DNA of 64,000 nt, from the NCBI RefSeq assembly GCF_000204055.1, contig NW_006768790.1, positions 637,534-701,533 of the forward strand, given 5' to 3'. Made by a program: the position numbers and the translations under genes. The notes under the pieces are model-generated. The model was not told the origin of the DNA and did no database searches. It saw nothing but the letters and a program-made list of their open reading frames with translations. Source of the stretch: Melampsora larici-populina 98AG31 (taxonomy: Eukaryota > Basidiomycota > Pucciniomycetes > Pucciniales > Melampsoraceae). Positions 1 through 64,000 of the stretch are shown here, piece after piece. Position 1 is the first letter of the stretch, and each line of letters opens with the position of its first letter.

Positions 1-2113
1 CTAATAAGAAAAGAACTTCGACCATCAAAATACACACCAGTCAGTTCAGAAGGTGTTTTAGTTGGCTACAATCAAGACAACTTCAATCTTCAAATTTATG
101 ATGTCAAAGATCGAAAAATTTACATTACTCCTCACGCAACCTTCAATGAAGAAGTCTTTCCCTTCTTGAATACTCACCCAGCTCGCTCAGTTGATACATC
201 AATTGTCAAAAGCTTCTACTTTGATGATGATGAATTGCTCATTGATTCCACAGTTGAAATAAATCGTGGTAATAATCAATCGAGTTCTGATGAAGTAGAA
301 GAAGAACGACATGAATTAACTGTTGCTGAAAATTTGTCTGACATTCCTCCTGATCTGTCAAATCAAAATCAAGCAGAAAATATCGCCTCAATAATTAATG
401 ATGCTGTACCTAATCAACCTCAAACCAGAAGATCGACTAGAAACCAATCAAAAATTGACTATAAGGGAATGTGTAATGTTGCGTATTTTGAATCATGCAA
501 ATTCATGACCTATTTCTCATGTCTACCTCCAGAGTGTTATGAAATTTCCAACTCTATTCCCAACCCGAAATCGTACAAAAAGGCTATGCTGGCGGGTGAC
601 TCCCCCAGATGGCGTGAAGCTTGCGATAAAGAGATGAGTTCACTTCTCAAAAAGGACGTATGGGAAGTTGTTGACCAACCTAGACACAAATGTGTCATTC
701 GTGGTATGTGGATCTTTTGCAAGAAACTCAACGGCAATGGAACTATGAAGTTCAAGGCAAGGTATGTGGCTTTAGGTAATACTCAGGTGGAAGGTGTCGA
801 CTACGGCGAGACTTTCGCACCCACCGGAAAACCTACTTCTTTCCGAATCCTAGTAGCAATGGCAGCTATCTACGGCTGGGACATCCATCAAATGGACACC
901 GTAACGGCATTTCTGAATGGACTTCTGGAAGATGAAATATACATTGAGCAACCTGAAGGTTACGTAATTGAAGGACTTGAAGATAAAGTTTTGAAACTGA
1001 ATCGCTCGTTGTATGGTTTAAAACAATCCCCTAAAATCTGGCAAGATGATGTCCAAGCTTACCTTGTCAGCATCGGGTTCATTCAGTGTCCCATTGACCA
1101 TTGCATTTATATACGGTCAGACGAAATTAAACGATTCTTTACTGTTGTGTACGTTCACGTTGACAACATGGCGATTACTGGTAATGATTCACTTACCTTC
1201 AAAAAGGAGATTTCGTCAAAGTGGGAAATGGAGGACCTTGGATTAGCTCAAATGGTAGTTGGAATCGAAATCACAAGAAAGAACACTCACTCGTATTCTC
1301 TCACTCAATCTCGATTTGCAGATACTATTCTGAACCGATTTGGCATGACTAACTCAAAGCCTGCATCTACACCACTCACACCTAACTTAAAACTCTATTG
1401 TGCCTCCGATGAGGAAATTTCTACTTTTGCCCTTCTTAAACTGAACTATAGAAGTCCTGTGGGATCATTGATGTATCTCTCCCAGTGCACCAGACCGGAT
1501 CTTGCTCACGCGGTGGGAGTTCTGTCCCAGCACCTGGATCGGCCTAGTCTTCAACATTGGAACGCATGTCTTCAGGTGTTCAGGTATCTCAAAGGAATTA
1601 TCAATTTAGGAATCACGTACTGCGGAAATGAAAATCAAAAAGTTTCAGGTCAGAAAAGTTTCAATTTACCCATCTCACACTGCGATGCCGACTGGGCCGG
1701 CAACAAGAACACAAGACGATCCACAATGGGATACATCTTCACCTTGGCCGGGGGTGCTCTCTCATGGAAGAGCCGATTGCAACCAACTGTTGCATTATTA
1801 TCGTGCGATTACAGAAGCTGGCCAAGAACTCCTCTGGCTTTGACGAATGATGGAGTCCTTTGGATGCCATGATGACAATCCTACTCAACTTCAAAGTGAC
1901 AACTTAGGAGCCATTCATCTCACCAGCAAATCAATATTTCACGGGAGAACAAAGCATATAGAGATTCAGTATCATTGGATCCGCGAGATCCTCAACAAGG
2001 GTTATATTTCTCTTCATCACTGTCCAACCGAGGACATGGTGGCTGATATACTTACAAAAGCTTTAGGCAAGCAGCAATTCATTAAGCTGAGAAGTAGACT
2101 GGGAATTAAGTGA
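1..2113 (+). pseudogene. copia pol: reverse transcriptase and RNase H, decayed
   Basis: The reading frame is open from base 1, so the start is outside the window. The reverse transcriptase is clear: an RGMWIFCKKLNGNG block, FAPTGKPTSFRILVA, HQMDTVTAFLNG (first catalytic Asp) and SLYGLKQSPKIW. It is followed by the copia RNase H block (HCDADWAGNKNTRRSTMGY and a C-terminal KHIEIQYHWIREIL). Three lesions are visible. The catalytic HVDD box reads HVDN (GAC to AAC). A shift near 1800 moves the frame from 1 to 2 just after SWKSRLQPTVAL. An in-frame TGA lies at 1841-1843 where an Arg codon CGA is expected. After that the frame-2 part (1847-2113) completes RNase H. The element cannot make its own enzyme. 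Confidence 0.9.
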
Positions 2114-2136
2114 GTCTCATTTATCTTGAGGGGGTG

Positions 2137-2715
2137 TGTTGGAGTACAAGCTCAGTCATACTGGTCAAAACAAATTGAGCCTCAAGAACAACATTATCAG
2201 TACAAATTTGATCAGTTTGATGTAAGGTAGTTGGTGGAGGATTGAAACGTGTAGTAAAGGTGAACGAATTGGGATGGATAGTATTAGTACGGTATGTAAG
2301 AATGTGGAAGGAAAGAAAGACGTGCTCACCTGATTGGGATAATCAAACTAGGAAGAATTTATGAGCATATCAAAATTGTGGAAGTGTTAGAAGGAGTTAC
2401 CGGATTGGGTTGTGAACTAACAAATTGCAGTATTTTCTTTCACTGGTGATTTCTCTTATTAACTCTGCTCGGTCTCTCGTTTGGAATCTTTTTCCCTCAT
2501 CAAGGAAAAAGATTCTAGATGTAAGTTATTACCAATTAAAATCCTGCTTCATCTATTATTGATTAGAACTCTGCTAAATCCTTTTTTGTTATCTTTCTTA
2601 TTTTATTTATCTCTTACCCTCACTTGTCTAGTGTTTTCTTATAATCCTCCCCTGCCTTAGGTCCGTACGAGTTTAGTACTCAAAGTAGTGTTGCCTCAGC
2701 AGTGTCTCGTCAACA
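2137..2715 (+). repeat. 3' LTR of copia B
   Basis: The 579-bp segment starts TGTTGGAGTACAAG and ends GTCTCGTCAACA. Its termini form the 5-bp inverted pair TGTTG/CAACA expected of a copia LTR, and it directly follows a G-rich polypurine tract after the pol stop. The 5' LTR is not in the window, so LTR divergence cannot be judged. Confidence 0.75.
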
Positions 2716-3408
2716 CAAGCTGATAGTATCTTTGTACCTTTTCTAAAAGGTGTCTTATCCAGAGCGTTGAGCCTGATCAAATTTGAGTTTTCTCACAGGG
2801 AAGGTATTTTTTGAGTGAGGGACAAATATCATCATTAAAGATAACATCTCTTTATTTGACCAGCTTTTGATTTGTGATATCTCACAGGGTGTACCCATTC
2901 CCATCAGGAAGATACGGGAGAGAAATAGCATGTCTAACTGTGGGATCAAGCCTGAGACAGTTTGCTTCAGGAACCTCAAAGTAAACCTCACAACCAAAAG
3001 AGTGGAGCTTAGACAGATCAACAGGAGAGAAAGAGATGAGGGAACGAGGAGATGTAAAGCCCAAAGGAGTAAAACAGGGAATTGATTTCAGGAAATGGGC
3101 GAGAAATCGTAAATCATCAACCCAGAAACTCTTGGGAAGACCTGAACTGAGAAGCAAGCACCTAATGTGATTGTTTATGGTACAATTTGCTCCTTCAGAT
3201 ACCCCATTGAGTTGAGGGGAGTGAGGAGGACCAGGGAAACGTTCAATTCCATAATCCGTTAAATAAAACAAAAAATCCTTTGTGAGATACTCTCCTCCAT
3301 TGTCTGTTTGAAGCTTCTTGACGGAGGTGGATAGATTCAATTCAAACTTGGAGTGAAAAGCTTCAAAACAAGAAAACACACCACTCTTGGATTTCATGGG
3401 ATATATGA
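2716..3408 (-). pseudogene. copia A integrase, C-terminal half
   Basis: On the minus strand this encodes the catalytic core of a copia integrase: YPMKSKSGVFSCFEAF, then KLQTDNGGEYLTKDF (second catalytic Asp), GVSEGANCTINNHIRCL (position of the catalytic Glu) and the C-terminal LHSFGCEVYFEVPE region. A TGA at 2882-2884 interrupts it where CGA (Arg) is expected, and a further shift follows near 2870. The upstream half is at 46848-47532. The two halves join in frame once the 43.4-kb insertion and one TATGA copy are removed. The open frame that continues from here through GC-rich DNA to 3634 is an artefact of reading into the hAT end. Confidence 0.88.
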
Positions 3409-3428
3409 TCAAGTCTGGCTCACAGCGC
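3409..3428 (+). repeat. hAT left terminal inverted repeat
   Basis: The outer 20 bp match the right end with one mismatch (A for G at position 14). The 200 bp just inside are very GC-rich and full of GCGCAGCG-type words, unlike the AT-rich surroundings. They probably form the hAT subterminal region. Similar GC-rich words occur just inside the right end (46680-46830). Confidence 0.85.
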
Positions 3429-3622
3429 AGACGGAAGCGCGCAGCGCGAGGCAGCGCAGCGCCTGGCGCTGGCGCCTCGCTGCCCCGGCAGCGCGGTCCA
3501 CGGGCGTTGCGCCTTTCGCTCTCAATTGAGCGCCCCGTTTGATTGGGCTGCGCTTCGCGCTTCCGGGTCCGGGTCAGCCACACCCTCGCTGCGCTTCTTC
3601 TCGAACTTTCAGCATACCAACC

Positions 3623-3665
3623 CACTGCGTCCACGAGAGACGTTCTCGACGTCGAGATCGTTAGA
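3623..3665 (+). repeat. CACTA left terminal inverted repeat (43 bp)
   Basis: It begins CACTGCGTCCACGAGAG and contains the perfect palindrome CTCGACGTCGAG, a plausible transposase-binding core. It is flanked on the outside by ACC. The sequence downstream (3666-4420) shows no further match to the other end. Confidence 0.85.
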
Positions 3666-5475
3666 ACGTGTCAACTTTGTTCTTTGAGATTTGAAATTTG
3701 AAATTTCGTTCTTCTCCTTAGTCGTAACCTAAGCTCTCTGAGCTATCTGGTGCTCAGCCGTCTTTGAACACTAAGTTAATCAAGTGTATGATCAAAGTTG
3801 AGCTGAACTAGTGCAGCTCAGCACATTACCTGAGACTACAATCGCTCACTATTGGTTTCCACAATCCCTTTCCACTCGGCTTACATCCCTTCCCATCGCT
3901 CGCTCTACCTAAGTAGAGCCAATCACGTTTTTTATGTGCGGGGCGTGAGGATGTCCCGGACACCCGTTTCCAAACCATCATGCTCGGAAGTCCTGATGTT
4001 CAGACAAAGTTTTCGCGGGGAAATCTTTATCTGTAAATTACAGCCACCCTGTCAAATACTAATTTACTCTCCAAAAAGTTCCTCACACGCGAAAAGAAGA
4101 AACCCTTTTGCAATTTCAAGTAACCCGATTTTCAAGGATTTGCTTGATCAATAACCATACTTCAATTATCTTCACTTGATTTCAAATCACAACATGAATC
4201 CAACGACAACTACCCCACCTCACCTCTCCATGCCAAACAACCGTAGTTGAGAGTTGAGAATGATGATTAGGAGTTGCATAGGTAAGTATTCATCCAATCC
4301 ATCTCCATCGTAACTTAATTGTGATATTGATTATTCGCCTTTATCATCTAATCTTCCAATTCATCAAGAAGCTCATCTCAAACAAACTCACCACCGAATC
4401 ATCTTTCACCTACCTCTTCACTCCCTACCGATTCATCTTCATCTTCAGATCATCTATCTTCCTCCAACCTTTCAAGTTCAATCGATCATTTACATCATCA
4501 TTATTTACATCATCATCACTGACATCTCTCTCAAAACCAATCGAATGAATACCTAATCATGGATAGATCCTAATTCCTCTGTTGCTCTATCTACTTCAAT
4601 CAACTAATCACATTCACATTGTAATCATTTGCTCGACACATTCGTTTTTGTAGCTTACAATCATCACCCATTTGATATTTTGTTTAGTTAATCGTTTGAT
4701 TGTTGAAATTTCATACTTGTTCGGATCTATTACGTTAACTTTTGCACACCTACACATTCATGAGATTAATTTCAATCCACATCGATAGCAATTGTTCCAT
4801 AGAGGAAAAAGAGGGTCTCGACTTGAGCTGTTTGTAGAACAGTAAACTAGCTATAGCTACGAGACATTTCAAATCGAAATGATCTTCATCTATCTATCTA
4901 GGAATGAAACCTTTGTGATAAACAAGAGCTTTAGCTACAGCGGCACCATTTGTAGCAGACATAGACTCAACTCAATTTCTAGCAATAGATTTAGTCAAAT
5001 AAACAAATTTGATATCAACAATCTCTCCAACTGATCTTTTGAATAAAGCTACATGATAGATCTGTCATGAGATCAAAGGATATTCCATCAACTGTTATAT
5101 ATCCTTTTGGGATAAACAACGAAGTGTTTGGTAAGCATTTGCGTTATGTTCCTAATGTAGATTGCATTCATACCAAGTCTCCATATATTTCCATTGGTTC
5201 TGTTTCTGCGGTGAAAACGAGGTTTTTTAAAGTGTCAGTCTGTCATTTTTTGAGATGAGATACAATTAGAATCCCGAAACCCCACGGATCCATGAATCAC
5301 CCACATTTGATTGAATGAATTTTTAATTATTAAAAGTATAACATTTTTGGTGGTAGAGGATCAATGATTGATTTAGAGGGAACATCAATGTCAGATCAAA
5401 TAGGGAACATGAATTTCAGATCAAATACATTTCAAGTATAACAAGCCAAATGAAACCTATTCACGAAGAATAATT
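3666..5475. other. CACTA left subterminal region, no gene recognised
   Basis: No convincing gene was found between the left TIR and the stop of the transposase. It holds the left copy of a subterminal inverted repeat (4424-4517). A coding-like remnant on the minus strand around 4880-5050 (SVGEIVDIKFVYLTKSIARN, broken by stops) may be a captured gene piece that I cannot name. The rest is AT-rich. Confidence 0.5.
4424..4517 (+). repeat. Subterminal inverted repeat, left copy
   Basis: About 93 bp match the reverse complement of 41662-41754 with about two differences. The block starts CCTACCGATTCATCTTCATC. It lies 0.76 kb inside the left TIR, while its partner lies 0.31 kb inside the right TIR. 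Such paired subterminal repeats are typical transposase-binding regions of CACTA elements. A gene fragment captured twice is the alternative. Confidence 0.75.
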
Positions 5476-8400
5476 TTATGAAATGAAAATGTAAACGATT
5501 TTATGAAATGAAAATGTAACCAGGCGGAGGATGCGTGCACCCTCATAAACTTGACCACTGTCAACTGCTTTCATCGACAAATGAGCTCTGTGAACAAAGG
5601 CATCAGCCAAAGGATTGCAGTTAACGCAGTTAACAACAATGATAGGACTCACATAATTTTTCAAGCTCACCATAGAGTATGTGCTGCTTTGAATATGAAA
5701 GCTTCCTGCCGGGTTCTTGAGCGCAGCAACATGCCCTATGAGATCACAATAGTCAACAACCACGTGATTGCTTGTCATTTCATATACAATAGTCGCCTTG
5801 AGAAGTGGATGATGCAAGTACAGATTTTTTACGGAATCTTCGGTATCTAGAGGTGTGAATGGCTCTACCAATAGGAATGTTGCTTCTGGGATAGCTTTGC
5901 TACGGAATAAACCCTTGATCTTACCATATGCTATCTTTCCTATGTAATGATAAGAAATCAAGCTATTACCTTTTGTGAGGGAATCACTCGAGTAAGTTTT
6001 CCTTGAAACTCTGAGCCGATTTGTGATTTGTACGAGAGCCGGCAGCTTGTTGGATATATTTGGCGTATGAGAATCATTGTTGATTGAACTGGAAAATCGG
6101 CCGTATCTTTGATTAATATCATTGTTTATATAGCTCAGCCAGATTTGATAATTATCGTGATCAAGTTCCTGATCCTTCCACTTTGGTAATGAAGTACCTG
6201 TGAGTGACTCAATGGCTGACTCCCTGATGCGTTCTTCTGCTTGACTAAGGAATGTTGGGGCTTGATTCAAGACAGCAAGAAGATAGCCTTCACGGGAGAA
6301 AGCTTTACAGAATATTTTGTCCAATTCATCTGTGAAACCGATCATCAGAAAAACCACAAGGATATAAAGAAAAGCAGAGAAAGACGTACCTGGGTGACGA
6401 TTGTTTTGAATGTCCGATAGAGCTCCATTGATACGTTCACCAAAATAACCAGCCGTGGAAGCTGGAGGACCAAAGAGAAGTGCAATATCGGGTAAGTGTT
6501 GGCAAATGTGCATGTTTTTTTTTATGCTGACATGCGGCCAATGGGTGCCTATGTGTTCACGAAAGACTCGAATTCGAGACTGTAGCTCTAGTCCATCTTC
6601 CTTAGTAAAAGTTCGAGATACAGTGACATTGGCTATCTCTACAAGCTTGATGATACTCTGGCACATGATCTGGCGCTGGGGGTCTTCGGAATGATACAAA
6701 TCAGGGATGGTTGCAAGAACCATATACACTGTATAGAAAACGAGCCATTCAGAAGCCTTAATATAACCTAAACTTACTGTCCCAATTTTTGTAGGGACTC
6801 GAGTCATCCAAGAGGGGGTTTGAGTGTTTCTCATGACCTGATGCAGGCGATATAGATCTGCAGGCTTGAATGTTATTGGATTTGATGGAACTTCAAGCGG
6901 CTGAGCAACGTCAAGCGGCTGAGCAACTTCAAGCGGCTGAGCATTCGCAGTTCGTACTCGTTTTCGGACTTGTGTAATTCTTTTGCGCGGTCGAGCCAGA
7001 GAGTCGCGTATAGTGGAGTGGCTGCTGTGTTCAGAGTCGCTGTCACTGATGTTTCCAGGCCTCTTTCGCTTCCTACTATGAGCTGTGCGGATTGGATAGT
7101 GAGAAGATGATCCTTCTTGCACATCAGAGATTCCAGAGGTAGAATTCTGAGATGAGGGGGGGTTATTTCGAACAGCTTTGACCCTGCGAGGTAAGATCTT
7201 GCGCGTGGGGAGGCTAGGTTGTTTGGCGGAATTCTTGCTGTTGGATTCTAGATCAGCAAGGTGTGAATCGGTTTCGGTGCTCTCTAAAGCAGTAAGGTTG
7301 TTGTTGCTGGATTCAGTTGAACTATCATAGACTTCTGACAGATCGGGATTGCGAGATGAGTCATTATGGGTATTTTCAGTTGGATTGTTTTCATTTGTTT
7401 CACATTCAGGAGCATCTAAAGACTCTCGGACCCCGATTAGCCCTAATGGGGGATCAAACTAAATTTTTGAATAAGCCATCATTGAATGATCCAGGTACGG
7501 ACAGAAGAATACTGTGACTCACATGGAAGTCTTCATAAACTCCTCTGTCCGCGTTCGATTCTTCTAGTGCCTTTAATGACTTCCCTGCGGCTTCAATATT
7601 TAATACTGAGATCGCATGATCTTTCATAATTCCAAGGAGTAAACAGTGCATGATGTCTATAGTAACAAAGTTATGGGGTTGCCAGTAAGGGAGCTCCGAA
7701 AAAACGCTGTATCGTACGCCGTACTTATCGAAGATCGTATCTTGTTCCTCCAGGTTTGGAGCGTCTTGCCATGCTTGAGCATGGATCTGATGATTGCACC
7801 TTTTCGGCCACTTGCTCATATCAATTTCGTCAATGTCATTGATTGTGAGATCGCAATGAACACAAAAGTGAGTGGCAGAATGTGCTGCAAAGCCAGAAAT
7901 TTTCCTCATTGCGACCAAGTCAGCAATGAGTGGCCACAGAGCAACTCGAATAAGGCGGCCATTAGGATATTTGTGCGTTGATGTAAAGTGGACACCTTTC
8001 CAAAAGTCTTGAAGCTCCGTCACCAATGGTCGCAAGACGTGATTGATTTGATCCTTTTTGGGTTCACGTGGGCCGGGAACCGTAGCGTAGAGAAACAAAT
8101 ATTCTCGTTTGTATCGGATTGCGGGAGGCAGATTGAAGCAGACAAGAAGGATGTTTCCAGTCGAGATTTGCCGTCGAGATCCACCGCCATGAGGGTTAAA
8201 CCAGTCACAGTAAAGTCCAAACACCAAATGGCCACTTCTTTGAGTGTAGACGCTTCCAGAAATTCGGCATGTATTCCACATCGTCCCGTCCCATATATCT
8301 GACATTGATGAAGGATCATTCCTGGTATGGCGTAATGAAGCATCTAGATCATACTCAAACTGAGGTAGCATCATCATTTTGGCCAACCATACCTTCAAGG

Positions 8401-9363
8401 AAAGGTGATAAAAAATGCGATGAGCTTTCAAGGAAGGCGTGTAGAGGGCAGAATTGCATCGACGACGAATAATTTCTTTCTTCTTCTGTCTCTTCTTAGC
8501 TGGATCCTTTAGGAATCGCATGTTATCACAATTCAGCTTATAGTCAGCTTTGTTAGTTGGATAGGGTGTACCGTTCAGTCCAAAGCAGGTAGGACAGCAG
8601 AGTTCAGAATTGAGTTCGATGTTCAAATTCAGGCGGTCAAATACTGTAGCAAGACTGGTTGGTATCGTGTCCCAGAATGAAACTCCAGTGTACTTTGTTT
8701 CGACAGCTGCTTGTTCGATCTGAAACTTGGAGAAATGAAGCATCCTCCGACATTGCTCGTGACTAGTCTTGGAGATGAGGTTGCTGTGAGCCGCAATGAG
8801 CATAGCGATCATACACGACGGATGGCGAAGATATACCTCCCGGATACGATGTGCGGAAGTGTTGACCCATCGTGATGATGTTTGGGATCTCTGATTGGGC
8901 CCAATTGGAGATGTCTCATTCGGAAGTTCATTGTAATGTCCATCGTCTTCCAAAGGAGTCCGCTCTCGTTGCGTACATAGTGGCCTCTGCTGCACACGAT
9001 CTGGCATGTCTCCAGTGCTCAAAGATCTTCGTCGCCTCTAAATATCACACGTCAAGAGAGACAAAGGTCCATCAGAAGCAGATAATTATATACAACAAAT
9101 GTTTCACGTACCACGTTGGGTACCGTTCTTCTCATTTCCCGGGATGACTGACCACCATCTTGATCGTTTTGGACTTGCGGTGGGGGGCTATTCACCGAGT
9201 GCTGATTTGATTTCCGATTTGCTTCTAGCTTTTGTGCATGTGCTGCCGCATTTTTCTTGCTTCGGTTGACTCCGCGATATGAAACTCCGCCGAGCTCGAA
9301 GCTTTGACTTGCACATCCTAGTTCTGTGCACTCACAACGGTAGATCTTGGGCAAAGACGACAT
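5476..9363 (-). CDS. tnp2/Plavaka-type CACTA transposase
   Basis: A four-exon model (9363-9112, 9037-7523, 7458-6390, 6329-5476) with GT-AG introns gives an uninterrupted protein of about 1229 aa. The N-terminus has a Cys-rich start (MSSLPKIYRCECTELGC). The catalytic region shows FGLYCDWFNPHGG (first Asp), FNLPPAIRY, VPGPREPKK, a CVHC knuckle, FVTIDIMHCLLLGI (second Asp) and, in exon 3, GYFGERINGALSDIQNN (the Glu). This order is that of the tnp2/Plavaka lineage, which cuts and pastes elements with CACTR ends. A low-complexity linker containing QPLEVAQPLDVAQPLEV separates the second Asp from the Glu. All key residues and splice sites are intact, so the gene may be active. It lies 1.8 kb inside the left TIR and is transcribed toward it. 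Confidence 0.88.
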
Positions 9364-9369
9364 CTGCAA

Positions 9370-11060
9370 ATGAAAGATCTTGAGTTAAGTCCGATATCAG
9401 TTGGACAAGATTGCCTGGTGCTGAAAGGAATTCTGATCACCCTAGCTGTAAACAGTTACACGTGTGTGTAACCATACATTCTCCGCTCTTCTTCTCCAAA
9501 CACAACTTGTCTTCTGATAAATGGAAGACCTCTTCTACATATGCCTCTTGATCCCTCACTCCATACAACAATAGCTGGATCACTTGTTTCATTACACGTC
9601 ATCACCGTGGTAAGCTTTCTTGCTTTCAGGGACTCAGCAAATTCCACTCATGAAAAAACAGTGGAAGTGTGGCTTCTCAGCAACAAGATAGAGACGATGA
9701 ACGCCTTTGTATGCACATCATGTATGTAAACAATGAGTATAAGCTTGATGCATTAAGTTGTAGAGTTGCCTGATAGATCAGACTTCACCATATGATAAAT
9801 CTGATATGAAACCGCCTTGGCTGGATTCCAAGAATTTTGACTGATTAAACTACATATATGAAACAAATACAAGGATGAAGCGAAAAGATTGTCAGCAATT
9901 TGATCACTTCTTCACTCCTTTCGATCTCTTCATCTTTTCTTTGCACTTTTGACCTGTTCCTAAAAATCAAGAAAATTAGACTACAAACCAACCAAAAAAG
10001 AAACCAGATACGGAGAGGTAGACTTACAAGGAACAATGAAGAAAATCGTAAGCCCAAACGAATCAATAAACAAACATAAGGATCAGCTATTCAGACATCA
10101 TTACTGGAGAGTTTGTCTCGCACATACCAAAGTTGCTATTCGAAGGAGTGAAGAAGCCATACATTTTAATTCATCAATAGATTCATATGCTTCATGGTAA
10201 ATCGAGGTGACACAAAATGAATGAGAAAAACTCACTTGACTTGAAGCAGCTGGATCGAAAAGATTTGAATCTGGATTGAGGTTTTGACAAGTTCAATTAT
10301 TGGAAGCCACTAAAAGTAATAAACAAAGTTCAACCATATGCTATATGAGGATCTGAGAAATACTTTTGACCGACACTGAATAGTCGACCCGTCATACATT
10401 TTCTTGAAGCTGATAGCTATATTTTTAGGAGAAATAGATGTGAACAGATGTTATCTATAGAAATGAGCAAAAAAAGTCAAGAGTGAAATTGAACAAACCC
10501 ATATAAAGAGGTTGCCATTGTCGGATTAAGATGACAGGATATCTTGAAGTACAAAGAAGTTCACAAACTGGAAGTTACTGTTTCTGTGAAAAACAGAAAC
10601 TGGCAGAAACCAAAGGCAGAAACATGTGCTGTATGTGATCGAAATTTACACCCATCGTGTAAAATACCCGAGGGAGCTCAGCTCGAAAGGATCCTGTCCC
10701 GTGATTGCCCTGTATTGGGGCACTGCGGGGTCCTCTCAGGAAGTGATTCTCGATTTGTTTCTAATTCGGACTTCTCAGTGTCATATAGACTACTAGGATA
10801 GGCTTCTCAGATTGATAGGGCTGGTACTTAGCATTTGAATTGATTCTGATCAGCAGATTTTATGCGTATCTGTGACACAAAGAAGTATTTTGGAAGCCTG
10901 AAACTTGAGCAAAGAAAAATAACAAGATAAATATGTACATATCAAGAACAAAAATAAAATGACAAGTGATATCTCAAAATGAAGAAAGAGTGGTATCTCA
11001 AGTCAAGCAAAGTCAACAAATAGGAAGTATTGGATCAGGTGGATTGTGAAATGAGTTGAG
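9370..11060. other. Intergenic stretch inside the giant element
   Basis: This is the spacer between the transposase start and the 3' end of the exon-cassette gene. I saw only short open frames without splice support or recognisable motifs. The first few hundred bases should contain the transposase promoter. Confidence 0.5.
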
Positions 11061-14000
11061 CTAATTCTGTTGCATATCTTGACAGTGTTCGATCATTGAT
11101 GGGAGATTGAAATCGTTGTTTGAAAGTTTTAACGCCGCCCTTGCAGCTTTTGAAAAGCATTGTCGAAACTCCTCACTGACAAGTGATTTGGGAAACCCTG
11201 CAGGCGGCTTACAAGTGCGCTTAGCCTCTGCAGAAATCTCAACGTGGGGCCCGCGGATGAGAGCCTTGATGGCCCTTGTGTGACTGCGCTCATCTTCCCG
11301 GGTATCAATGTGCAGCTTGTCCAGCTCGGAAAAAAGAGTACCCAGAAGGTTGTGTCTCCAAAACAGACGCTTGCGTACCGGCCGGTTGTTCTCATCCATT
11401 TCGTCCTCAGAGTGTACCGTGGGCAGTGATATCAAGTGGCCCAAGTCAGAATATTCAGGCACCTCCTTGTCGAAATAATTGAAAAATGTGTCACGTCGAA
11501 TGGTACAGACCTGAAGGAACCTCAAATGAAGTTTAGAGAATTGGTCCCATCTGGAATAGATGAAAGAGGATACTCACATTATTTCTTGAGTTGCGCTGTG
11601 AAGCCTTTTCCCTTTTCGATTCTGCTGTTCTATTCAGTTTCTCAATGTCGTCATCAGGCTCTTGATCTGATGTATATTGCAGTTTTTTGTTTTCAAACCA
11701 TCTTTCGAGAATCAAATTTTTATTTTGTGCCGTGACTTGATGAGCATTTATGAGATAGTCATCAGCATCACCACACAGATAAGTCTTTTGCCATTCTTGA
11801 AGTATAATCCTTGAAACTGCCTCATTCCATCTTGATTTGAAAGTACTGTTCCAATCAAAGGTTAGTCTAGTGAAGCCAGCGTGGGCCAAGGCCGCCTCAC
11901 AAGAATGAGCTACATCAGAAGAATAACGGCCTCCAGTTTTTTTGTTAGAGACAAGGGACCGGAATTGGACCGGTTTGAGCTTTGATTGGGCCTCTTCGAT
12001 TGCATCCTTTTCGACTAACTCTAAAGTCCGTGGAGTTGCATCAGGATACTTCTTTGTATATCTTGACAGTGCTTTCGATGCGGCCTGATCTGTGATTTGC
12101 CTTGCGTGATGCTTACGTTGTACCCATGTTTCGATCTCTTCCTCCGAAGGAGGCGCAGGGAGAGAAGAGACAAAGGTTATTTTTGCACGGCGAGGCTTAC
12201 GAGTTATGCCTAGGAGTAGTTTGACATAGTCAATAATTGCTACCGATAATTTCTCATGTTGAGATAGGATGGCCGGTTTTGAGGCTTTTTCTCTGCCAAG
12301 TTCACCATGGCGGTCTTTCGTTTTTTTCGCATTGCGGCAACGTCGTTTGTTCTTGTACTTGACATTCTCAGCCAATGAGATTGATTCATCTGACTCGGGA
12401 TCAGAATCAGGATCGGAATCGGGGTCATCAGAATGTGGATTTTCGGGATCAGAATCATTGGTATCACAAGTGTTGGCATTTCTCGTATTGATATCTTGGG
12501 GCGAGTCGTCTGAATTGGCCATAGGAGATAGGGAGCGCTCTCTATGTCTTCCTGTAGCGCGAGAGGTTGAAGGACGGCTTTGTGTGTTTGGTGGTTGTGA
12601 TGATGAAGGTTGATGGTGTGCATTTGAAGTTCCACGTATATGCATTGATCTACTATTGGAGTTCGAGCCATCTGAGTGGGCTATAGGAGATTGGGAGCGT
12701 TCTCTGTGTCTTCCTGCAGCGCGAGAGGTTGAAGGACGGCTTTGTGTGTTTGGTGGATGTGTAGAATAAGGTTGATGGTGTGCATTTGAAGTTCCACGTA
12801 TATGCATTGATCTACTATTGGAGTTCGAGCCATCTGAGTGGGCTATAGGAGATTGGGAGCGTTCTCTGTGTCTTCCTGCAGCGCGAGAGGTTGAAGCACG
12901 TTTTTGTGTGTTCGGTGGATGTGTAGAATAAGATCGTGATGATGAAGGTTGATGGTGTGCATTTGAAGTTCCACGTATATGCATTGATCTACTATTGGAG
13001 TTTGAGCCATCTGAGTGGGCTATAGGAGATTGGGAGCGTTCTATGTGTCTTCCTGTTGTGCGAGAGGTTGAAGGCCGGCTTTGTGTGTTGGGTGGATTTG
13101 TAGGATAAGATTGTGAGGACAGAGGTTGGCAATGCGTGTCTGGAGCTCCAGGTATATGCATGTATCTACTATCCGAGTTTGTTTCATCTGCCGGGGTATT
13201 GCGCAAGGCTGAAGGTCTGGTTCGTGTACTTCCTAGCCGGTGTGTACGGGTAGAATCCTCTTGTGGGTTTCTTGGATCTTCAGGGTATGGGCGCGAGATT
13301 GATCGCCTGAGTTTCGTGTTTGAGGGTCGACGAGTAGAACCAAAAGGTTCATGTAGGTCTGTTGGACCTTCAGGGTATGGGTGCGAGATTGAAGGCCTAA
13401 TTTCCGTGTTTGAGGGTCGCCGAGAAGGAATGAGCGGTTCATGTACGGCTGTTGGATTTCCATGGTTTGGGTGCAAGATGGAAGGCCCAACTGGCATGGT
13501 TGAGGGTCGTCGAGTAGGAACGAAATTGTTTGTTGGGTCTGTTTGATCTGAAGGGTGGGAGTAGGAGGGCAGAGCATTGCTTTCCACATTTCTGGGGCGG
13601 TGTTCCTGCATGTAACTACTCCTAGGACAATCTGTAGACTGGTGCAACTCGTATAGAGAATGATCCAAATTTCCTGGAGCCTCATTAGACCAAGACATCG
13701 GGGAAAAAGATCTCTGCCTAGTTTCCATCAAGTGAGAGGTTGAAGGCGCCATTTGTTGATCACTGGGCAGGGGTGTGTCCGTATCTTGCTGATACTTGTC
13801 AACGGGAGGGGGTGGAATATGGGGGTTCTTGTGGTGCTTTTCGGCGTATTGCAAGGTTGAAAAGCGAGTCTGACGTTGATCGTGGGTTTTCTTTCTATGA
13901 ACATCTCTAGAAAAGAATTGTGTTCTCTGATGTGACGGTGTGGCCGGCTGCATATGGAGTGAAGCCAAAGACTGGCTTTGAGAGCTGTTAGGTTGACGTG

Positions 14001-17000
14001 TATGGCTGAGGGAAGTTGTGCGGGGAGGGGTGCAAATAGACATTCTTGAATCTGCTATTGATGGTGATACTGGGACCCTGTAGTCCGAGTCTTGTTGAGC
14101 TGAGTGGTTGAAGTTCAGAGGACGTTCATCATCCCACGTGACTGTTTTTTTGGGGGTGGAAATCTGAGATTCATGTTGAATGAAACTTCCCAATGTGGTA
14201 TGGAGTCGGTTTGAGTGTACATGTGAGTCAACAAGTGCTCCAGACTGACAAGAAGGAGTTGAGATGTGGCTCGTCTGATTTGGCCTATGGGAATGTGTAG
14301 ACGGCCCCCGCAAAGCAAAAGATTGAAGCTGTGCTTCCCGATGATTGAAATTATTTACAGCAGTACGATTGCGATCATAAGATGGCCGAGTTGGAGTGCG
14401 AAGTTCTTCCTGAGCTTGCTTTCTTGAATCCGTGCAAGAGTTTACTAAAGATCAAAGAGACACATCCGTCAGCCTGCAAACTGGATCAACATACAGGTAA
14501 TCTATATGAAACCAAGTTACTGATAGCTGGGATCGTGTTCCCACGTGGCTTCTTGGAGGTATTTAGATCACATGGATCGTCCTCGCGTGCGTGTTTGCCT
14601 GATGCAATTTGCGCAGGACTCAGATCTCTTCCTCTTCGTCGAGTCCTACGCCAGTCACGAGAGTGTCCAGCATGGTCAAATAAAGAACTTCCTGTATATT
14701 AAAAATCGGATGTTTTTTCAGTTGAACTAAAGATGTGTAAGCTGTTTGTAAAAACACTGAGAGCTTACCTGTCATAACTTGATCCTCTTTGGTGCGAAAT
14801 CTAGAGGTGGGTATTGTAAGTGGTGGTGGTTTGTGTTGAGACTCCACCAAAACTATTTGTTGTGAATAATTTCTTGATGATACATCATCATCATATATAT
14901 AGTTGTGACAATTGTTTGGTGGAGGCGTAGTCTCAGTATTCCTTCCTGGACGAGAGCCTTATTATGTTAGTTAAGAAACACTAATCAGTCTTTGAATGAG
15001 CTGAGATATATGGTATCAAGACGTACCATAGGGGATATTAGATTGTGAGCGGTGGGTGTGACTACTGGGAACATTTTCACCAGAACTTGCAGGTTCATCT
15101 AAAGGTAGTGTGCAAAATAAATAAGCAAGGGGTTCTGAAGCGGAAAGAACAAGCAAATGGTTTTCCTGACATAGAGAATCTGGTGTGATTTTGCGCTGTT
15201 TGCCCTGTGCCTTTATTGATCTATATTGGACAAAACTTGGTTGAGTCTTGCTTGAATTTTCGACGGATGTTTTTGGGAAGGATTCTCGAGAAGCCCCCAT
15301 CCTTTCCAATTGAGAGTCCGCTATAAATCATAGAGAAACACCTTTAGCCTTCAGAACAGAGAACAGCAAAGAAATATTGGATCACGGCGTACTGGCTGAG
15401 ATATTAGGCTGTGTGCGGCTCATGTTACTTCTTTCTGGTACATGTTCACTATCTCGTTGACTTCTTTCCTGCCTTTCTTCATGTGAGTCTTTGTGTCATC
15501 AAATAGAAACTTCATTCAGCATAGAGCAATTCTAAGCGATATTGAATTGAAAAATTGAGACGTACTGGTCAGATTGGGCTGTGATTCGGGTGGTGAGCGG
15601 CGAATGCGGCTACTTGCAGACACACCTTCATCAGCACTTACAGTGTCACCTAAATTTGACGTATGTGATGAATCAGTAAAGAATCCTGATGCAGCAAGAT
15701 CCAGCAGATGAATTTCCTTACGAAGAGAATCTGGTGTGATTTCGCGCTGTTTGCCCTGTGCCTTTATTGATCTATATTGGACAAAACTTGGTTGAGTCTT
15801 GCTTGAATTTTCGACGGATGTTTTTGGGAAGGATTCTCGAGAAGCCCCCATCCTTTCCAATTGAGAGTCCGCTATAAATCATAGAGAAACACCTTTAGCC
15901 TTCAGAACAGAGAACAGCAAAGAAATATTGGATCATGGCGTACTGGCTGAGATATTAGGCTGTGTGCGGCTCGTGTCACTTCTTCCAAATTCGTCTTCAT
16001 TATTCCCTCTAGTTCTCTCGTGCCTTGCTTCATGAGAGTCTTGATGTCACCAGATAGATATCAGTCACCACGGAGAAATTTGAAGAAATCCTGAATTGAC
16101 AAAGTGCGATGTACCATGATGGGTTTGTGAACCAATCACCCCTTGCTCCTCTTCATTGACTTTGGCAAATCCTCCTGAAATATAATGCATGATCAGTCAA
16201 CAACAAATGTGTAATTGATGGTCTGATATAATGAGGTTGTATCTTACTTCCACGTGGCTTCTTAGAGTCATTTGGATCACATATTTCCTCCTCGCGGGCA
16301 TGTTTCCCTGATGCAATCTGAGCGGGACTCAGATCTTCTTTCAAAAAGTTTCGCCTTTTCTTACGCCAGTCGCTAGCGTGTCCACTATAGTCAAATAGAG
16401 ATCTTCCTGTTCATTCAAAATTGAAAGTTTGGTTGGCTTGACTGAGACAGTTTCAAGTGGCCTCAGGATGTGCAAGCTGTTCATAAAGAAAAGTGTGAAA
16501 CGTACCTGGTATAGCTTCATCCTCTTTTGTGCGAAGGCTTGAGCTTAGTACTGTAGGTGGTTGCTGTTGAGGGACTGTAGGTGATCGATGTTGAAAATTT
16601 CCTAAAAAGAATCATTGAGAGAACTGATCCATTACGTATCAGAAGACTATCTCAATCATATACTCACAATGAGTATGATGCTTCGTGGGATTATTCTCTG
16701 GAGGTCTTTCCTGCGTTGGTGCACCAGAGTCTTATTGTTATCAGAAGAAAGGATAGTCAGTATGTAACAAATTAGAGGTCGAATTAGTATTAAATTGTCA
16801 AATCAAGGCGTACTACTACTGGATGAGATAATGGGCCGTGGTTGAATGGTATTTGCCTCATCTTCATCATCACTCGTAGAATCTCCTGGAAACAAAATTT
16901 ATAGGCAATGTGAGCAATGTATATTCCAAAAACAAGTACACAAAGCAAGCTGTTCATAAGAAAAAGGGTGAAATCTTACCCGGTATAGGTTGATCATCTC

Positions 17001-19640
17001 TGGCACCAAGATTTGAGGTATGTGCTGTAGGTGGTCCACATCGAGGTACGTGAGATGATTCATACTGAGGTGCTGTAGGTGATTGACGTTGAAAATCGCC
17101 TGAAAAGCATTGTTGAGAAAAAAGTTCTATTACAGGTCAGAAGACTATCTCAATCAGATACTCACAATGAGGACTACAATTGGCAGGATCATTCTCTTGA
17201 GTTATTTCCTGCCTTGGTGCGCCGGAGTCTAATTGTTATCAGAAGACAAGATAGTTAGTATGTAACATATTGAAGGTCAAAGTAGTGGTAAATTTTTCGA
17301 TTGAGGCGTACCAGATGAGAGATTGGGCCGTGGGTGAATGATGTTTGAATCGTCTTCATCATCACTCAGAAAATCTCCTAAAAATACCATTTATAGTCCA
17401 TGTAAGCAATGTCCATTCCAAAGTGAGTACACAAAGAATGTGTAATTGATGATCTGATATAACAAGGGTGTATCTTACTCCCACGTGGCTTCTTAGAGGC
17501 GTTTGGATCAAATGTTTCCTCCTCGCGGGCGTGTTTCCCTGAAGCAATCTGCGCAGGACTGAGGTCTGCTGTTAAATGGTTTCTTCTTTTCTTACGCCAG
17601 TCGCTAGCATGTCCACCATAGTCAAATAATGATCTTCCTGTGTATTTAAAATTGAAAGATTGGTTGGCTTGACTCAGGCAGTTTCAAGTGTCCTCATGGT
17701 GTGAAAGCTGTGCATAAAGAAAAGGGTGACACTGTACCTGGTATAGCTTGATCCTCTTTGGTGCGAAGGCTTGAGCTAGGTACTGTAGGTAGTTGCTGAT
17801 GAGGTACTGTAGGTGGGACTTGTTGAGAGCATTGAGGTGCTTTATGTGGTACATCTTGAGACCCGCCTAGAAATATTTGTTGAGAAAACTGATCTGTTCC
17901 AATTCAAAAGGCTATCTTAATGAGATACTCACGTTGAGAATTGTAATTCACGGGATCATCCTTTTGAGGCGTTTCCCGCCTTGATGTACGAGAGTCTTAG
18001 TGTTGTCAGAAAAAACATTCAGCTTTCAACGTAGGCATAGTCTAAGAAATCTCAGATTGATAAATTGAGGCCTACCAAATGAAACTTTGGGCCACGAGCC
18101 GATCACGTCTGGCCCATCTTCATCGTCACTTGTACACTCTCCTGAATGCAAAATATACAGTCAATATAACCAATTTATCTTTCAAAAACAAGTAAGAGAA
18201 CAATGCGTACTTATAGGTGACATTTTGCCAAGAGGTGGTATGACACTTCCACGCCGCTTCTTCGAGGTGTTTAGATCCCACATTTCATCTTCGTGTGCGT
18301 GTTTTCCTGATGCAATCTGCGCAGGACTGAGGTCTGCTTCCAAATTGTTTCTTTGTTTCTTACGCCAGTCGCTAGTGTGTCCACTATAGTCAAAGAAAGA
18401 TCTTTCTGCTTCTCGGAAAATGAAAGTTGATCAGCTTTACCCAAAAAGTTTCAAGTCGCCTCAAGATGTGCAAGCTGCTCATAAAAAAAGGGTGAAATCT
18501 TACGCGGTATAGCTTGATCATCTCTGGTTCCAAGGTTCGAGCTATGTTTTGTAGGTGGTCCATGTTGAGACTCGCCTGAAGACACTTGTTAATTTCCAGA
18601 CCTGATACATGGCAAATCAGAACGCTAGCTCCTCGTTAAACTCACCATGAGACTTGGCATTATCATACAAGGTCTGGCTTCCTGATTTTGCCAGGCCTGT
18701 CTGTGATTTCCTTCCCACTTCATCAAACAAAAGTCGAGCTGTAAATTATGGAAGGATTAGAAGAAGCTGGGATGCACTAGTTCTCAGCTGTAGGCTCACC
18801 TGCTGCTATTTTGCGCTTGAACCCGTTCATTGTAGCAGACATCATCCCGCTATCACTCTTATTTTCATTACTCTCGGGCGCATTGCTTTGACTTTTGCCT
18901 TTGTATTCTGTTTCGTCGAATATAGATGGAACTGATAATATATCGGTAGATATAATGACAATACAAACAGTCAAATTTGTGTTGAATAAAAGCAACTGCA
19001 CAAGCTCAAATGCAGTCAAAATGTAAGAAAAGACGAACCTTCTATGGCTCGAGCTACCAAACAGTGGCTACCATCAGGGCTGTTGCTACGTTCCGAGTGT
19101 GCTAGGACAGTTTCCGTGTCACTGGCTGCAGTTTCTCACATATTAGTGTAATTCCTTTCCAAAAACAAAAAGGTAGACTTGAGAAAAAGCCCCATGACTT
19201 AACTGCTATGACAATCTTCAGTTCGATCAATTTTGTTGAAAGCGTCTCTTGATGTATGACATCCCGTTTCTGCCACACCATCTTCATCTTGGTGGTGCAA
19301 ATCATTCGATACACCAGGTGCATGTCCAAGATCACCAAAGCTTTTTTCGAGTCGACTATCTCTACTGTAATGGTCGTCATTGTGGGTCCGGCCCACGTCT
19401 GATGGGGAGAATAGCATTAGTGTCTTATGTTACAAGGAATGTGATTCAACGGAAAACGTGCCTTTTTGTTCCTATCCAGCGGAAGACAAACTATTTTCAT
19501 GGCTGTGAGCACCTGGGGAAGCAGTTCCAAGTCAATGAGTGACAAATTGGACGCTAGCAATAAGAGAGACAAACTCACTACTCAATGCATCTTGATATTG
19601 GATACTTGAATCAGAGCTGGCGTAGCAAGAAGGAGACATA
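11061..19640 (-). CDS. Exon-cassette gene of unknown function (transposon accessory gene)
   Basis: The likely start is MSPSCYASSDSSIQYQDALS at 19640, followed by a GTGAGT donor. About 20 or more short exons with good GT-AG borders run to a large exon (14313-11579, about 900 aa) and a last exon (about 11507-11061). Many middle exons are variants of a few cassettes. One reads GRSLFDYSGHASDWRKK followed by DLSPAQIASGKHAREEE (near 14.6, 16.3, 17.6 and 18.3 kb). Another has the form GESQH-PPT then LGTRDDQAIP. A third has the form GD then SDDEDE. The large exon is Ser/Pro/Arg-rich and disordered, with a four-copy tandem repeat and an acidic DPDSDPDSDPES stretch. The C-terminus is folded-looking: LFWRHNLLGTLFSELDKL after an acidic HSEDEMDENN. 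I recognise no family; a transposition accessory or regulatory role is a guess. The full exon chain is not proven. Confidence 0.6.
12531..13220 (-). repeat. Four-copy in-frame tandem repeat, 162-177 bp
   Basis: Units start near 12531, 12693, 12855 and 13032 (spacings 162, 162 and 177 bp) and keep the reading frame. Each encodes a unit containing ERSQSPIAHSDGSNSNSRS, MHIRGTSNAHHQP and an STSRAAGRH-type segment. Two inner units are almost identical, which points to recent copy-number change. Confidence 0.9.
14314..19579 (-). other. Cassette-exon array of the accessory gene
   Basis: In this part of the gene, short exons of 60-200 bp alternate with short introns. The block that begins CCACGTGGCTTCTT on the plus strand recurs at 14541, 16250 and 17481, and in a diverged form at 18249. 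Neighbouring exon types recur in the same order, so several-exon blocks have been duplicated as units. The spacing between 16250 and 17481 is 1,231 bp. Confidence 0.75.
15173..15986 (-). repeat. Recent 263-bp direct duplication
   Basis: Segments 15173-15435 and 15724-15986 match with only a handful of differences at an offset of 551 bp. The copied part includes an exon encoding MERMGASRESFPKTSVEN and PSFVQYRSIKAQGKQR plus flanking intron. The stretch between the copies and the following exons have diverged more. Confidence 0.9.
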
Positions 19641-20058
19641 CTGTGTGATTGAGTTAAATTTATAGATCTAGAAAGTTCAGAGTTGATTATTTATGAATCG
19701 ATGAAATTCAGTGTTTGAATTGAAGTTGAGAATTCGCTAGATAGGTTGAGGAGTGAGAGATCGTGAATTCAAGATAATAGGTTATGTATGAGGGAGTTTG
19801 GGGAGCCAAGGGTGTTACTTCGAAATCAGCAAACACAAAGGGTTGGAGGACAACAAAGAAAAAGCTACATATAACAAGATCATTCCTTTATGAGCGTCCA
19901 GTATTTTTCATTTGATAACAAGGCTTGTATACTCAAAATATTCCGCTATCTGTCACCCCACATCAATCCCAAATTCAGACACCAACTCGTTCACCCTCGT
20001 TGCACAAGGTTGGATATAAGCTGATCCTACGGTTGAGAAGTGATGACATCTTATTCAG

Positions 20059-21271
20059 GTGAAGCATGAACACCTAAGCTTTACGAGAGATGTATGTAAC
20101 TTACACTCTGGTATCTTCATTTCAGGATCCCAACCTCAACTCCCGGAGAACTCAAAATTGTTAAAGAACGGTCAAATTGCCAAATCTGTCAGAGCTCAAA
20201 ATCGAGCCGTGGCCAGATGGTTACCACCTCACCACACGGCATATTGCCAGGCTATTTCGGAATTCACTCGCTACTTACTTGATATGCCAGATTTATCTCT
20301 ACCTCCACCTCCACCAACCGATTCAGAGCTGGCTGCCCTTCCTACGCTTTCAGAAGCAGCTATCTTGGGCCACACAGCCGTGTTTTCCATTGGATCCGAT
20401 CCCATTCGCATCCACGATAGCACTCAGAAACTACAAGATCGACGGAAGGTCTCCTGGGTTACTCACAGACATGTCTTTCTTCTTGATCTGGGCCAATCCG
20501 GGGTACCACGGGCTACATTTGAGTGGATCACTTCGAGGGACTCGCAATGGGACAACACCATGCTAGTATTTCTTGTCAAACATATCAAGTGGGCAGATGA
20601 GCACGATGCATTTTCACGCTATTCGATAAACCGAGATCACACTAGCGATGAAATCTTGTGGGGAGTTTTGGAGAGATGGTTACGTGGGCGTGCAGAAGAT
20701 CGAGCAAAGAGAATGCGTAACCCCGATTTTTACGTGAAGAAACTGAAGAATTCGCGAAGAAAAAGTGTACGTACATGTTTGGCCTCTCATTGGTTTGGTT
20801 TTAAATCATTGAAGCGCCAGTCTTATAATACCTGCACTTTGTGTTTAGCTCTTTGAATACCGCAAGAAGACAATTAAAACTTATCTAGGGCCTGATGCAC
20901 TAAAATACATTCCCAGTGTAGATTGCTGTTCAGATACTGAGGATGACGGGGGTAATTTGTTTGCTGTGGGATCCCTTTGGCGGGAAGACATTTATGTAGA
21001 ATGGCTTCATGCAGTTGATGAATTGTCAATCAAGGATGTACGGGAAAACGAAGGTCCAAGATGGGCGGCTCAGCGATTGGACGCTCGACGAAAACCTTCA
21101 AGACGGGTGGATCCACTTGCTCCTGTTGCTCCCAGCTTGCCAGCACAATGCTACCAAAGGCGATTGGAATCAAGTATTCCTTTCACTGAAAGATATCTCC
21201 TCGCCAATAAAGACTCTCGCATTGAAAGCCTTGAATCGCTTCTGTCAAGAACACTTCGATTGCTGAGATGA
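20059..21271 (+). CDS. Unknown protein with a C-terminal acidic/WR module
   Basis: A long first exon (to about 20770, donor GTACGT) joins phase 0 to an exon beginning LFEYRKKTIKTYLGPD at about 20853 and ending at 21271. The protein is about 370 aa. Its C-terminal part runs IPSVDCCSDTEDDGG, then LWREDIYVEWLHAVDEL, then a proline-rich basic tail. The same order (LF-Y, acidic SxDE stretch, WR, then L-x6-DEL/DKL) is seen at the C-terminus of the 11061-19640 gene, so the two may be distant relatives. It is divergently placed, 0.4 kb from the start of that gene, so they may share a promoter region (19641-20058). The start codon is uncertain; a short upstream exon is possible. Confidence 0.6.
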
Positions 21272-22418
21272 AATAGTTTGTTGGTTTCCAAACTGTATGC
21301 GATCAATAGTTTTATTTGGGCCTCTCATCATGTATATATTGTATATAATGTTTCTTCTTTTTAGAGATAGTTGAGTGTCATACCAGTACAAGTGTTTTCA
21401 TTTGATTTATACCCATGTGACGAGTGGGATGATCTATATCTTGAAGGCCTGTCCATATTGATCTTCTCCTAAACCATTATAGAACTCAAACAAAAAACTC
21501 TCAAAATCTCAAGCTTATAAAGCTGGAAAAATTACACTTAGAACTAGCTGCAACAAATTGATATTAGCAGCTGAGCCCAACTACTGATTCCAAAATAAGA
21601 GGAACACATTGAGATCAATCTAGTGATTGTCTTGGAGATGTGAATTCTTGCTGAAAATATTTCTAGGGTAAGATTCTCTCTCACAAAAAGGAGGCAATAA
21701 TTATTCTGAGAAGTTTGCCATACTAATTGTTTTTTTTGGTTTCACAGGATAGCAATGAAGGCTTTTTTTCAATTTCTCACTATGAGTAGAAAACTTTTCC
21801 TACATTCATGAACCTCATGAATGATGAAATCAGCTTATTTTATCTTTAACCACTACAGAACCTTTCTTTTTGCTTTTGTTTTTAAATTGCTAAAAATCTT
21901 TTTTGAAAAAGTCATTGATGACATAACTATTTTTTCATTTGTATCCAAATACTTATTTTTGATTGAGTCTTGACATTAGTTTGAATTTGTGGAAAGAGAG
22001 TGGGGAGATACTCATGAATTACGTAAATATTCTATAACGCCTTTTGAGCGGCAAATAGTGTCGAGCAGTGGCAGACACAACTTGCCTTTGTCTGATTATA
22101 ATGCTTAAATTAACCAAAGCATGTTGATTATAATCTTGGTTGCAACAAATCGCCCTTTTGTTGATTTGCAGCAACATCCTGCCGTACCTTTTTCATTTTT
22201 TCACCTGATCTGGTTGTGAGCTCGGTCAACTTCTAATTAAATTATGAGTTGTATCTAATTGGAACTGGTTATACCCGGCCTCGGGAATGGCTGGTCACTG
22301 TTGTGATCTCCAAATTGGAGGGTTGCATCAAAGATTGATCAAGTGAATGATCATGTGCACCAACCCTCAGATCTCGTGTATTGATGAGCTCAACTTTTAG
22401 TTGAAATATTAAATAGTA
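21272..22418. other. AT-rich spacer without a gene
   Basis: No coding signal or clear repeat was found. A few short self-complementary words (GATTATAATC near 22094 and 22127) are present. Confidence 0.5.
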
Positions 22419-22729
22419 AGTTCAACATTTCGTGAAATGTTGAACTCCTAATTATAATCAAAAAAGATCCAAGTCAAAAAGGTGAGAAAAGATTGTGATT
22501 CAGATCACAATGTACTACAATTTCAAAGCACAAAAATCGATGAGCAATCAAAATGTGAGCATACGAGATAATTAGGAAGCCACACATGAAATGTGAGTTC
22601 AACATTTCATGAAATGTTGAGCTCAGTTCAACATTCATTTCAACATTGATCATCAGTTCAACATTTCATGAAATGTTGAACTCATTTCAACATTGATCAT
22701 CAGTTCAACATTTCATGAAATGTTGAACT
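22419..22729. repeat. Cluster of four 28-bp palindromes, left of the duplicated gene
   Basis: Near-perfect palindromes built on AGTTCAACATTT-(CATG)-AAATGTTGAACT lie at 22419-22446, 22596-22623, 22655-22682 and 22702-22729. The linkers (TTTCAACATTGATCATC) repeat as well. Three more copies lie on the other side of the 22955-27173 gene. Confidence 0.9.
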
Positions 22730-22954
22730 CAGTTCAATGGTCAACGCCAGAAAAGTGCTTAATTATGGCATCACAAATGTATTATGACCAAGAGCACGGT
22801 GAGGCTTTTCATACAGAGGTAGGGCACATGAGACACGGGGGCTAGGCTGCCTTGATATGGGGTATGTAATTTTCCCTGGATCATTGTCTTATCAGTGTTT
22901 ACAAACAACGTATTTGAAGGAAAAATTACAACACAGTGAAGTCATGATCATCAA

Positions 22955-25900
22955 CTAATAACAAGTTTCTGACTCCTCGGGCGTCAAATCGTCATACACG
23001 GGCAGTTTGTAGAGCGGGAATTTTGGGTCAGACACAGGCGAATTGCGACAGCGCTCGGATACATCTAGGTACATAGCCAGGGCAAGATCATATTTCCTGC
23101 AAGTCACATGTTCCCACTCCGAAGGGACTCCTTCTCCATTGCCTTTGGGGAAGAGAGCCTTTGATATGCATTTCAAAACGTAATCACTTGCGCGTTTCCA
23201 AACGGGCTCGTCAGAAAATTCAACATTGCACATTCGACCGGTGACAAGGCAAAGTTGAATGAGTTCGGTTTTATTTGATCTCCTGGTGTCGCGGCGGTAA
23301 GTGAGGAGCCCCTTGAAACCAAGTGAAAGGAAAGCAACAAGGGGTGTTAAGGCTTGGGATCTGAGTGCCACCGTTGAAGCCACTTTATGGAAGCTTGCAT
23401 CAATGTCGCTCTGTGAGTTACGAAATTTCTGAATTTGTGTTTGGTGATGGTGGTGGGCTCGGATGACTGCAAGCGCTTCAATACAACCGTAAACCGAGTC
23501 CACTAATTTGGTAAGCTGTTCGATACAGGTCATCTCGATAGTTTGATTGTGCGATGCCTTGTGTTGAGCCTTGGATTGAAGGTTTTGATAGTGCACGGCA
23601 CATTGAAAAGAATCCTTGACCTCGAGGAAAGGTAGATTGCACTCAGTGAAATCGTGAAGGGGGGGGAGGGGTCCGGCTTCTGAGCCCACTAAACTGATTG
23701 CCGCTAACACAAATTTACCAGCCATCTCGAGGCGATGTTTGGTCGGGTTTCGCATGAGTCTGAATGAGTCGCAAAGTCTCTTCTCTAGTTCATCGCTGCT
23801 TGGAGATTTCTCGGATTGAAGGTCGATGTAGTTCCAGTTGAATACACGGTCTTTGCCCCATGGTGATTCGCATCCTGCAATGAAGAAATCTTTGGCTGGG
23901 AGGTAGCAAAGCATAGTTGATGTAGGATAAGCGAGTGGTAAAATGAATTTCGGGTTCATCAAGAGGAAACTTACTTTGGTCTCGAGCTACCCATTGACTT
24001 AGCTTAAAGTCCTTGCTGAAATATAGAATTTCATTTCCTCGAGTTCTCTCGAGGGGGTCATACGTCGTCATGCTAGCAGAGATACGAGCACGTAACATGC
24101 GTGAACATGCTTCATAAAGTAGCACACAGTCTTCTGTTGTTTCTTTTTTGGATCGGATCGAGGAGCATTGGATGTCAATCTTGAGGTTGTCAGGATCAAT
24201 CCAGAGGCCGTCCTTTTGCTGAGGGAGATTGTTGGAAGATGATGTGTTTGTATTTTGAGTCAACTGCGATGGGATAATGCTGCCGGTTTGGTCATTCTCG
24301 GGGGTCTGTAAGGTGGTCTGTACTACGTCAGAGTTTAATGGGAATACAGGGGGCGTTGGACACCGTGGCCCGCGGACGATTATCTTTCTGATTCGCGGTG
24401 GTGTAGGATTATCTAGAGAGGTTGAAGTCGGATTGTCATTTGTTGGCAGGACAGACCTGTTCAATTCCGGAAAGACGGACGGTCGAGATGTTGATGGTCG
24501 AGCAGGAGATTTTTGGGTGGTGGAAGACGCAGGTAGTGGGGTCATTGTCGAATCCGAAGTTACCATTTGACAGTTGGAGGTCTTGTTGAGAGCAGCGGGG
24601 GCATTGTTACCTGGATTGATTAAAAACTTTTCAAAAGTTGAGCAGATCTGCTCGGCTCTCATGATGATTAGACCATCCAGTGAGTCGGACCAGTATGCCG
24701 TGTGAGCTCGGGCGCTCTGGATCCATTTCGGAAGAAGTCCACTGGCGCCAAACTCGCCTTTACGAAGCTTATCTTCGATCACTTGGCTTCCTATCACGTT
24801 GGTCAACTGGCCGTCAAGCTCCTGCCAGAGGCCCTCGTCTTCAATAAGGTCGAGTGGGGGTAGAAGGTAAGGCCGACCAAAAAATTCAGCAAACTCGTCA
24901 TTGGGTTGACCCACGCGGATCGAAGATTCCAGAGACTCGAGATGAGTGATTTTATCAAGTACATTTTGAATTCCTTTTGGTAACGCGAGGTGTGGAGTAC
25001 TTGAGGCTGATGAAACCGAAGCAGCCGGTAAATCAGAAGACGTGTTGGTCGTAGTCGGAGCGGGTGGTGATTGGGAACAGTCTGGCGATTTAGAAGCGCT
25101 GGGTGGTGGTTGTAGCCAGGGCAACCTGATTGAAGCGATTAGGTATTCCTGGATACGATGGAGTGTCGGAATGAGTAACCTGTCACCACTGACAGTCCAG
25201 ATATCTTGATCACGGAAGTGCTTGATGTATTCAAGGATCGAGTCGAGCCCATATTCACCAAGCTCGAGGAGTTCCTCGATCTTGTCGTCAGGTAAGACTG
25301 TTTCCAGGAATTTTTTCAAATTGTAAGCTTGGTGTTCTGGGTCGTCAGGGGATGTATCCAAGGCCGGTCGCTCGAGGAAAGCTATAGTGAGTGGATGGTT
25401 CCACATTGCGATTGGTATTGCCGATTGGTAAGTAGCCAAGATTGTGATGGTAGAGATCAGATTCTCAACTTCAGGATCTTTGCCATAGACAGGGGCAGGT
25501 GGCGGAGGAGAATCATCGCGTAGGATGGAGGTGGGTCGGCTTGTTTCGGATGAACCCGCAGTGTTGACTGCGTCTTCCGTACTGATCTCAGGAAGTGGTG
25601 GCGGAGGAGGATCATCGCGTAAGATGGAGGTGGGTTGGCTTTTTTCGGATGAACGCGCGGTGTTGGCTGTGTCTTCCGTACTGATCTCACCAAGTGCATT
25701 GTTGATTTCTTTTGGTAATGCGACATCCGAAGGACTTGAGTCTGAGATAAGTGGAACAGCCGGCAAATCAGAAGACGGATTGGTCCTAGCCGGAGCGGGT
25801 GATGATCGGGAAGGGGTCGACATTTCAGAAGGGCTGGGTGGTGGGATGATCCAAGGCACCCTGATTGAAGCAGTAAGATGATCCTCGATACGGCGGAGCT

Positions 25901-27173
25901 TGGGAATGAGTAATCTGTCACATTGAACAGTCCAGACTGCTTGATCACGGAAGTTCTGGATGTATTCGAGGATGTAGTCGAGCCCACATGCACCAAGCTC
26001 GAGAGTTCCTCGATCTTGTCGTCAGGTATGGCATTGTCGAGGAACCTTCTCGCATAAAAGGCTTGATCGGCTGGGTCGTGACGGAATAGATCGAAGGCCG
26101 GTCTATGGAGGAGAGCCACAAAGAGACAATTGTTCCATGTAGCTACTGGTAATGTCGATGGGTAAGTAGCCAGAACTGTGATGGAAGAGATCAGTTTGTC
26201 GACTTCTCGATGTTTGCCCCAGACAGGGGCAGGTGGTGTAGGAGAATCGTCGCGGAAGATGGAGGTAGCCGGCGAAGAGGGTCGGCTTTTTTTTGATGAA
26301 TCCTGGGTGTTGGCTTCAGGTTCAGTCATCTGGGATATCGTACGTTTATTGAGTGATGGGTCGTTTGATTTCTTGATGGCCGCTAGGTTTGCTGAGGCTA
26401 CTGTGTCTTCAGTTGACTTCTTGTTCATCATAGCGAAGCGGTGTGAGTCTCGCTTGACGGGCTTGGTGTTCTTGGTAATTTGTGGGAGACCTTGATTCTT
26501 CTGAGTCGTCGTGGGTGTATCATCACGCGGAGAAGCACTACTCGAGGTGGGCGTTGGGGATATGGCGCGATGAGTCGAGGGCTTCAATTCCGTCTCCTCG
26601 TCCGCAGAAGCTGAGTCGTCATCTGAAGTTTCAACCCAAGTGAATGCACCCGACTCGTTTGTGAATGTCTTCATAGCTAGGTCTGGAAAGGATCAGAGTC
26701 GTTATCAGGACTTTCAGTTCAAGGTGAGGCAAGAGGAAATGTGGACGTACCGTTGCCATCTTTTGCAATTGCGCAGGCCACTGCCTGCCACGCTCTCATA
26801 AGGGGAGCCGACATAGGTGCGTTGTGTATCATTATGTTGACCAGATTGAATTGGCGGACGAGTTTGACAGAGTATTCGTGTTCTGGAACATTCCGGATCG
26901 GTCGCTTGGAGTTGGGGTAGGCTTGGGTGGTAGCTGAAGGCCAATCCTTTGGGACGAATAGCTGCGAATCGGAACTACCTGGCGACGCAAGAGGTTCCAG
27001 ACTATCATGAGTACAATCTGATGAAGACACGCCTTCAGAGCCGCCTTCAAGGAAGACTTACCGCTCATAAATTTTCGTAAATCGTTTCCGATTGAGGCAT
27101 CCATTGGGGCTTCGACACAAGCATTGTCCTGCTTCTTTGAAAAGGTATTTTGGTCGTTGTCGCTCGGAGTCAT
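22955..27173 (-). pseudogene. Unknown internally duplicated gene with a frameshift
   Basis: The gene starts MTPSDNDQNTFSKK at 27173. Exon borders have good GT-AG sites at about 27062 (donor GTAAGT), 27007/26751 and 26680, with a last exon from about 23880 ending at 22955. The main exon carries two tandem copies of a unit with the form SRP-S-SI-RDDSPPPPAPV-GK, then ATY, then PDDKIEEL. The second copy stays open and continues into a Ser/Pro-rich middle and a C-terminal domain (QWVARDQ, then FLSLGFKGLLTYRRDTRR). In the first copy one base is missing at about 26003 (CTCGAGAG against CTCGAGGAG), which breaks the frame after DDKIEEL. It may be an inactive gene, a sequencing error or an unseen intron. 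No family is recognised. Palindrome clusters flank it on both sides. Confidence 0.6.
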
Positions 27174-27516
27174 TATGAAGATGAGATGAGAAAAGAGCCA
27201 GAAATAAGGATTTGAGGTGGATATAGATTGAAAAGTGAGACAACGATAAATCTCCAGAGGTCAGAGTGAAGGTAGAAAACGAGGGTGAGTTTTGAAAAGA
27301 GCGTACCTAAACAGAGAAACCGCCTGAGGATCCTCAGCTCTGGATAAACCGGCAGGTTTTTGTGATGATGGTAGACAATAGCGCGGAACCATGATGATTT
27401 AATTGAGGCCCCTAAGGGATGATTATGGCTTAGCCCTGGATAGACACGTAGGTATCCGATGTGATCAGAGTATCAACATATTGAACTTTGTTGGTTGCAT
27501 GCACAAGCTGGATTGG

Positions 27517-27796
27517 AGTTCGACATTTCATCAAATGTCGAACTGTTGAACACATTCAAACCACAAAAAACAAGGAGCAATCAAAGATAATGTGAAAGAA
27601 CGACAGATGAGAAGAAAAAATGAAATAAGACAGACCAAGGCACCAAAGCTCAGAAGAGACAGAGGATGATTGCAAACCATTAAAATACGTAGCAAGTTCA
27701 GCATTTCCTGAAATGTTGAACTTCCAGGCGTGAATACTTGATGATCAGAGGCATAAGCTGCATTGGAGTTCAACATTTCATGAAATGTTGAACTCC
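27517..27796. repeat. Cluster of three 28-32-bp palindromes, right of the duplicated gene
   Basis: Palindromes of the same family as at 22419-22729 lie at 27517-27544, 27695-27722 and 27765-27796. Two are preceded by a shared leader of the form GCAYAAGCTGSATTGG. Compensating changes (TTCGACATTT with AAATGTCGAA) keep pairing in the first copy. Confidence 0.88.
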
Positions 27797-29511
27797 AACA
27801 TTGAACATACTCCGGGAAACAACTGATCAAGACCAAACCAAAAACCGTGAATGGTGGTCTTTGAATACTAAGAAATCAGAAATGTGAAAAGCAGGAATTG
27901 ATATATCTGTCTCATCATGACTGTACACAGAAGTTTCCAAGAGTGATCTTCAAGACTTGAGTCACTTGGCACTGCATTTCTTCTCATACTCCAGTTTGAC
28001 AACAGCGGATCAATCAAAAAGAAGTAAAGTCGGATCAACATCAGTACAACACAAGTGGTATTTAAATTGGATATCTTGATGCAGCCTTCAAATAATCACA
28101 TAATTTGATGTATATAGATCTTCAAAGAAACTAATTCAAAACACGAGCGGTATGTTTGGCAAGGATTTCCCTGATCAATTTATCAACAGAATTAATTAAA
28201 GTGACTATATATTTCTCGATAGAGATATATCAAAACTTACTTATGATATTTGCCCAATGCTTGAACAAATCCGACATCAAGAATAGCCCCGTCAAACATC
28301 TTCTGATGGGAGACCAACAAAGCATTTGTACATCTTAACCGCTCGTCATGTCTTGATCCATTTGATCCTTTGCCTGGCTAACACAGCTTCAATAGTCAAG
28401 CCTGAATAGAAACAATTAATAATCAGCACTATTGATAGGATCAATCGCAAGGTTTCCAAAAACACCTGACTTACTCAGTTTTAAAATATCGTATCTTCCA
28501 ATCAAGATGGAGGTCAAAAGTAAAACACAATGGGGAAGGATTGAATGATTTTCCGTTCTGATTGAAGTTTGGTTGGTCGGAAAGAGTAAATCAAGAATTT
28601 GCCTACTCAGGCTGTCAAGAGCATGATCTGTATGTTCTTGCAGGCTAGGAATAAACCCGATGCGCGGGTCGGTAGCCGGATACACGGTAGGATCCGTGTA
28701 AAAAGTGCCAGGTTCAGTTGACGGCAGTGAATAGCCACTTACAGTTCCCTCTCAAAGATTTGTTTGTTTGTAGCCTTCCCCCATATTTCGCTAATTTTTT
28801 TCCAGCGGGCAGCTTCTTATCTTAACATTTGATTCGTTGAATATATAAATACATCTGAGTACCAAAATCATATCATCATAATGAGAGTCTTTACGATTTG
28901 TCCCTGTGAAAAGAGCTCAATGGTTCATTGCGCTGGATGTAATCTGAAATAATCCATCAGATTCTTTGAGAAAGTTCTTTTCTTCTCTTCAATTGGATTT
29001 CTTTCGGGGTAAGAGAGGACACTTCTAATCTCCATGATACAAAACTTCAATCTGAGACACTCATTTGTATATGCAGCTCAATTGCAGGTATCCATTACTT
29101 CTCCACCAATTGTAACTGTGTCATTCACAGGCATGATGACTCGCCCTCCATGTATATTTAAGGAGATTAATGGCTTCCAATTGATTTTTCAATTGCAATG
29201 AATATTCTCAAAATCAAAGATTTGGGAAGTGTTAATGAGTGCGGGTGGAAGGTCATCTGATGATCGACCTGATCTGACCCCACTTCTCTGACAGATGAAA
29301 AACCAAAGCCAGATCTTGTTTACAATCGGAGGTGGAGATTGAGTCCCCTTACCCGAGGCATTGTCCAGTGTTTATCTCTTCCAACGACGTGGACCAATGA
29401 TTTAATGATTTGTGTTGTTCATATATAGCACAAAGAAAATTCCACTGATTCTAGATGAGATCATTTTGTCTTTCTCAAGTTCAAGACTCTATATCCTTTA
29501 TCCCCTGAACT
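27797..29511. other. Spacer without a recognised gene
   Basis: Only short open frames without supporting motifs are present. A small imperfect palindrome with arms ACACGG/CCGTGT lies near 28682-28699. The promoter of the 29512 gene should be at the right end. Confidence 0.45.
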
Positions 29512-30796
29512 ATGTCTTCTACATTCCGTACCAACGTCTTTCTACCTACTTCCATTCTCAAATTTGTTGTGAAGGATGATGATGACAGTCAAAAGATCGA
29601 TTGCAAGCGCTTTCTAAGTCAAGCTTATACCTCTCAGGTCTTGGAGATAATTTGTCTTTTGTATCCTTATGTCAAATTCAGTGACGAGGCGCGAGATGAT
29701 CATGTACTTCTGAAAAAGATATTTCTGGAGATCGTAGCACCCCAACTTTCTACTTTAATCATTCCAACCGCCCTTAAGCCTGATCAAGACTACTTCCAAG
29801 CATCAATCAACATACCAGCCTTTGGGACCTACGAGTTTGAGATGCTCATAACACCGGGGATTGAAATCAACGCTCATCGCATCTCCGAATTCAACTACCT
29901 TATTCTATGCTACCTTCGAAATGGTCAACATCGTATCGCAGCGCACAACCTTACGGGATTTGTCAAGACGTACAAATATCTCAACAAGATCGAACTTTCT
30001 ACTCTGGATTCCGCTTATCAAGACACTTTAGAGGGCCTCCACGAAGCTGTTGGATTTGTTCAAAGCTCACACCACGATATCGAAGGAATTGGCTTTCTGT
30101 TATCGGAATCTGAATTATCACCAAGCCACCGCCAAGGACTCCAGCTTTGTCTTGAAAGAGGAAAAGAAAAATTGAAATCTTGCCAGGAAATCTTCGAGCG
30201 CATTGTGGCGGACGTTGGGTTTGTTCAAGCATTAGTAGATTATTATCAGTAAGCTGGAAAATTTCATCACTATACGCAGTAAATATGCAATCCTTCTTCC
30301 CTATACATATTCTGACTTAAACTCATGACATAGAAAACTTCCCTTGACCTCTCGAATTGACGATATGGAAACTCTGTCTGCTTCATCAAAGCCAATCTTC
30401 AAGTTCAATGGGATGCGTGAAGGACTCATGAAAAGTGTAGACAAGATGATGTCCCGTGGATTCAACAAAAAGCAGCTTGTCAAACTTCAACAGAATGTGA
30501 AAAAGCAATCTGACAACAAACCGAATACTCCAACAAGACCAGGAAACCTTAGTCGGCCACGCATATGCTTGTTGGAAGAAATGTCAAAGAAAGATTGTGA
30601 CACTATCCGTCAAGCTTTACACTGTCATTGTCCTCAACTGTGGATACCGATAAAAGTAGCAACAAGTCAACCAATGCTATTGTCTCTCTACAAGGCTTTC
30701 ATTTTGTATGAGGAGGAGCCCAATCTTCGCCGAGGAGTACATTACGATATCTTTCCCATTAATGCGCTCAACTTAGATGGCTACATTGATGTTTAA
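29512..30796 (+). CDS. Unknown two-exon protein, about 400 aa
   Basis: Exon 1 (29512-30248) and exon 2 (30334-30796) join in frame across an 85-bp intron (donor GTAAGC, acceptor CATAG) to give a continuous protein beginning MSSTFRTNVFLPTSILKF. The first part is mixed alpha/beta in look (FEMLITPGIEINAHRISEF, then LILCYLRNGQHRIAAHNLTG). The second part starts QKLPLTSRIDDMETLS, has a basic stretch (SRGFNKKQLVKLQQNVKKQ), and ends GVHYDIFPINALNLDGYIDV. No signal peptide or membrane segment is evident and no family is recognised. The clean frame over 400 codons suggests the cargo gene is or was under selection. Confidence 0.65.
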
Positions 30797-31642
30797 GTGG
30801 TGAGCTTGTAGCTCCTTTTATTTTTATTCTCAACAGCTCGTAACTCCTTTTATTTTTATTCTCAACAACTGAATTTCCCCATGTTTGTTCAAGACCAGGG
30901 ACCTTCAAGGACAGAAGCCAGAACATGTGTTTGTGGTATTGAGATGAAGGAATATCAGACGAAGAATTATGGACATGTACTTCTGAACTACATGAAAGAA
31001 CAGACTTTTTACTTTGTGTTGTGAGATCCCATAATCCAGAATTAGCTACCACATCTTTTGAAAACTGGACTTTTGAGCTGCAATGAATCTCACCCTACCA
31101 TGAAATTGGGGGATACGTTTATATAGTCCACTTATTTCCTATCATACCGCTTTGGTTCTTTATATAGTAAGAGACCTCGAAGGATGTTGAGTTAAAGTTC
31201 ATCATTTTCTTAAATAGTGCTTTCCAAAGCTTCTTTCAATTATTCGTGGAACTATGAAAAGCTTTTTGAATATGACCTCCCCCTTGAGACACATCTTCCA
31301 TTCCAAGTATTCTCACCACTCGACTGAAACACAGACAGAAAATATGTACACCCAGAAGCATAAGAATGAAAATATGTACACGATTTCAACCAGAAGATAG
31401 CAACAAGAGAGAAAATATGTTCACCAAAAATCATAAGAATAAAATTATGTACACAGAAAGAAAGCATCAGATTCAAGCATAACACAAGATTGTAAGATAA
31501 ATCTGTAGTAGACATTTGTAACTTTTGAGACGTATGATCAAGACAGATAACCCAAAGACGGACCCTTTAACATAGCAAAACATTACGTTAGTGCTCATTT
31601 TCATAAAAAAGTCCAAAACAAGTGCAAAACATATTACTTACC

Positions 31643-32275
31643 TCAGCCATATATCACTCCAAACTCACTGCTGACAATTTCCCGATAGATTTCGATGAGC
31701 TCACCCTTATTAATTCGGCGGCGGAGGTAGTAGGCAGGATCAAAGTGTGCAATAAGCTGGCGAAGGACCTTTCGGGTGGTCAAAAAGTCCCAGAGATTGC
31801 AATCAGGCATCATAAACTGAAGTAAATCGTCTCTTAAAGTAAACGCCTTCTGCCAAAACCGTGGATTTTCGTCGGGAGAGATCATCCTCAAATTGCGCTT
31901 GATCAAATAGGGCCAAACACGTTGATGGCGATGTCTTCTGTTTCGATTGTGATTGACTAGGGGTGTGCCAGGACGTGGTGAAAGTCTTGCAGCGAGACGT
32001 GGTGAACGGCGTGGTGAACGGCGCGGTAAAGGGCGTACAGAAAGACGTGGTGAACGGCGGCGTGGTGAATGAGGTATGCGCACATTGTGATCAACTGGGG
32101 GGTTAATTATATTTGCGTCGTGATCAATTGGCGGGGCAGCTAGTTCAACAGGTGAGGGAGGAGCTTCATAACCGCTCATGGGTGTGACCGCGCGGCTTTG
32201 TGGCAAAGCGAGTACATCCTGATCATCATCATCATTCATGGGTGTGTCAGATCGGCTGGATGGTGAAGCATTCAT
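31643..32275 (-). CDS. Basic SPRR-repeat protein of unknown function
   Basis: This is a 210-aa frame starting MNASPSSRSDTPMNDDDDQD. An acidic N-terminus is followed by a basic segment made of RRSPRLSVR, RRSPRRSPRLAARLSPRP units (about residues 70-105), and then a C-terminal domain (FWQKAFTLRDDLLQFMMPD, then YYLRRRINKGELIEIYREIV). The SPRR-type tract could bind DNA or RNA. No intron is needed. A further upstream exon near 32280-32350 (HTRSA-type basic residues) cannot be excluded. Confidence 0.5.
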   Translation of the reverse strand: MNASPSSRSDTPMNDDDDQDVLALPQSRAVTPMSGYEAPPSPVELAAPPIDHDANIINPPVDHNVRIPHSPRRRSPRLSVRPLPRRSPRRSPRLAARLSPRPGTPLVNHNRNRRHRHQRVWPYLIKRNLRMISPDENPRFWQKAFTLRDDLLQFMMPDCNLWDFLTTRKVLRQLIAHFDPAYYLRRRINKGELIEIYREIVSSEFGVIYG

Positions 32276-33124
32276 ATTTCAATCGTGATTTGACGCAGGT
32301 GTCACACTTCGGCGGCGTTGGTCTTGGATGCGTGTGCTTCTTATTCCTACATAGACATCCCCAATGACGTTGAAAGTTTGGCAGATCCTGATGGCCATTG
32401 CTAAATGTTTACGAGCAATCAGAAGACCTAAAATGGAGTGATAAGCCAACATGAAACCAAAACAACTTACTACTCTAAGTGGTGTATGGAGGGGTTGTAG
32501 AACAGTAACGTTTCTGGGTCGTTCTGAGGAACAGAAGATACACTAGCGGGAACAGAAGCCAGAGATGATCAGAGATTTTAGCAAAGATAATGAAGTGGAT
32601 AAGGTACTCACAAGCTTGATAGACTGAACGTTGAAACACCAGACCAACATAGAAAGGATAGCAAAAACAGAAGTCAGTGTCATCATCTCGGACTTCAGTA
32701 ATAATGGATAAGATGCTCACAAACGTGATAGATTGAACGCTTCGCAAGAAATACGGCTAGGATAGGTCCGTCAAATATAGAAGAAAATAATCAAATGGAT
32801 CTGGGTAAAAAGAAGTGGTTTAGAGCAGGACACAAACCCGCCAAAAAAAGAGATTATCGTTTGTAAGACACTCACAGGCTTGACGGCTTAGGGAACGTCA
32901 AAAAGCTACACCAGAGTTGGTTTAGAGCAGTGGACAGATAAAGCAAGTAAGGAAGTCTGGAAGCTTATGTATCACTCCATTGATCACGTAGGCCATCCTG
33001 GATTCTATAATTGGTCGTATTTCGAAAGGGCTAGTAGGCAACCCCTAATGTCGTGATTCAGCCTTTGTGCTTTATCATAGAGAGAGTAAGATGAGAATGC
33101 TGGTAGTGTAGATTGATCTATGGA

Positions 33125-33480
33125 TGGGCCTTTCTGCTTTCTTTTTGGTGGGCTGTAGAAGTGTTCGGCAAGTTTTGGCCTCTCCATAAACGTTGTTATG
33201 GGTGGGTCTTTCTGCTTTCTTTTTGGTGTGCTGTAGAAGCGTTCGGCGAGTTTTGGCCTCTCCATAAAGTTGTTTAGTCACCAAACAATTTTTTTTTTGT
33301 ATATTCCGTTATCTTTAGTAAGAGACCTATTGGTTCTGATAATGTGGATTGGGCCCCATCGGTTCTGATCCTTTCTTTCTTCCTAATATTCTGTGCCGTA
33401 TGATGGACCGGCCTTTCTGCTTTTTTTTGTGGTGCTGTAGAGAAGTTCGGCAAGTTTCGGGCATAAACGTTGTTTGGTGA
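33125..33480. repeat. Three-copy direct repeat with 79-bp unit
   Basis: Units beginning GGGCCTTTCTGCTTTCTTT (33125), GGGTCTTTCTGC (33204) and a diverged copy near 33410 share a core of GCTGTAGAAG then GTTCGGCAAGTTTTGGCCTC. The short open frames across it are by-products of the repeat. Confidence 0.8.
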
Positions 33481-33870
33481 CCAAATAACATCTCTAGCCG
33501 AGAATCAGTCTCATGATGTCAAATGATGACTCCCTTTTAGATATATGCTCACCGCGGAGGGTTTCCTCTGATGTTTGAGACAAGGAAAAGGTAGAGATGT
33601 TGGTATGAGATGAATGTGAACAAAGGCAAAAAGCTATACCACTTGTCATTTGACCGCTACGGTCAAGAACTTTACAAATCTTTATATGTTGGTATGCCCA
33701 AAATCTTCGCGTCTATCTTCTCCATCTCTAGAACGCACTTTCCATTGCGATATACCAACACAACCCCTTCTGGTCGTTACATCCTTGACTTCCTTTCTGA
33801 ATCGACCAGCTTTGATTCAATCAAATATCTTTCATCGCCTCTCACTGTTTTAATACTGCTGCGCGTGTCA

Positions 33871-35548
33871 TGAAGGTGGTCAAGAGCACGATTAGATTTC
33901 TGAAGAACCGCATTACAAAGGCGAGAAACTTGTTCGGTGAGCTTTCTCATTACAGCTCTTGGACAAGCTCATCTTTCGGGAACTGACTCCATGGTTTTTT
34001 GTATCAAAAGGTTCATCTGATACCTCTGCAGCTGGAACTACTGAGCAAGCAGTCGTAAAACAAGCTAATTTTACCTTTCAAACGCCTTCATTCCATTCCA
34101 AGTCCACTCAGACTTTGGGAGATCCTTTTCTTACACCAGTGGCAGAAGTCACTCAAAGCGCAATTTCTAGTGTTTCTCACTGCATGAGCTTGTCAAGTGA
34201 ATTTCCACATGATGATCGGTTACCTTCACCCGACTCCACGCCAGGCGACCCTTTTCTGGCTCCTAACTCGACCACAGATCCTGAGTTCAATATTCTGGGT
34301 TCCAATGACAAAGATGCTTTAGTCGACTCGCCAGATGCTTTAGTTGACTCACCTTGTTTTCTACGTATGTTTGAAAATTTTCTCTACTTCTTGCAAGTAC
34401 TTCTTGGGTGTCTTGTTGATTGGTGTGCTTTTTGTTTTGCAGTCACATCAAAACTATCACAATCACCTCATAATCGCAATGGCAGCGTTCACAAATCTTC
34501 CAGCACTTCAAGCGACGGTGGCTCTGATGATGTCGTGTCCTCGATCGGGAGCAAATCTCCAGAATACACTGTCACCGAGCCATTATTAGATCAATCCGTG
34601 CTACGAAGGACTATGATATTGATTAACTCTTCTTGGGTGTCGGCGGAGGAAATTATCCCCACTTCTGATTCTAGTGGGATCGACCTGTTACTTAATGCTG
34701 CTGATGTGATCTGTAGGTTCCAATACTTGCTTTCCTGATCCTTCTCTCAAATTCTTCGAATTGTCTTTTTACTCTGGTCTGGAGTTGATTTGAATTTGCC
34801 GTTTCAAATCACTGTTCCGGTCATACCTTTTACGCTTTTGAAAACCTTTCTTACAGCTCACCGGCACACCGATAGTCCCACCACTAATGAAAACCAAGCT
34901 ACAGCTGAAGTTCCCATGGATATCGACAATAATGATGGTGGGTTTGAAAAATCTATATACGTGAATTAGTTGGTTTTAACTAATTCACCTCACTACTACG
35001 GTCATACCTCTTATGCTTTTGGCAATATTCCTCCAGCTCACTGGCACACCAATAGTGCCATCACTAATAAAAAACAAGGTAGAGAAGAAGTTTCCCTGGA
35101 AATCAACGATGATAATGGTGGGTTCGAAAACCTGGCATTCATTTTTTACAAAGACTGACTATGAACTTGATCTATCAGCTAGAGACATTCAATTCAAACG
35201 GTCCAACAGGTTTGCAACACGCAAGATCATCGCCAATTCAGTCAAGCATCCAACTAAGTCTGACGAGGGTAAGCACAAATAAATTCCTTACCACTATATT
35301 CATTGTGAACTCAATATAATGTTGTTACAGCCCCCCCCTATAAGCGCAGGAAGGCTTGTGTATCGGTCTTCACCGGATCAATTACAGGTGATTCTCCCAC
35401 CAGAATTTCTGGTCCTGATGGTCAGTCGACTGTTTCATCATGTTCTGATAGTCATCACCCCTTGCTGACATATGCAATTATGTTTTATCACGATGATTGG
35501 TTGTTCATGTATATGAAGCAGCCTGTCAGATGTGCATTAACAAGGTAG
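33871..35548 (+). CDS. Unknown multi-exon gene
   Basis: The likely start is MKVVKSTIRFLKNRITKARNL at 33871, ending at a GTGAGC donor. Exons with good borders follow: about 34007-34364 (GSSDTSAAGTTEQAVVKQAN onward, Ser/Thr-rich), 34443-34711 (donor GTAGGT), two near-identical exons at about 34857-34938 and 35034-35115, and a last exon (after the acceptor at 35333) starting PPPYKRRKACVSVFTG and ending TAG at 35548. A basic patch PYKRRK could be a nuclear localisation signal. The start mimics that of the 37183 gene (short helical first exon, then short low-complexity exons), so they may be paralogues. Exon linkage is a prediction. Confidence 0.5.
34857..35130 (+). repeat. Tandem exon duplication, 178-bp period
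   Basis: Segments 34857-34952 and 35034-35130 are about 80 percent identical by eye. They encode AHRHTDSPTTNENQ-type and AHWHTNSAITNKKQ-type peptides ending in NDDG before a GTGGGTT donor. It is the same mode of growth as in the large cassette gene. Confidence 0.75.
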
Positions 35549-35962
35549 ATCCATTTTTGGATGAGATTTTCCACCACCTTACCTTGGTCCGAGAAGGCAA
35601 ATCACATTTCATTCATTGTCCGTTGGCCACCTGACTTTTTCATCTGCCTTTTTCCGGTGTCCCTTGTAGCCATCGCTTGTTGTTCCACTTTGTTTACTAT
35701 ATTTTCACCTTGTATATAACGCTTCACTTGACTCGGTAAGGTCTTCTTTAAATTCATTGTCCAGTCCCAATCTTTTGTATCCATTGCCTGTTGTTCCACA
35801 CTTTCATCTTGTATATATTTGATTCACTTGACTCGGTAACTCGGTATTATTTTCTTTAGGCCCTCACTCCTAGCATACTACAGACTTGCTACTTAAGTTC
35901 CACAACCTACTAGGATGAAATGATGAGATACATATATCTAGATCGTATGCACTTGTATTTAA

Positions 35963-36211
35963 ATGAAGAAATATCTTGCGTTCCAGCTTGACCAATCAAA
36001 TTTTTGCCAATATACCTGTCCCGAAGTCGGTACCAAAACAACATTCGTCAACAAAAAAACACAACACATTTCAACACCTCATCAACTTTTCAACAACCAA
36101 ACAATCTCACTTCCAACACCCAGTCCAAATGAGATTATCTCAGCTTTCAAAGAATTTGATTATCCAATGGAATTAACATTGGGAGATTTCAATGAACCAA
36201 CATCAACTTAA
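35963..36211 (+). CDS. Small ORF of unknown function
   Basis: This 82-codon frame begins MKKYLAFQLDQSNFCQ and ends FDYPMELTLGDFNEPTST. It has balanced composition but no supporting motif. It may be a final exon or a chance frame. The stretch from 36212 to 37182 holds no recognised gene. Confidence 0.25.
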   Translation: MKKYLAFQLDQSNFCQYTCPEVGTKTTFVNKKTQHISTPHQLFNNQTISLPTPSPNEIISAFKEFDYPMELTLGDFNEPTST

Positions 36212-37182
36212 TTTTATTACTTTCAAATGTACATTATCTGTCTAAGCATTATCACTAGAGATCATAATTCGCGAGCTTTCTCTTCTCTTTCTTCTTGTTT
36301 GGGGGGTGGGGTTCGAGGGGTTTGACTCTGACAAAACAAGTCATCCAGATGAATTTCATCACCGTAGCCACACTTCTTGTATTATTTAACAATATGTAGA
36401 TGGACAGACACGTTAGACAGGAATTTACGGGGTGATTCATGACCTACCCAAGTTGGTACATAACCTGTTGAGGTTGGAGCACGACTCTGATCAACCAAAA
36501 GCTGGGCTTTTGTTTACCCAGCTAAGCGGTTTACTGGTGAAGTGAGTTTTCAAACCTTTTGTGACTGGCTCACATCAAAGGTCTAGGTGCAGCTTTGATC
36601 TCATACTGAGTATAACCAAATTGATATGACATGCTGAAGAAAAGGGAAACTTCTTTGTTGAGATGAGTCCTGGGTTTGTTTAACGTTTGCTCGGCTGAAC
36701 AGACGACTTTGGAAACTTGGTCACAATGGGACCATAGCCACTATCTCAGGTGAATGGGAGTTCAGTCGGTGTATTGCATACTCGCCGGAAAGTTAAGTGA
36801 AAAGATTTGGGGGCTGTCTTGAAGAACAAACAAGATACAGCCTGCATTGAGCTCAACAAATTTTGAAAGGTGAAGTCGAGATGTTTCAGGAATGCTTCAG
36901 GAGATGCTGCTGAGATAGAAGGTTCAAAGTTCAAACACAAAAACTCCCCTTGATGATTATCAAGAGACTCAGCGTATGTATTGTAAGCATGCAATATCAA
37001 GAATCCTCAGTAAGAGACGAGTGCTTGAAAGGCAACTAATAGTCAGGGCTATGGTATAAATAGAATTATCATCCATTACAATCATCAAACAATTAATCAT
37101 CTTTCGAAAATCTCATAATTTTAGCTTTCAATAAAACATACATCCTCCGCTCTATAAACCTGACTCATCTGAATTATTTACT

Positions 37183-38334
37183 ATGAACGGCATCAACCAA
37201 ATTGTATCTCAAAAACTCACTGCGCTCCAAAACTGGACCACCAATCGGACGTTCACCATAAAAGACCTGAACCGAACTGTGTCTGAAAAATTCACTCTAC
37301 TTGGTAACCTAATCACTGTCAATTGGGAATCTACGACAGATGTGAATGGTGAGTTTTCTTCCTTGAGAAAGAGTTTTCCTGTTGGTTTTCACTCACTCAT
37401 GTCTTTCATCCTTTACAAGTTGCGAAAGCTACTGACAGAAACTCTACGGGCTTAGGTAGCGATGATCATGATGGTGAGATTCTTTGTTACCCTACTTGTT
37501 TTATCTTATTAGCCATCGTAGTTTGAGTCTGCTGAAACACTTTAACTTGAATCACAAATGCATGTCAGATACATCGGTTGAGGATCAAACAAGCAAACCT
37601 GATTATCAAGTAGTGGATATCGATGTTCACTCTTCTGATACCGAACAAACTGATATTCTCAAAATTCCTACTGACCCAGAGGAAATTGGTGAGCAAGTGA
37701 ACTTTGACAATGATGCATATTGTCATGAATCACTGATCTCAAAACTTCCTGTAGCAGTCTCAGTGTTGATTGCTAACAACAAACGACGTACCAAACGACG
37801 TACCACAAAATCTGAAGGGGTACGCTCTTCCAAGCGTATCAAGGTGCGAACTACGAATGATAAAAAACGCAATGCAGACGATGCTTTTGAAGTAGATGCT
37901 ATAGAAGCTATTCAAACCTACTTGAAACGTGGAAAGCTGAATCACAACAACAAGGAGGATTCCCTCGCCAAAGAAGGTAAATCAGTGGAAAAGGCGCCTC
38001 AAGCTGGATATCGTCTTGTGTTCAGGAAAGATTACCGCGGTGAGTCAATTAGTTTTTCTGATCAATAGATACGATATTGATCAAGGATATCTTGGTATAA
38101 GTAGGTGATCTCACCCCAACAACCCCGCTGTGTGGATGCAAAGAAAAAGTGATTCGAATAATCATGTGGTTGGGTGTGGGTGAATTAAATGTCTTGCCCG
38201 ATGCCCCCTGGGGGAACGGATGGAAATATGAAGAAGCGTTATACATATGGAAGAAAACTTTCCATGCTGTGAATCGTGTACTTGATGACGAAGGCCATAT
38301 CCTTGAAGGGTGTTCTGGACCTTTGAATAGTTAG
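37183..38334 (+). CDS. Unknown multi-exon gene with WKYEEALYIW C-terminus
   Basis: Exon 1 starts MNGINQIVSQKLTALQNW and ends at a GTGAGT donor after TTDVNG (37350). Further exons include an acidic/basic stretch (about 37569-38038) with KRRTKRRTTKSEGVRSSKR, a likely nuclear localisation signal, and LVFRKDYRG before another GTGAGT. The last exon, after the acceptor at about 38104, contains a Cys pair (LCGCKEK) and ends MWLGVGELNVLPDAPWGNGW then EEALYIWKKTFHAVNRVL. No family is recognised. The layout resembles the 33871 gene. Confidence 0.5.
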
Positions 38335-38929
38335 CTTGCATGAATATTTTTTGTACTTTTCCTCTTCTTAAGCCTTATTCTTTTGGGTGGAGCTCCTGGT
38401 TTTATCTTGTCTGTTGTCCACTCTCTGCTTGTATTTTTCACTGTGATAGGAAGAGACACTTGACGCTTGATGTCGATTTCAATTTATCTTTATTTCAACA
38501 TCAGGTCAATCATTGCATTCCAGCCAACAAATGTTCAAACAAGATCATGTCTGAGTCTAAGAGAAGAGTCTTAACCTTATCATTTTCAAAACTTGAACTT
38601 GACTTGTGATTGATCAACTGAGAATTAAAAATGGATAGACACCTTACCTTCAGGCTATTCCGCTCCCAATTTCTCAATATCTCAATCCACATGAAAAAAA
38701 AGAAATCAATTATATCAAAAAAGGTATCACAATTTAAATTTTAATATATTTCCGCAGAAGAAGACAGAAAGGCGGAGATATTTTTTTATAAAAAAGTGTA
38801 AAGATAGTTTTGTTTTATCTCTATTATATATACATGAAACAAGTCTCTTAAAAAAACCAAACAAACATTAAACTGATCCAATAGATTTGTGATAATTGTA
38901 ATACTCAGTAACGAAAATTGAAGTTTGAT

Positions 38930-39728
38930 CTATAGATTTGAAGTTTCACTTCTTTGAATTGGCATAGGATCCCAACTAATTGTATCGGATGACATGAGCA
39001 TTTGGTAATGTTTGATAGTGAATTCTTGAATTTGTGATTTGACTTCTGGTTCATCAATCAAATTCAATGAACAATTAAGCTCAAGTTGAACTTTTTCTAC
39101 GTCTTCCATAGCTTGAGCTTTATGAGATTCGTAGAGAGGAGCATAATCTGAATGTAATCTAGCCGTACCAGATTCGAATGAATTGCGAGCCGAAACTGAC
39201 TCTTGATGTTTATGACGTGAATCCAGTGCACATTTAGTTAATAAAACAGATCTGACAATTGTCTCAAGTAAGTTGTGATCGAGTTTTAAATTGCTTTTGA
39301 ATTCTACTAGTTCAGGTTGTGCTTCAGTCAATTGAAATAAATCCACAAGGTTTTGTGGGAGAGGCTTGAATGCTCCTGTGTCCGCTTCAGGATTTTCTGA
39401 ACCAGATACAGTAGTTGAAACGTGAGGACTAAAGATGTAATCTTCAGGATCAGCAATCTGAATGTGAAACACTTGCTAGAGACTTCACTTACTCATTTTC
39501 ACTTTTGGTCAAGATGTCTTCACAATTCTCGACTTCTTTGGATGAACTTATTGATTCTGCATCACCACCGTTGCTGTTGTCATTATTATCGTCTAGATCG
39601 CCACTATTGTCATCATTGCTTGCGACCTCCTCCTCTGATTCCTCCTCTGATTCAGCATTAGATTCATCAGCCCAATGAAATTGCGGGGCGCGCGGGGGGC
39701 GGCCACCCGTACTCATGGCAGCACCCAC
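38930..39728 (-). CDS. Unknown acidic/helical gene, join not clean
   Basis: The upstream part (39713-39489) starts MSTGGRPPRAPQFHWADE and is strongly acidic (ESEEESEEEV, then DDNNDNSNGG). The downstream part (39472-38930) is helical: VDLFQLTEAQPELVEFK, then LLETIVRSVLLTKCALDSRH. A GTAAGT donor and TTCAG acceptor lie between them, but the phases do not match by one base, so either the splice sites differ or a frameshift is present. Upstream of the start the DNA turns GC-rich and runs into the assembly gap, so the true 5' end may be missing. Confidence 0.4.
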
Positions 39729-39989
39729 CCTGGGACGTTTTTGTATCTTGAGTTTTTTGATGAGTTCGATTTATCTACAAAATTGTTGTCCTGTTCGCAC
39801 TTTTCTTTTTCTTTTTTGCCCCCAAATACAGCTGACGCGCAGCGCAGCAAACCGGCATGACCCCGTGGTTTGGGTCCGGGTCCACCCTGAACTCCCGAAA
39901 CTTTTGAGAGGAGGTCCCGGGTCACATCCTCCCTCAGATTCAGTGCTTGTCACTCGACAATTTTCACAACCATCTCGCACACCAAGAAA

Positions 39990-40182
39990 NNNNNNNNNNN
40001 NNNNNNNNNNNNNNNNNNNNNNNNNNNNNNNNNNNNNNNNNNNNNNNNNNNNNNNNNNNNNNNNNNNNNNNNNNNNNNNNNNNNNNNNNNNNNNNNNNNN
40101 NNNNNNNNNNNNNNNNNNNNNNNNNNNNNNNNNNNNNNNNNNNNNNNNNNNNNNNNNNNNNNNNNNNNNNNNNNNNNNNNNN
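39990..40182. other. Assembly gap (193 N)
   Basis: A run of N breaks the giant element 1.9 kb before its right end. Open frames spanning it are meaningless. The DNA on the left of the gap (39670-39989) is GC-rich and on the right AT-rich, so a scaffold join of uncertain length is likely. Confidence 0.98.
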
Positions 40183-40409
40183 ATCCGATCTTTGCTAAAA
40201 AGGTAAGTCTCATCAATTAAATCTGATTTAATGTAGAGGCGATTTTATCAGTTTATTGATTGAAAGCTTAGGACCGAGTTTGAATAAACCTGCTAGTTCT
40301 CTCTATCGACACAATCTTACTCGAGTCTGCTCTCCGAGCTACGAGCGATGATCAAGCTTTGATGACGTTGTCTTGTACGCTCTCTATGCGAAATTGAGGA
40401 GAAAGATCG

Positions 40410-40640
40410 ATTCAAGTCTGATTTTCATCGTGCAAGATTAGGAAATTCGGTAAGCTACAATGATCTATTTCTTACATGCCAGAGATCCCCCTTTCTTTTG
40501 TTCATGTATCCCTCGTTCATACTTTGCAGGCACGGTCGACCCCAGTCCAAGGATCGATTTGTCTCATCGCAGCTCAAGCCAAATTATTCAATGAGCTAGT
40601 GCTAGATCTGATCTCAGCTCTTACTGCTCAACCTGATCGT
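40410..40640 (+). pseudogene. Fragment of an unidentified spliced gene
   Basis: Two exon-like pieces join in frame: EIEEKDRFKSDFHRARLGNS (to a GTAAGC donor at about 40450) and, after a TTGCAG acceptor at 40530, ARSTPVQGSICLIAAQAKLF then LVLDLISALTAQPD up to a GTAAGT donor. Upstream a further coding-like stretch (LLESALRATSDDQALMTLSC) is in another frame. It looks like part of a captured host gene; I cannot name it. The stretch 40650-41540 shows nothing further. Confidence 0.4.
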
Positions 40641-41542
40641 AAGTCTTTCTCTTGACTATCATTGGTGATATGATACTGATTTTGGTTTAGCAAATTTGAG
40701 GTTTCTTTCTTTTCTCATTGTTTTACCTTCGAGCTAAATCATTAGGAGTAAGACAAAGCAAACTGTTATAGATTGTTGTTGTATATTTTGTTGAAGACTT
40801 AGTAAGTGGGTAATGTAGTGATGGATGTAATTTCATAGCAGAAGATACAACTTGAAGTCTTAGACTTGAATTCGATACAATGAGAATCTTTGAGAGGAAA
40901 TTTATCACAGTTTCAAACATACTTGCTCGAGTTTAGGTCTTTCAAGGCAAGAGTCGATGTTTATGTTTCTTGTCGTAACAGTGCTTGAACGCAAAGAAAG
41001 CCTGTTCTAGAGGACGCGGTTTGAACTGATCAAAATACAAGAATTGGTGGTCATTTTGGTGATCTATAGAGGGCATACTTGAACTTTGTGATCTTTGCAA
41101 GGCATTTAAAAGAAGACTGATAAAGAAAAGAAACCAATCAAACTGAAACCAAAGTTTTATAAGTTTGAAAGATAGAAGACAACCTTAGAAAAGACAAGGA
41201 GGGAGCCAAATCCCTTGTTAAATGAATGGTAAACAATTTTGTTCCACTATTTCTGATATTTCATAATCCTTGGTCTCACTAACCTAGCACTCAATATATC
41301 ACAGTTTATCAAGTTCAAAGGAAACATTCAAACAATCATGGTATACGTTCGATCAGACCGAAAAATAAATCAATTAGTTCCATAAGAATTCATGAACATT
41401 TACTTTTGAAAAATCAATCAACAATCATATTTGTACATTAAAATAAGCATAACGAGTATATAATAAAGCACATTAAGTAGAATACTATATTACAAATTTT
41501 GATAAGGCTGGATATGTTGAGTCGTTTTGAATTCAAGATTTT

Positions 41543-41650
41543 GAAGCAGGTACTCGAGTCGATCCTCCGACCAATTCAACTGTCTGGATTGCATCCGTTA
41601 GAATTCCAGCCTGAGCAAGAGTTCTTTCAAGTGGTGGAGTGGTTTTTTCG
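41543..41650 (-). pseudogene. Hsp70/Hsp110-superfamily gene fragment
   Basis: Minus-strand translation gives PPLERTLAQAGILTDAIQ followed by TVELVGGSTRVPA. The VELVGGSTRIP block (phosphate-binding motif of the nucleotide-binding domain) with the preceding AL-AG-D-I spacing is diagnostic of the Hsp70 superfamily; the details fit Hsp110/Grp170-like members. Only about 35 residues are present and a stop follows, so this is a captured piece near the right end of the CACTA element, next to the subterminal repeat. Confidence 0.6.
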
Positions 41651-41661
41651 AATAAAGGAGC

Positions 41662-41754
41662 ATGATGACGTAAATCATGATGATGTAAATGATCGATTGA
41701 ACTTGAAAGGTTGGAGGAAGATAGATGATCTGAAGATGAAGATGAATCGGTAGG
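41662..41754 (-). repeat. Subterminal inverted repeat, right copy
   Basis: This is the reverse-complement partner of 4424-4517, with about two differences over 93 bp. It lies 0.31 kb inside the right TIR. Confidence 0.75.
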
Positions 41755-42063
41755 AAGTGGAGAGGTAGATTGAGATGAGGGATGTTCGGTGGTGAGTATG
41801 TAGAGTCTCCAGATTCAGGCAAAATTCTGTATAGTCTATGGCAAAAGAGACGATATCGAGTGAGGGGGGAGGTTGAGGAAATAAGATTGAACATTTGGAA
41901 GATTAAACTGAGCTGCTCTGAGGGTCAGCAACACCCGCTTAACCAGGCTCAACCAGGATGTGCTTTTTGATTGAGGCTTAGAGGCTCTCCTGAGCAGTTC
42001 ACGTGAGCATTTGGGGCCAAAGTCTAGCCAAACTTGGGCCAAACTTGAGACAAACACTGCCCA

Positions 42064-42106
42064 TCTAACGATCTCGACATCGAGAACGTCTCTCGTGGAC
42101 GCAGTG
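42064..42106 (-). repeat. CACTA right terminal inverted repeat (43 bp)
   Basis: It is the inverted copy of 3623-3665 with a single difference: the palindrome CTCGACGTCGAG is changed to CTCGACATCGAG, a CpG to CpA change. It ends GGACGCAGTG and is followed by ACC, the target duplication. Confidence 0.85.
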
Positions 42107-42239
42107 ACCCCCCCACCCAGTTCTCCCCCTTTTGGCACTATGGATCCTTTCGATCTAGATCATACGCCAATCTCTCTGATTCACAGTCCAACAAACAGTG
42201 GACGTATCAAATTCAATTCAAACTTTCATCTCCTTCTCT

Positions 42240-42527
42240 CCAGTCGTCAGGATAATCCAATATCACAATTCAAAAACCTCTGTTTTGATCTTATTCGATC
42301 AATTAATCACTTACGATTTAGGGCGTTCTCTCTCCAGATTCACCTCTTTCTCTCCAGATTCCAAAACAATTGGTACGATCTTATTCAATCAATTAATCAC
42401 TTACGATCTAGGGCGTTCTCTCTCCAGTTGTCAGGATAACTCGATTTCACCATTCCAAAACAATTGGTACGATCTTATTCAATCAATTAATCACTTACGA
42501 TCTAGGGCGTTCTCTTCCCAGATTCAT
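42240..42527 (+). repeat. Triplicated leader repeat upstream of the hAT gene
   Basis: There are three tandem units of about 95 bp, each with GATCTTATTC(G/A)ATCAATTAAT, CACTTACGAT and TAGGGCGTTCTCT, within the region just upstream of the hAT transposase. They may be subterminal transposase-binding repeats or a repeated 5' untranslated leader. Confidence 0.8.
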
Positions 42528-42754
42528 ATAATCATGGGTCAAACTATCGTGGGGGTTGGGGGAACCTTGGACATGACTAAAAAGGTAAGCATCTCCCACC
42601 CGTTTTCAAATCTCGACGACAATTCCGTTTAGTTGTTAATCGATATCTGATTTTCATTCCATCTCCTCCATTTATCGTATCATAGATCGTTTCCATTACT
42701 TTCTCAAACTATACTTCTATCACAAATCACCCTCCAATTCCCATTATAGACATC

Positions 42755-45700
42755 ATGTGTAACAACCACAAGCAGCCAACCATCGAGTCTTTCTTGACCA
42801 CTGGGTATGAAACCGACGATGGTCCCGCTCCTCCTCCCCGTCGGTCTTCTCGTGTAGTCACTCCGGCCAGAAGAGTTCCAGGGATGATTATTCCCTTGTC
42901 CGACTCGCGACGTGGCATGGGTGACTTGTTCTCAGTCAGGGATGTCAGAGACGCCCATGTCCACCGTCGTCGAGAGCGATCTGCCTCCTTGCCTGGCGAT
43001 GAAGTGTTTCGTGAACCAGCACGTGGACGATCGAAGACTGTCTCACGTCCGGCATCTTCTGTAAGTCATCTTTTTTTACAATCTACAATTGTAATTTGTT
43101 TATTTGAATCTTACCTTTATAATTCTTCATTGTTTATCTTCTAAACGCAGGCTACTGGCACAGGATCCTTCCGTGAACGCTCCCAATCAGTATCCGATGG
43201 TGGAATGGTCTCTTCTATGGTCTCTTCTTCTACTTCAAGGATCCTTGCTTCAAAAGGCAAGAAGAGCCAAGGATCTGGTCCTGTAAGTCCAGTACCATCT
43301 ACTGAAAATCTCATTCAATTTTTGATTGACAATCTTATGTTCCTATCGTTCATGTTTTTGAACACTATCTGTAGGTACCAATCCAATCGGGTCCAGTGAT
43401 CGAAGTCGACTTACAACAAGACTCGGATGAGGACAACTCGCGCCTCAGAAAACGCAAAAGGAATCAGGCTCCTGACGACTTTGACTGTCCATTCGAGTAC
43501 TTTGGACCTCCCTGGCATTTGAAAAAAGATGTAAGTCTGATATCTTGCTCATATTGTCTTACAAAGCTTGTATTTGTATCTGTGTAGCTGACGATAAGTG
43601 ATCTTGTAGGCAAAGGACCAACCAGGACTATCTCATACTTGTACCTGGTGTAACAAGGAGGTCCGAGTCAGTGCCAGCTCTCGAAGATCCAACCTCAAAG
43701 TGCACCGAGATGGTAATCCTGCACCTGGTAAGTCTGGAGTGGGGTGCCCACGTCGCAATCAGGCAATTGCCGCTGGCGCCAAGCTCCCTCCCACTGTGAA
43801 TGAACTCCGAGCTCAGCGTCTCCAGCAAGATCATCAAACATCTCTTACTTCCTTTGTCAACGAACCACCGACCTTCTCCAATCGTACATTAAATCAATGT
43901 CTCTCGGTGTGGCAAGTGGCGCACGCATTGCCTTTCATTCGTATCGAAGATACGATCCTTAAGTCAATAATGTATTGGCTACGACCTGATGCACGAGTTT
44001 TTGGACGAAAGTGGTCGGCCGAAGAGGCCAAACGACTGTATCTTTCGCTTCGTGGACTAGTCATTGAGAAGGAACTCAAGGTTTGAATTTCATCTCTTAT
44101 CATTTCTTGACATTCTCCTTTCCTTTCATCTCCATTTATCTCGTCTTTTCATTGATATTCTTCCCTTCTCTTATTACAGGAACTGGACAGCAAGTTCTGT
44201 CTGATTCAAGATGTATGGACGGTGAAGGGAAACCTTCACGCATTCATTGGATCATCGGTCTCTTACGTTACGAAGGACTGGAAATATGTTGTCCGACATT
44301 TAAGTATGAAGTTAGTTGCATGGCATCACAACGGCAACTTGCTTGCTGAGCCCATGGTAACTGTATTAAAAAAGAACGATCTCTATAAAAAGATAAGTCC
44401 TTTGAAGTTTCTTTTTTCTTTCTTACTTTCATTTCATTTCAATTTAACTCGATATGCTGATTTATATTTCTTTATTACATGCTAGCCATGGCTTCTGACT
44501 CAGGAAGCAACAACTTCACCCTAGGCCGTGAGATGCATCGTCAGCTCCGTGAAGAAGGTTACAAATCAGGCCATGATCTCAGCTGGAATCCGAAATCGAT
44601 GTCGATTCGTTGCTTCTGTCACAAAATGGGACTGATAGTCAAGGCCGGGCTGGACGCACTAGGTATGAAACCGAGGCGCATCCGCCACAACACCTTAGGT
44701 AGGTTTCCACCGGTTGAAGTGTTGGCTTCGATCGAGGAGGAGGACGAGTTGGATGGCCTCAAGTCTGGATTGGAGGAATTAGAAGTTAATCAAAGTGAAA
44801 GTATGAGTGGAGATGATGATAATGACGAATTAGAAAGTAATCAGAGCAGCGAACCCGATGATTCAGATTCCAACGCTGACCCCCAAGAAGAAGATCGCAA
44901 AGAAGAAGACGAGCCAGAAAACTACCGTAACCGTAAGACCGCTTACCCCCTTGGGGATACTTATATGAAAGGTTTGAGTAATGATGTAAGTAATGTAATA
45001 CCTTCTATTACTTACATTCACATGACTGAAATATCAATTTGGGACATATTACCTCTTACAGATGGATAAGGTGAACAAGAAGCTCACTCGCTCCAGTGGA
45101 CACCGTGCAGATTTCAATCGACGCCGACATCAAGCTAATGTTCAACGTAAATTGGACGACTTACCTGCGCTGAAGGCTCTCTTGTCAGGCCACGGTATTC
45201 GGTGGGGAATACAAGCTGAACGCTGGGAGCGGATGTGGGAGGCGCGCAATGTAAGTGTCTTACATATTCTATCAAAGCATTGATCCCCAGTTCAGTGAAC
45301 AATTGAACTAATTGTTTGATCTCTTTGTACTTCATTCAGCTCATTGATCGAGTCATGAGAGATGACTTGACCAAAGTTCACTCAAGGAAGTGTCGTCCAA
45401 GAAAAGATGGTAAAAAACACGGGTACTTCGAAGAGCTGGAATTCTCGGTGGGGGATTGGCAGGCTATGCAAGATATGTTGGACATACTCACAGTAAGTTT
45501 CTTATTTTTTGCTATTATCTTACATCGTGACTCCTGACTGATTAGACATTTCCTGACCGGGTCTGGGGATAGCCATACAAGATTCTTACTCGACAAATGG
45601 AAGGCGATAAACCTACAGGGTGTATGGTTATCGCCAAGTATGTGGAGCTCAAGTCCTTGATGGAAAGCCAATTAAATAATATGCACATCAACGACCCGCT

Positions 45701-46450
45701 CTATCCTATGGTGGACGTCATGATTGGAAAGATCAAAACTTATCTGGAGGAAGCTATTGGATGCGACACCCTGGTTCTTGCTGCCGTCTTTCACCCAGGA
45801 TTACGAGTCAGATTCTTTTCTCACGTTTTTGGAGAAGACTCGGCCAATCACCAGCGAGCCCAAGAATTACTACAATCTGTATTCACTTTGCAACGAGATG
45901 CAACTGACGTTCAAAATCAACCAGTCTCTCCACCTTTGGCAATCAAGACTTCAAACAAAGATGTTGGACCATCCTTCCTTCATCTCTATGACAAAGTAGT
46001 CACCTCAAGCAACCTCGATGAGCTCGACCGATACCTTCAGGGTATTGACCCAATGGTATCGCCCGATGTGAACAACCCAGATCATGCTCTGGAGTGGTGG
46101 AGTGTAAGCAATTTCTCGTCTTTCATCTTTTGTATACTTCATTACCAAAGCTGATCTCTGATCTCTTACAGACTCAAGAAGGTAAATACCCTGTCTTATC
46201 GACTTTGGCTCGGGACTACTTAGCAACACCTGCGGCATCCGGTGCCCCTGAACGTTCCTTCTCAATTGCGGGACGTGTATGTACAGCAGAACGAGGAGGA
46301 TTAGTCCCTCGCTTGATTGAAATGTTGGTTAGTTGTCAAATATGGGTAATCGAAGGAATACCTTTGACTGGTGACTTTGCAGAAGTGGGCAAAGTGATTG
46401 AATATGCCAAGAAGTTCCTGGTCAAGAAGACTAGACAAAATCGAAACTAA
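42755..46450 (+). CDS. hAT transposase
   Basis: This is a multi-exon gene. Good exon borders are 42755-43060, 43151-43282, 43375-43530, 43610-44080, 44180 to about 44395, 44486-44985, 45062-45250, 45340-45492, 45573-46103 and 46172-46450. Domains in order: a Ser/Arg-rich N-terminus, a BED-type zinc finger (HTCTWCNKEVRVS then SNLKVHRDG), an RNase H-like core with LIQDVWTVKGNLHAF (first Asp) and MASDSGSNNF (second Asp), CFCHKMGLIVKAG, and the C-terminal hAT dimerisation domain (YPVLSTLARDYLATPAASGA, PERSFSIAG, LIEMLVSCQIW). The donor of the fifth exon is weak (GT at about 44396; ATAAGT nearby looks like a mutated GTAAGT). A possible tiny upstream exon at 42534 (MGQTIVGVGG) does not splice in phase. 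It lies inside the outer 20-bp TIR element and is its natural transposase. Confidence 0.85.
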
Positions 46451-46842
46451 CTTGATACTCTTACCTTCTATTTATCTTATCTTCATTACACTCCTTTAAA
46501 AAGTTTCTATATAATGTTTACAGTTCAATTGTTTTCCCTTTGTCTTTTACAGTATTTCTCTACAGTCTTTACAGTACACTTTGTTTAAACATTGTCTCAG
46601 TCTCTTAATGTTTCTTTACGGTCTTTTCTTTACAGTTTTTTTACGTTCTCTTTTTAAGAAAATACAAAACCTTTTTTTTTGCCTGCAACGCTCCGAAGCG
46701 CTGCGAGAAAAAACTTCGCTTTTAGCTTCCCAAAACCCCCTGAACCCCAGACCCGCTGCCCTTAACGCTGCCGGCTTTGAGACACCCCGTTCTGCGCAGC
46801 GCTTTCCAAATATGGCCTAGCAGCGCTGCGAGCCAGACTTGA
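46451..46842 (+). other. hAT 3' subterminal region and right TIR
   Basis: After the transposase stop the DNA is T-rich with repeated TTTACAGT words (about 46517-46640). It becomes GC-rich with GCGCTGCG words from 46680 and ends in the TIR GCGCTGCGAGCCAGACTTGA (46823-46842), next to target copy TATGA. Confidence 0.8.
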
Positions 46843-46847
46843 TATGA

Positions 46848-47532
46848 TGGTAAATTTGGAGTGATCATTGATGAAGGTTACAAAGTATTTATATCCCTCA
46901 CATGATGACACCTCAAAACTACACACATCTGAGTGAATGAGAGCAGCAACAGAAGTAGATCTGTGGTCTGAGCAAGATTTGAAAGAACTTCTTGCCATCT
47001 TGGACTTCACACACACAGGACACCTTTGAACATCTATCTCATTCATAACATCAGGTTTCATTTGGGAAGTTGATAGAAGTTTCTTGAGGGCTTTCAGTCC
47101 TATATGACCTAGTTTTTGATGCCAATGAAGAAGACTGGAATCCGAACTCTTTTCAGAAGTCAGATTGGAGTAGGGTTCATCTACCTTAGCTGCTAAGTAG
47201 TACAAGTTTCCCCTTTGGTAACCAGTGCTAACCAGTTCTGAGGCAATAGACACATCGCTAGCGTGATAAAATGAGCATGAAGATTTGTCAAAGACAAGGA
47301 TAAAACCATCATACAGAGGGACGAGACGGAGAGAATAGGCTCTTGAAGTTCCGGGACAAGCAGAGTAGGATGATGATGAGCATATTCATTCATAGGTAAG
47401 ACAGTGGTTCCGGAGTGAGTAGCTTTAATAGATGACAAATTGTCAAGTTGGATGATTTTCTTGAAGCCTTCAAGACCGATGAGAGCTGATTTGTTGGGTT
47501 GGTGACGCTGCCACCAGGAATCAACCTGGTCC
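46848..47532 (-). pseudogene. copia A protease-to-integrase segment, N-terminal half of integrase
   Basis: The minus strand encodes the HHCC zinc-binding region (LHWHQKLGHIGLKALKKLL, then RCPVCVKSKMARSSF) and the start of the core (YKYFVTFINDHSKFTII). The upstream part (47253-47532) encodes the protease-to-integrase linker (SALIGLEGFKKIIQLDNL, then LLVPELQEPILSVSSL) in another frame, so at least one shift has occurred near 47250. The core breaks off exactly at the hAT insertion. Confidence 0.85.
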
Positions 47533-48054
47533 ATGTCACGCCCTGGAAAGGTCCCTAAGTGACATCACCAAGAAGCCCGAACTGACAAGATGAGGTGATT
47601 GGGCTCGCCCTGGATTATGTGATGATCCAGGCACAGATGTTGTTCATCATCAAGATACCCAGCTACCTCCCTTGTAGCCAGTGAGATGAGAACCTCTTTC
47701 CTTCTCATCACCTCTTTGTCATCTTCTCTCTCACTCAATTCTCCTGATTCTCCTGATCATCTCTTAGTCACCTTTCCCTCGTGTAGAGTCCCCCTTTCAA
47801 ACCCACGTGATTTCATCCCCTCCCACCCAAGGTTTGAAAGGGCTCTTACCTGTTCTGTAAGAGATTGCTAACTTTCCCGGTTACCAAGAATAAATCCTAA
47901 GGGATTCTCGGTAACCCAAGTTAGCTGCTAGGCTCCTCCCAAAGCATGCAACTCTCACTCTAGGAGACTCTAGAGCAAGCGTAGCAAACAGCATAAAGCT
48001 TAGCACTGGAGGCTCTCTAAGAGTCCTCACCATGTGTCACTTACCTCGTGACAC
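47533..48054. repeat. Solo LTR inserted in copia A protease region
   Basis: The unit runs from TGTCACGCCCTGG (47534) to CTCGTGACA (48053), with 7-bp inverted termini TGTCACG/CGTGACA. GTCC flanks it on both sides (47529-47532 and 48055-48058), one base outside each terminus. Copia A coding sequence resumes in frame on the other side. No internal retroelement genes are present, so this is a solo LTR; the ends fit a Ty3/gypsy-type LTR. Confidence 0.75.
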
Positions 48055-48495
48055 GTCCCTCCAGTCCTACTCCTGTGGTGTCATTGAGAGAGAACAGCCA
48101 GAGTTGATGTTCCAATTGGACACGTTTGCGGACTTGGTGGAGACTACTCTAGCTGACTTGACCTGAAGAAAGTTTTCTTCATTCACCAATTTGTCTTCAT
48201 CATTGCTAAACTCAAGAGCAACAACTGATGAATTTCCAGCTTTGGTGGTGAAACAAGATGAGTTGTTGGAGACTTGAGATGATCCGCCTCGTCAAGAGGA
48301 AGTAGAGAATGGGTGTCCTTCATCAGTTTCTTTGATCCAGCAATTTGCAACTTTATGATTACGTCTCTTGCTGTAAGTGCAGTACTTAGTGTTGCAAGAT
48401 GAACCAGACTGAGGACGTAAATCAAAAGATTGAGTCACATGTGCTCTGGCTGCAACTGTGTTGGAGGATGTAGTTTGATCAAGAGAGGTTTTACA
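48055..48495 (-). pseudogene. copia A gag C-terminus, zinc knuckle and protease start
   Basis: Minus-strand translation gives HCKTSLDQTTSSNTVAARAH, a zinc-knuckle-like KYCTYSKRRNHKVANCW, then after a TGA a Ser-rich stretch and NWNINSGCSLSMTPQE. The last is the aspartic-protease motif with Asn where the catalytic Asp is expected, followed by TAG. Together with the other pieces this shows a long-dead element. Confidence 0.75.
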
Positions 48496-50422
48496 GTGTG
48501 GAAATCAAAATTAATGATCAATTTTTTAACATTACCTGTTGATATTTATTTAATCAAGGATTTAGAGTTATTATAAAAGATTCAACTTTTATATCAATTT
48601 TATATTCTTTGAGTTTTTTCTTCAGTTGCTCATTCATTTATATTGTTTTGTTAAAATAACAATTATTTATATTGCATTTTACAATTATGAGCTCATAGAA
48701 TTCTTCAAATTCAAGACTCAAGTATCATCACTCAACTCAAACTTATCTTTGATTATAGCTTATTATCTTCAAATTTGCACTTTAATTATTTTGCTACTCA
48801 TCTCTTTACAAAAGATGAACTACATACAAGCAAAACAAAATAGATAAAAGAAGAAATACTAAAAGAAATTGGTGATTACTATTTAATAAAGTAAAGAATA
48901 TCTATATTTCAAACAAAAGGAAGGTGTCAGTATTATTCAAGATTGAGATTAAGGTCCAAAATTGAGATTTAAGATCAGAAGAAAACAAGAATGTGATACC
49001 AAGATTACAAGCTGGGATCAACATGATAAACTAAATAGAAGGATCAAATCTGAAAATCACTTACTTATTCAAGATTTAAATTGAAGGATCAAAATTGAAA
49101 TTGTAGTTGAATTAAAACTATAAAGGTGAAAAGGAAAGTGGAGAAACTTACTTACAAAAGGATCAAAATCAAAAACTAAATGTAGAAGATGAGATAGTGG
49201 AGAAAGAAAGATGATGATGTCAGTATATTCAAGTAGAAATGAAGGAAGAAAGCAAAGAAGAAAATCAAAATGAAACTTACTTAAATGAGCCAAAATTGAA
49301 ATTGATTAACTTACCCTGATCAAGATCCAAAATCAAGTTCTAAATCAATAAAGCCAAGAGGACCTTGATGATGATGCAATGAGATTGAGGTGGAGAAGGT
49401 GATATGAGGTGGGCATTGATTGATCAAGTGGGATAGTGGGGAAGTTGAAGCAGAAATTAGTATTGAATGAAACAGAAGGAAAGTGGAGAAAGAAAAACTT
49501 GCGTTGATGTGATCTGGGAGAGGAGGGGCAGAATGTGATTGGAGTAAAACTTAAACAAATTGGTTGAGGCACATGGAAGTGTGCATAGTGGTTGAATAGG
49601 AGGTTGCAAGTATAAAAGCAGGAGGAATCTGGAGAAATCAAGGCGGATGAATCTTCATCCTATCATATTGGTTTTGATTTGATCTGTGTGTTTCTTTTTG
49701 TGTGTGCTTGTGTCTAAGTGATTGTGTTGAAGTCTTGAAGTGATAGTGTTAAAGTCTTGAAGTGTTCTGGTTTTGAAGGAGTTGTGATTAAATCTGTTGA
49801 TCATCAATCTTGAGGTTGTGTTGTTTGAGTTATTGATATTGAGTTCTTATTGGTTGCTGAGCTGGTGTGAAGGGTACTTGTTTTTATGTATTTATTTATT
49901 TTATTCCATTTGACATTACTGTCACTGTTGGTGAAATCTCAAACAACTTGGGGCCAACCCTGTGCACCTGTTTGAATCCCTCCCTTTCAACAAATCCGTC
50001 AATTTTAAAAAATCCCTTCTGGAAATTCAACTTTGCCAATTATTCAAAACAATCATAAGTTGTTAGCACCGGGTCCGAGTACCCAATTTTCTGGAAAATC
50101 CCCACCGCCAACAAACCCATCTCCCCCCTCTCCAGTTGCAAAAGTACGTTGCGGACTCAAAATCCAAAAGTAGTAAAAAATTGAAAATACATAACTCTGG
50201 TTATAGAGGTTGTGTAGGCGTGTACAGTACACCGCCAGACCTTGCGCATCCATTTGCGGGATAAACAAAGTTTTGCGGCAAAAATTTGTGCAGATAGAAA
50301 GTTGTTAGATTGTTCTAGTTCTTTCCAAACAGCAATAAAAGGTTGAGGGCAGCTTCACTGCACCCGTATTTTCATCCGCTCTCACACGTGGTGATTCTTA
50401 CCCTCTCTGGCTCAGCCTACGC
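48496..50422. mobile_element. 1.93-kb insertion of unknown class in copia A gag
   Basis: It is flanked by the direct repeat TACA (48492-48495 and 50423-50426). Removing the insert and one copy joins PTQC to KTSLDQTT of the gag protein in frame. The left end reads GTGTGGAAATCAAAATT and the right end CTCAGCCTACGC; the ends are at best weakly inverted (GTGTGG against GCGTAGG). The interior is AT-rich with purine-strand asymmetry (48890-49330) and a TTGAAGTCTTGAAGTG repeat near 49730. No protein is recognised, so it is probably non-autonomous. Confidence 0.65.
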
Positions 50423-51028
50423 TACACTGTGTAGGAGTTCTACAACAGCAAGTAACTTCATTCTTGATGAATCGAATGACAGTAGCGGAGTTGACCTTGG
50501 TGTGGTGCATTAGAGGAGTAACAACCGGAAGCCAATCAATAGGAAGAGAAGTCAGAATAGACGTGGTGAAGATTTTGTTGACAGTGAGAGGAGACTTGTT
50601 AGTGATCAGTGAGTCGAGTCGTTCATATACGTTATGGAGCTTGTTGATATTAGAAATGATGTCATCACCACCATTTGTGTGGTGATGAGACAATGGAGAA
50701 GATGCATGTGTCCTCCAGAGGTGGAGTCTTCATGCGCAGATTGCAAAGCTGCCCACGTCCCTGATGCATCTTGTCAATGTGACTTGATGTATTGGAGGTT
50801 ACTGTCTTCGATAGACCTCAAGATCAGGGTACAGGATTTGGTGTTGTCAACCTCCCAGCCAGATGGACAATCCTTTGCTACAATGGGCTGCAGGACATAC
50901 AAGAGCTTTGCATCTTTGAGAGCAAGTTTGATTTTGAACTTCCAATCAAGGTAATTGGAGTCATTGCCCGGTGGGCGGAGTGGGGTCATACCAGATAACT
51001 TGATTGTTTTATTGGTAGTATCAGTCAT
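50423..51028 (-). pseudogene. copia A gag, N-terminal part
   Basis: It starts MTDTTNKTIKLSGMTPLRPP at 51028 and continues with NDSNYLDWKFKIKLALKDAK, the N-terminal signature of copia gag, then NINKLHNVYERLDSLITN and LPIDWLPVVTPLMHH from the central gag domain. The frame changes between the two parts near 50700-50770. The gag runs into the 1.93-kb insertion at 50422. Confidence 0.8.
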
Positions 51029-51205
51029 TGTACCTTTGGACCTTTCCAAAACAAAGGTTACAGAATATGAAATAGATGTGCAATGATGATTAGAGTTTTA
51101 GAATTTAGGTTCAAGAAGTTAATTGAGTCATTTGAAGAACTAAGAATATGAGATATGGTTTGAATTCAGTCAGTAGATGATGGGCTCATAACCACTTTAG
51201 CTGTG

Positions 51206-51514
51206 GAGCAGTCAGAGAAAGAGACAAAGGAAAGGTATGTAAATTTCATGGACAAAATCAGACAGAACAGAGAAAGAGAGAACACAGAGAGAAATCCTAC
51301 CTGGAACAGTCAGAGAAAGAGACAAAGGAAAGGTGAAGAAGAAGCACCTTTCCTAGACTGCTCCAGTAGGATTTATATAGTGAAACTTTTACATAATGGT
51401 TTTCACATGATGTAATGTGCTTGTTAAGCACACACTTAGAATCTATGTATCATGGGTTAGTCTCACAGGACTTTTACATAAGGAATTTGAAAGTCATGCA
51501 GGACTATCTCAACA
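51206..51514 (-). repeat. Candidate 5' LTR of copia A
   Basis: Read on the minus strand the segment begins TGTTGAGATAGTCC and ends CTGCTCCACA, and a primer-binding-like TGGTTATGAGCCC follows a few bases later, upstream of gag. It contains two copies of a CAGTCAGAGAAAGAGACAAA block about 100 bp apart. The second LTR is not in the window, so the borders are tentative. Confidence 0.45.
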
Positions 51515-51578
51515 CATTTTTCGTTTCACACCACAATTTTCTTGATTTCTTTGTTGTGTTTCATGAGGAGATCAATTA

Positions 51579-51785
51579 CGGTAGTCAAAGTTGTGTATAC
51601 TTTGCTGTGCATAGTTTTCTTTTCTTTTTTCACAAATTCACACAACCAGGGAAAACTATGTTTTTGGCTTAAAAGTACATATCTTTGAGCTTCAATCAAG
51701 AAACATACTTTTTCCAAGTTGTTTGTAGTTGCAAAAAAACACAAAAAAACTATGCACGGCAAAGTATACACAACTTTGAGTACCG
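51579..51785. mobile_element. 207-bp MITE with 40-bp TIRs
   Basis: Inverted arms starting CGGTAGTCAAAGTTGTGTAT (left) and CGGTACTCAAAGTTGTGTAT (right) agree at 38 of 40 positions. TTA flanks both ends (51576-51578 and 51786-51788), which fits a PIF/Harbinger-type target (or TA for a mariner-type border). No coding capacity. Confidence 0.85.
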
Positions 51786-52149
51786 TTAATATCACAGTAC
51801 AAGATTTTGACTGTGCTTGTACACACAATTTTAAATTGAAATCCACTCAATATAATAAACCTTTTTAAAAGTGAAACCAATCAATTTCACCCCATTTTCT
51901 TTTATGCATATATACAAAAAAATAAAACCAAACCTTCAACTTTCTAAAAACTTGAATATGATTAATATTTTAAAACTAAGAATACAATCAAAAACTAGAA
52001 TTCAAATTGAATTGAAAAAAAGTACTTTCTCTCTATCATCAAATTCATTCATCTAAATTCTTCATCACTAATTCAATCAAGATAAACAAAAAAACAAATC
52101 CTCATAAATAATTTCATTCATTCATCAATCTATATTGGAAGTCTAAACT

Positions 52150-55100
52150 TTAATGGGAATCAGAAATGAAAGAATTAGGTCCATTAGAACTAAACGAATG
52201 AGTCGAAATAATCGAAGCTCGATGTTGTTTTGATCCTTCAGAAGCTTGTTGATGTGATAAATCTGCAAAAGCCATCTTATATTTAACCAACTAAGATCAA
52301 AGAAAAATCATGATCGTTAACGGTAAGCCAATGAAAGAATGATTAACAGAAAATCAAAAAATAAAAAAAAGATTCCTCACTTCTTCTTCTAATTCTTCCC
52401 TATCAAGTTTAGCCATCACAACCTGTTTAACCAAATCACAATGCTATTTCACAAAAACAAAACCTGAATCAGTGTTCTTCAAACCGACCAATGTCCACAT
52501 AGACAAAAAAATCGAAAAACCTTACTTCTTCATTAACTTGAGCAAGATTACTTTCTAATCTTCTAACCTGAGCACTAAGTTGAGCATTAGCATCTCTTAA
52601 TCTATCAATCTCAATTTGATGTGCATTTTTCTCTCTACAGATCGATTCCCATTCAGATGAATATTGATCTAACATCATCGGTGTGATCTTGATCTGTAAG
52701 GCATCTTTAATAAACTCTTGTGCTCTATAACTATCTGTTCCTGATCTTTTTCGTGTGGTACTTTGATCTAACCTTTTATCGACTACTGCAGCTTTCGGTA
52801 TCGAATCAGAATCACAAGAAAATGGTTGAACTTTTAAAGATTCCTGTAAACTATCATCATTCTACCAAAGTTATCAAACAAAAGAAACTCAAATCAGTCT
52901 ACCTAAAATTCAAATCTTCAATCCCTACTACTTTTGAAAAGAAAAGAAAACCTTATGATTATCTAAAAAGCCTAACCTACTTTATAAGGTTCAAATAAAT
53001 TCAACTTTAAAAAGTCTAATAACTTATCAAATCCTCTTTCACAGATTTCCTTTTCATTCTTTTTCATCAAACTTAATCCAAATCTAAAAACTGCTTCAAG
53101 TCCTTCTGCAAAAACTAAATCCATTACAACTGAAACTAACTCTAATGGAAATCGATACCTAAATCCAAAACAAAACATCTCATCAATCTTTATACTTCAT
53201 CCAATAAAAAAGAAATAGAATTCATTTTGCCATCAAGATGATTAAATAAACTTACCCAAATAATGTTAGAAACCATTGACTAGCATACATACTACTCTTA
53301 ATCCCTTGTCTAAGCAAATGCATATAAACATGAGGTAAAAGGTCTTCTAAGATTCGATCAAATTGAAATAATCTTAATTGAAGTCCTGGCATATTAGGAA
53401 TAAAATGTGATCTAAGATCATATGAATTCATCAATCTAACTAAAACACAAAACGCTTCTTCATCCGGCATCTAAAAGAAAACCAATCTCATCCCAAAAAA
53501 AAATAACTAAATCAATTAATCAAAAAAAACGATTTGAAAAAACTCAAAAAAAAAAAAAAAAGAGTTTTCCCTTACATTTAATAACATGGGACCAATAATA
53601 AATTGAAGTCCTTGAGTATAACCCACTTCTTCATCATACAATGAAAACGCTTTACAAACCGCTAATAATGAATCTTGACCTACCCCACCTGATTCTTTAA
53701 AATATTCTAATTGAGGAAAGGTTCGATTTAAATCTCTTGTGATCGATTTTTCATACTGACAAGGTAAGTTTAATAATCTAGAATATTCCATTTCTAATTC
53801 AACATCTTTAGAAGATGACATTAATCTACCGAAAAAAAAAACAAAACAAAATCAATCAACCAATTTTCTAATGAAGGATAATAAAAGAAAAATCAAAATC
53901 AGGTTTTTTGGGGGACTTCACTAACTGCCACATCATTCCTCTCAAAGCTGGAGGAATTCCAGATTGAATAGCTCGACTTAATTCTTTTGGTTTCTTTTTC
54001 GCCACCGTTTCATAATCATTCATCACCGAACCCCAAAAATCCCAATCAATCAAACTCACAGGAGCAGGTTCTAATGATTTCTTGCGCGTCCTTTTTAAAT
54101 CTTCTTGTTCATTATCTTTAGTTTTAATGATTTCTTTAGATTCATTAATCGGTTTTTCTTCTTGGATCGAATTAGTTATGGTTTTAGAATTCGATCCAGT
54201 CATTTCTTCTTGTACTCTAGTAAAATGTTCAATAAGTTTATGACGACCTTCAAGTAAACTTTTCCGTTTGGATTCGTCTTCTTCTATTGATGGTGATTGA
54301 CCAGGATGATGAATCACAGAAGGATCAAATGATTTACCTGTAGGTGTTCTACTAGGTGAAGTGGCTCCTGAACGTGTTGGTCCTAATCGAGTTGTAGAAT
54401 GTAAACTTTCATCCATCAGATTCATACCATGAAGATTTCTTAAAGTTGATTTCGATTCGGCTTCTTCAGAGATCTTAATTGAACTTGGGCTTAAGTTGAT
54501 GTCTAGATTTTTAATCCCAGGTAAATCATTTGTATCATCGCGTGTTGAAGCTTGATGATCGAAAGAAGAAACCGGCCTCGATTGAGAAACAGAATCAGTT
54601 TTCTCCAACTGATTTTTGGTTGACAAACCAGCCAAATCAATTGAAGATTCATTGACTGATGCTAATGATGATCTCCAAATAGTACTCGTATCAGAATCCT
54701 TTCTCAACGGAAGCTTGATGGATTCAGAGTTTTCAGATAATAAGTTTGTAGATGAATGAATTTCTTCTTTAGATTTAGAACTTGATCCAATCGAAACTTG
54801 TTTCAAACCTTCAGAATCACTTCTTGGACCTGTCAATAAACGTTCTCTTTGTAAATTCGAAGTAGGTGTCGTTTCAAGATTAATAAGTTTAGATTCATGA
54901 TTAGATCCCAATAATGGTGGTGTAGTAGGTGGTGAAAATGAATCGATTGAATGGTTTCCTTCTTCCGCAATCAGACTGTTTCTTGGAATTGAGTTTAAAC
55001 TAAATGGTCTTTTGTAGTCATCATGAGTTTGATTAACTTCTAAGTCTTGATTTAAATCTTGATCTTCTTGAATCTTCTGTTCTTGTTCCTGTGATGAAGA

Positions 55101-55229
55101 GATCTCAGTTTCTGATGAATTTGAATTTGATGATGGAATGGTTGATTTGTTTGTTGAAGATGAAGCTGATAGCATTCTTGATGGGATTGATAAAGTGAAT
55201 TTGTTTTGATTTGATGTTTCAAGTTTCAA
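52150..55229 (-). CDS. GYP5: Gyp5/EVI5-like TBC-domain Rab GTPase-activating protein
   Basis: Seven exons (55229-53926, 53825-53576, 53470-53256, 53158-52981, 52861-52526, 52422-52381, 52290-52150) join in phase to 821 aa. A long disordered Ser-rich N-terminus leads into the TBC domain: DWDFWGSVMNDYETV, GIPPALRGMMWQL, ITRDLNRTFPQLEYF (the catalytic Arg finger) and EEVGYTQGLQFI (the Gln finger), then MPDEEAFCVLVRLMNSYDLR and LLPHVYMHLLRQGI. A C-terminal coiled coil follows (EIDRLRDANAQLSAQVRRLE, then MAKLDREELEEELVKYK). This layout is that of yeast Gyp5 and animal EVI5, which switch off Rab/Sec4-type GTPases in exocytic traffic. Both catalytic fingers are present. Low-GC introns of about 55-120 bp are typical of the locus. 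Confidence 0.88.
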
Positions 55230-56284
55230 TTGGAATTTCCATTTAAGATGTTTCTTTTATGCAAACTTTCTTCAAGCTCACTTGGATCCCTTTGAATCTT
55301 AAAATTAGAGAAAGCATTCTCTCTCAGACCCACGGGCCACCGTGTCCAATTCAAGCTTCAAAAAGATTTCATCATCACAGTACTTTCACTCACTTCACAC
55401 ACTACAGTGAGATTCCTTTATAAGCATGGTGATGGTTGCATCAAATCCCATGCTAATATAAAAAATGCTTCTTATCGGAACAGACCTAATAGCCTATAGG
55501 AGCATAAAACATGCTCAAAATTATGCTATGCTTGAATGTCAGGCTTGGCACTTGCAACTATTGAAAAATATGTACTACAGAAACCTAGAAGCAAAAATTG
55601 ACAGACAGTTTTTCAATTGATCTTCGCTTTTCTACTCAATGCAGCCTAATTTACTCCACTTCACCTACCTTTCTTCTCCTTTCTTGCATCACATAGAAGC
55701 ATAAACACGTGAAAGAATCATGTTATGCTTCTTTTTTCATGCTTCACATGAAATTATACAAGCATATCAGTCAAAACCTGAAGCATATGCTTAAAATGCT
55801 TATAAATCCAAATTTACTGCCCACCAAAAATGGTCACATCATTTTTGATGCTTATCAAAAAATATGCTTGTAAAGGCAATGCTTAAAAAGGAATCCCACT
55901 GTAGCTGACTATATAGTATCCCAACACCATTCACTTCAAATATCATCCAATTATCTATTCAACACAACTTTGGTTCCTCAGTTCCTCTCTTTGAAAACGG
56001 CCTCAAAGTCCACACAAACAATCTCAAACCAGTATCAAACTACAAGAAAAGATTTCTTCCCCAACAACTCTCTATAAACATCCAATTTTCCAAACTTCTT
56101 CAATCTTCAATCAAACATCAAAAAAAAAAGAATAATATACATCTATACTAAAACCATCACAATAAATAAATAAAACAATCAATTTGAATAAAAACATAAC
56201 ATACAAAACTTCAAGTATCATAACCAAATTAAGTTATCACTTATAAAAACTTTCAAAAAACCAAAATCTTGAGAACCAAAAATC
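55230..56284. other. Intergenic region between GYP5 and CUL4 with a MITE
   Basis: It contains the GYP5 promoter side (55230-55400), a 497-bp MITE, and the AT-rich 3' flank of CUL4 (55904-56284). No gene was found. Confidence 0.6.
55405..55901. mobile_element. Mariner-type MITE, 497 bp, rich in AAGCAT words
   Basis: The TIRs are CAGTGAGATTCCTTTATAAG (left) and CAGTGGGATTCCTTTTTAAG (right, inverted), continuing GCAT on both sides, and TA flanks each end (55403-55404, 55902-55903). CAGTG-starting TIRs with TA targets fit Tc1/mariner. The interior repeats AAGCAT/ATGCTT more than a dozen times in both orientations. Confidence 0.85.
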
Positions 56285-59200
56285 TCAAGCCAAGTAATGG
56301 TATTCATCCATCGAACCATCAACTCTTTCGATATAACTAAAAGAAAAGAAAATCAAAAATCAATCAACCAAATCAATAACAAATTCATTAGAAAGAGAGA
56401 GAGAGAAAATAAAAACTCATTCAACTAACTCTCTACCAATCAAACTTTCAATCCCAACTTTAATCTCTTTAGGTTGAACTGAAAACCTATCTTTTAATTG
56501 ATTAATGATCTCCATCACTAATTCATGATGTTTCATTTGTTTTCTAGATTTCATAATCCTAACAATCGAAAGTTGTAATAATGTAGATCTTTCCGTCACG
56601 ACTTTCTTAGTGGTACATTGACGTTCCATCACCTAAGAAAAATACCAAAACAAAAAAAAACATCAGAAGAAATCTTTTTTTTCTCGAGTTCACAATGTTG
56701 AAAATGAAAAATAACTCTTACAGTCTCTTTAAATTGGATTTGATTGATTTTGATCTTAAAATTATCATGTTTAAATTCATGATTCAAACTAAAGCAATCA
56801 GTCTGATTTACATCTTTTCCTTTAGGTGTCTTTACCAATACCCTTACTTTACCACAAGCTAAACTCTGTAAAGTTCGAGCTGCTTCTCCAACAGCTAAAT
56901 CAAAACAAAACAAAAAAACATCAATTTCTTTCTTTTTCTTCCGAAATCTAGAAAAAAAACAGGATTCAAACTAACGTAAACCTGACATCTCAACAATCTT
57001 CTCAAATCCAAGACTTTCATGACTTTCAATCTCATTAAACAAAAGTAAAATAATCCCTTGATAAGTCGAAACCGATAATTCCTTCTTCTTAATCTTACCT
57101 CCAGATCCATGAAAACTAGCCGAAAGGATAAATTGACCAAGTAAATGATTCCATTTAAGTTTTCGTCCTAAATATTTAGATTGATAAAAGTTTTCAAAGT
57201 TCTTCAATGATGAATTCAATTCGTTTGGTAAATTGATTTGAAGTTCAGCTGTATGATGACTTGGCCAACTACCGGCCGTTAAAACTGATACATTTAATTC
57301 AATTGAACGTTCTTCTTCATGTTCTTTATGTTTCTTCAACACTGTTTGATACGAATTATTAATATCAACTGAAGTTTCAATATCTCTAAACATAGTTTCT
57401 AATTTAGCTGTAAATCCACCCCCACATTCTATATAAAAACAGTCATCAGAAACCAAAATAAACCCAAAGAATCATAACAAAAAGATAACTCACCTTCTTT
57501 TAATTTCATCACCATATTTCTTTCAGTATCAATCGAAGCAGATTTAGAAAGTAATAATCTTTTACTTAAATCACGTTTATAAAATTCTTCAAATATATCC
57601 TTCCCTTGAGTATACCTAAACAAAATCAAAACTTGATTTAAACATTGATCTAATTCAATATCAGTCATGTTTCGATTTCCTTGTCTAAGTTTTTGATCTA
57701 AATATTTAGCTATGCGAAAAAAGTGAAAAAAGTCATCAAAAATGCAAAACCTCTGACAAAAAAAAGAATCTAAATAAACAAGAAAACTTACCTATCAATT
57801 CAGCTGGTTTATTTTGTCTCTGATTGATAAAACTCTCAAAAGCTTCTTTAACAACATGAAACATTTCTCTTTCAGATTCAAAACAAATCTTAACCAAGTC
57901 ATTCATTTTAAGTTTAAACTCAATCAACTTCTCAATCATCTCTTCATCTTCTTTTTCCCTTTGTTCACTAGTCTCATAACCCACACCAACAATCCGATTT
58001 CCAATCTGTTTCATCCATATTAAAAACGCATTTCTCAATTTTTGAATCGATTCTTTACCCAAGTTTTGTATGAGTTTATACAAATCTTGAATTGATTGAC
58101 TTGATTCTCTTTCAGGAAAGCCTACTAACATCTCTCCAAATCCTTTAGATAATAAAGTATCAAGATGATGATAAATCAGATTTCGTTCCACAGATTGTAG
58201 AATGGCTGATTGGGTATGTTCATTGATCGTTTCATCAGATGTTTTGAATAATTTACTCAGTCGTGAAACTTCGGCTTCGATTCTAACAAGACTGTGTCTC
58301 AGATAACCTTGAGGACCACCCACACGAAGAGAATCCGAGATCACTTCTATTATCAATCTTTTTCCTTCATCTTCATAAAACAGATCAGTAGATTTGATGA
58401 GAGGCAGTAGAATGATTCGATCGAAGCCTTCGGCACCAACGGTCGTATGCAGCAGTTGGTTGATTGATTGAAGTGAACTGACGGGGGTTGACCTACCCAA
58501 CCGATCAAAGTCGACTTGTTGACAGACTACAGCTGAGAGTAAAAGAGACAACCGATTTCCGTCAACACCTAGGACGTGCTTTCTGAAAAGGTCCAAGCCC
58601 AAATGCCTTTATTGAGAGGAAAATTACAAAGGTGAGATTAGAACACCGATGAGATATAGTAATTTGATGTTTCCTGACAAAGGAGTACAATCACTAAGAC
58701 GTACCAAATGGAATGCTTGTGATCCGACCGAATCCAAAGAGTTCGATCGAGATGAATAAGAATACCTCGGATCATCAACAAAAGATCAAACCACTCTTTC
58801 CAAACAAGATGAACCCGTTTCATCCAATCACAACACATCACATTATTAAACATATTATTAGATTGAAGAACTTGAAGTAGATTTCCATATGAATTTGTAC
58901 AAAGTTGATTCATGACTTCAGGTTTGGGTAAACTTTCACCCAGTTGATCAGAGATAGATTTGGCTTTTCTTTGAAGTCGATCCCGAACTTGTTCGTAAAG
59001 GGCCTCACAGTTGGGTGGGCTGTAGATCACAAGACCTGAACCACAACGAGAAAACGTTTTTCAATAAGAGAAATGCAGACCATCAAATGGCAGGTGAGGT
59101 GTGTAGGATAATGGATGAGGGAAAACGAAATCTTACCTTCGCATGCGTTCGAGAGCAAGGTCAAACTCACGGAAGTAGGCTGTGGTGGATTTGACGTGAG

Positions 59201-59799
59201 CGCCTTGACGGCATCGAGTATCATACCAACGCTATGATTGATAGACTCATCTGCTTGCGGTTCAATACTAATCTTCTTTGCTGTTTGATTTAGGTCTTCG
59301 ATCGCTACAAAACAAATCATAAGAATATCAGAAGGGAAAAGGATCAAAGTGAAATCAGACAACACTAACACTTTCGATTACGAATTGAAAGTTTTTTCAG
59401 TTCAAGAATCGGTCTGACAGTTGAAGTTGTACGAGCAAGTGGAACCGGATGACGAATTGAACCTCTAGGATATTGAGTAGGATTAGAAAGACCTTCAACA
59501 AAGATAGTTTTGGATGGTTTCTTAATTGGATTAAAAACAAATCGAGCTTCTAAAGCCGAAGGTGTGACAGGATCGATAGGTGAATCCACAATCACATCTG
59601 AATCCTCATCGAGATCGTCAACAACTACATCTGGATCATCGAGTGAATCGGAATGGCTAGGTTCAAATGTATCGGCCGTATGCTTTCGATTACGTTTACT
59701 TGCAGTAGCATTGGTCGATGATGTTGAAGTAGAAAGCGGTTGTAGTCCAGCAAGCAATGGCCTTTGATCACGGTTAGATTCAGAATTGGTACGTTTCAT
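56285..59799 (-). CDS. CUL4: Cullin-4, scaffold of a CRL4 ubiquitin ligase
   Basis: Nine exons (59799-59370, 59304-59137, 59035-58705, 58606-57792, 57709-57494, 57428-56976, 56894-56722, 56632-56430, 56336-56285) give 946 aa in phase. A long N-terminal extension (to about residue 140) precedes the cullin repeats. The cullin-homology region has [35 protein letters not shown] and [20 protein letters not shown]; this last form and [14 protein letters not shown] match cullin-4 rather than cullin-3. The winged-helix end has [17 protein letters not shown], with the neddylation lysine, and ends [13 protein letters not shown]. The protein would bridge DDB1-type adaptors and the RING protein Rbx1 in DNA repair and replication control. 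All splice donors are GT, several being GTTAGT. Confidence 0.92.
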
Positions 59800-61152
59800 G
59801 TTAACGGTTCTTGAAAAGATATCAATCGCATTTATAAACCAAAGATTGTGAATTCAGTCAACTCTCCAAATTGTAAGAATCGTCAAAACTGGTTGATGGC
59901 CATTCATCAATTGATAACCCTGAGACCATGTCACTTACAATCGAGTTTCTTAGAAAATGACTTTTGACAATGAACTCGAGAACAATCACAACATGGCCTC
60001 CAAGGTAAAGGAAGAAGAAGCAAGATGATTTCAAAAAACACAAGCTGATCACAAATCGGTTAACACTGTGTGATACGGTATCCCTTGGTGTGTAATGGGT
60101 ATCCTATGGCTTTAGGGTGTATGGGTCTGCTGGGCGAACCCTCTAAACCCATACACATCTGGGTCACCGTCCACATATTTGAATCCCTCTGAAAACATCC
60201 TTGGTATTTGAGAGTAGGCTCTGGAGTCTGCAGCCCAGAAAACAATGATCCAAAATAGTTTCTTTCAAGGGCATTGAAGAAACAATATTCATATCACATA
60301 ACCAGTAGATATCTGCATAGCAGATCCTTTGGGATTTAATTTTGTGCATAGGTCAATCGTGTCAGGCGGAATGATGGGACAAGCTCAGAATCAAGCCCTG
60401 TTCAGAGTATAGGACTAAAACAATGATAAAAATACAAGAACACTGATCATCAAAACACAAGAAAAGGAAACAAGAACAGTGATGCAAAATATCACAAACA
60501 TCATAAAAAAACACAAGTAAGAATTCACTTCAATACCAAATTCAACTGTATGCACAACCATATTCAATTGCTTTTTTTCAAATCAGGTGATGTTATTTAC
60601 ACACACCCTTTTTGTTTCTCTTATTGATTAAATTACCAAGGAACTATGATGTATATTATTTATGTATCATCTAATTTGAAAAACCCATTTCTCACTTATC
60701 ATTCTTCTTGTTTTTTACAAAAATCAAGTGCTTTCACTTCAAAGACGTACAATTCCTCAAGCACAATCTTTGAATTGCATATATTTTGAACTCTTCTCGA
60801 CATGCCTTCATTCCTACCTCATCCTGCAACTCCAAATTTCAAGAGACCTGAAGACAATCTTAGGAGACTGTGAGGGAAGGGTCACTAGGAGTTACTCCTC
60901 TGAATGTCTTTCAAATGAAGTTTAGTGACTACTAAATATACGCTGACAACTGCTTCAGAACATGTCCATGATGAAAACAGATTTCTAATAAAGCAAGATA
61001 TAAAATTACTTGGACCCTTATGAAACGAAAACATTCTACAGTAAAATGCAATCATCATCCAGTCAACTGTCAAAGTTAGTAAAGTGTCTAAAGATCGCAG
61101 GAATAATGAACCTACCTGCTTGACCGATCATCCGTTTCATTAGCAAATGACC
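59800..61152. other. Intergenic region with a short hairpin
   Basis: No gene is recognised between CUL4 and the secreted-protein gene. A 10-bp perfect inverted repeat, GTGTATGGGT (60117-60126) and ACCCATACAC (60147-60156), lies in a region with repeated GGTATCC words (60078-60112) and may be a small non-autonomous element. Confidence 0.5.
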
Positions 61153-61643
61153 TCATTTAGATACTGGCCAATTTCTACAATCCATGATGGACTTCCCAAG
61201 AAGCGTCTCTTTGGCGTTGAGCGGATCGTTCTCGTCTTCGACCTTGTGGCCGGGGCAAGGAGTATGTATATCCGGACCTAGGAAGTGAGAAACAAGACAA
61301 GATCAAAGATTTTCCAAAAAAGATAATCTCAGATAAATCCCCTTTTTTTAAAAAAGACTTGCCCATTTTTTGAAACGTGATTAAACTTACAATAAAATCG
61401 ACAATACGTCTTCTGACCCGCATGATTTGGGTCCTTGATGTTTGTATACCAATCCCAGCCGGTGCAACCTGGCATCTCGTCCTTAGCGCCTTTACAGAGG
61501 TTGGTGGCCCCAAGTCCAGGATTACTACTGCTATACGCGCGGCCGTCGTACCCACAGACTATACAATTGCCAGCCCTGATGGTAGCCAGGGAGAGCAATA
61601 AGATAGCAAGATTGATGAATAAGTATGTGAATAGTTGAGGCAT
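61153..61643 (-). CDS. Small cysteine-rich secreted protein, candidate effector
   Basis: Two exons (61643-61391 and 61277-61153) join in phase across a 113-bp intron (donor GTAAGT, acceptor CCTAG) to 125 aa. The N-terminus MPQLFTYLFINLAILLLSLA is a clear signal peptide, with likely cleavage after IRA. The mature chain of about 100 aa has eight cysteines: NCIVCGYDGRAY, NLCKGAK, GCTGWDW, TYCRFYCPD, HTPCPGH and MDCRNW, enough for four disulfides. Size, signal and even cysteine number fit secreted rust proteins used in haustorial or cell-wall contact, but no named family is recognised, and a structural or antimicrobial role is equally open. Confidence 0.8.
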
Positions 61644-63511
61644 GATGAGAAAGAAGTCTTTTTATAAATTCAGTTTCAAACAATCGATTGGAAGGAGTTA
61701 GGCGAACGAGGGAAGATGCGATTTATATATGTTTGTGAAGGTCGAAATGGCCGAAGATTTTGGATAATCTCTGATATGATCAAGGGTTTATCCGTTCATT
61801 CTTTGGACTAGTGTGCGGTCCAACGCCAACTTCGAGTTGATGCCTGATTATATATTCCAACGGATGTGGTGGAGCGGAGGTGTTCACAAAAGGCAGAGAC
61901 ATATTCATAGAATGGAGACCTATGGCGATTTTGACAAACTCAACAAAGCCATAAGCCTCGTGCGCATGGTTTCAACATGGTGAGAGCAAGTGGTCCACAT
62001 ATGTTCCATCCCCACGCACGAAGCTTATGCCTGTGTTATTTAAGCTTGAGTCTGACCTTGATGATTTTTGAACAAGGAAGAGAAACAAGACGAGGTGATA
62101 AAGTTGAAGTTAAGGAATTTTGAGCGAAAGATGTTGAGAATGATGTCAAGTGGGGCTACACTACGGATCAACCCATCAATCTGTCTGGATTGCTGATGAG
62201 GTCCTCTGTTGTTCTCTGTCTTCAACTTCATCATTTTATCTCTCAACTTGCATCAAGTCAAATCTCTTAAGATCTCCAAATGAAACTCGTGCTCAAATGC
62301 TTTCCAATCACAGTACATCCATCCCATCACCTGATTGAATGATATTCCCAGGTTCAATGTGCTTCAGATGGCTTTATAAAGGGGCACCTCTGCTCTAAAT
62401 AAATGAGTTTCCCGTCCTCATCATCATGTTTTGAACATACTTAGCCCACTATGTATAGTTTCATCAAATTGCTTTTTTCCATGAGGGTTTGAGCAAGCAC
62501 AATTCATTATTTTCCAAGGCCTCAATCAAATGTTTTGATCAGATAAAATCAGTTTCCTAACCCATTGGCAAAGAACACTTATAGATTAGCATCCTCAAAA
62601 GAAGCCTGAAATCTTTTTGGACCAATTCAGAACCACTCGTGCAATCTTGCCTGTAGTGATTCATGAAGCAAGTAGGTTAAATACCCAAGTAGATGTAATG
62701 CCAAAAGATATATATCAGATAAAAAAAGATTGATATAATTTTTCACATCATCATCAACATCACAATAACAATAATGATAAATCCACATTCAAATTCCAAA
62801 AAAAACTCACCAAACCTTTCAATTCCAAGCTCATCATCATTCACCCTCAACCTCAAGTTCAAGCTCAACGCAACATATGGAAAAAGTTATAAATAAGTTC
62901 ACATTCAAAAAAATTCATCATGTTAATCCACAAAATCAAAAAATCAAAACATTAAAAAACCAAAAAAAATTGACTATATAAATTAATATTTAATCAAAAC
63001 AATTCAATACAAAACTTCTTTCGAAAAACAAAAAAGCTCATCAAATTCCAAATGTTCTTCCCCCCAAAAAACACAGAAATAATGATGATGGAAAAACCTT
63101 CACAAACGAAAAAACCAAACCCAAAACCCGTTGGTAAAACCAAATGAAAAAACCCAAAAGGTAATAAATCTTAAGATCACCACCAAACGAACAAAAAACC
63201 ACATATAAGTATATATATGATAAATAAATTAATTCATCAAAATATAAATCATAAAACCAATGCAAAAAATAAATATTGTCTATAATGAATGTAAATTGAC
63301 TAAGTCAAAAAGAAAATCATCAAATTAAAACCATCTCAATAACCTTTCCTTATCTCTTAATGTGTTATACAGTTTTCCCAAAAAATGAATGAATAAACAT
63401 CTCAATCAAATCATATAAATCAATCAAATTTCAAAATCCCAATTTAAATTAAATTCTCATCATCCTTTTAACATCACACCTAAAACAAAACAAAAAAAGT
63501 TTCCATGAAAT
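61644..63511. other. AT-rich intergenic region
   Basis: I see no gene. The first 200 bp should hold the promoter of the secreted-protein gene; the TATA-like TTTATATATG lies at about 61720. From 62700 to 63500 the sequence is extremely A/T-rich with CAT-rich runs and is probably the 3' flank of the gene at the right edge. Confidence 0.5.
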
Positions 63512-64000
63512 TTAATTATAAGTAAGTTGTCTGATCGAAATAGAACCTGAAGCTCTTGTATGAGATAATGAAAGATTCGGTGATCGTTCTCCTGATCCAT
63601 GACCAGAAGAAGCGATCTCTTGCTCATTCATAGATAAGCTAGAAGTATAACCAACAGTCACTGGGAAGGAAGTAGGTCGAGATGGACTGAATCCTATGGA
63701 ACTTCTTCTAGTGAGGTATGATGTCATTAAAGGTGGATTGTTAGGGAATGTTAAACGATTTGCAGAAGGTGATAAGGATGCTCTTGATTTCACTTGACGT
63801 AAGGTTGGTTCACATGAAACGATTCGATCTCCAGGTAAGGCTGAAGAGCCAAGGAAAAGAGGCTTCAAGCGTAATTTTCGCTCGGCTGATGACGGTTCAC
63901 TTGTCATGCTTGTGGAAGTCAAATTCTCAGTTTGACCCTCTTCCTCTGGGGCCTCGGAAATCGATTCCGATTGTAGATTCATGTTCCGAGACCACTTGGA
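63512..64000 (-). CDS. C-terminal part of an unknown host gene (continues off the right edge)
   Basis: The frame is open from the window edge (SKWSRN before MNLQSESISEAPEEE) to a stop at 63512. The visible 162 residues are Ser-rich and disordered (SLSPSANRLTFPNNPPLMTS, SSIGFSPSRPTSFPV, SGHGSGERSPNLSLSHTRAS) and end ISIRQLTYN. This looks like the tail of a larger signalling or membrane protein, but no domain is visible. Confidence 0.6.
   Translation of the reverse strand, partial: SKWSRNMNLQSESISEAPEEEGQTENLTSTSMTSEPSSAERKLRLKPLFLGSSALPGDRIVSCEPTLRQVKSRASLSPSANRLTFPNNPPLMTSYLTRRSSIGFSPSRPTSFPVTVGYTSSLSMNEQEIASSGHGSGERSPNLSLSHTRASGSISIRQLTYN

What the first reader, a model, noticed from the sequence alone, without database searches (positions are those of the whole stretch)
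3623..42106. A 38.5-kb CACTA/Plavaka transposon carrying about eight extra genes
The 43-bp inverted ends (42/43 identical, CACTG...CAGTG), the 3-bp ACC duplication and a complete tnp2-type transposase together define one mobile unit. It is several times longer than usual for its superfamily. Its cargo (11061-19640, 20059-21271, 22955-27173, 29512-30796, 31643-32275, 33871-35548, 37183-38334, 38930-39728) has intact-looking spliced genes with no recognised function. The giant cargo elements known in fungi (Starships) use a tyrosine recombinase; this one would move by a DDE transposase. It could be a gene-carrying vehicle in rusts.
Basis: partly seen in the sequence, partly recalled or inferred. 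Interest (0 to 1): 0.9.

Follow-up and report, generated by a model that had tools for sequence, protein, structure and literature searches.

The report
Giant gene-carrying CACTA transposon in rust
A 38-kilobase stretch of what is very probably the poplar rust fungus genome is one jumping DNA element, inserted as a whole with its own transposase and several other genes, and two relatives of 37 and 45 kilobases sit elsewhere in the same genome.

Summary
The 43-bp ends (3623-3665, 42064-42106) match at 42 of 43 positions and are flanked by ACC. The joined flanks, with one ACC, occur uninterrupted and 100% identical over 320 bp at three other loci: exact empty sites, so 38,484 bp inserted as one unit. 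The same ends bound copy B (36,963 bp, about 99.5% identical, TSD AGA, 18 kb of it N); similar ends bound relative C (44,861 bp, TSD TAC). Three loci hold single ends. The genome is very probably Melampsora larici-populina.

The cargo reading needs correction. g1 (11061-19640) and g2 (20059-21271) are distant paralogues that, with the transposase, form a three-gene core found together at about 50 loci: parts of the transposon, not passengers. Block 21991-28348 looks like an exchanged module (93-96% identical in DNA to C, whose core proteins are only 51-71% identical). C also carries a TET-like dioxygenase.

Ends and 3-bp TSD fit CACTA/EnSpm better than Plavaka. It is a giant variant of a known superfamily. 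Functions of the other genes, and transfer between fungi, are untested.

The parts
3623..3665 (+). left 43-bp terminal inverted repeat
   Evidence: same end at other loci
42064..42106 (-). right 43-bp terminal inverted repeat
   Evidence: 42/43 match to the left end
3620..3622 (.). ACC target-site duplication, left copy
   Evidence: one ACC remains at empty sites
42107..42109 (.). ACC target-site duplication, right copy
4410..4516 (+). subterminal inverted repeat, left arm (107 nt, 96%)
   Evidence: the right-end arms of copies B, E and F match it at 88-89%
41662..41768 (-). subterminal inverted repeat, right arm
5476..9384 (-). tnp2-type DDE transposase, three open segments (9052-9384, 7454-9037, 5476-7458)
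   Evidence: Pfam (middle segment); 51-71% aa to relative C over the segments; alignment
11061..19640 (-). g1, core gene (MELLADRAFT_64466 in part): repeat-rich N-terminal part, conserved C-terminal domain at 11061-12630
20059..21271 (+). g2, core gene in two exons, paralogous to the g1 C-terminal domain
21991..28348 (.). module shared with other loci, holding gene 22955-27173 (-); right border ends in a g4-like gene fragment
   Evidence: inverted match 28236-28278/30211-30253; g4 hits overlapping the border at C53 and C169
29512..30796 (+). g4, member of a dispersed gene family
   Evidence: partial homologue in relative C, 41% aa
31643..32278 (-). g5, weak homologue in relative C (38% over 78 aa)
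   Evidence: identical in copy B
33871..35548 (+). g6; 5 hits genome-wide with its first long ORF: A, B and three places near a transposase hit or an end-like match
37183..38334 (+). g7, no new stop in copy B (37478-38065 tested); no homologue outside A and B seen in the DNA search
38930..39770 (-). g8; related DNA at C73 and C123

Best explanation
It is a giant autonomous-type CACTA/EnSpm transposon, very probably of Melampsora larici-populina. Its tnp2-type DDE transposase cuts at CACTG...CAGTG ends and inserts with a 3-bp duplication. It belongs to a family whose core is transposase + g1 + g2, closely spaced in most relatives. The A-like branch grew to 37-45 kb by picking up and exchanging further gene modules between elements. 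Shown: insertion as one unit, further giant copies, the recurring three-gene core, low dN/dS of core proteins between A and C. Inferred: cut-and-paste movement of the full length by its own transposase; growth from a compact ancestor; module exchange (from uneven identity); and that g1/g2 are accessory transposition or regulatory proteins, as TNPA is in En/Spm (recalled).
For: Exact empty sites: 3 places, 100% over 320 bp, one ACC. Copy B, 36,963 bp, TSD AGA, opposite orientation, 99.3-99.8% identical over the aligned, ungapped sequence. Relative C, 44,861 bp, TSD TAC. Single ends D, E, F. Pfam tnp2. 50 of the 64 best transposase hits have g1 and g2 hits within 40 kb, against 0 of the 18 weakest. 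A versus C dN/dS 0.12-0.40 for transposase segments, 0.18-0.20 for g1, 0.18-0.24 for g2. Blocks 22169-27380 and 27467-28348 are 96% and 93% identical in DNA to C, while the five other matching stretches outside the module are 68-78%.
Against: No excision or expression data. Copy B has a stop in the last transposase segment, so it may depend on another copy. Between A and B the tested frames show 3 synonymous and 15 non-synonymous differences, no sign of constraint. dS between A and C is near saturation, so those ratios are rough. No strong subterminal repeats of the kind TNPA binds were seen in A, C or the C15 element. Junction C has no clean empty site. A and B contain N gaps. The ends of the compact relatives were not found, so their full lengths are unknown.
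Confidence: 0.86

Rival explanations
1. Two small elements (or two solo ends) happen to flank unrelated host DNA, giving the look of one large unit.
For: Related ends also occur 2.4-5.2 kb apart and as 111-bp miniature elements in this genome, and single ends exist.
Against: Exact empty sites joining the two outer flanks; two further complete pairs with matching 3-bp duplications at other sites; same internal order in copy B outside its gap.
Confidence: 0.02
2. A normal-sized three-gene CACTA element inflated mainly by nested insertions and recombination debris, with little true cargo. This overlaps with the best explanation (same element, same movement) and differs only in what the extra genes mean.
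For: In 31 of 32 more distant loci with all three core genes their hits span only 5.7-13.7 kb; module 21991-28348, g8 and a repeat at the N gap also occur elsewhere; most g4 hits lie away from the transposase.
Against: Copy B shows no new stop by substitution in the tested frames of g5-g8; g6 is found only in A, B and three places near a transposase hit or an end-like match; four gene families beyond the core or its repeats recur in relative C: g3, g4, g5 and a g1 N-terminal module.
Confidence: 0.3
3. A Starship-like element moved by a tyrosine recombinase.
For: Size and multi-gene content; Starships are reported from a basidiomycete, Tremella fuciformis (PMC13066641, passages seen).
Against: DDE tnp2-type transposase, long TIRs and 3-bp duplication; no tyrosine-recombinase Pfam hit in the 20 ORFs scanned of 96 listed.
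Confidence: 0.01

Closest known systems
Fungal EnSpm/CACTA families of rusts (Kojima 2025, PMC12730594)
   Same: CAC..GTG ends, 3-bp duplication, transposase that resembles Plavaka proteins; three families carry a TET/JBP gene
   Different: The sections I read describe no giant multi-gene copies; TET+ EnSpm is described from P. striiformis, and M. larici-populina is not among the species named for related EnSpm. Here a 44.9-kb relative carries a TET-like gene; no ORF of at least 90 aa in A matches it
Plavaka (Pfam PF18759; PlavakaA/B of PMC12730594)
   Same: Transposase matches the Pfam model just above its cut-off
   Different: Plavaka ends are TGT..ACA or CATCA..TGATG; here CACTG..CAGTG; the tnp2 model scores far higher
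Enlarged En/Spm of Chondrus crispus, 16-20 kb with 4-5 ORFs (cited in PMC6431247, passage seen)
   Same: CACTA-type element enlarged by extra ORFs
   Different: About half the size, in a red alga
Starship elements
   Same: Tens of kilobases and several genes moved as one unit
   Different: Tyrosine recombinase; here DDE transposase and long TIRs

Membership tests
CACTA/EnSpm (CMCT clade) | 5'-CAC...GTG-3' terminal inverted repeats | tested here: met
   CACTG...CAGTG, 43 bp
CACTA/EnSpm (CMCT clade) | 3-bp target-site duplication (2-5 bp in the clade) | tested here: met
   ACC, AGA, TAC at 3 of 3 complete giant copies; single ACC at empty sites
CACTA/EnSpm (CMCT clade) | tnp2-type DDE transposase | tested here: met
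   PF02992 6.7e-18; candidate D, D, CxxC and E positions are conserved between A and C, placed by eye
CACTA/EnSpm (CMCT clade) | position in a transposase phylogeny | not tested
   no tree was built
Plavaka | Plavaka transposase domain | tested here: met
   PF18759 9e-7, 28.9 bits, cut-off 26.3
Plavaka | ends TGT..ACA or CATCA..TGATG (PMC12730594, section 3.2.2) | tested here: not met
   ends are CACTG..CAGTG
Starship | tyrosine recombinase (captain) | tested here: inconclusive
   no such Pfam hit in 20 scanned ORFs of 96 listed; a DDE transposase is present instead
KDZ | KDZ transposase with CxC cysteine clusters | tested here: not met
   none in the 20 ORFs scanned of A, whose transposase is tnp2-type; present in the separate C15 element

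The most novel reading that the evidence does not exclude
Rusts hold a DDE-transposase counterpart to Starships: giant CACTA elements that gather, swap and spread gene modules, including a TET-like enzyme that may lift DNA-methylation silencing, with the paralogous pair g1/g2 as a new kind of dedicated transposition machinery; they may also move between strains or species.
Probability: 0.35. Interest if true: 0.88.

Novelty: new variant of a known kind. Interest (0 to 1): 0.72.

Why it matters
The giant cargo-carrying transposons that I saw described for fungi are tyrosine-recombinase Starships. Here a DDE transposon of 38 kb is shown by exact empty sites to have inserted as one unit in a rust, with two further giant copies. 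This makes it testable whether cut-and-paste elements of this size move genes within and between rust genomes. The three-gene core (transposase + g1 + g2), recurring at about 50 loci, also gives uncharacterised proteins a likely role in transposition.

Tried and rejected
Structure of g2 (P0004, MELLADRAFT_111368): mean pLDDT 53.6 with 9 sequences, too poor for a fold search, so none was run. Pfam gave nothing above a curated cut-off for the ORFs of g1-g8 or for P0004 and P0006; the best, PF09577 for g8 (0.00041, 20.7 bits, cut-off 24), was not trusted. Solved structures: no match to the transposase ORF (E up to 1) or the TET-like protein (E up to 0.001); one meaningless match for the RanBP1-like ORF. 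Rfam: 0 matches at gathering scores. Protein databases: g1 queries gave 2 and 2 proteins, the g2 query 3; all with a name are from M. larici-populina, but that search needs shared five-residue words and has length limits, and one search scored only part of its candidates, so absence elsewhere is not shown. Subterminal 9-10-mers: one motif four times in A, none in C or the C15 element. The C15 pair (22.2 kb) was first read as another giant of this kind; it holds KDZ-type and TET-like genes and shows no 3- or 8-bp duplication, so it is not counted. Copies D and E as one insertion split by the assembly (both show GCA) is possible but unproven. Its P values assume uniform positions, so the internal contrasts (g4; the 18 weakest transposases) matter more. 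Two of the 50 loci (C2:977579, C53:46001) probably borrow a neighbour's g1/g2.
Full report
What is there. The window is C26:637534-701533 of a 98.3-Mb genome in 243 contigs that the tool does not name. Reversed-pattern controls were 0 against 22 matches, and 0 against 83 with a looser pattern.

It inserted as one unit. I joined 160 bases of each outer flank with a single ACC and searched the genome. Three loci match all 320 bases at 100% (C36:800506-800825, C1:2967092-2967411, C1:158760-159079); two more span the junction, at 99% over 190 bases (C38) and 81% over 318 (C44). The target is thus a recently multiplied repeat, and the 38.5 kb is absent from these sister copies. Junction B is spanned at 77-82% at three loci (C19, C70, C8). 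Junction C has no clean empty site: four matches to its left flank run only 6-16 bases past the join, and on C14 and C163 the right flank resumes after about 0.2 and 0.7 kb of other sequence.

Other copies. Copy B (C17:1123121-1160083, 36,963 bp) lies in the opposite orientation with AGA at both sides and aligns to A at 99.3-99.8%; about 18.3 kb of it is N. Its last transposase segment has a stop. The other eight tested frames gain no stop by substitution; two carry gaps totalling 21 and 12 bases. Relative C (C53:110577-155437, 44,861 bp) has TAC at both sides. Single ends: D (C41, left end then N gap), E (C55, right end at the contig end), F (C6, right end then gap). Of 10 end matches with at most 2 mismatches in 25, 6 make the three giant pairs, 3 are these single ends, and C13:36903 has a poor inverted partner 111 bp away, so it looks like a miniature element. 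The looser pattern shows inverted neighbours 2.4-5.2, 9.7, 12.1, 22.2 and 26.1 kb apart and miniatures of about 111 bp; I paired these by position only and, apart from the 22.2-kb one, did not read their interiors.

Core genes, not cargo. Protein searches of the whole genome gave 82 transposase rows (of 264 candidates), 93 g2, 93 g1 and 65 g4 rows. Of the rows I used, 54 of 71 g2 and 51 of 70 g1 hits lie within 30 kb of a transposase hit, while those zones cover 4.8% of the genome; for g4 it is 10 of 52. Both g1 and g2 lie within 40 kb of 50 of the 64 best transposase hits and of 0 of the 18 weakest. Among the 32 more distant loci with all three, 21 have g1 and g2 on opposite sides of the transposase, mostly about 3 kb away each, and 11 have both on one side; the median span of hit starts is 7.0 kb, 31 of 32 between 5.7 and 13.7 kb. 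In the 18 loci nearer to A the median is 13.5 kb, range 7.2-38.3. These are gene spacings, not element lengths. g1 and g2 are paralogues: 26% identity over 169 positions, E 2e-8, for P0004 against P0006, with reciprocal cross-hits. I infer a compact three-gene ancestor, of which A is a swollen descendant.

Variable modules. Between A and C protein identity is 51-71% over the transposase segments, 63-70% for conserved g1 parts and 60-61% for g2; g4 and g5 have weak homologues in C (41% and 38%). dN/dS is 0.12-0.40 for these core parts, but dS is about 1 or more, so the values are rough. Against this, 22169-28348 matches C at 93-96% in DNA, and parts of the block occur at 98-99% on C30 and C169, where none of the 82 scored transposase hits lies near. 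Its right border runs into a fragment of a g4-like gene. This looks like recent exchange of a piece. g6 is the opposite: 5 hits, A, B and three places near a transposase hit (C2, C162) or an end-like match (C104). Relative C additionally carries a TET-like 2OG-Fe(II) oxygenase (1.2e-42, with an HxD motif) and an FG-repeat/RanBP1-like gene whose matches fall below Pfam's cut-offs. No A ORF of at least 90 aa matched that TET-like ORF.

How it likely works. The tnp2-type DDE transposase, long CACTG ends and 3-bp duplication are those of CACTA elements, which move by cutting and pasting (established knowledge, recalled). I infer that the same happens to the whole 38 kb. For g1/g2 the best guess is accessory proteins acting with the transposase, by analogy with TNPA/TNPD of En/Spm (recalled); no subterminal repeats support this and the structure prediction failed.

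Compared with what is known. PMC12730594 (outline with abstract, sections 3.1, 3.2.2 and 3.4, and passages seen) places CAC..GTG, 3-bp families with Plavaka-like transposases in EnSpm, describes TET+ EnSpm from P. striiformis, and found no TET+ Plavaka in Pucciniomycotina. PMC6431247 (passages) cites 16-20-kb En/Spm in Chondrus. PMC12210899 (passages) surveys rust transposons; its mentions of Starships are in the background and reference list. PMC13066641 (passages) reports Starships of 42-606 kb in the basidiomycete Tremella fuciformis, so Starships are not confined to ascomycetes. Searches for giant or cargo-carrying CACTA/Plavaka/EnSpm elements in fungi (open-licence library only) showed none like this in the listings. 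I call it a new variant of a known kind.

Noticed in passing
C15:1598032-1620228 (L046-L048): A 22.2-kb pair of related CACTGCGTCC ends encloses a TET-like gene (2.3e-28) and a CxC1 cluster of a KDZ-type transposase (2.9e-18), with no matching duplication: KDZ and CACTA-like elements may share similar ends here.
   Followed up: partly
C10:1361299, C12:38261, C53:392689, C13:1469483, C27:927870, C6:563104, C65:353709: Miniature elements of about 111 bp with the same kind of ends.
   Followed up: no
window 39777-39986: A roughly 210-bp repeat beside the N gap that elsewhere often occurs as inverted pairs about 2 kb apart: probably one arm of a nested small transposon.
   Followed up: no
window 2882-3622 and 42107-42520: The insertion target is a recently multiplied repeat beside a Copia-like integrase fragment (weak Pfam matches), with direct repeats on the right.
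   Followed up: partly
window 53868-55229 and 57736-58602: ORFs that by eye resemble a TBC-domain protein and a cullin (not tested), suggesting ordinary host genes about 12 kb beyond the element.
   Followed up: no
window 22419-22730 and 27695-27794: Repeated 28-bp palindromes (AGTTCAACATTTCATGAAATGTTGAACT type) near both borders of the exchanged module.
   Followed up: no
C2:3411087-3492275: Core-gene hits spread over 80 kb with a second compact transposase-g1-g2 set in between: possibly one element nested in a giant one.
   Followed up: no
C41:372347 and C55:633337: A left end and a right end on different contigs, both next to GCA: perhaps one insertion split by the assembly.
   Followed up: partly
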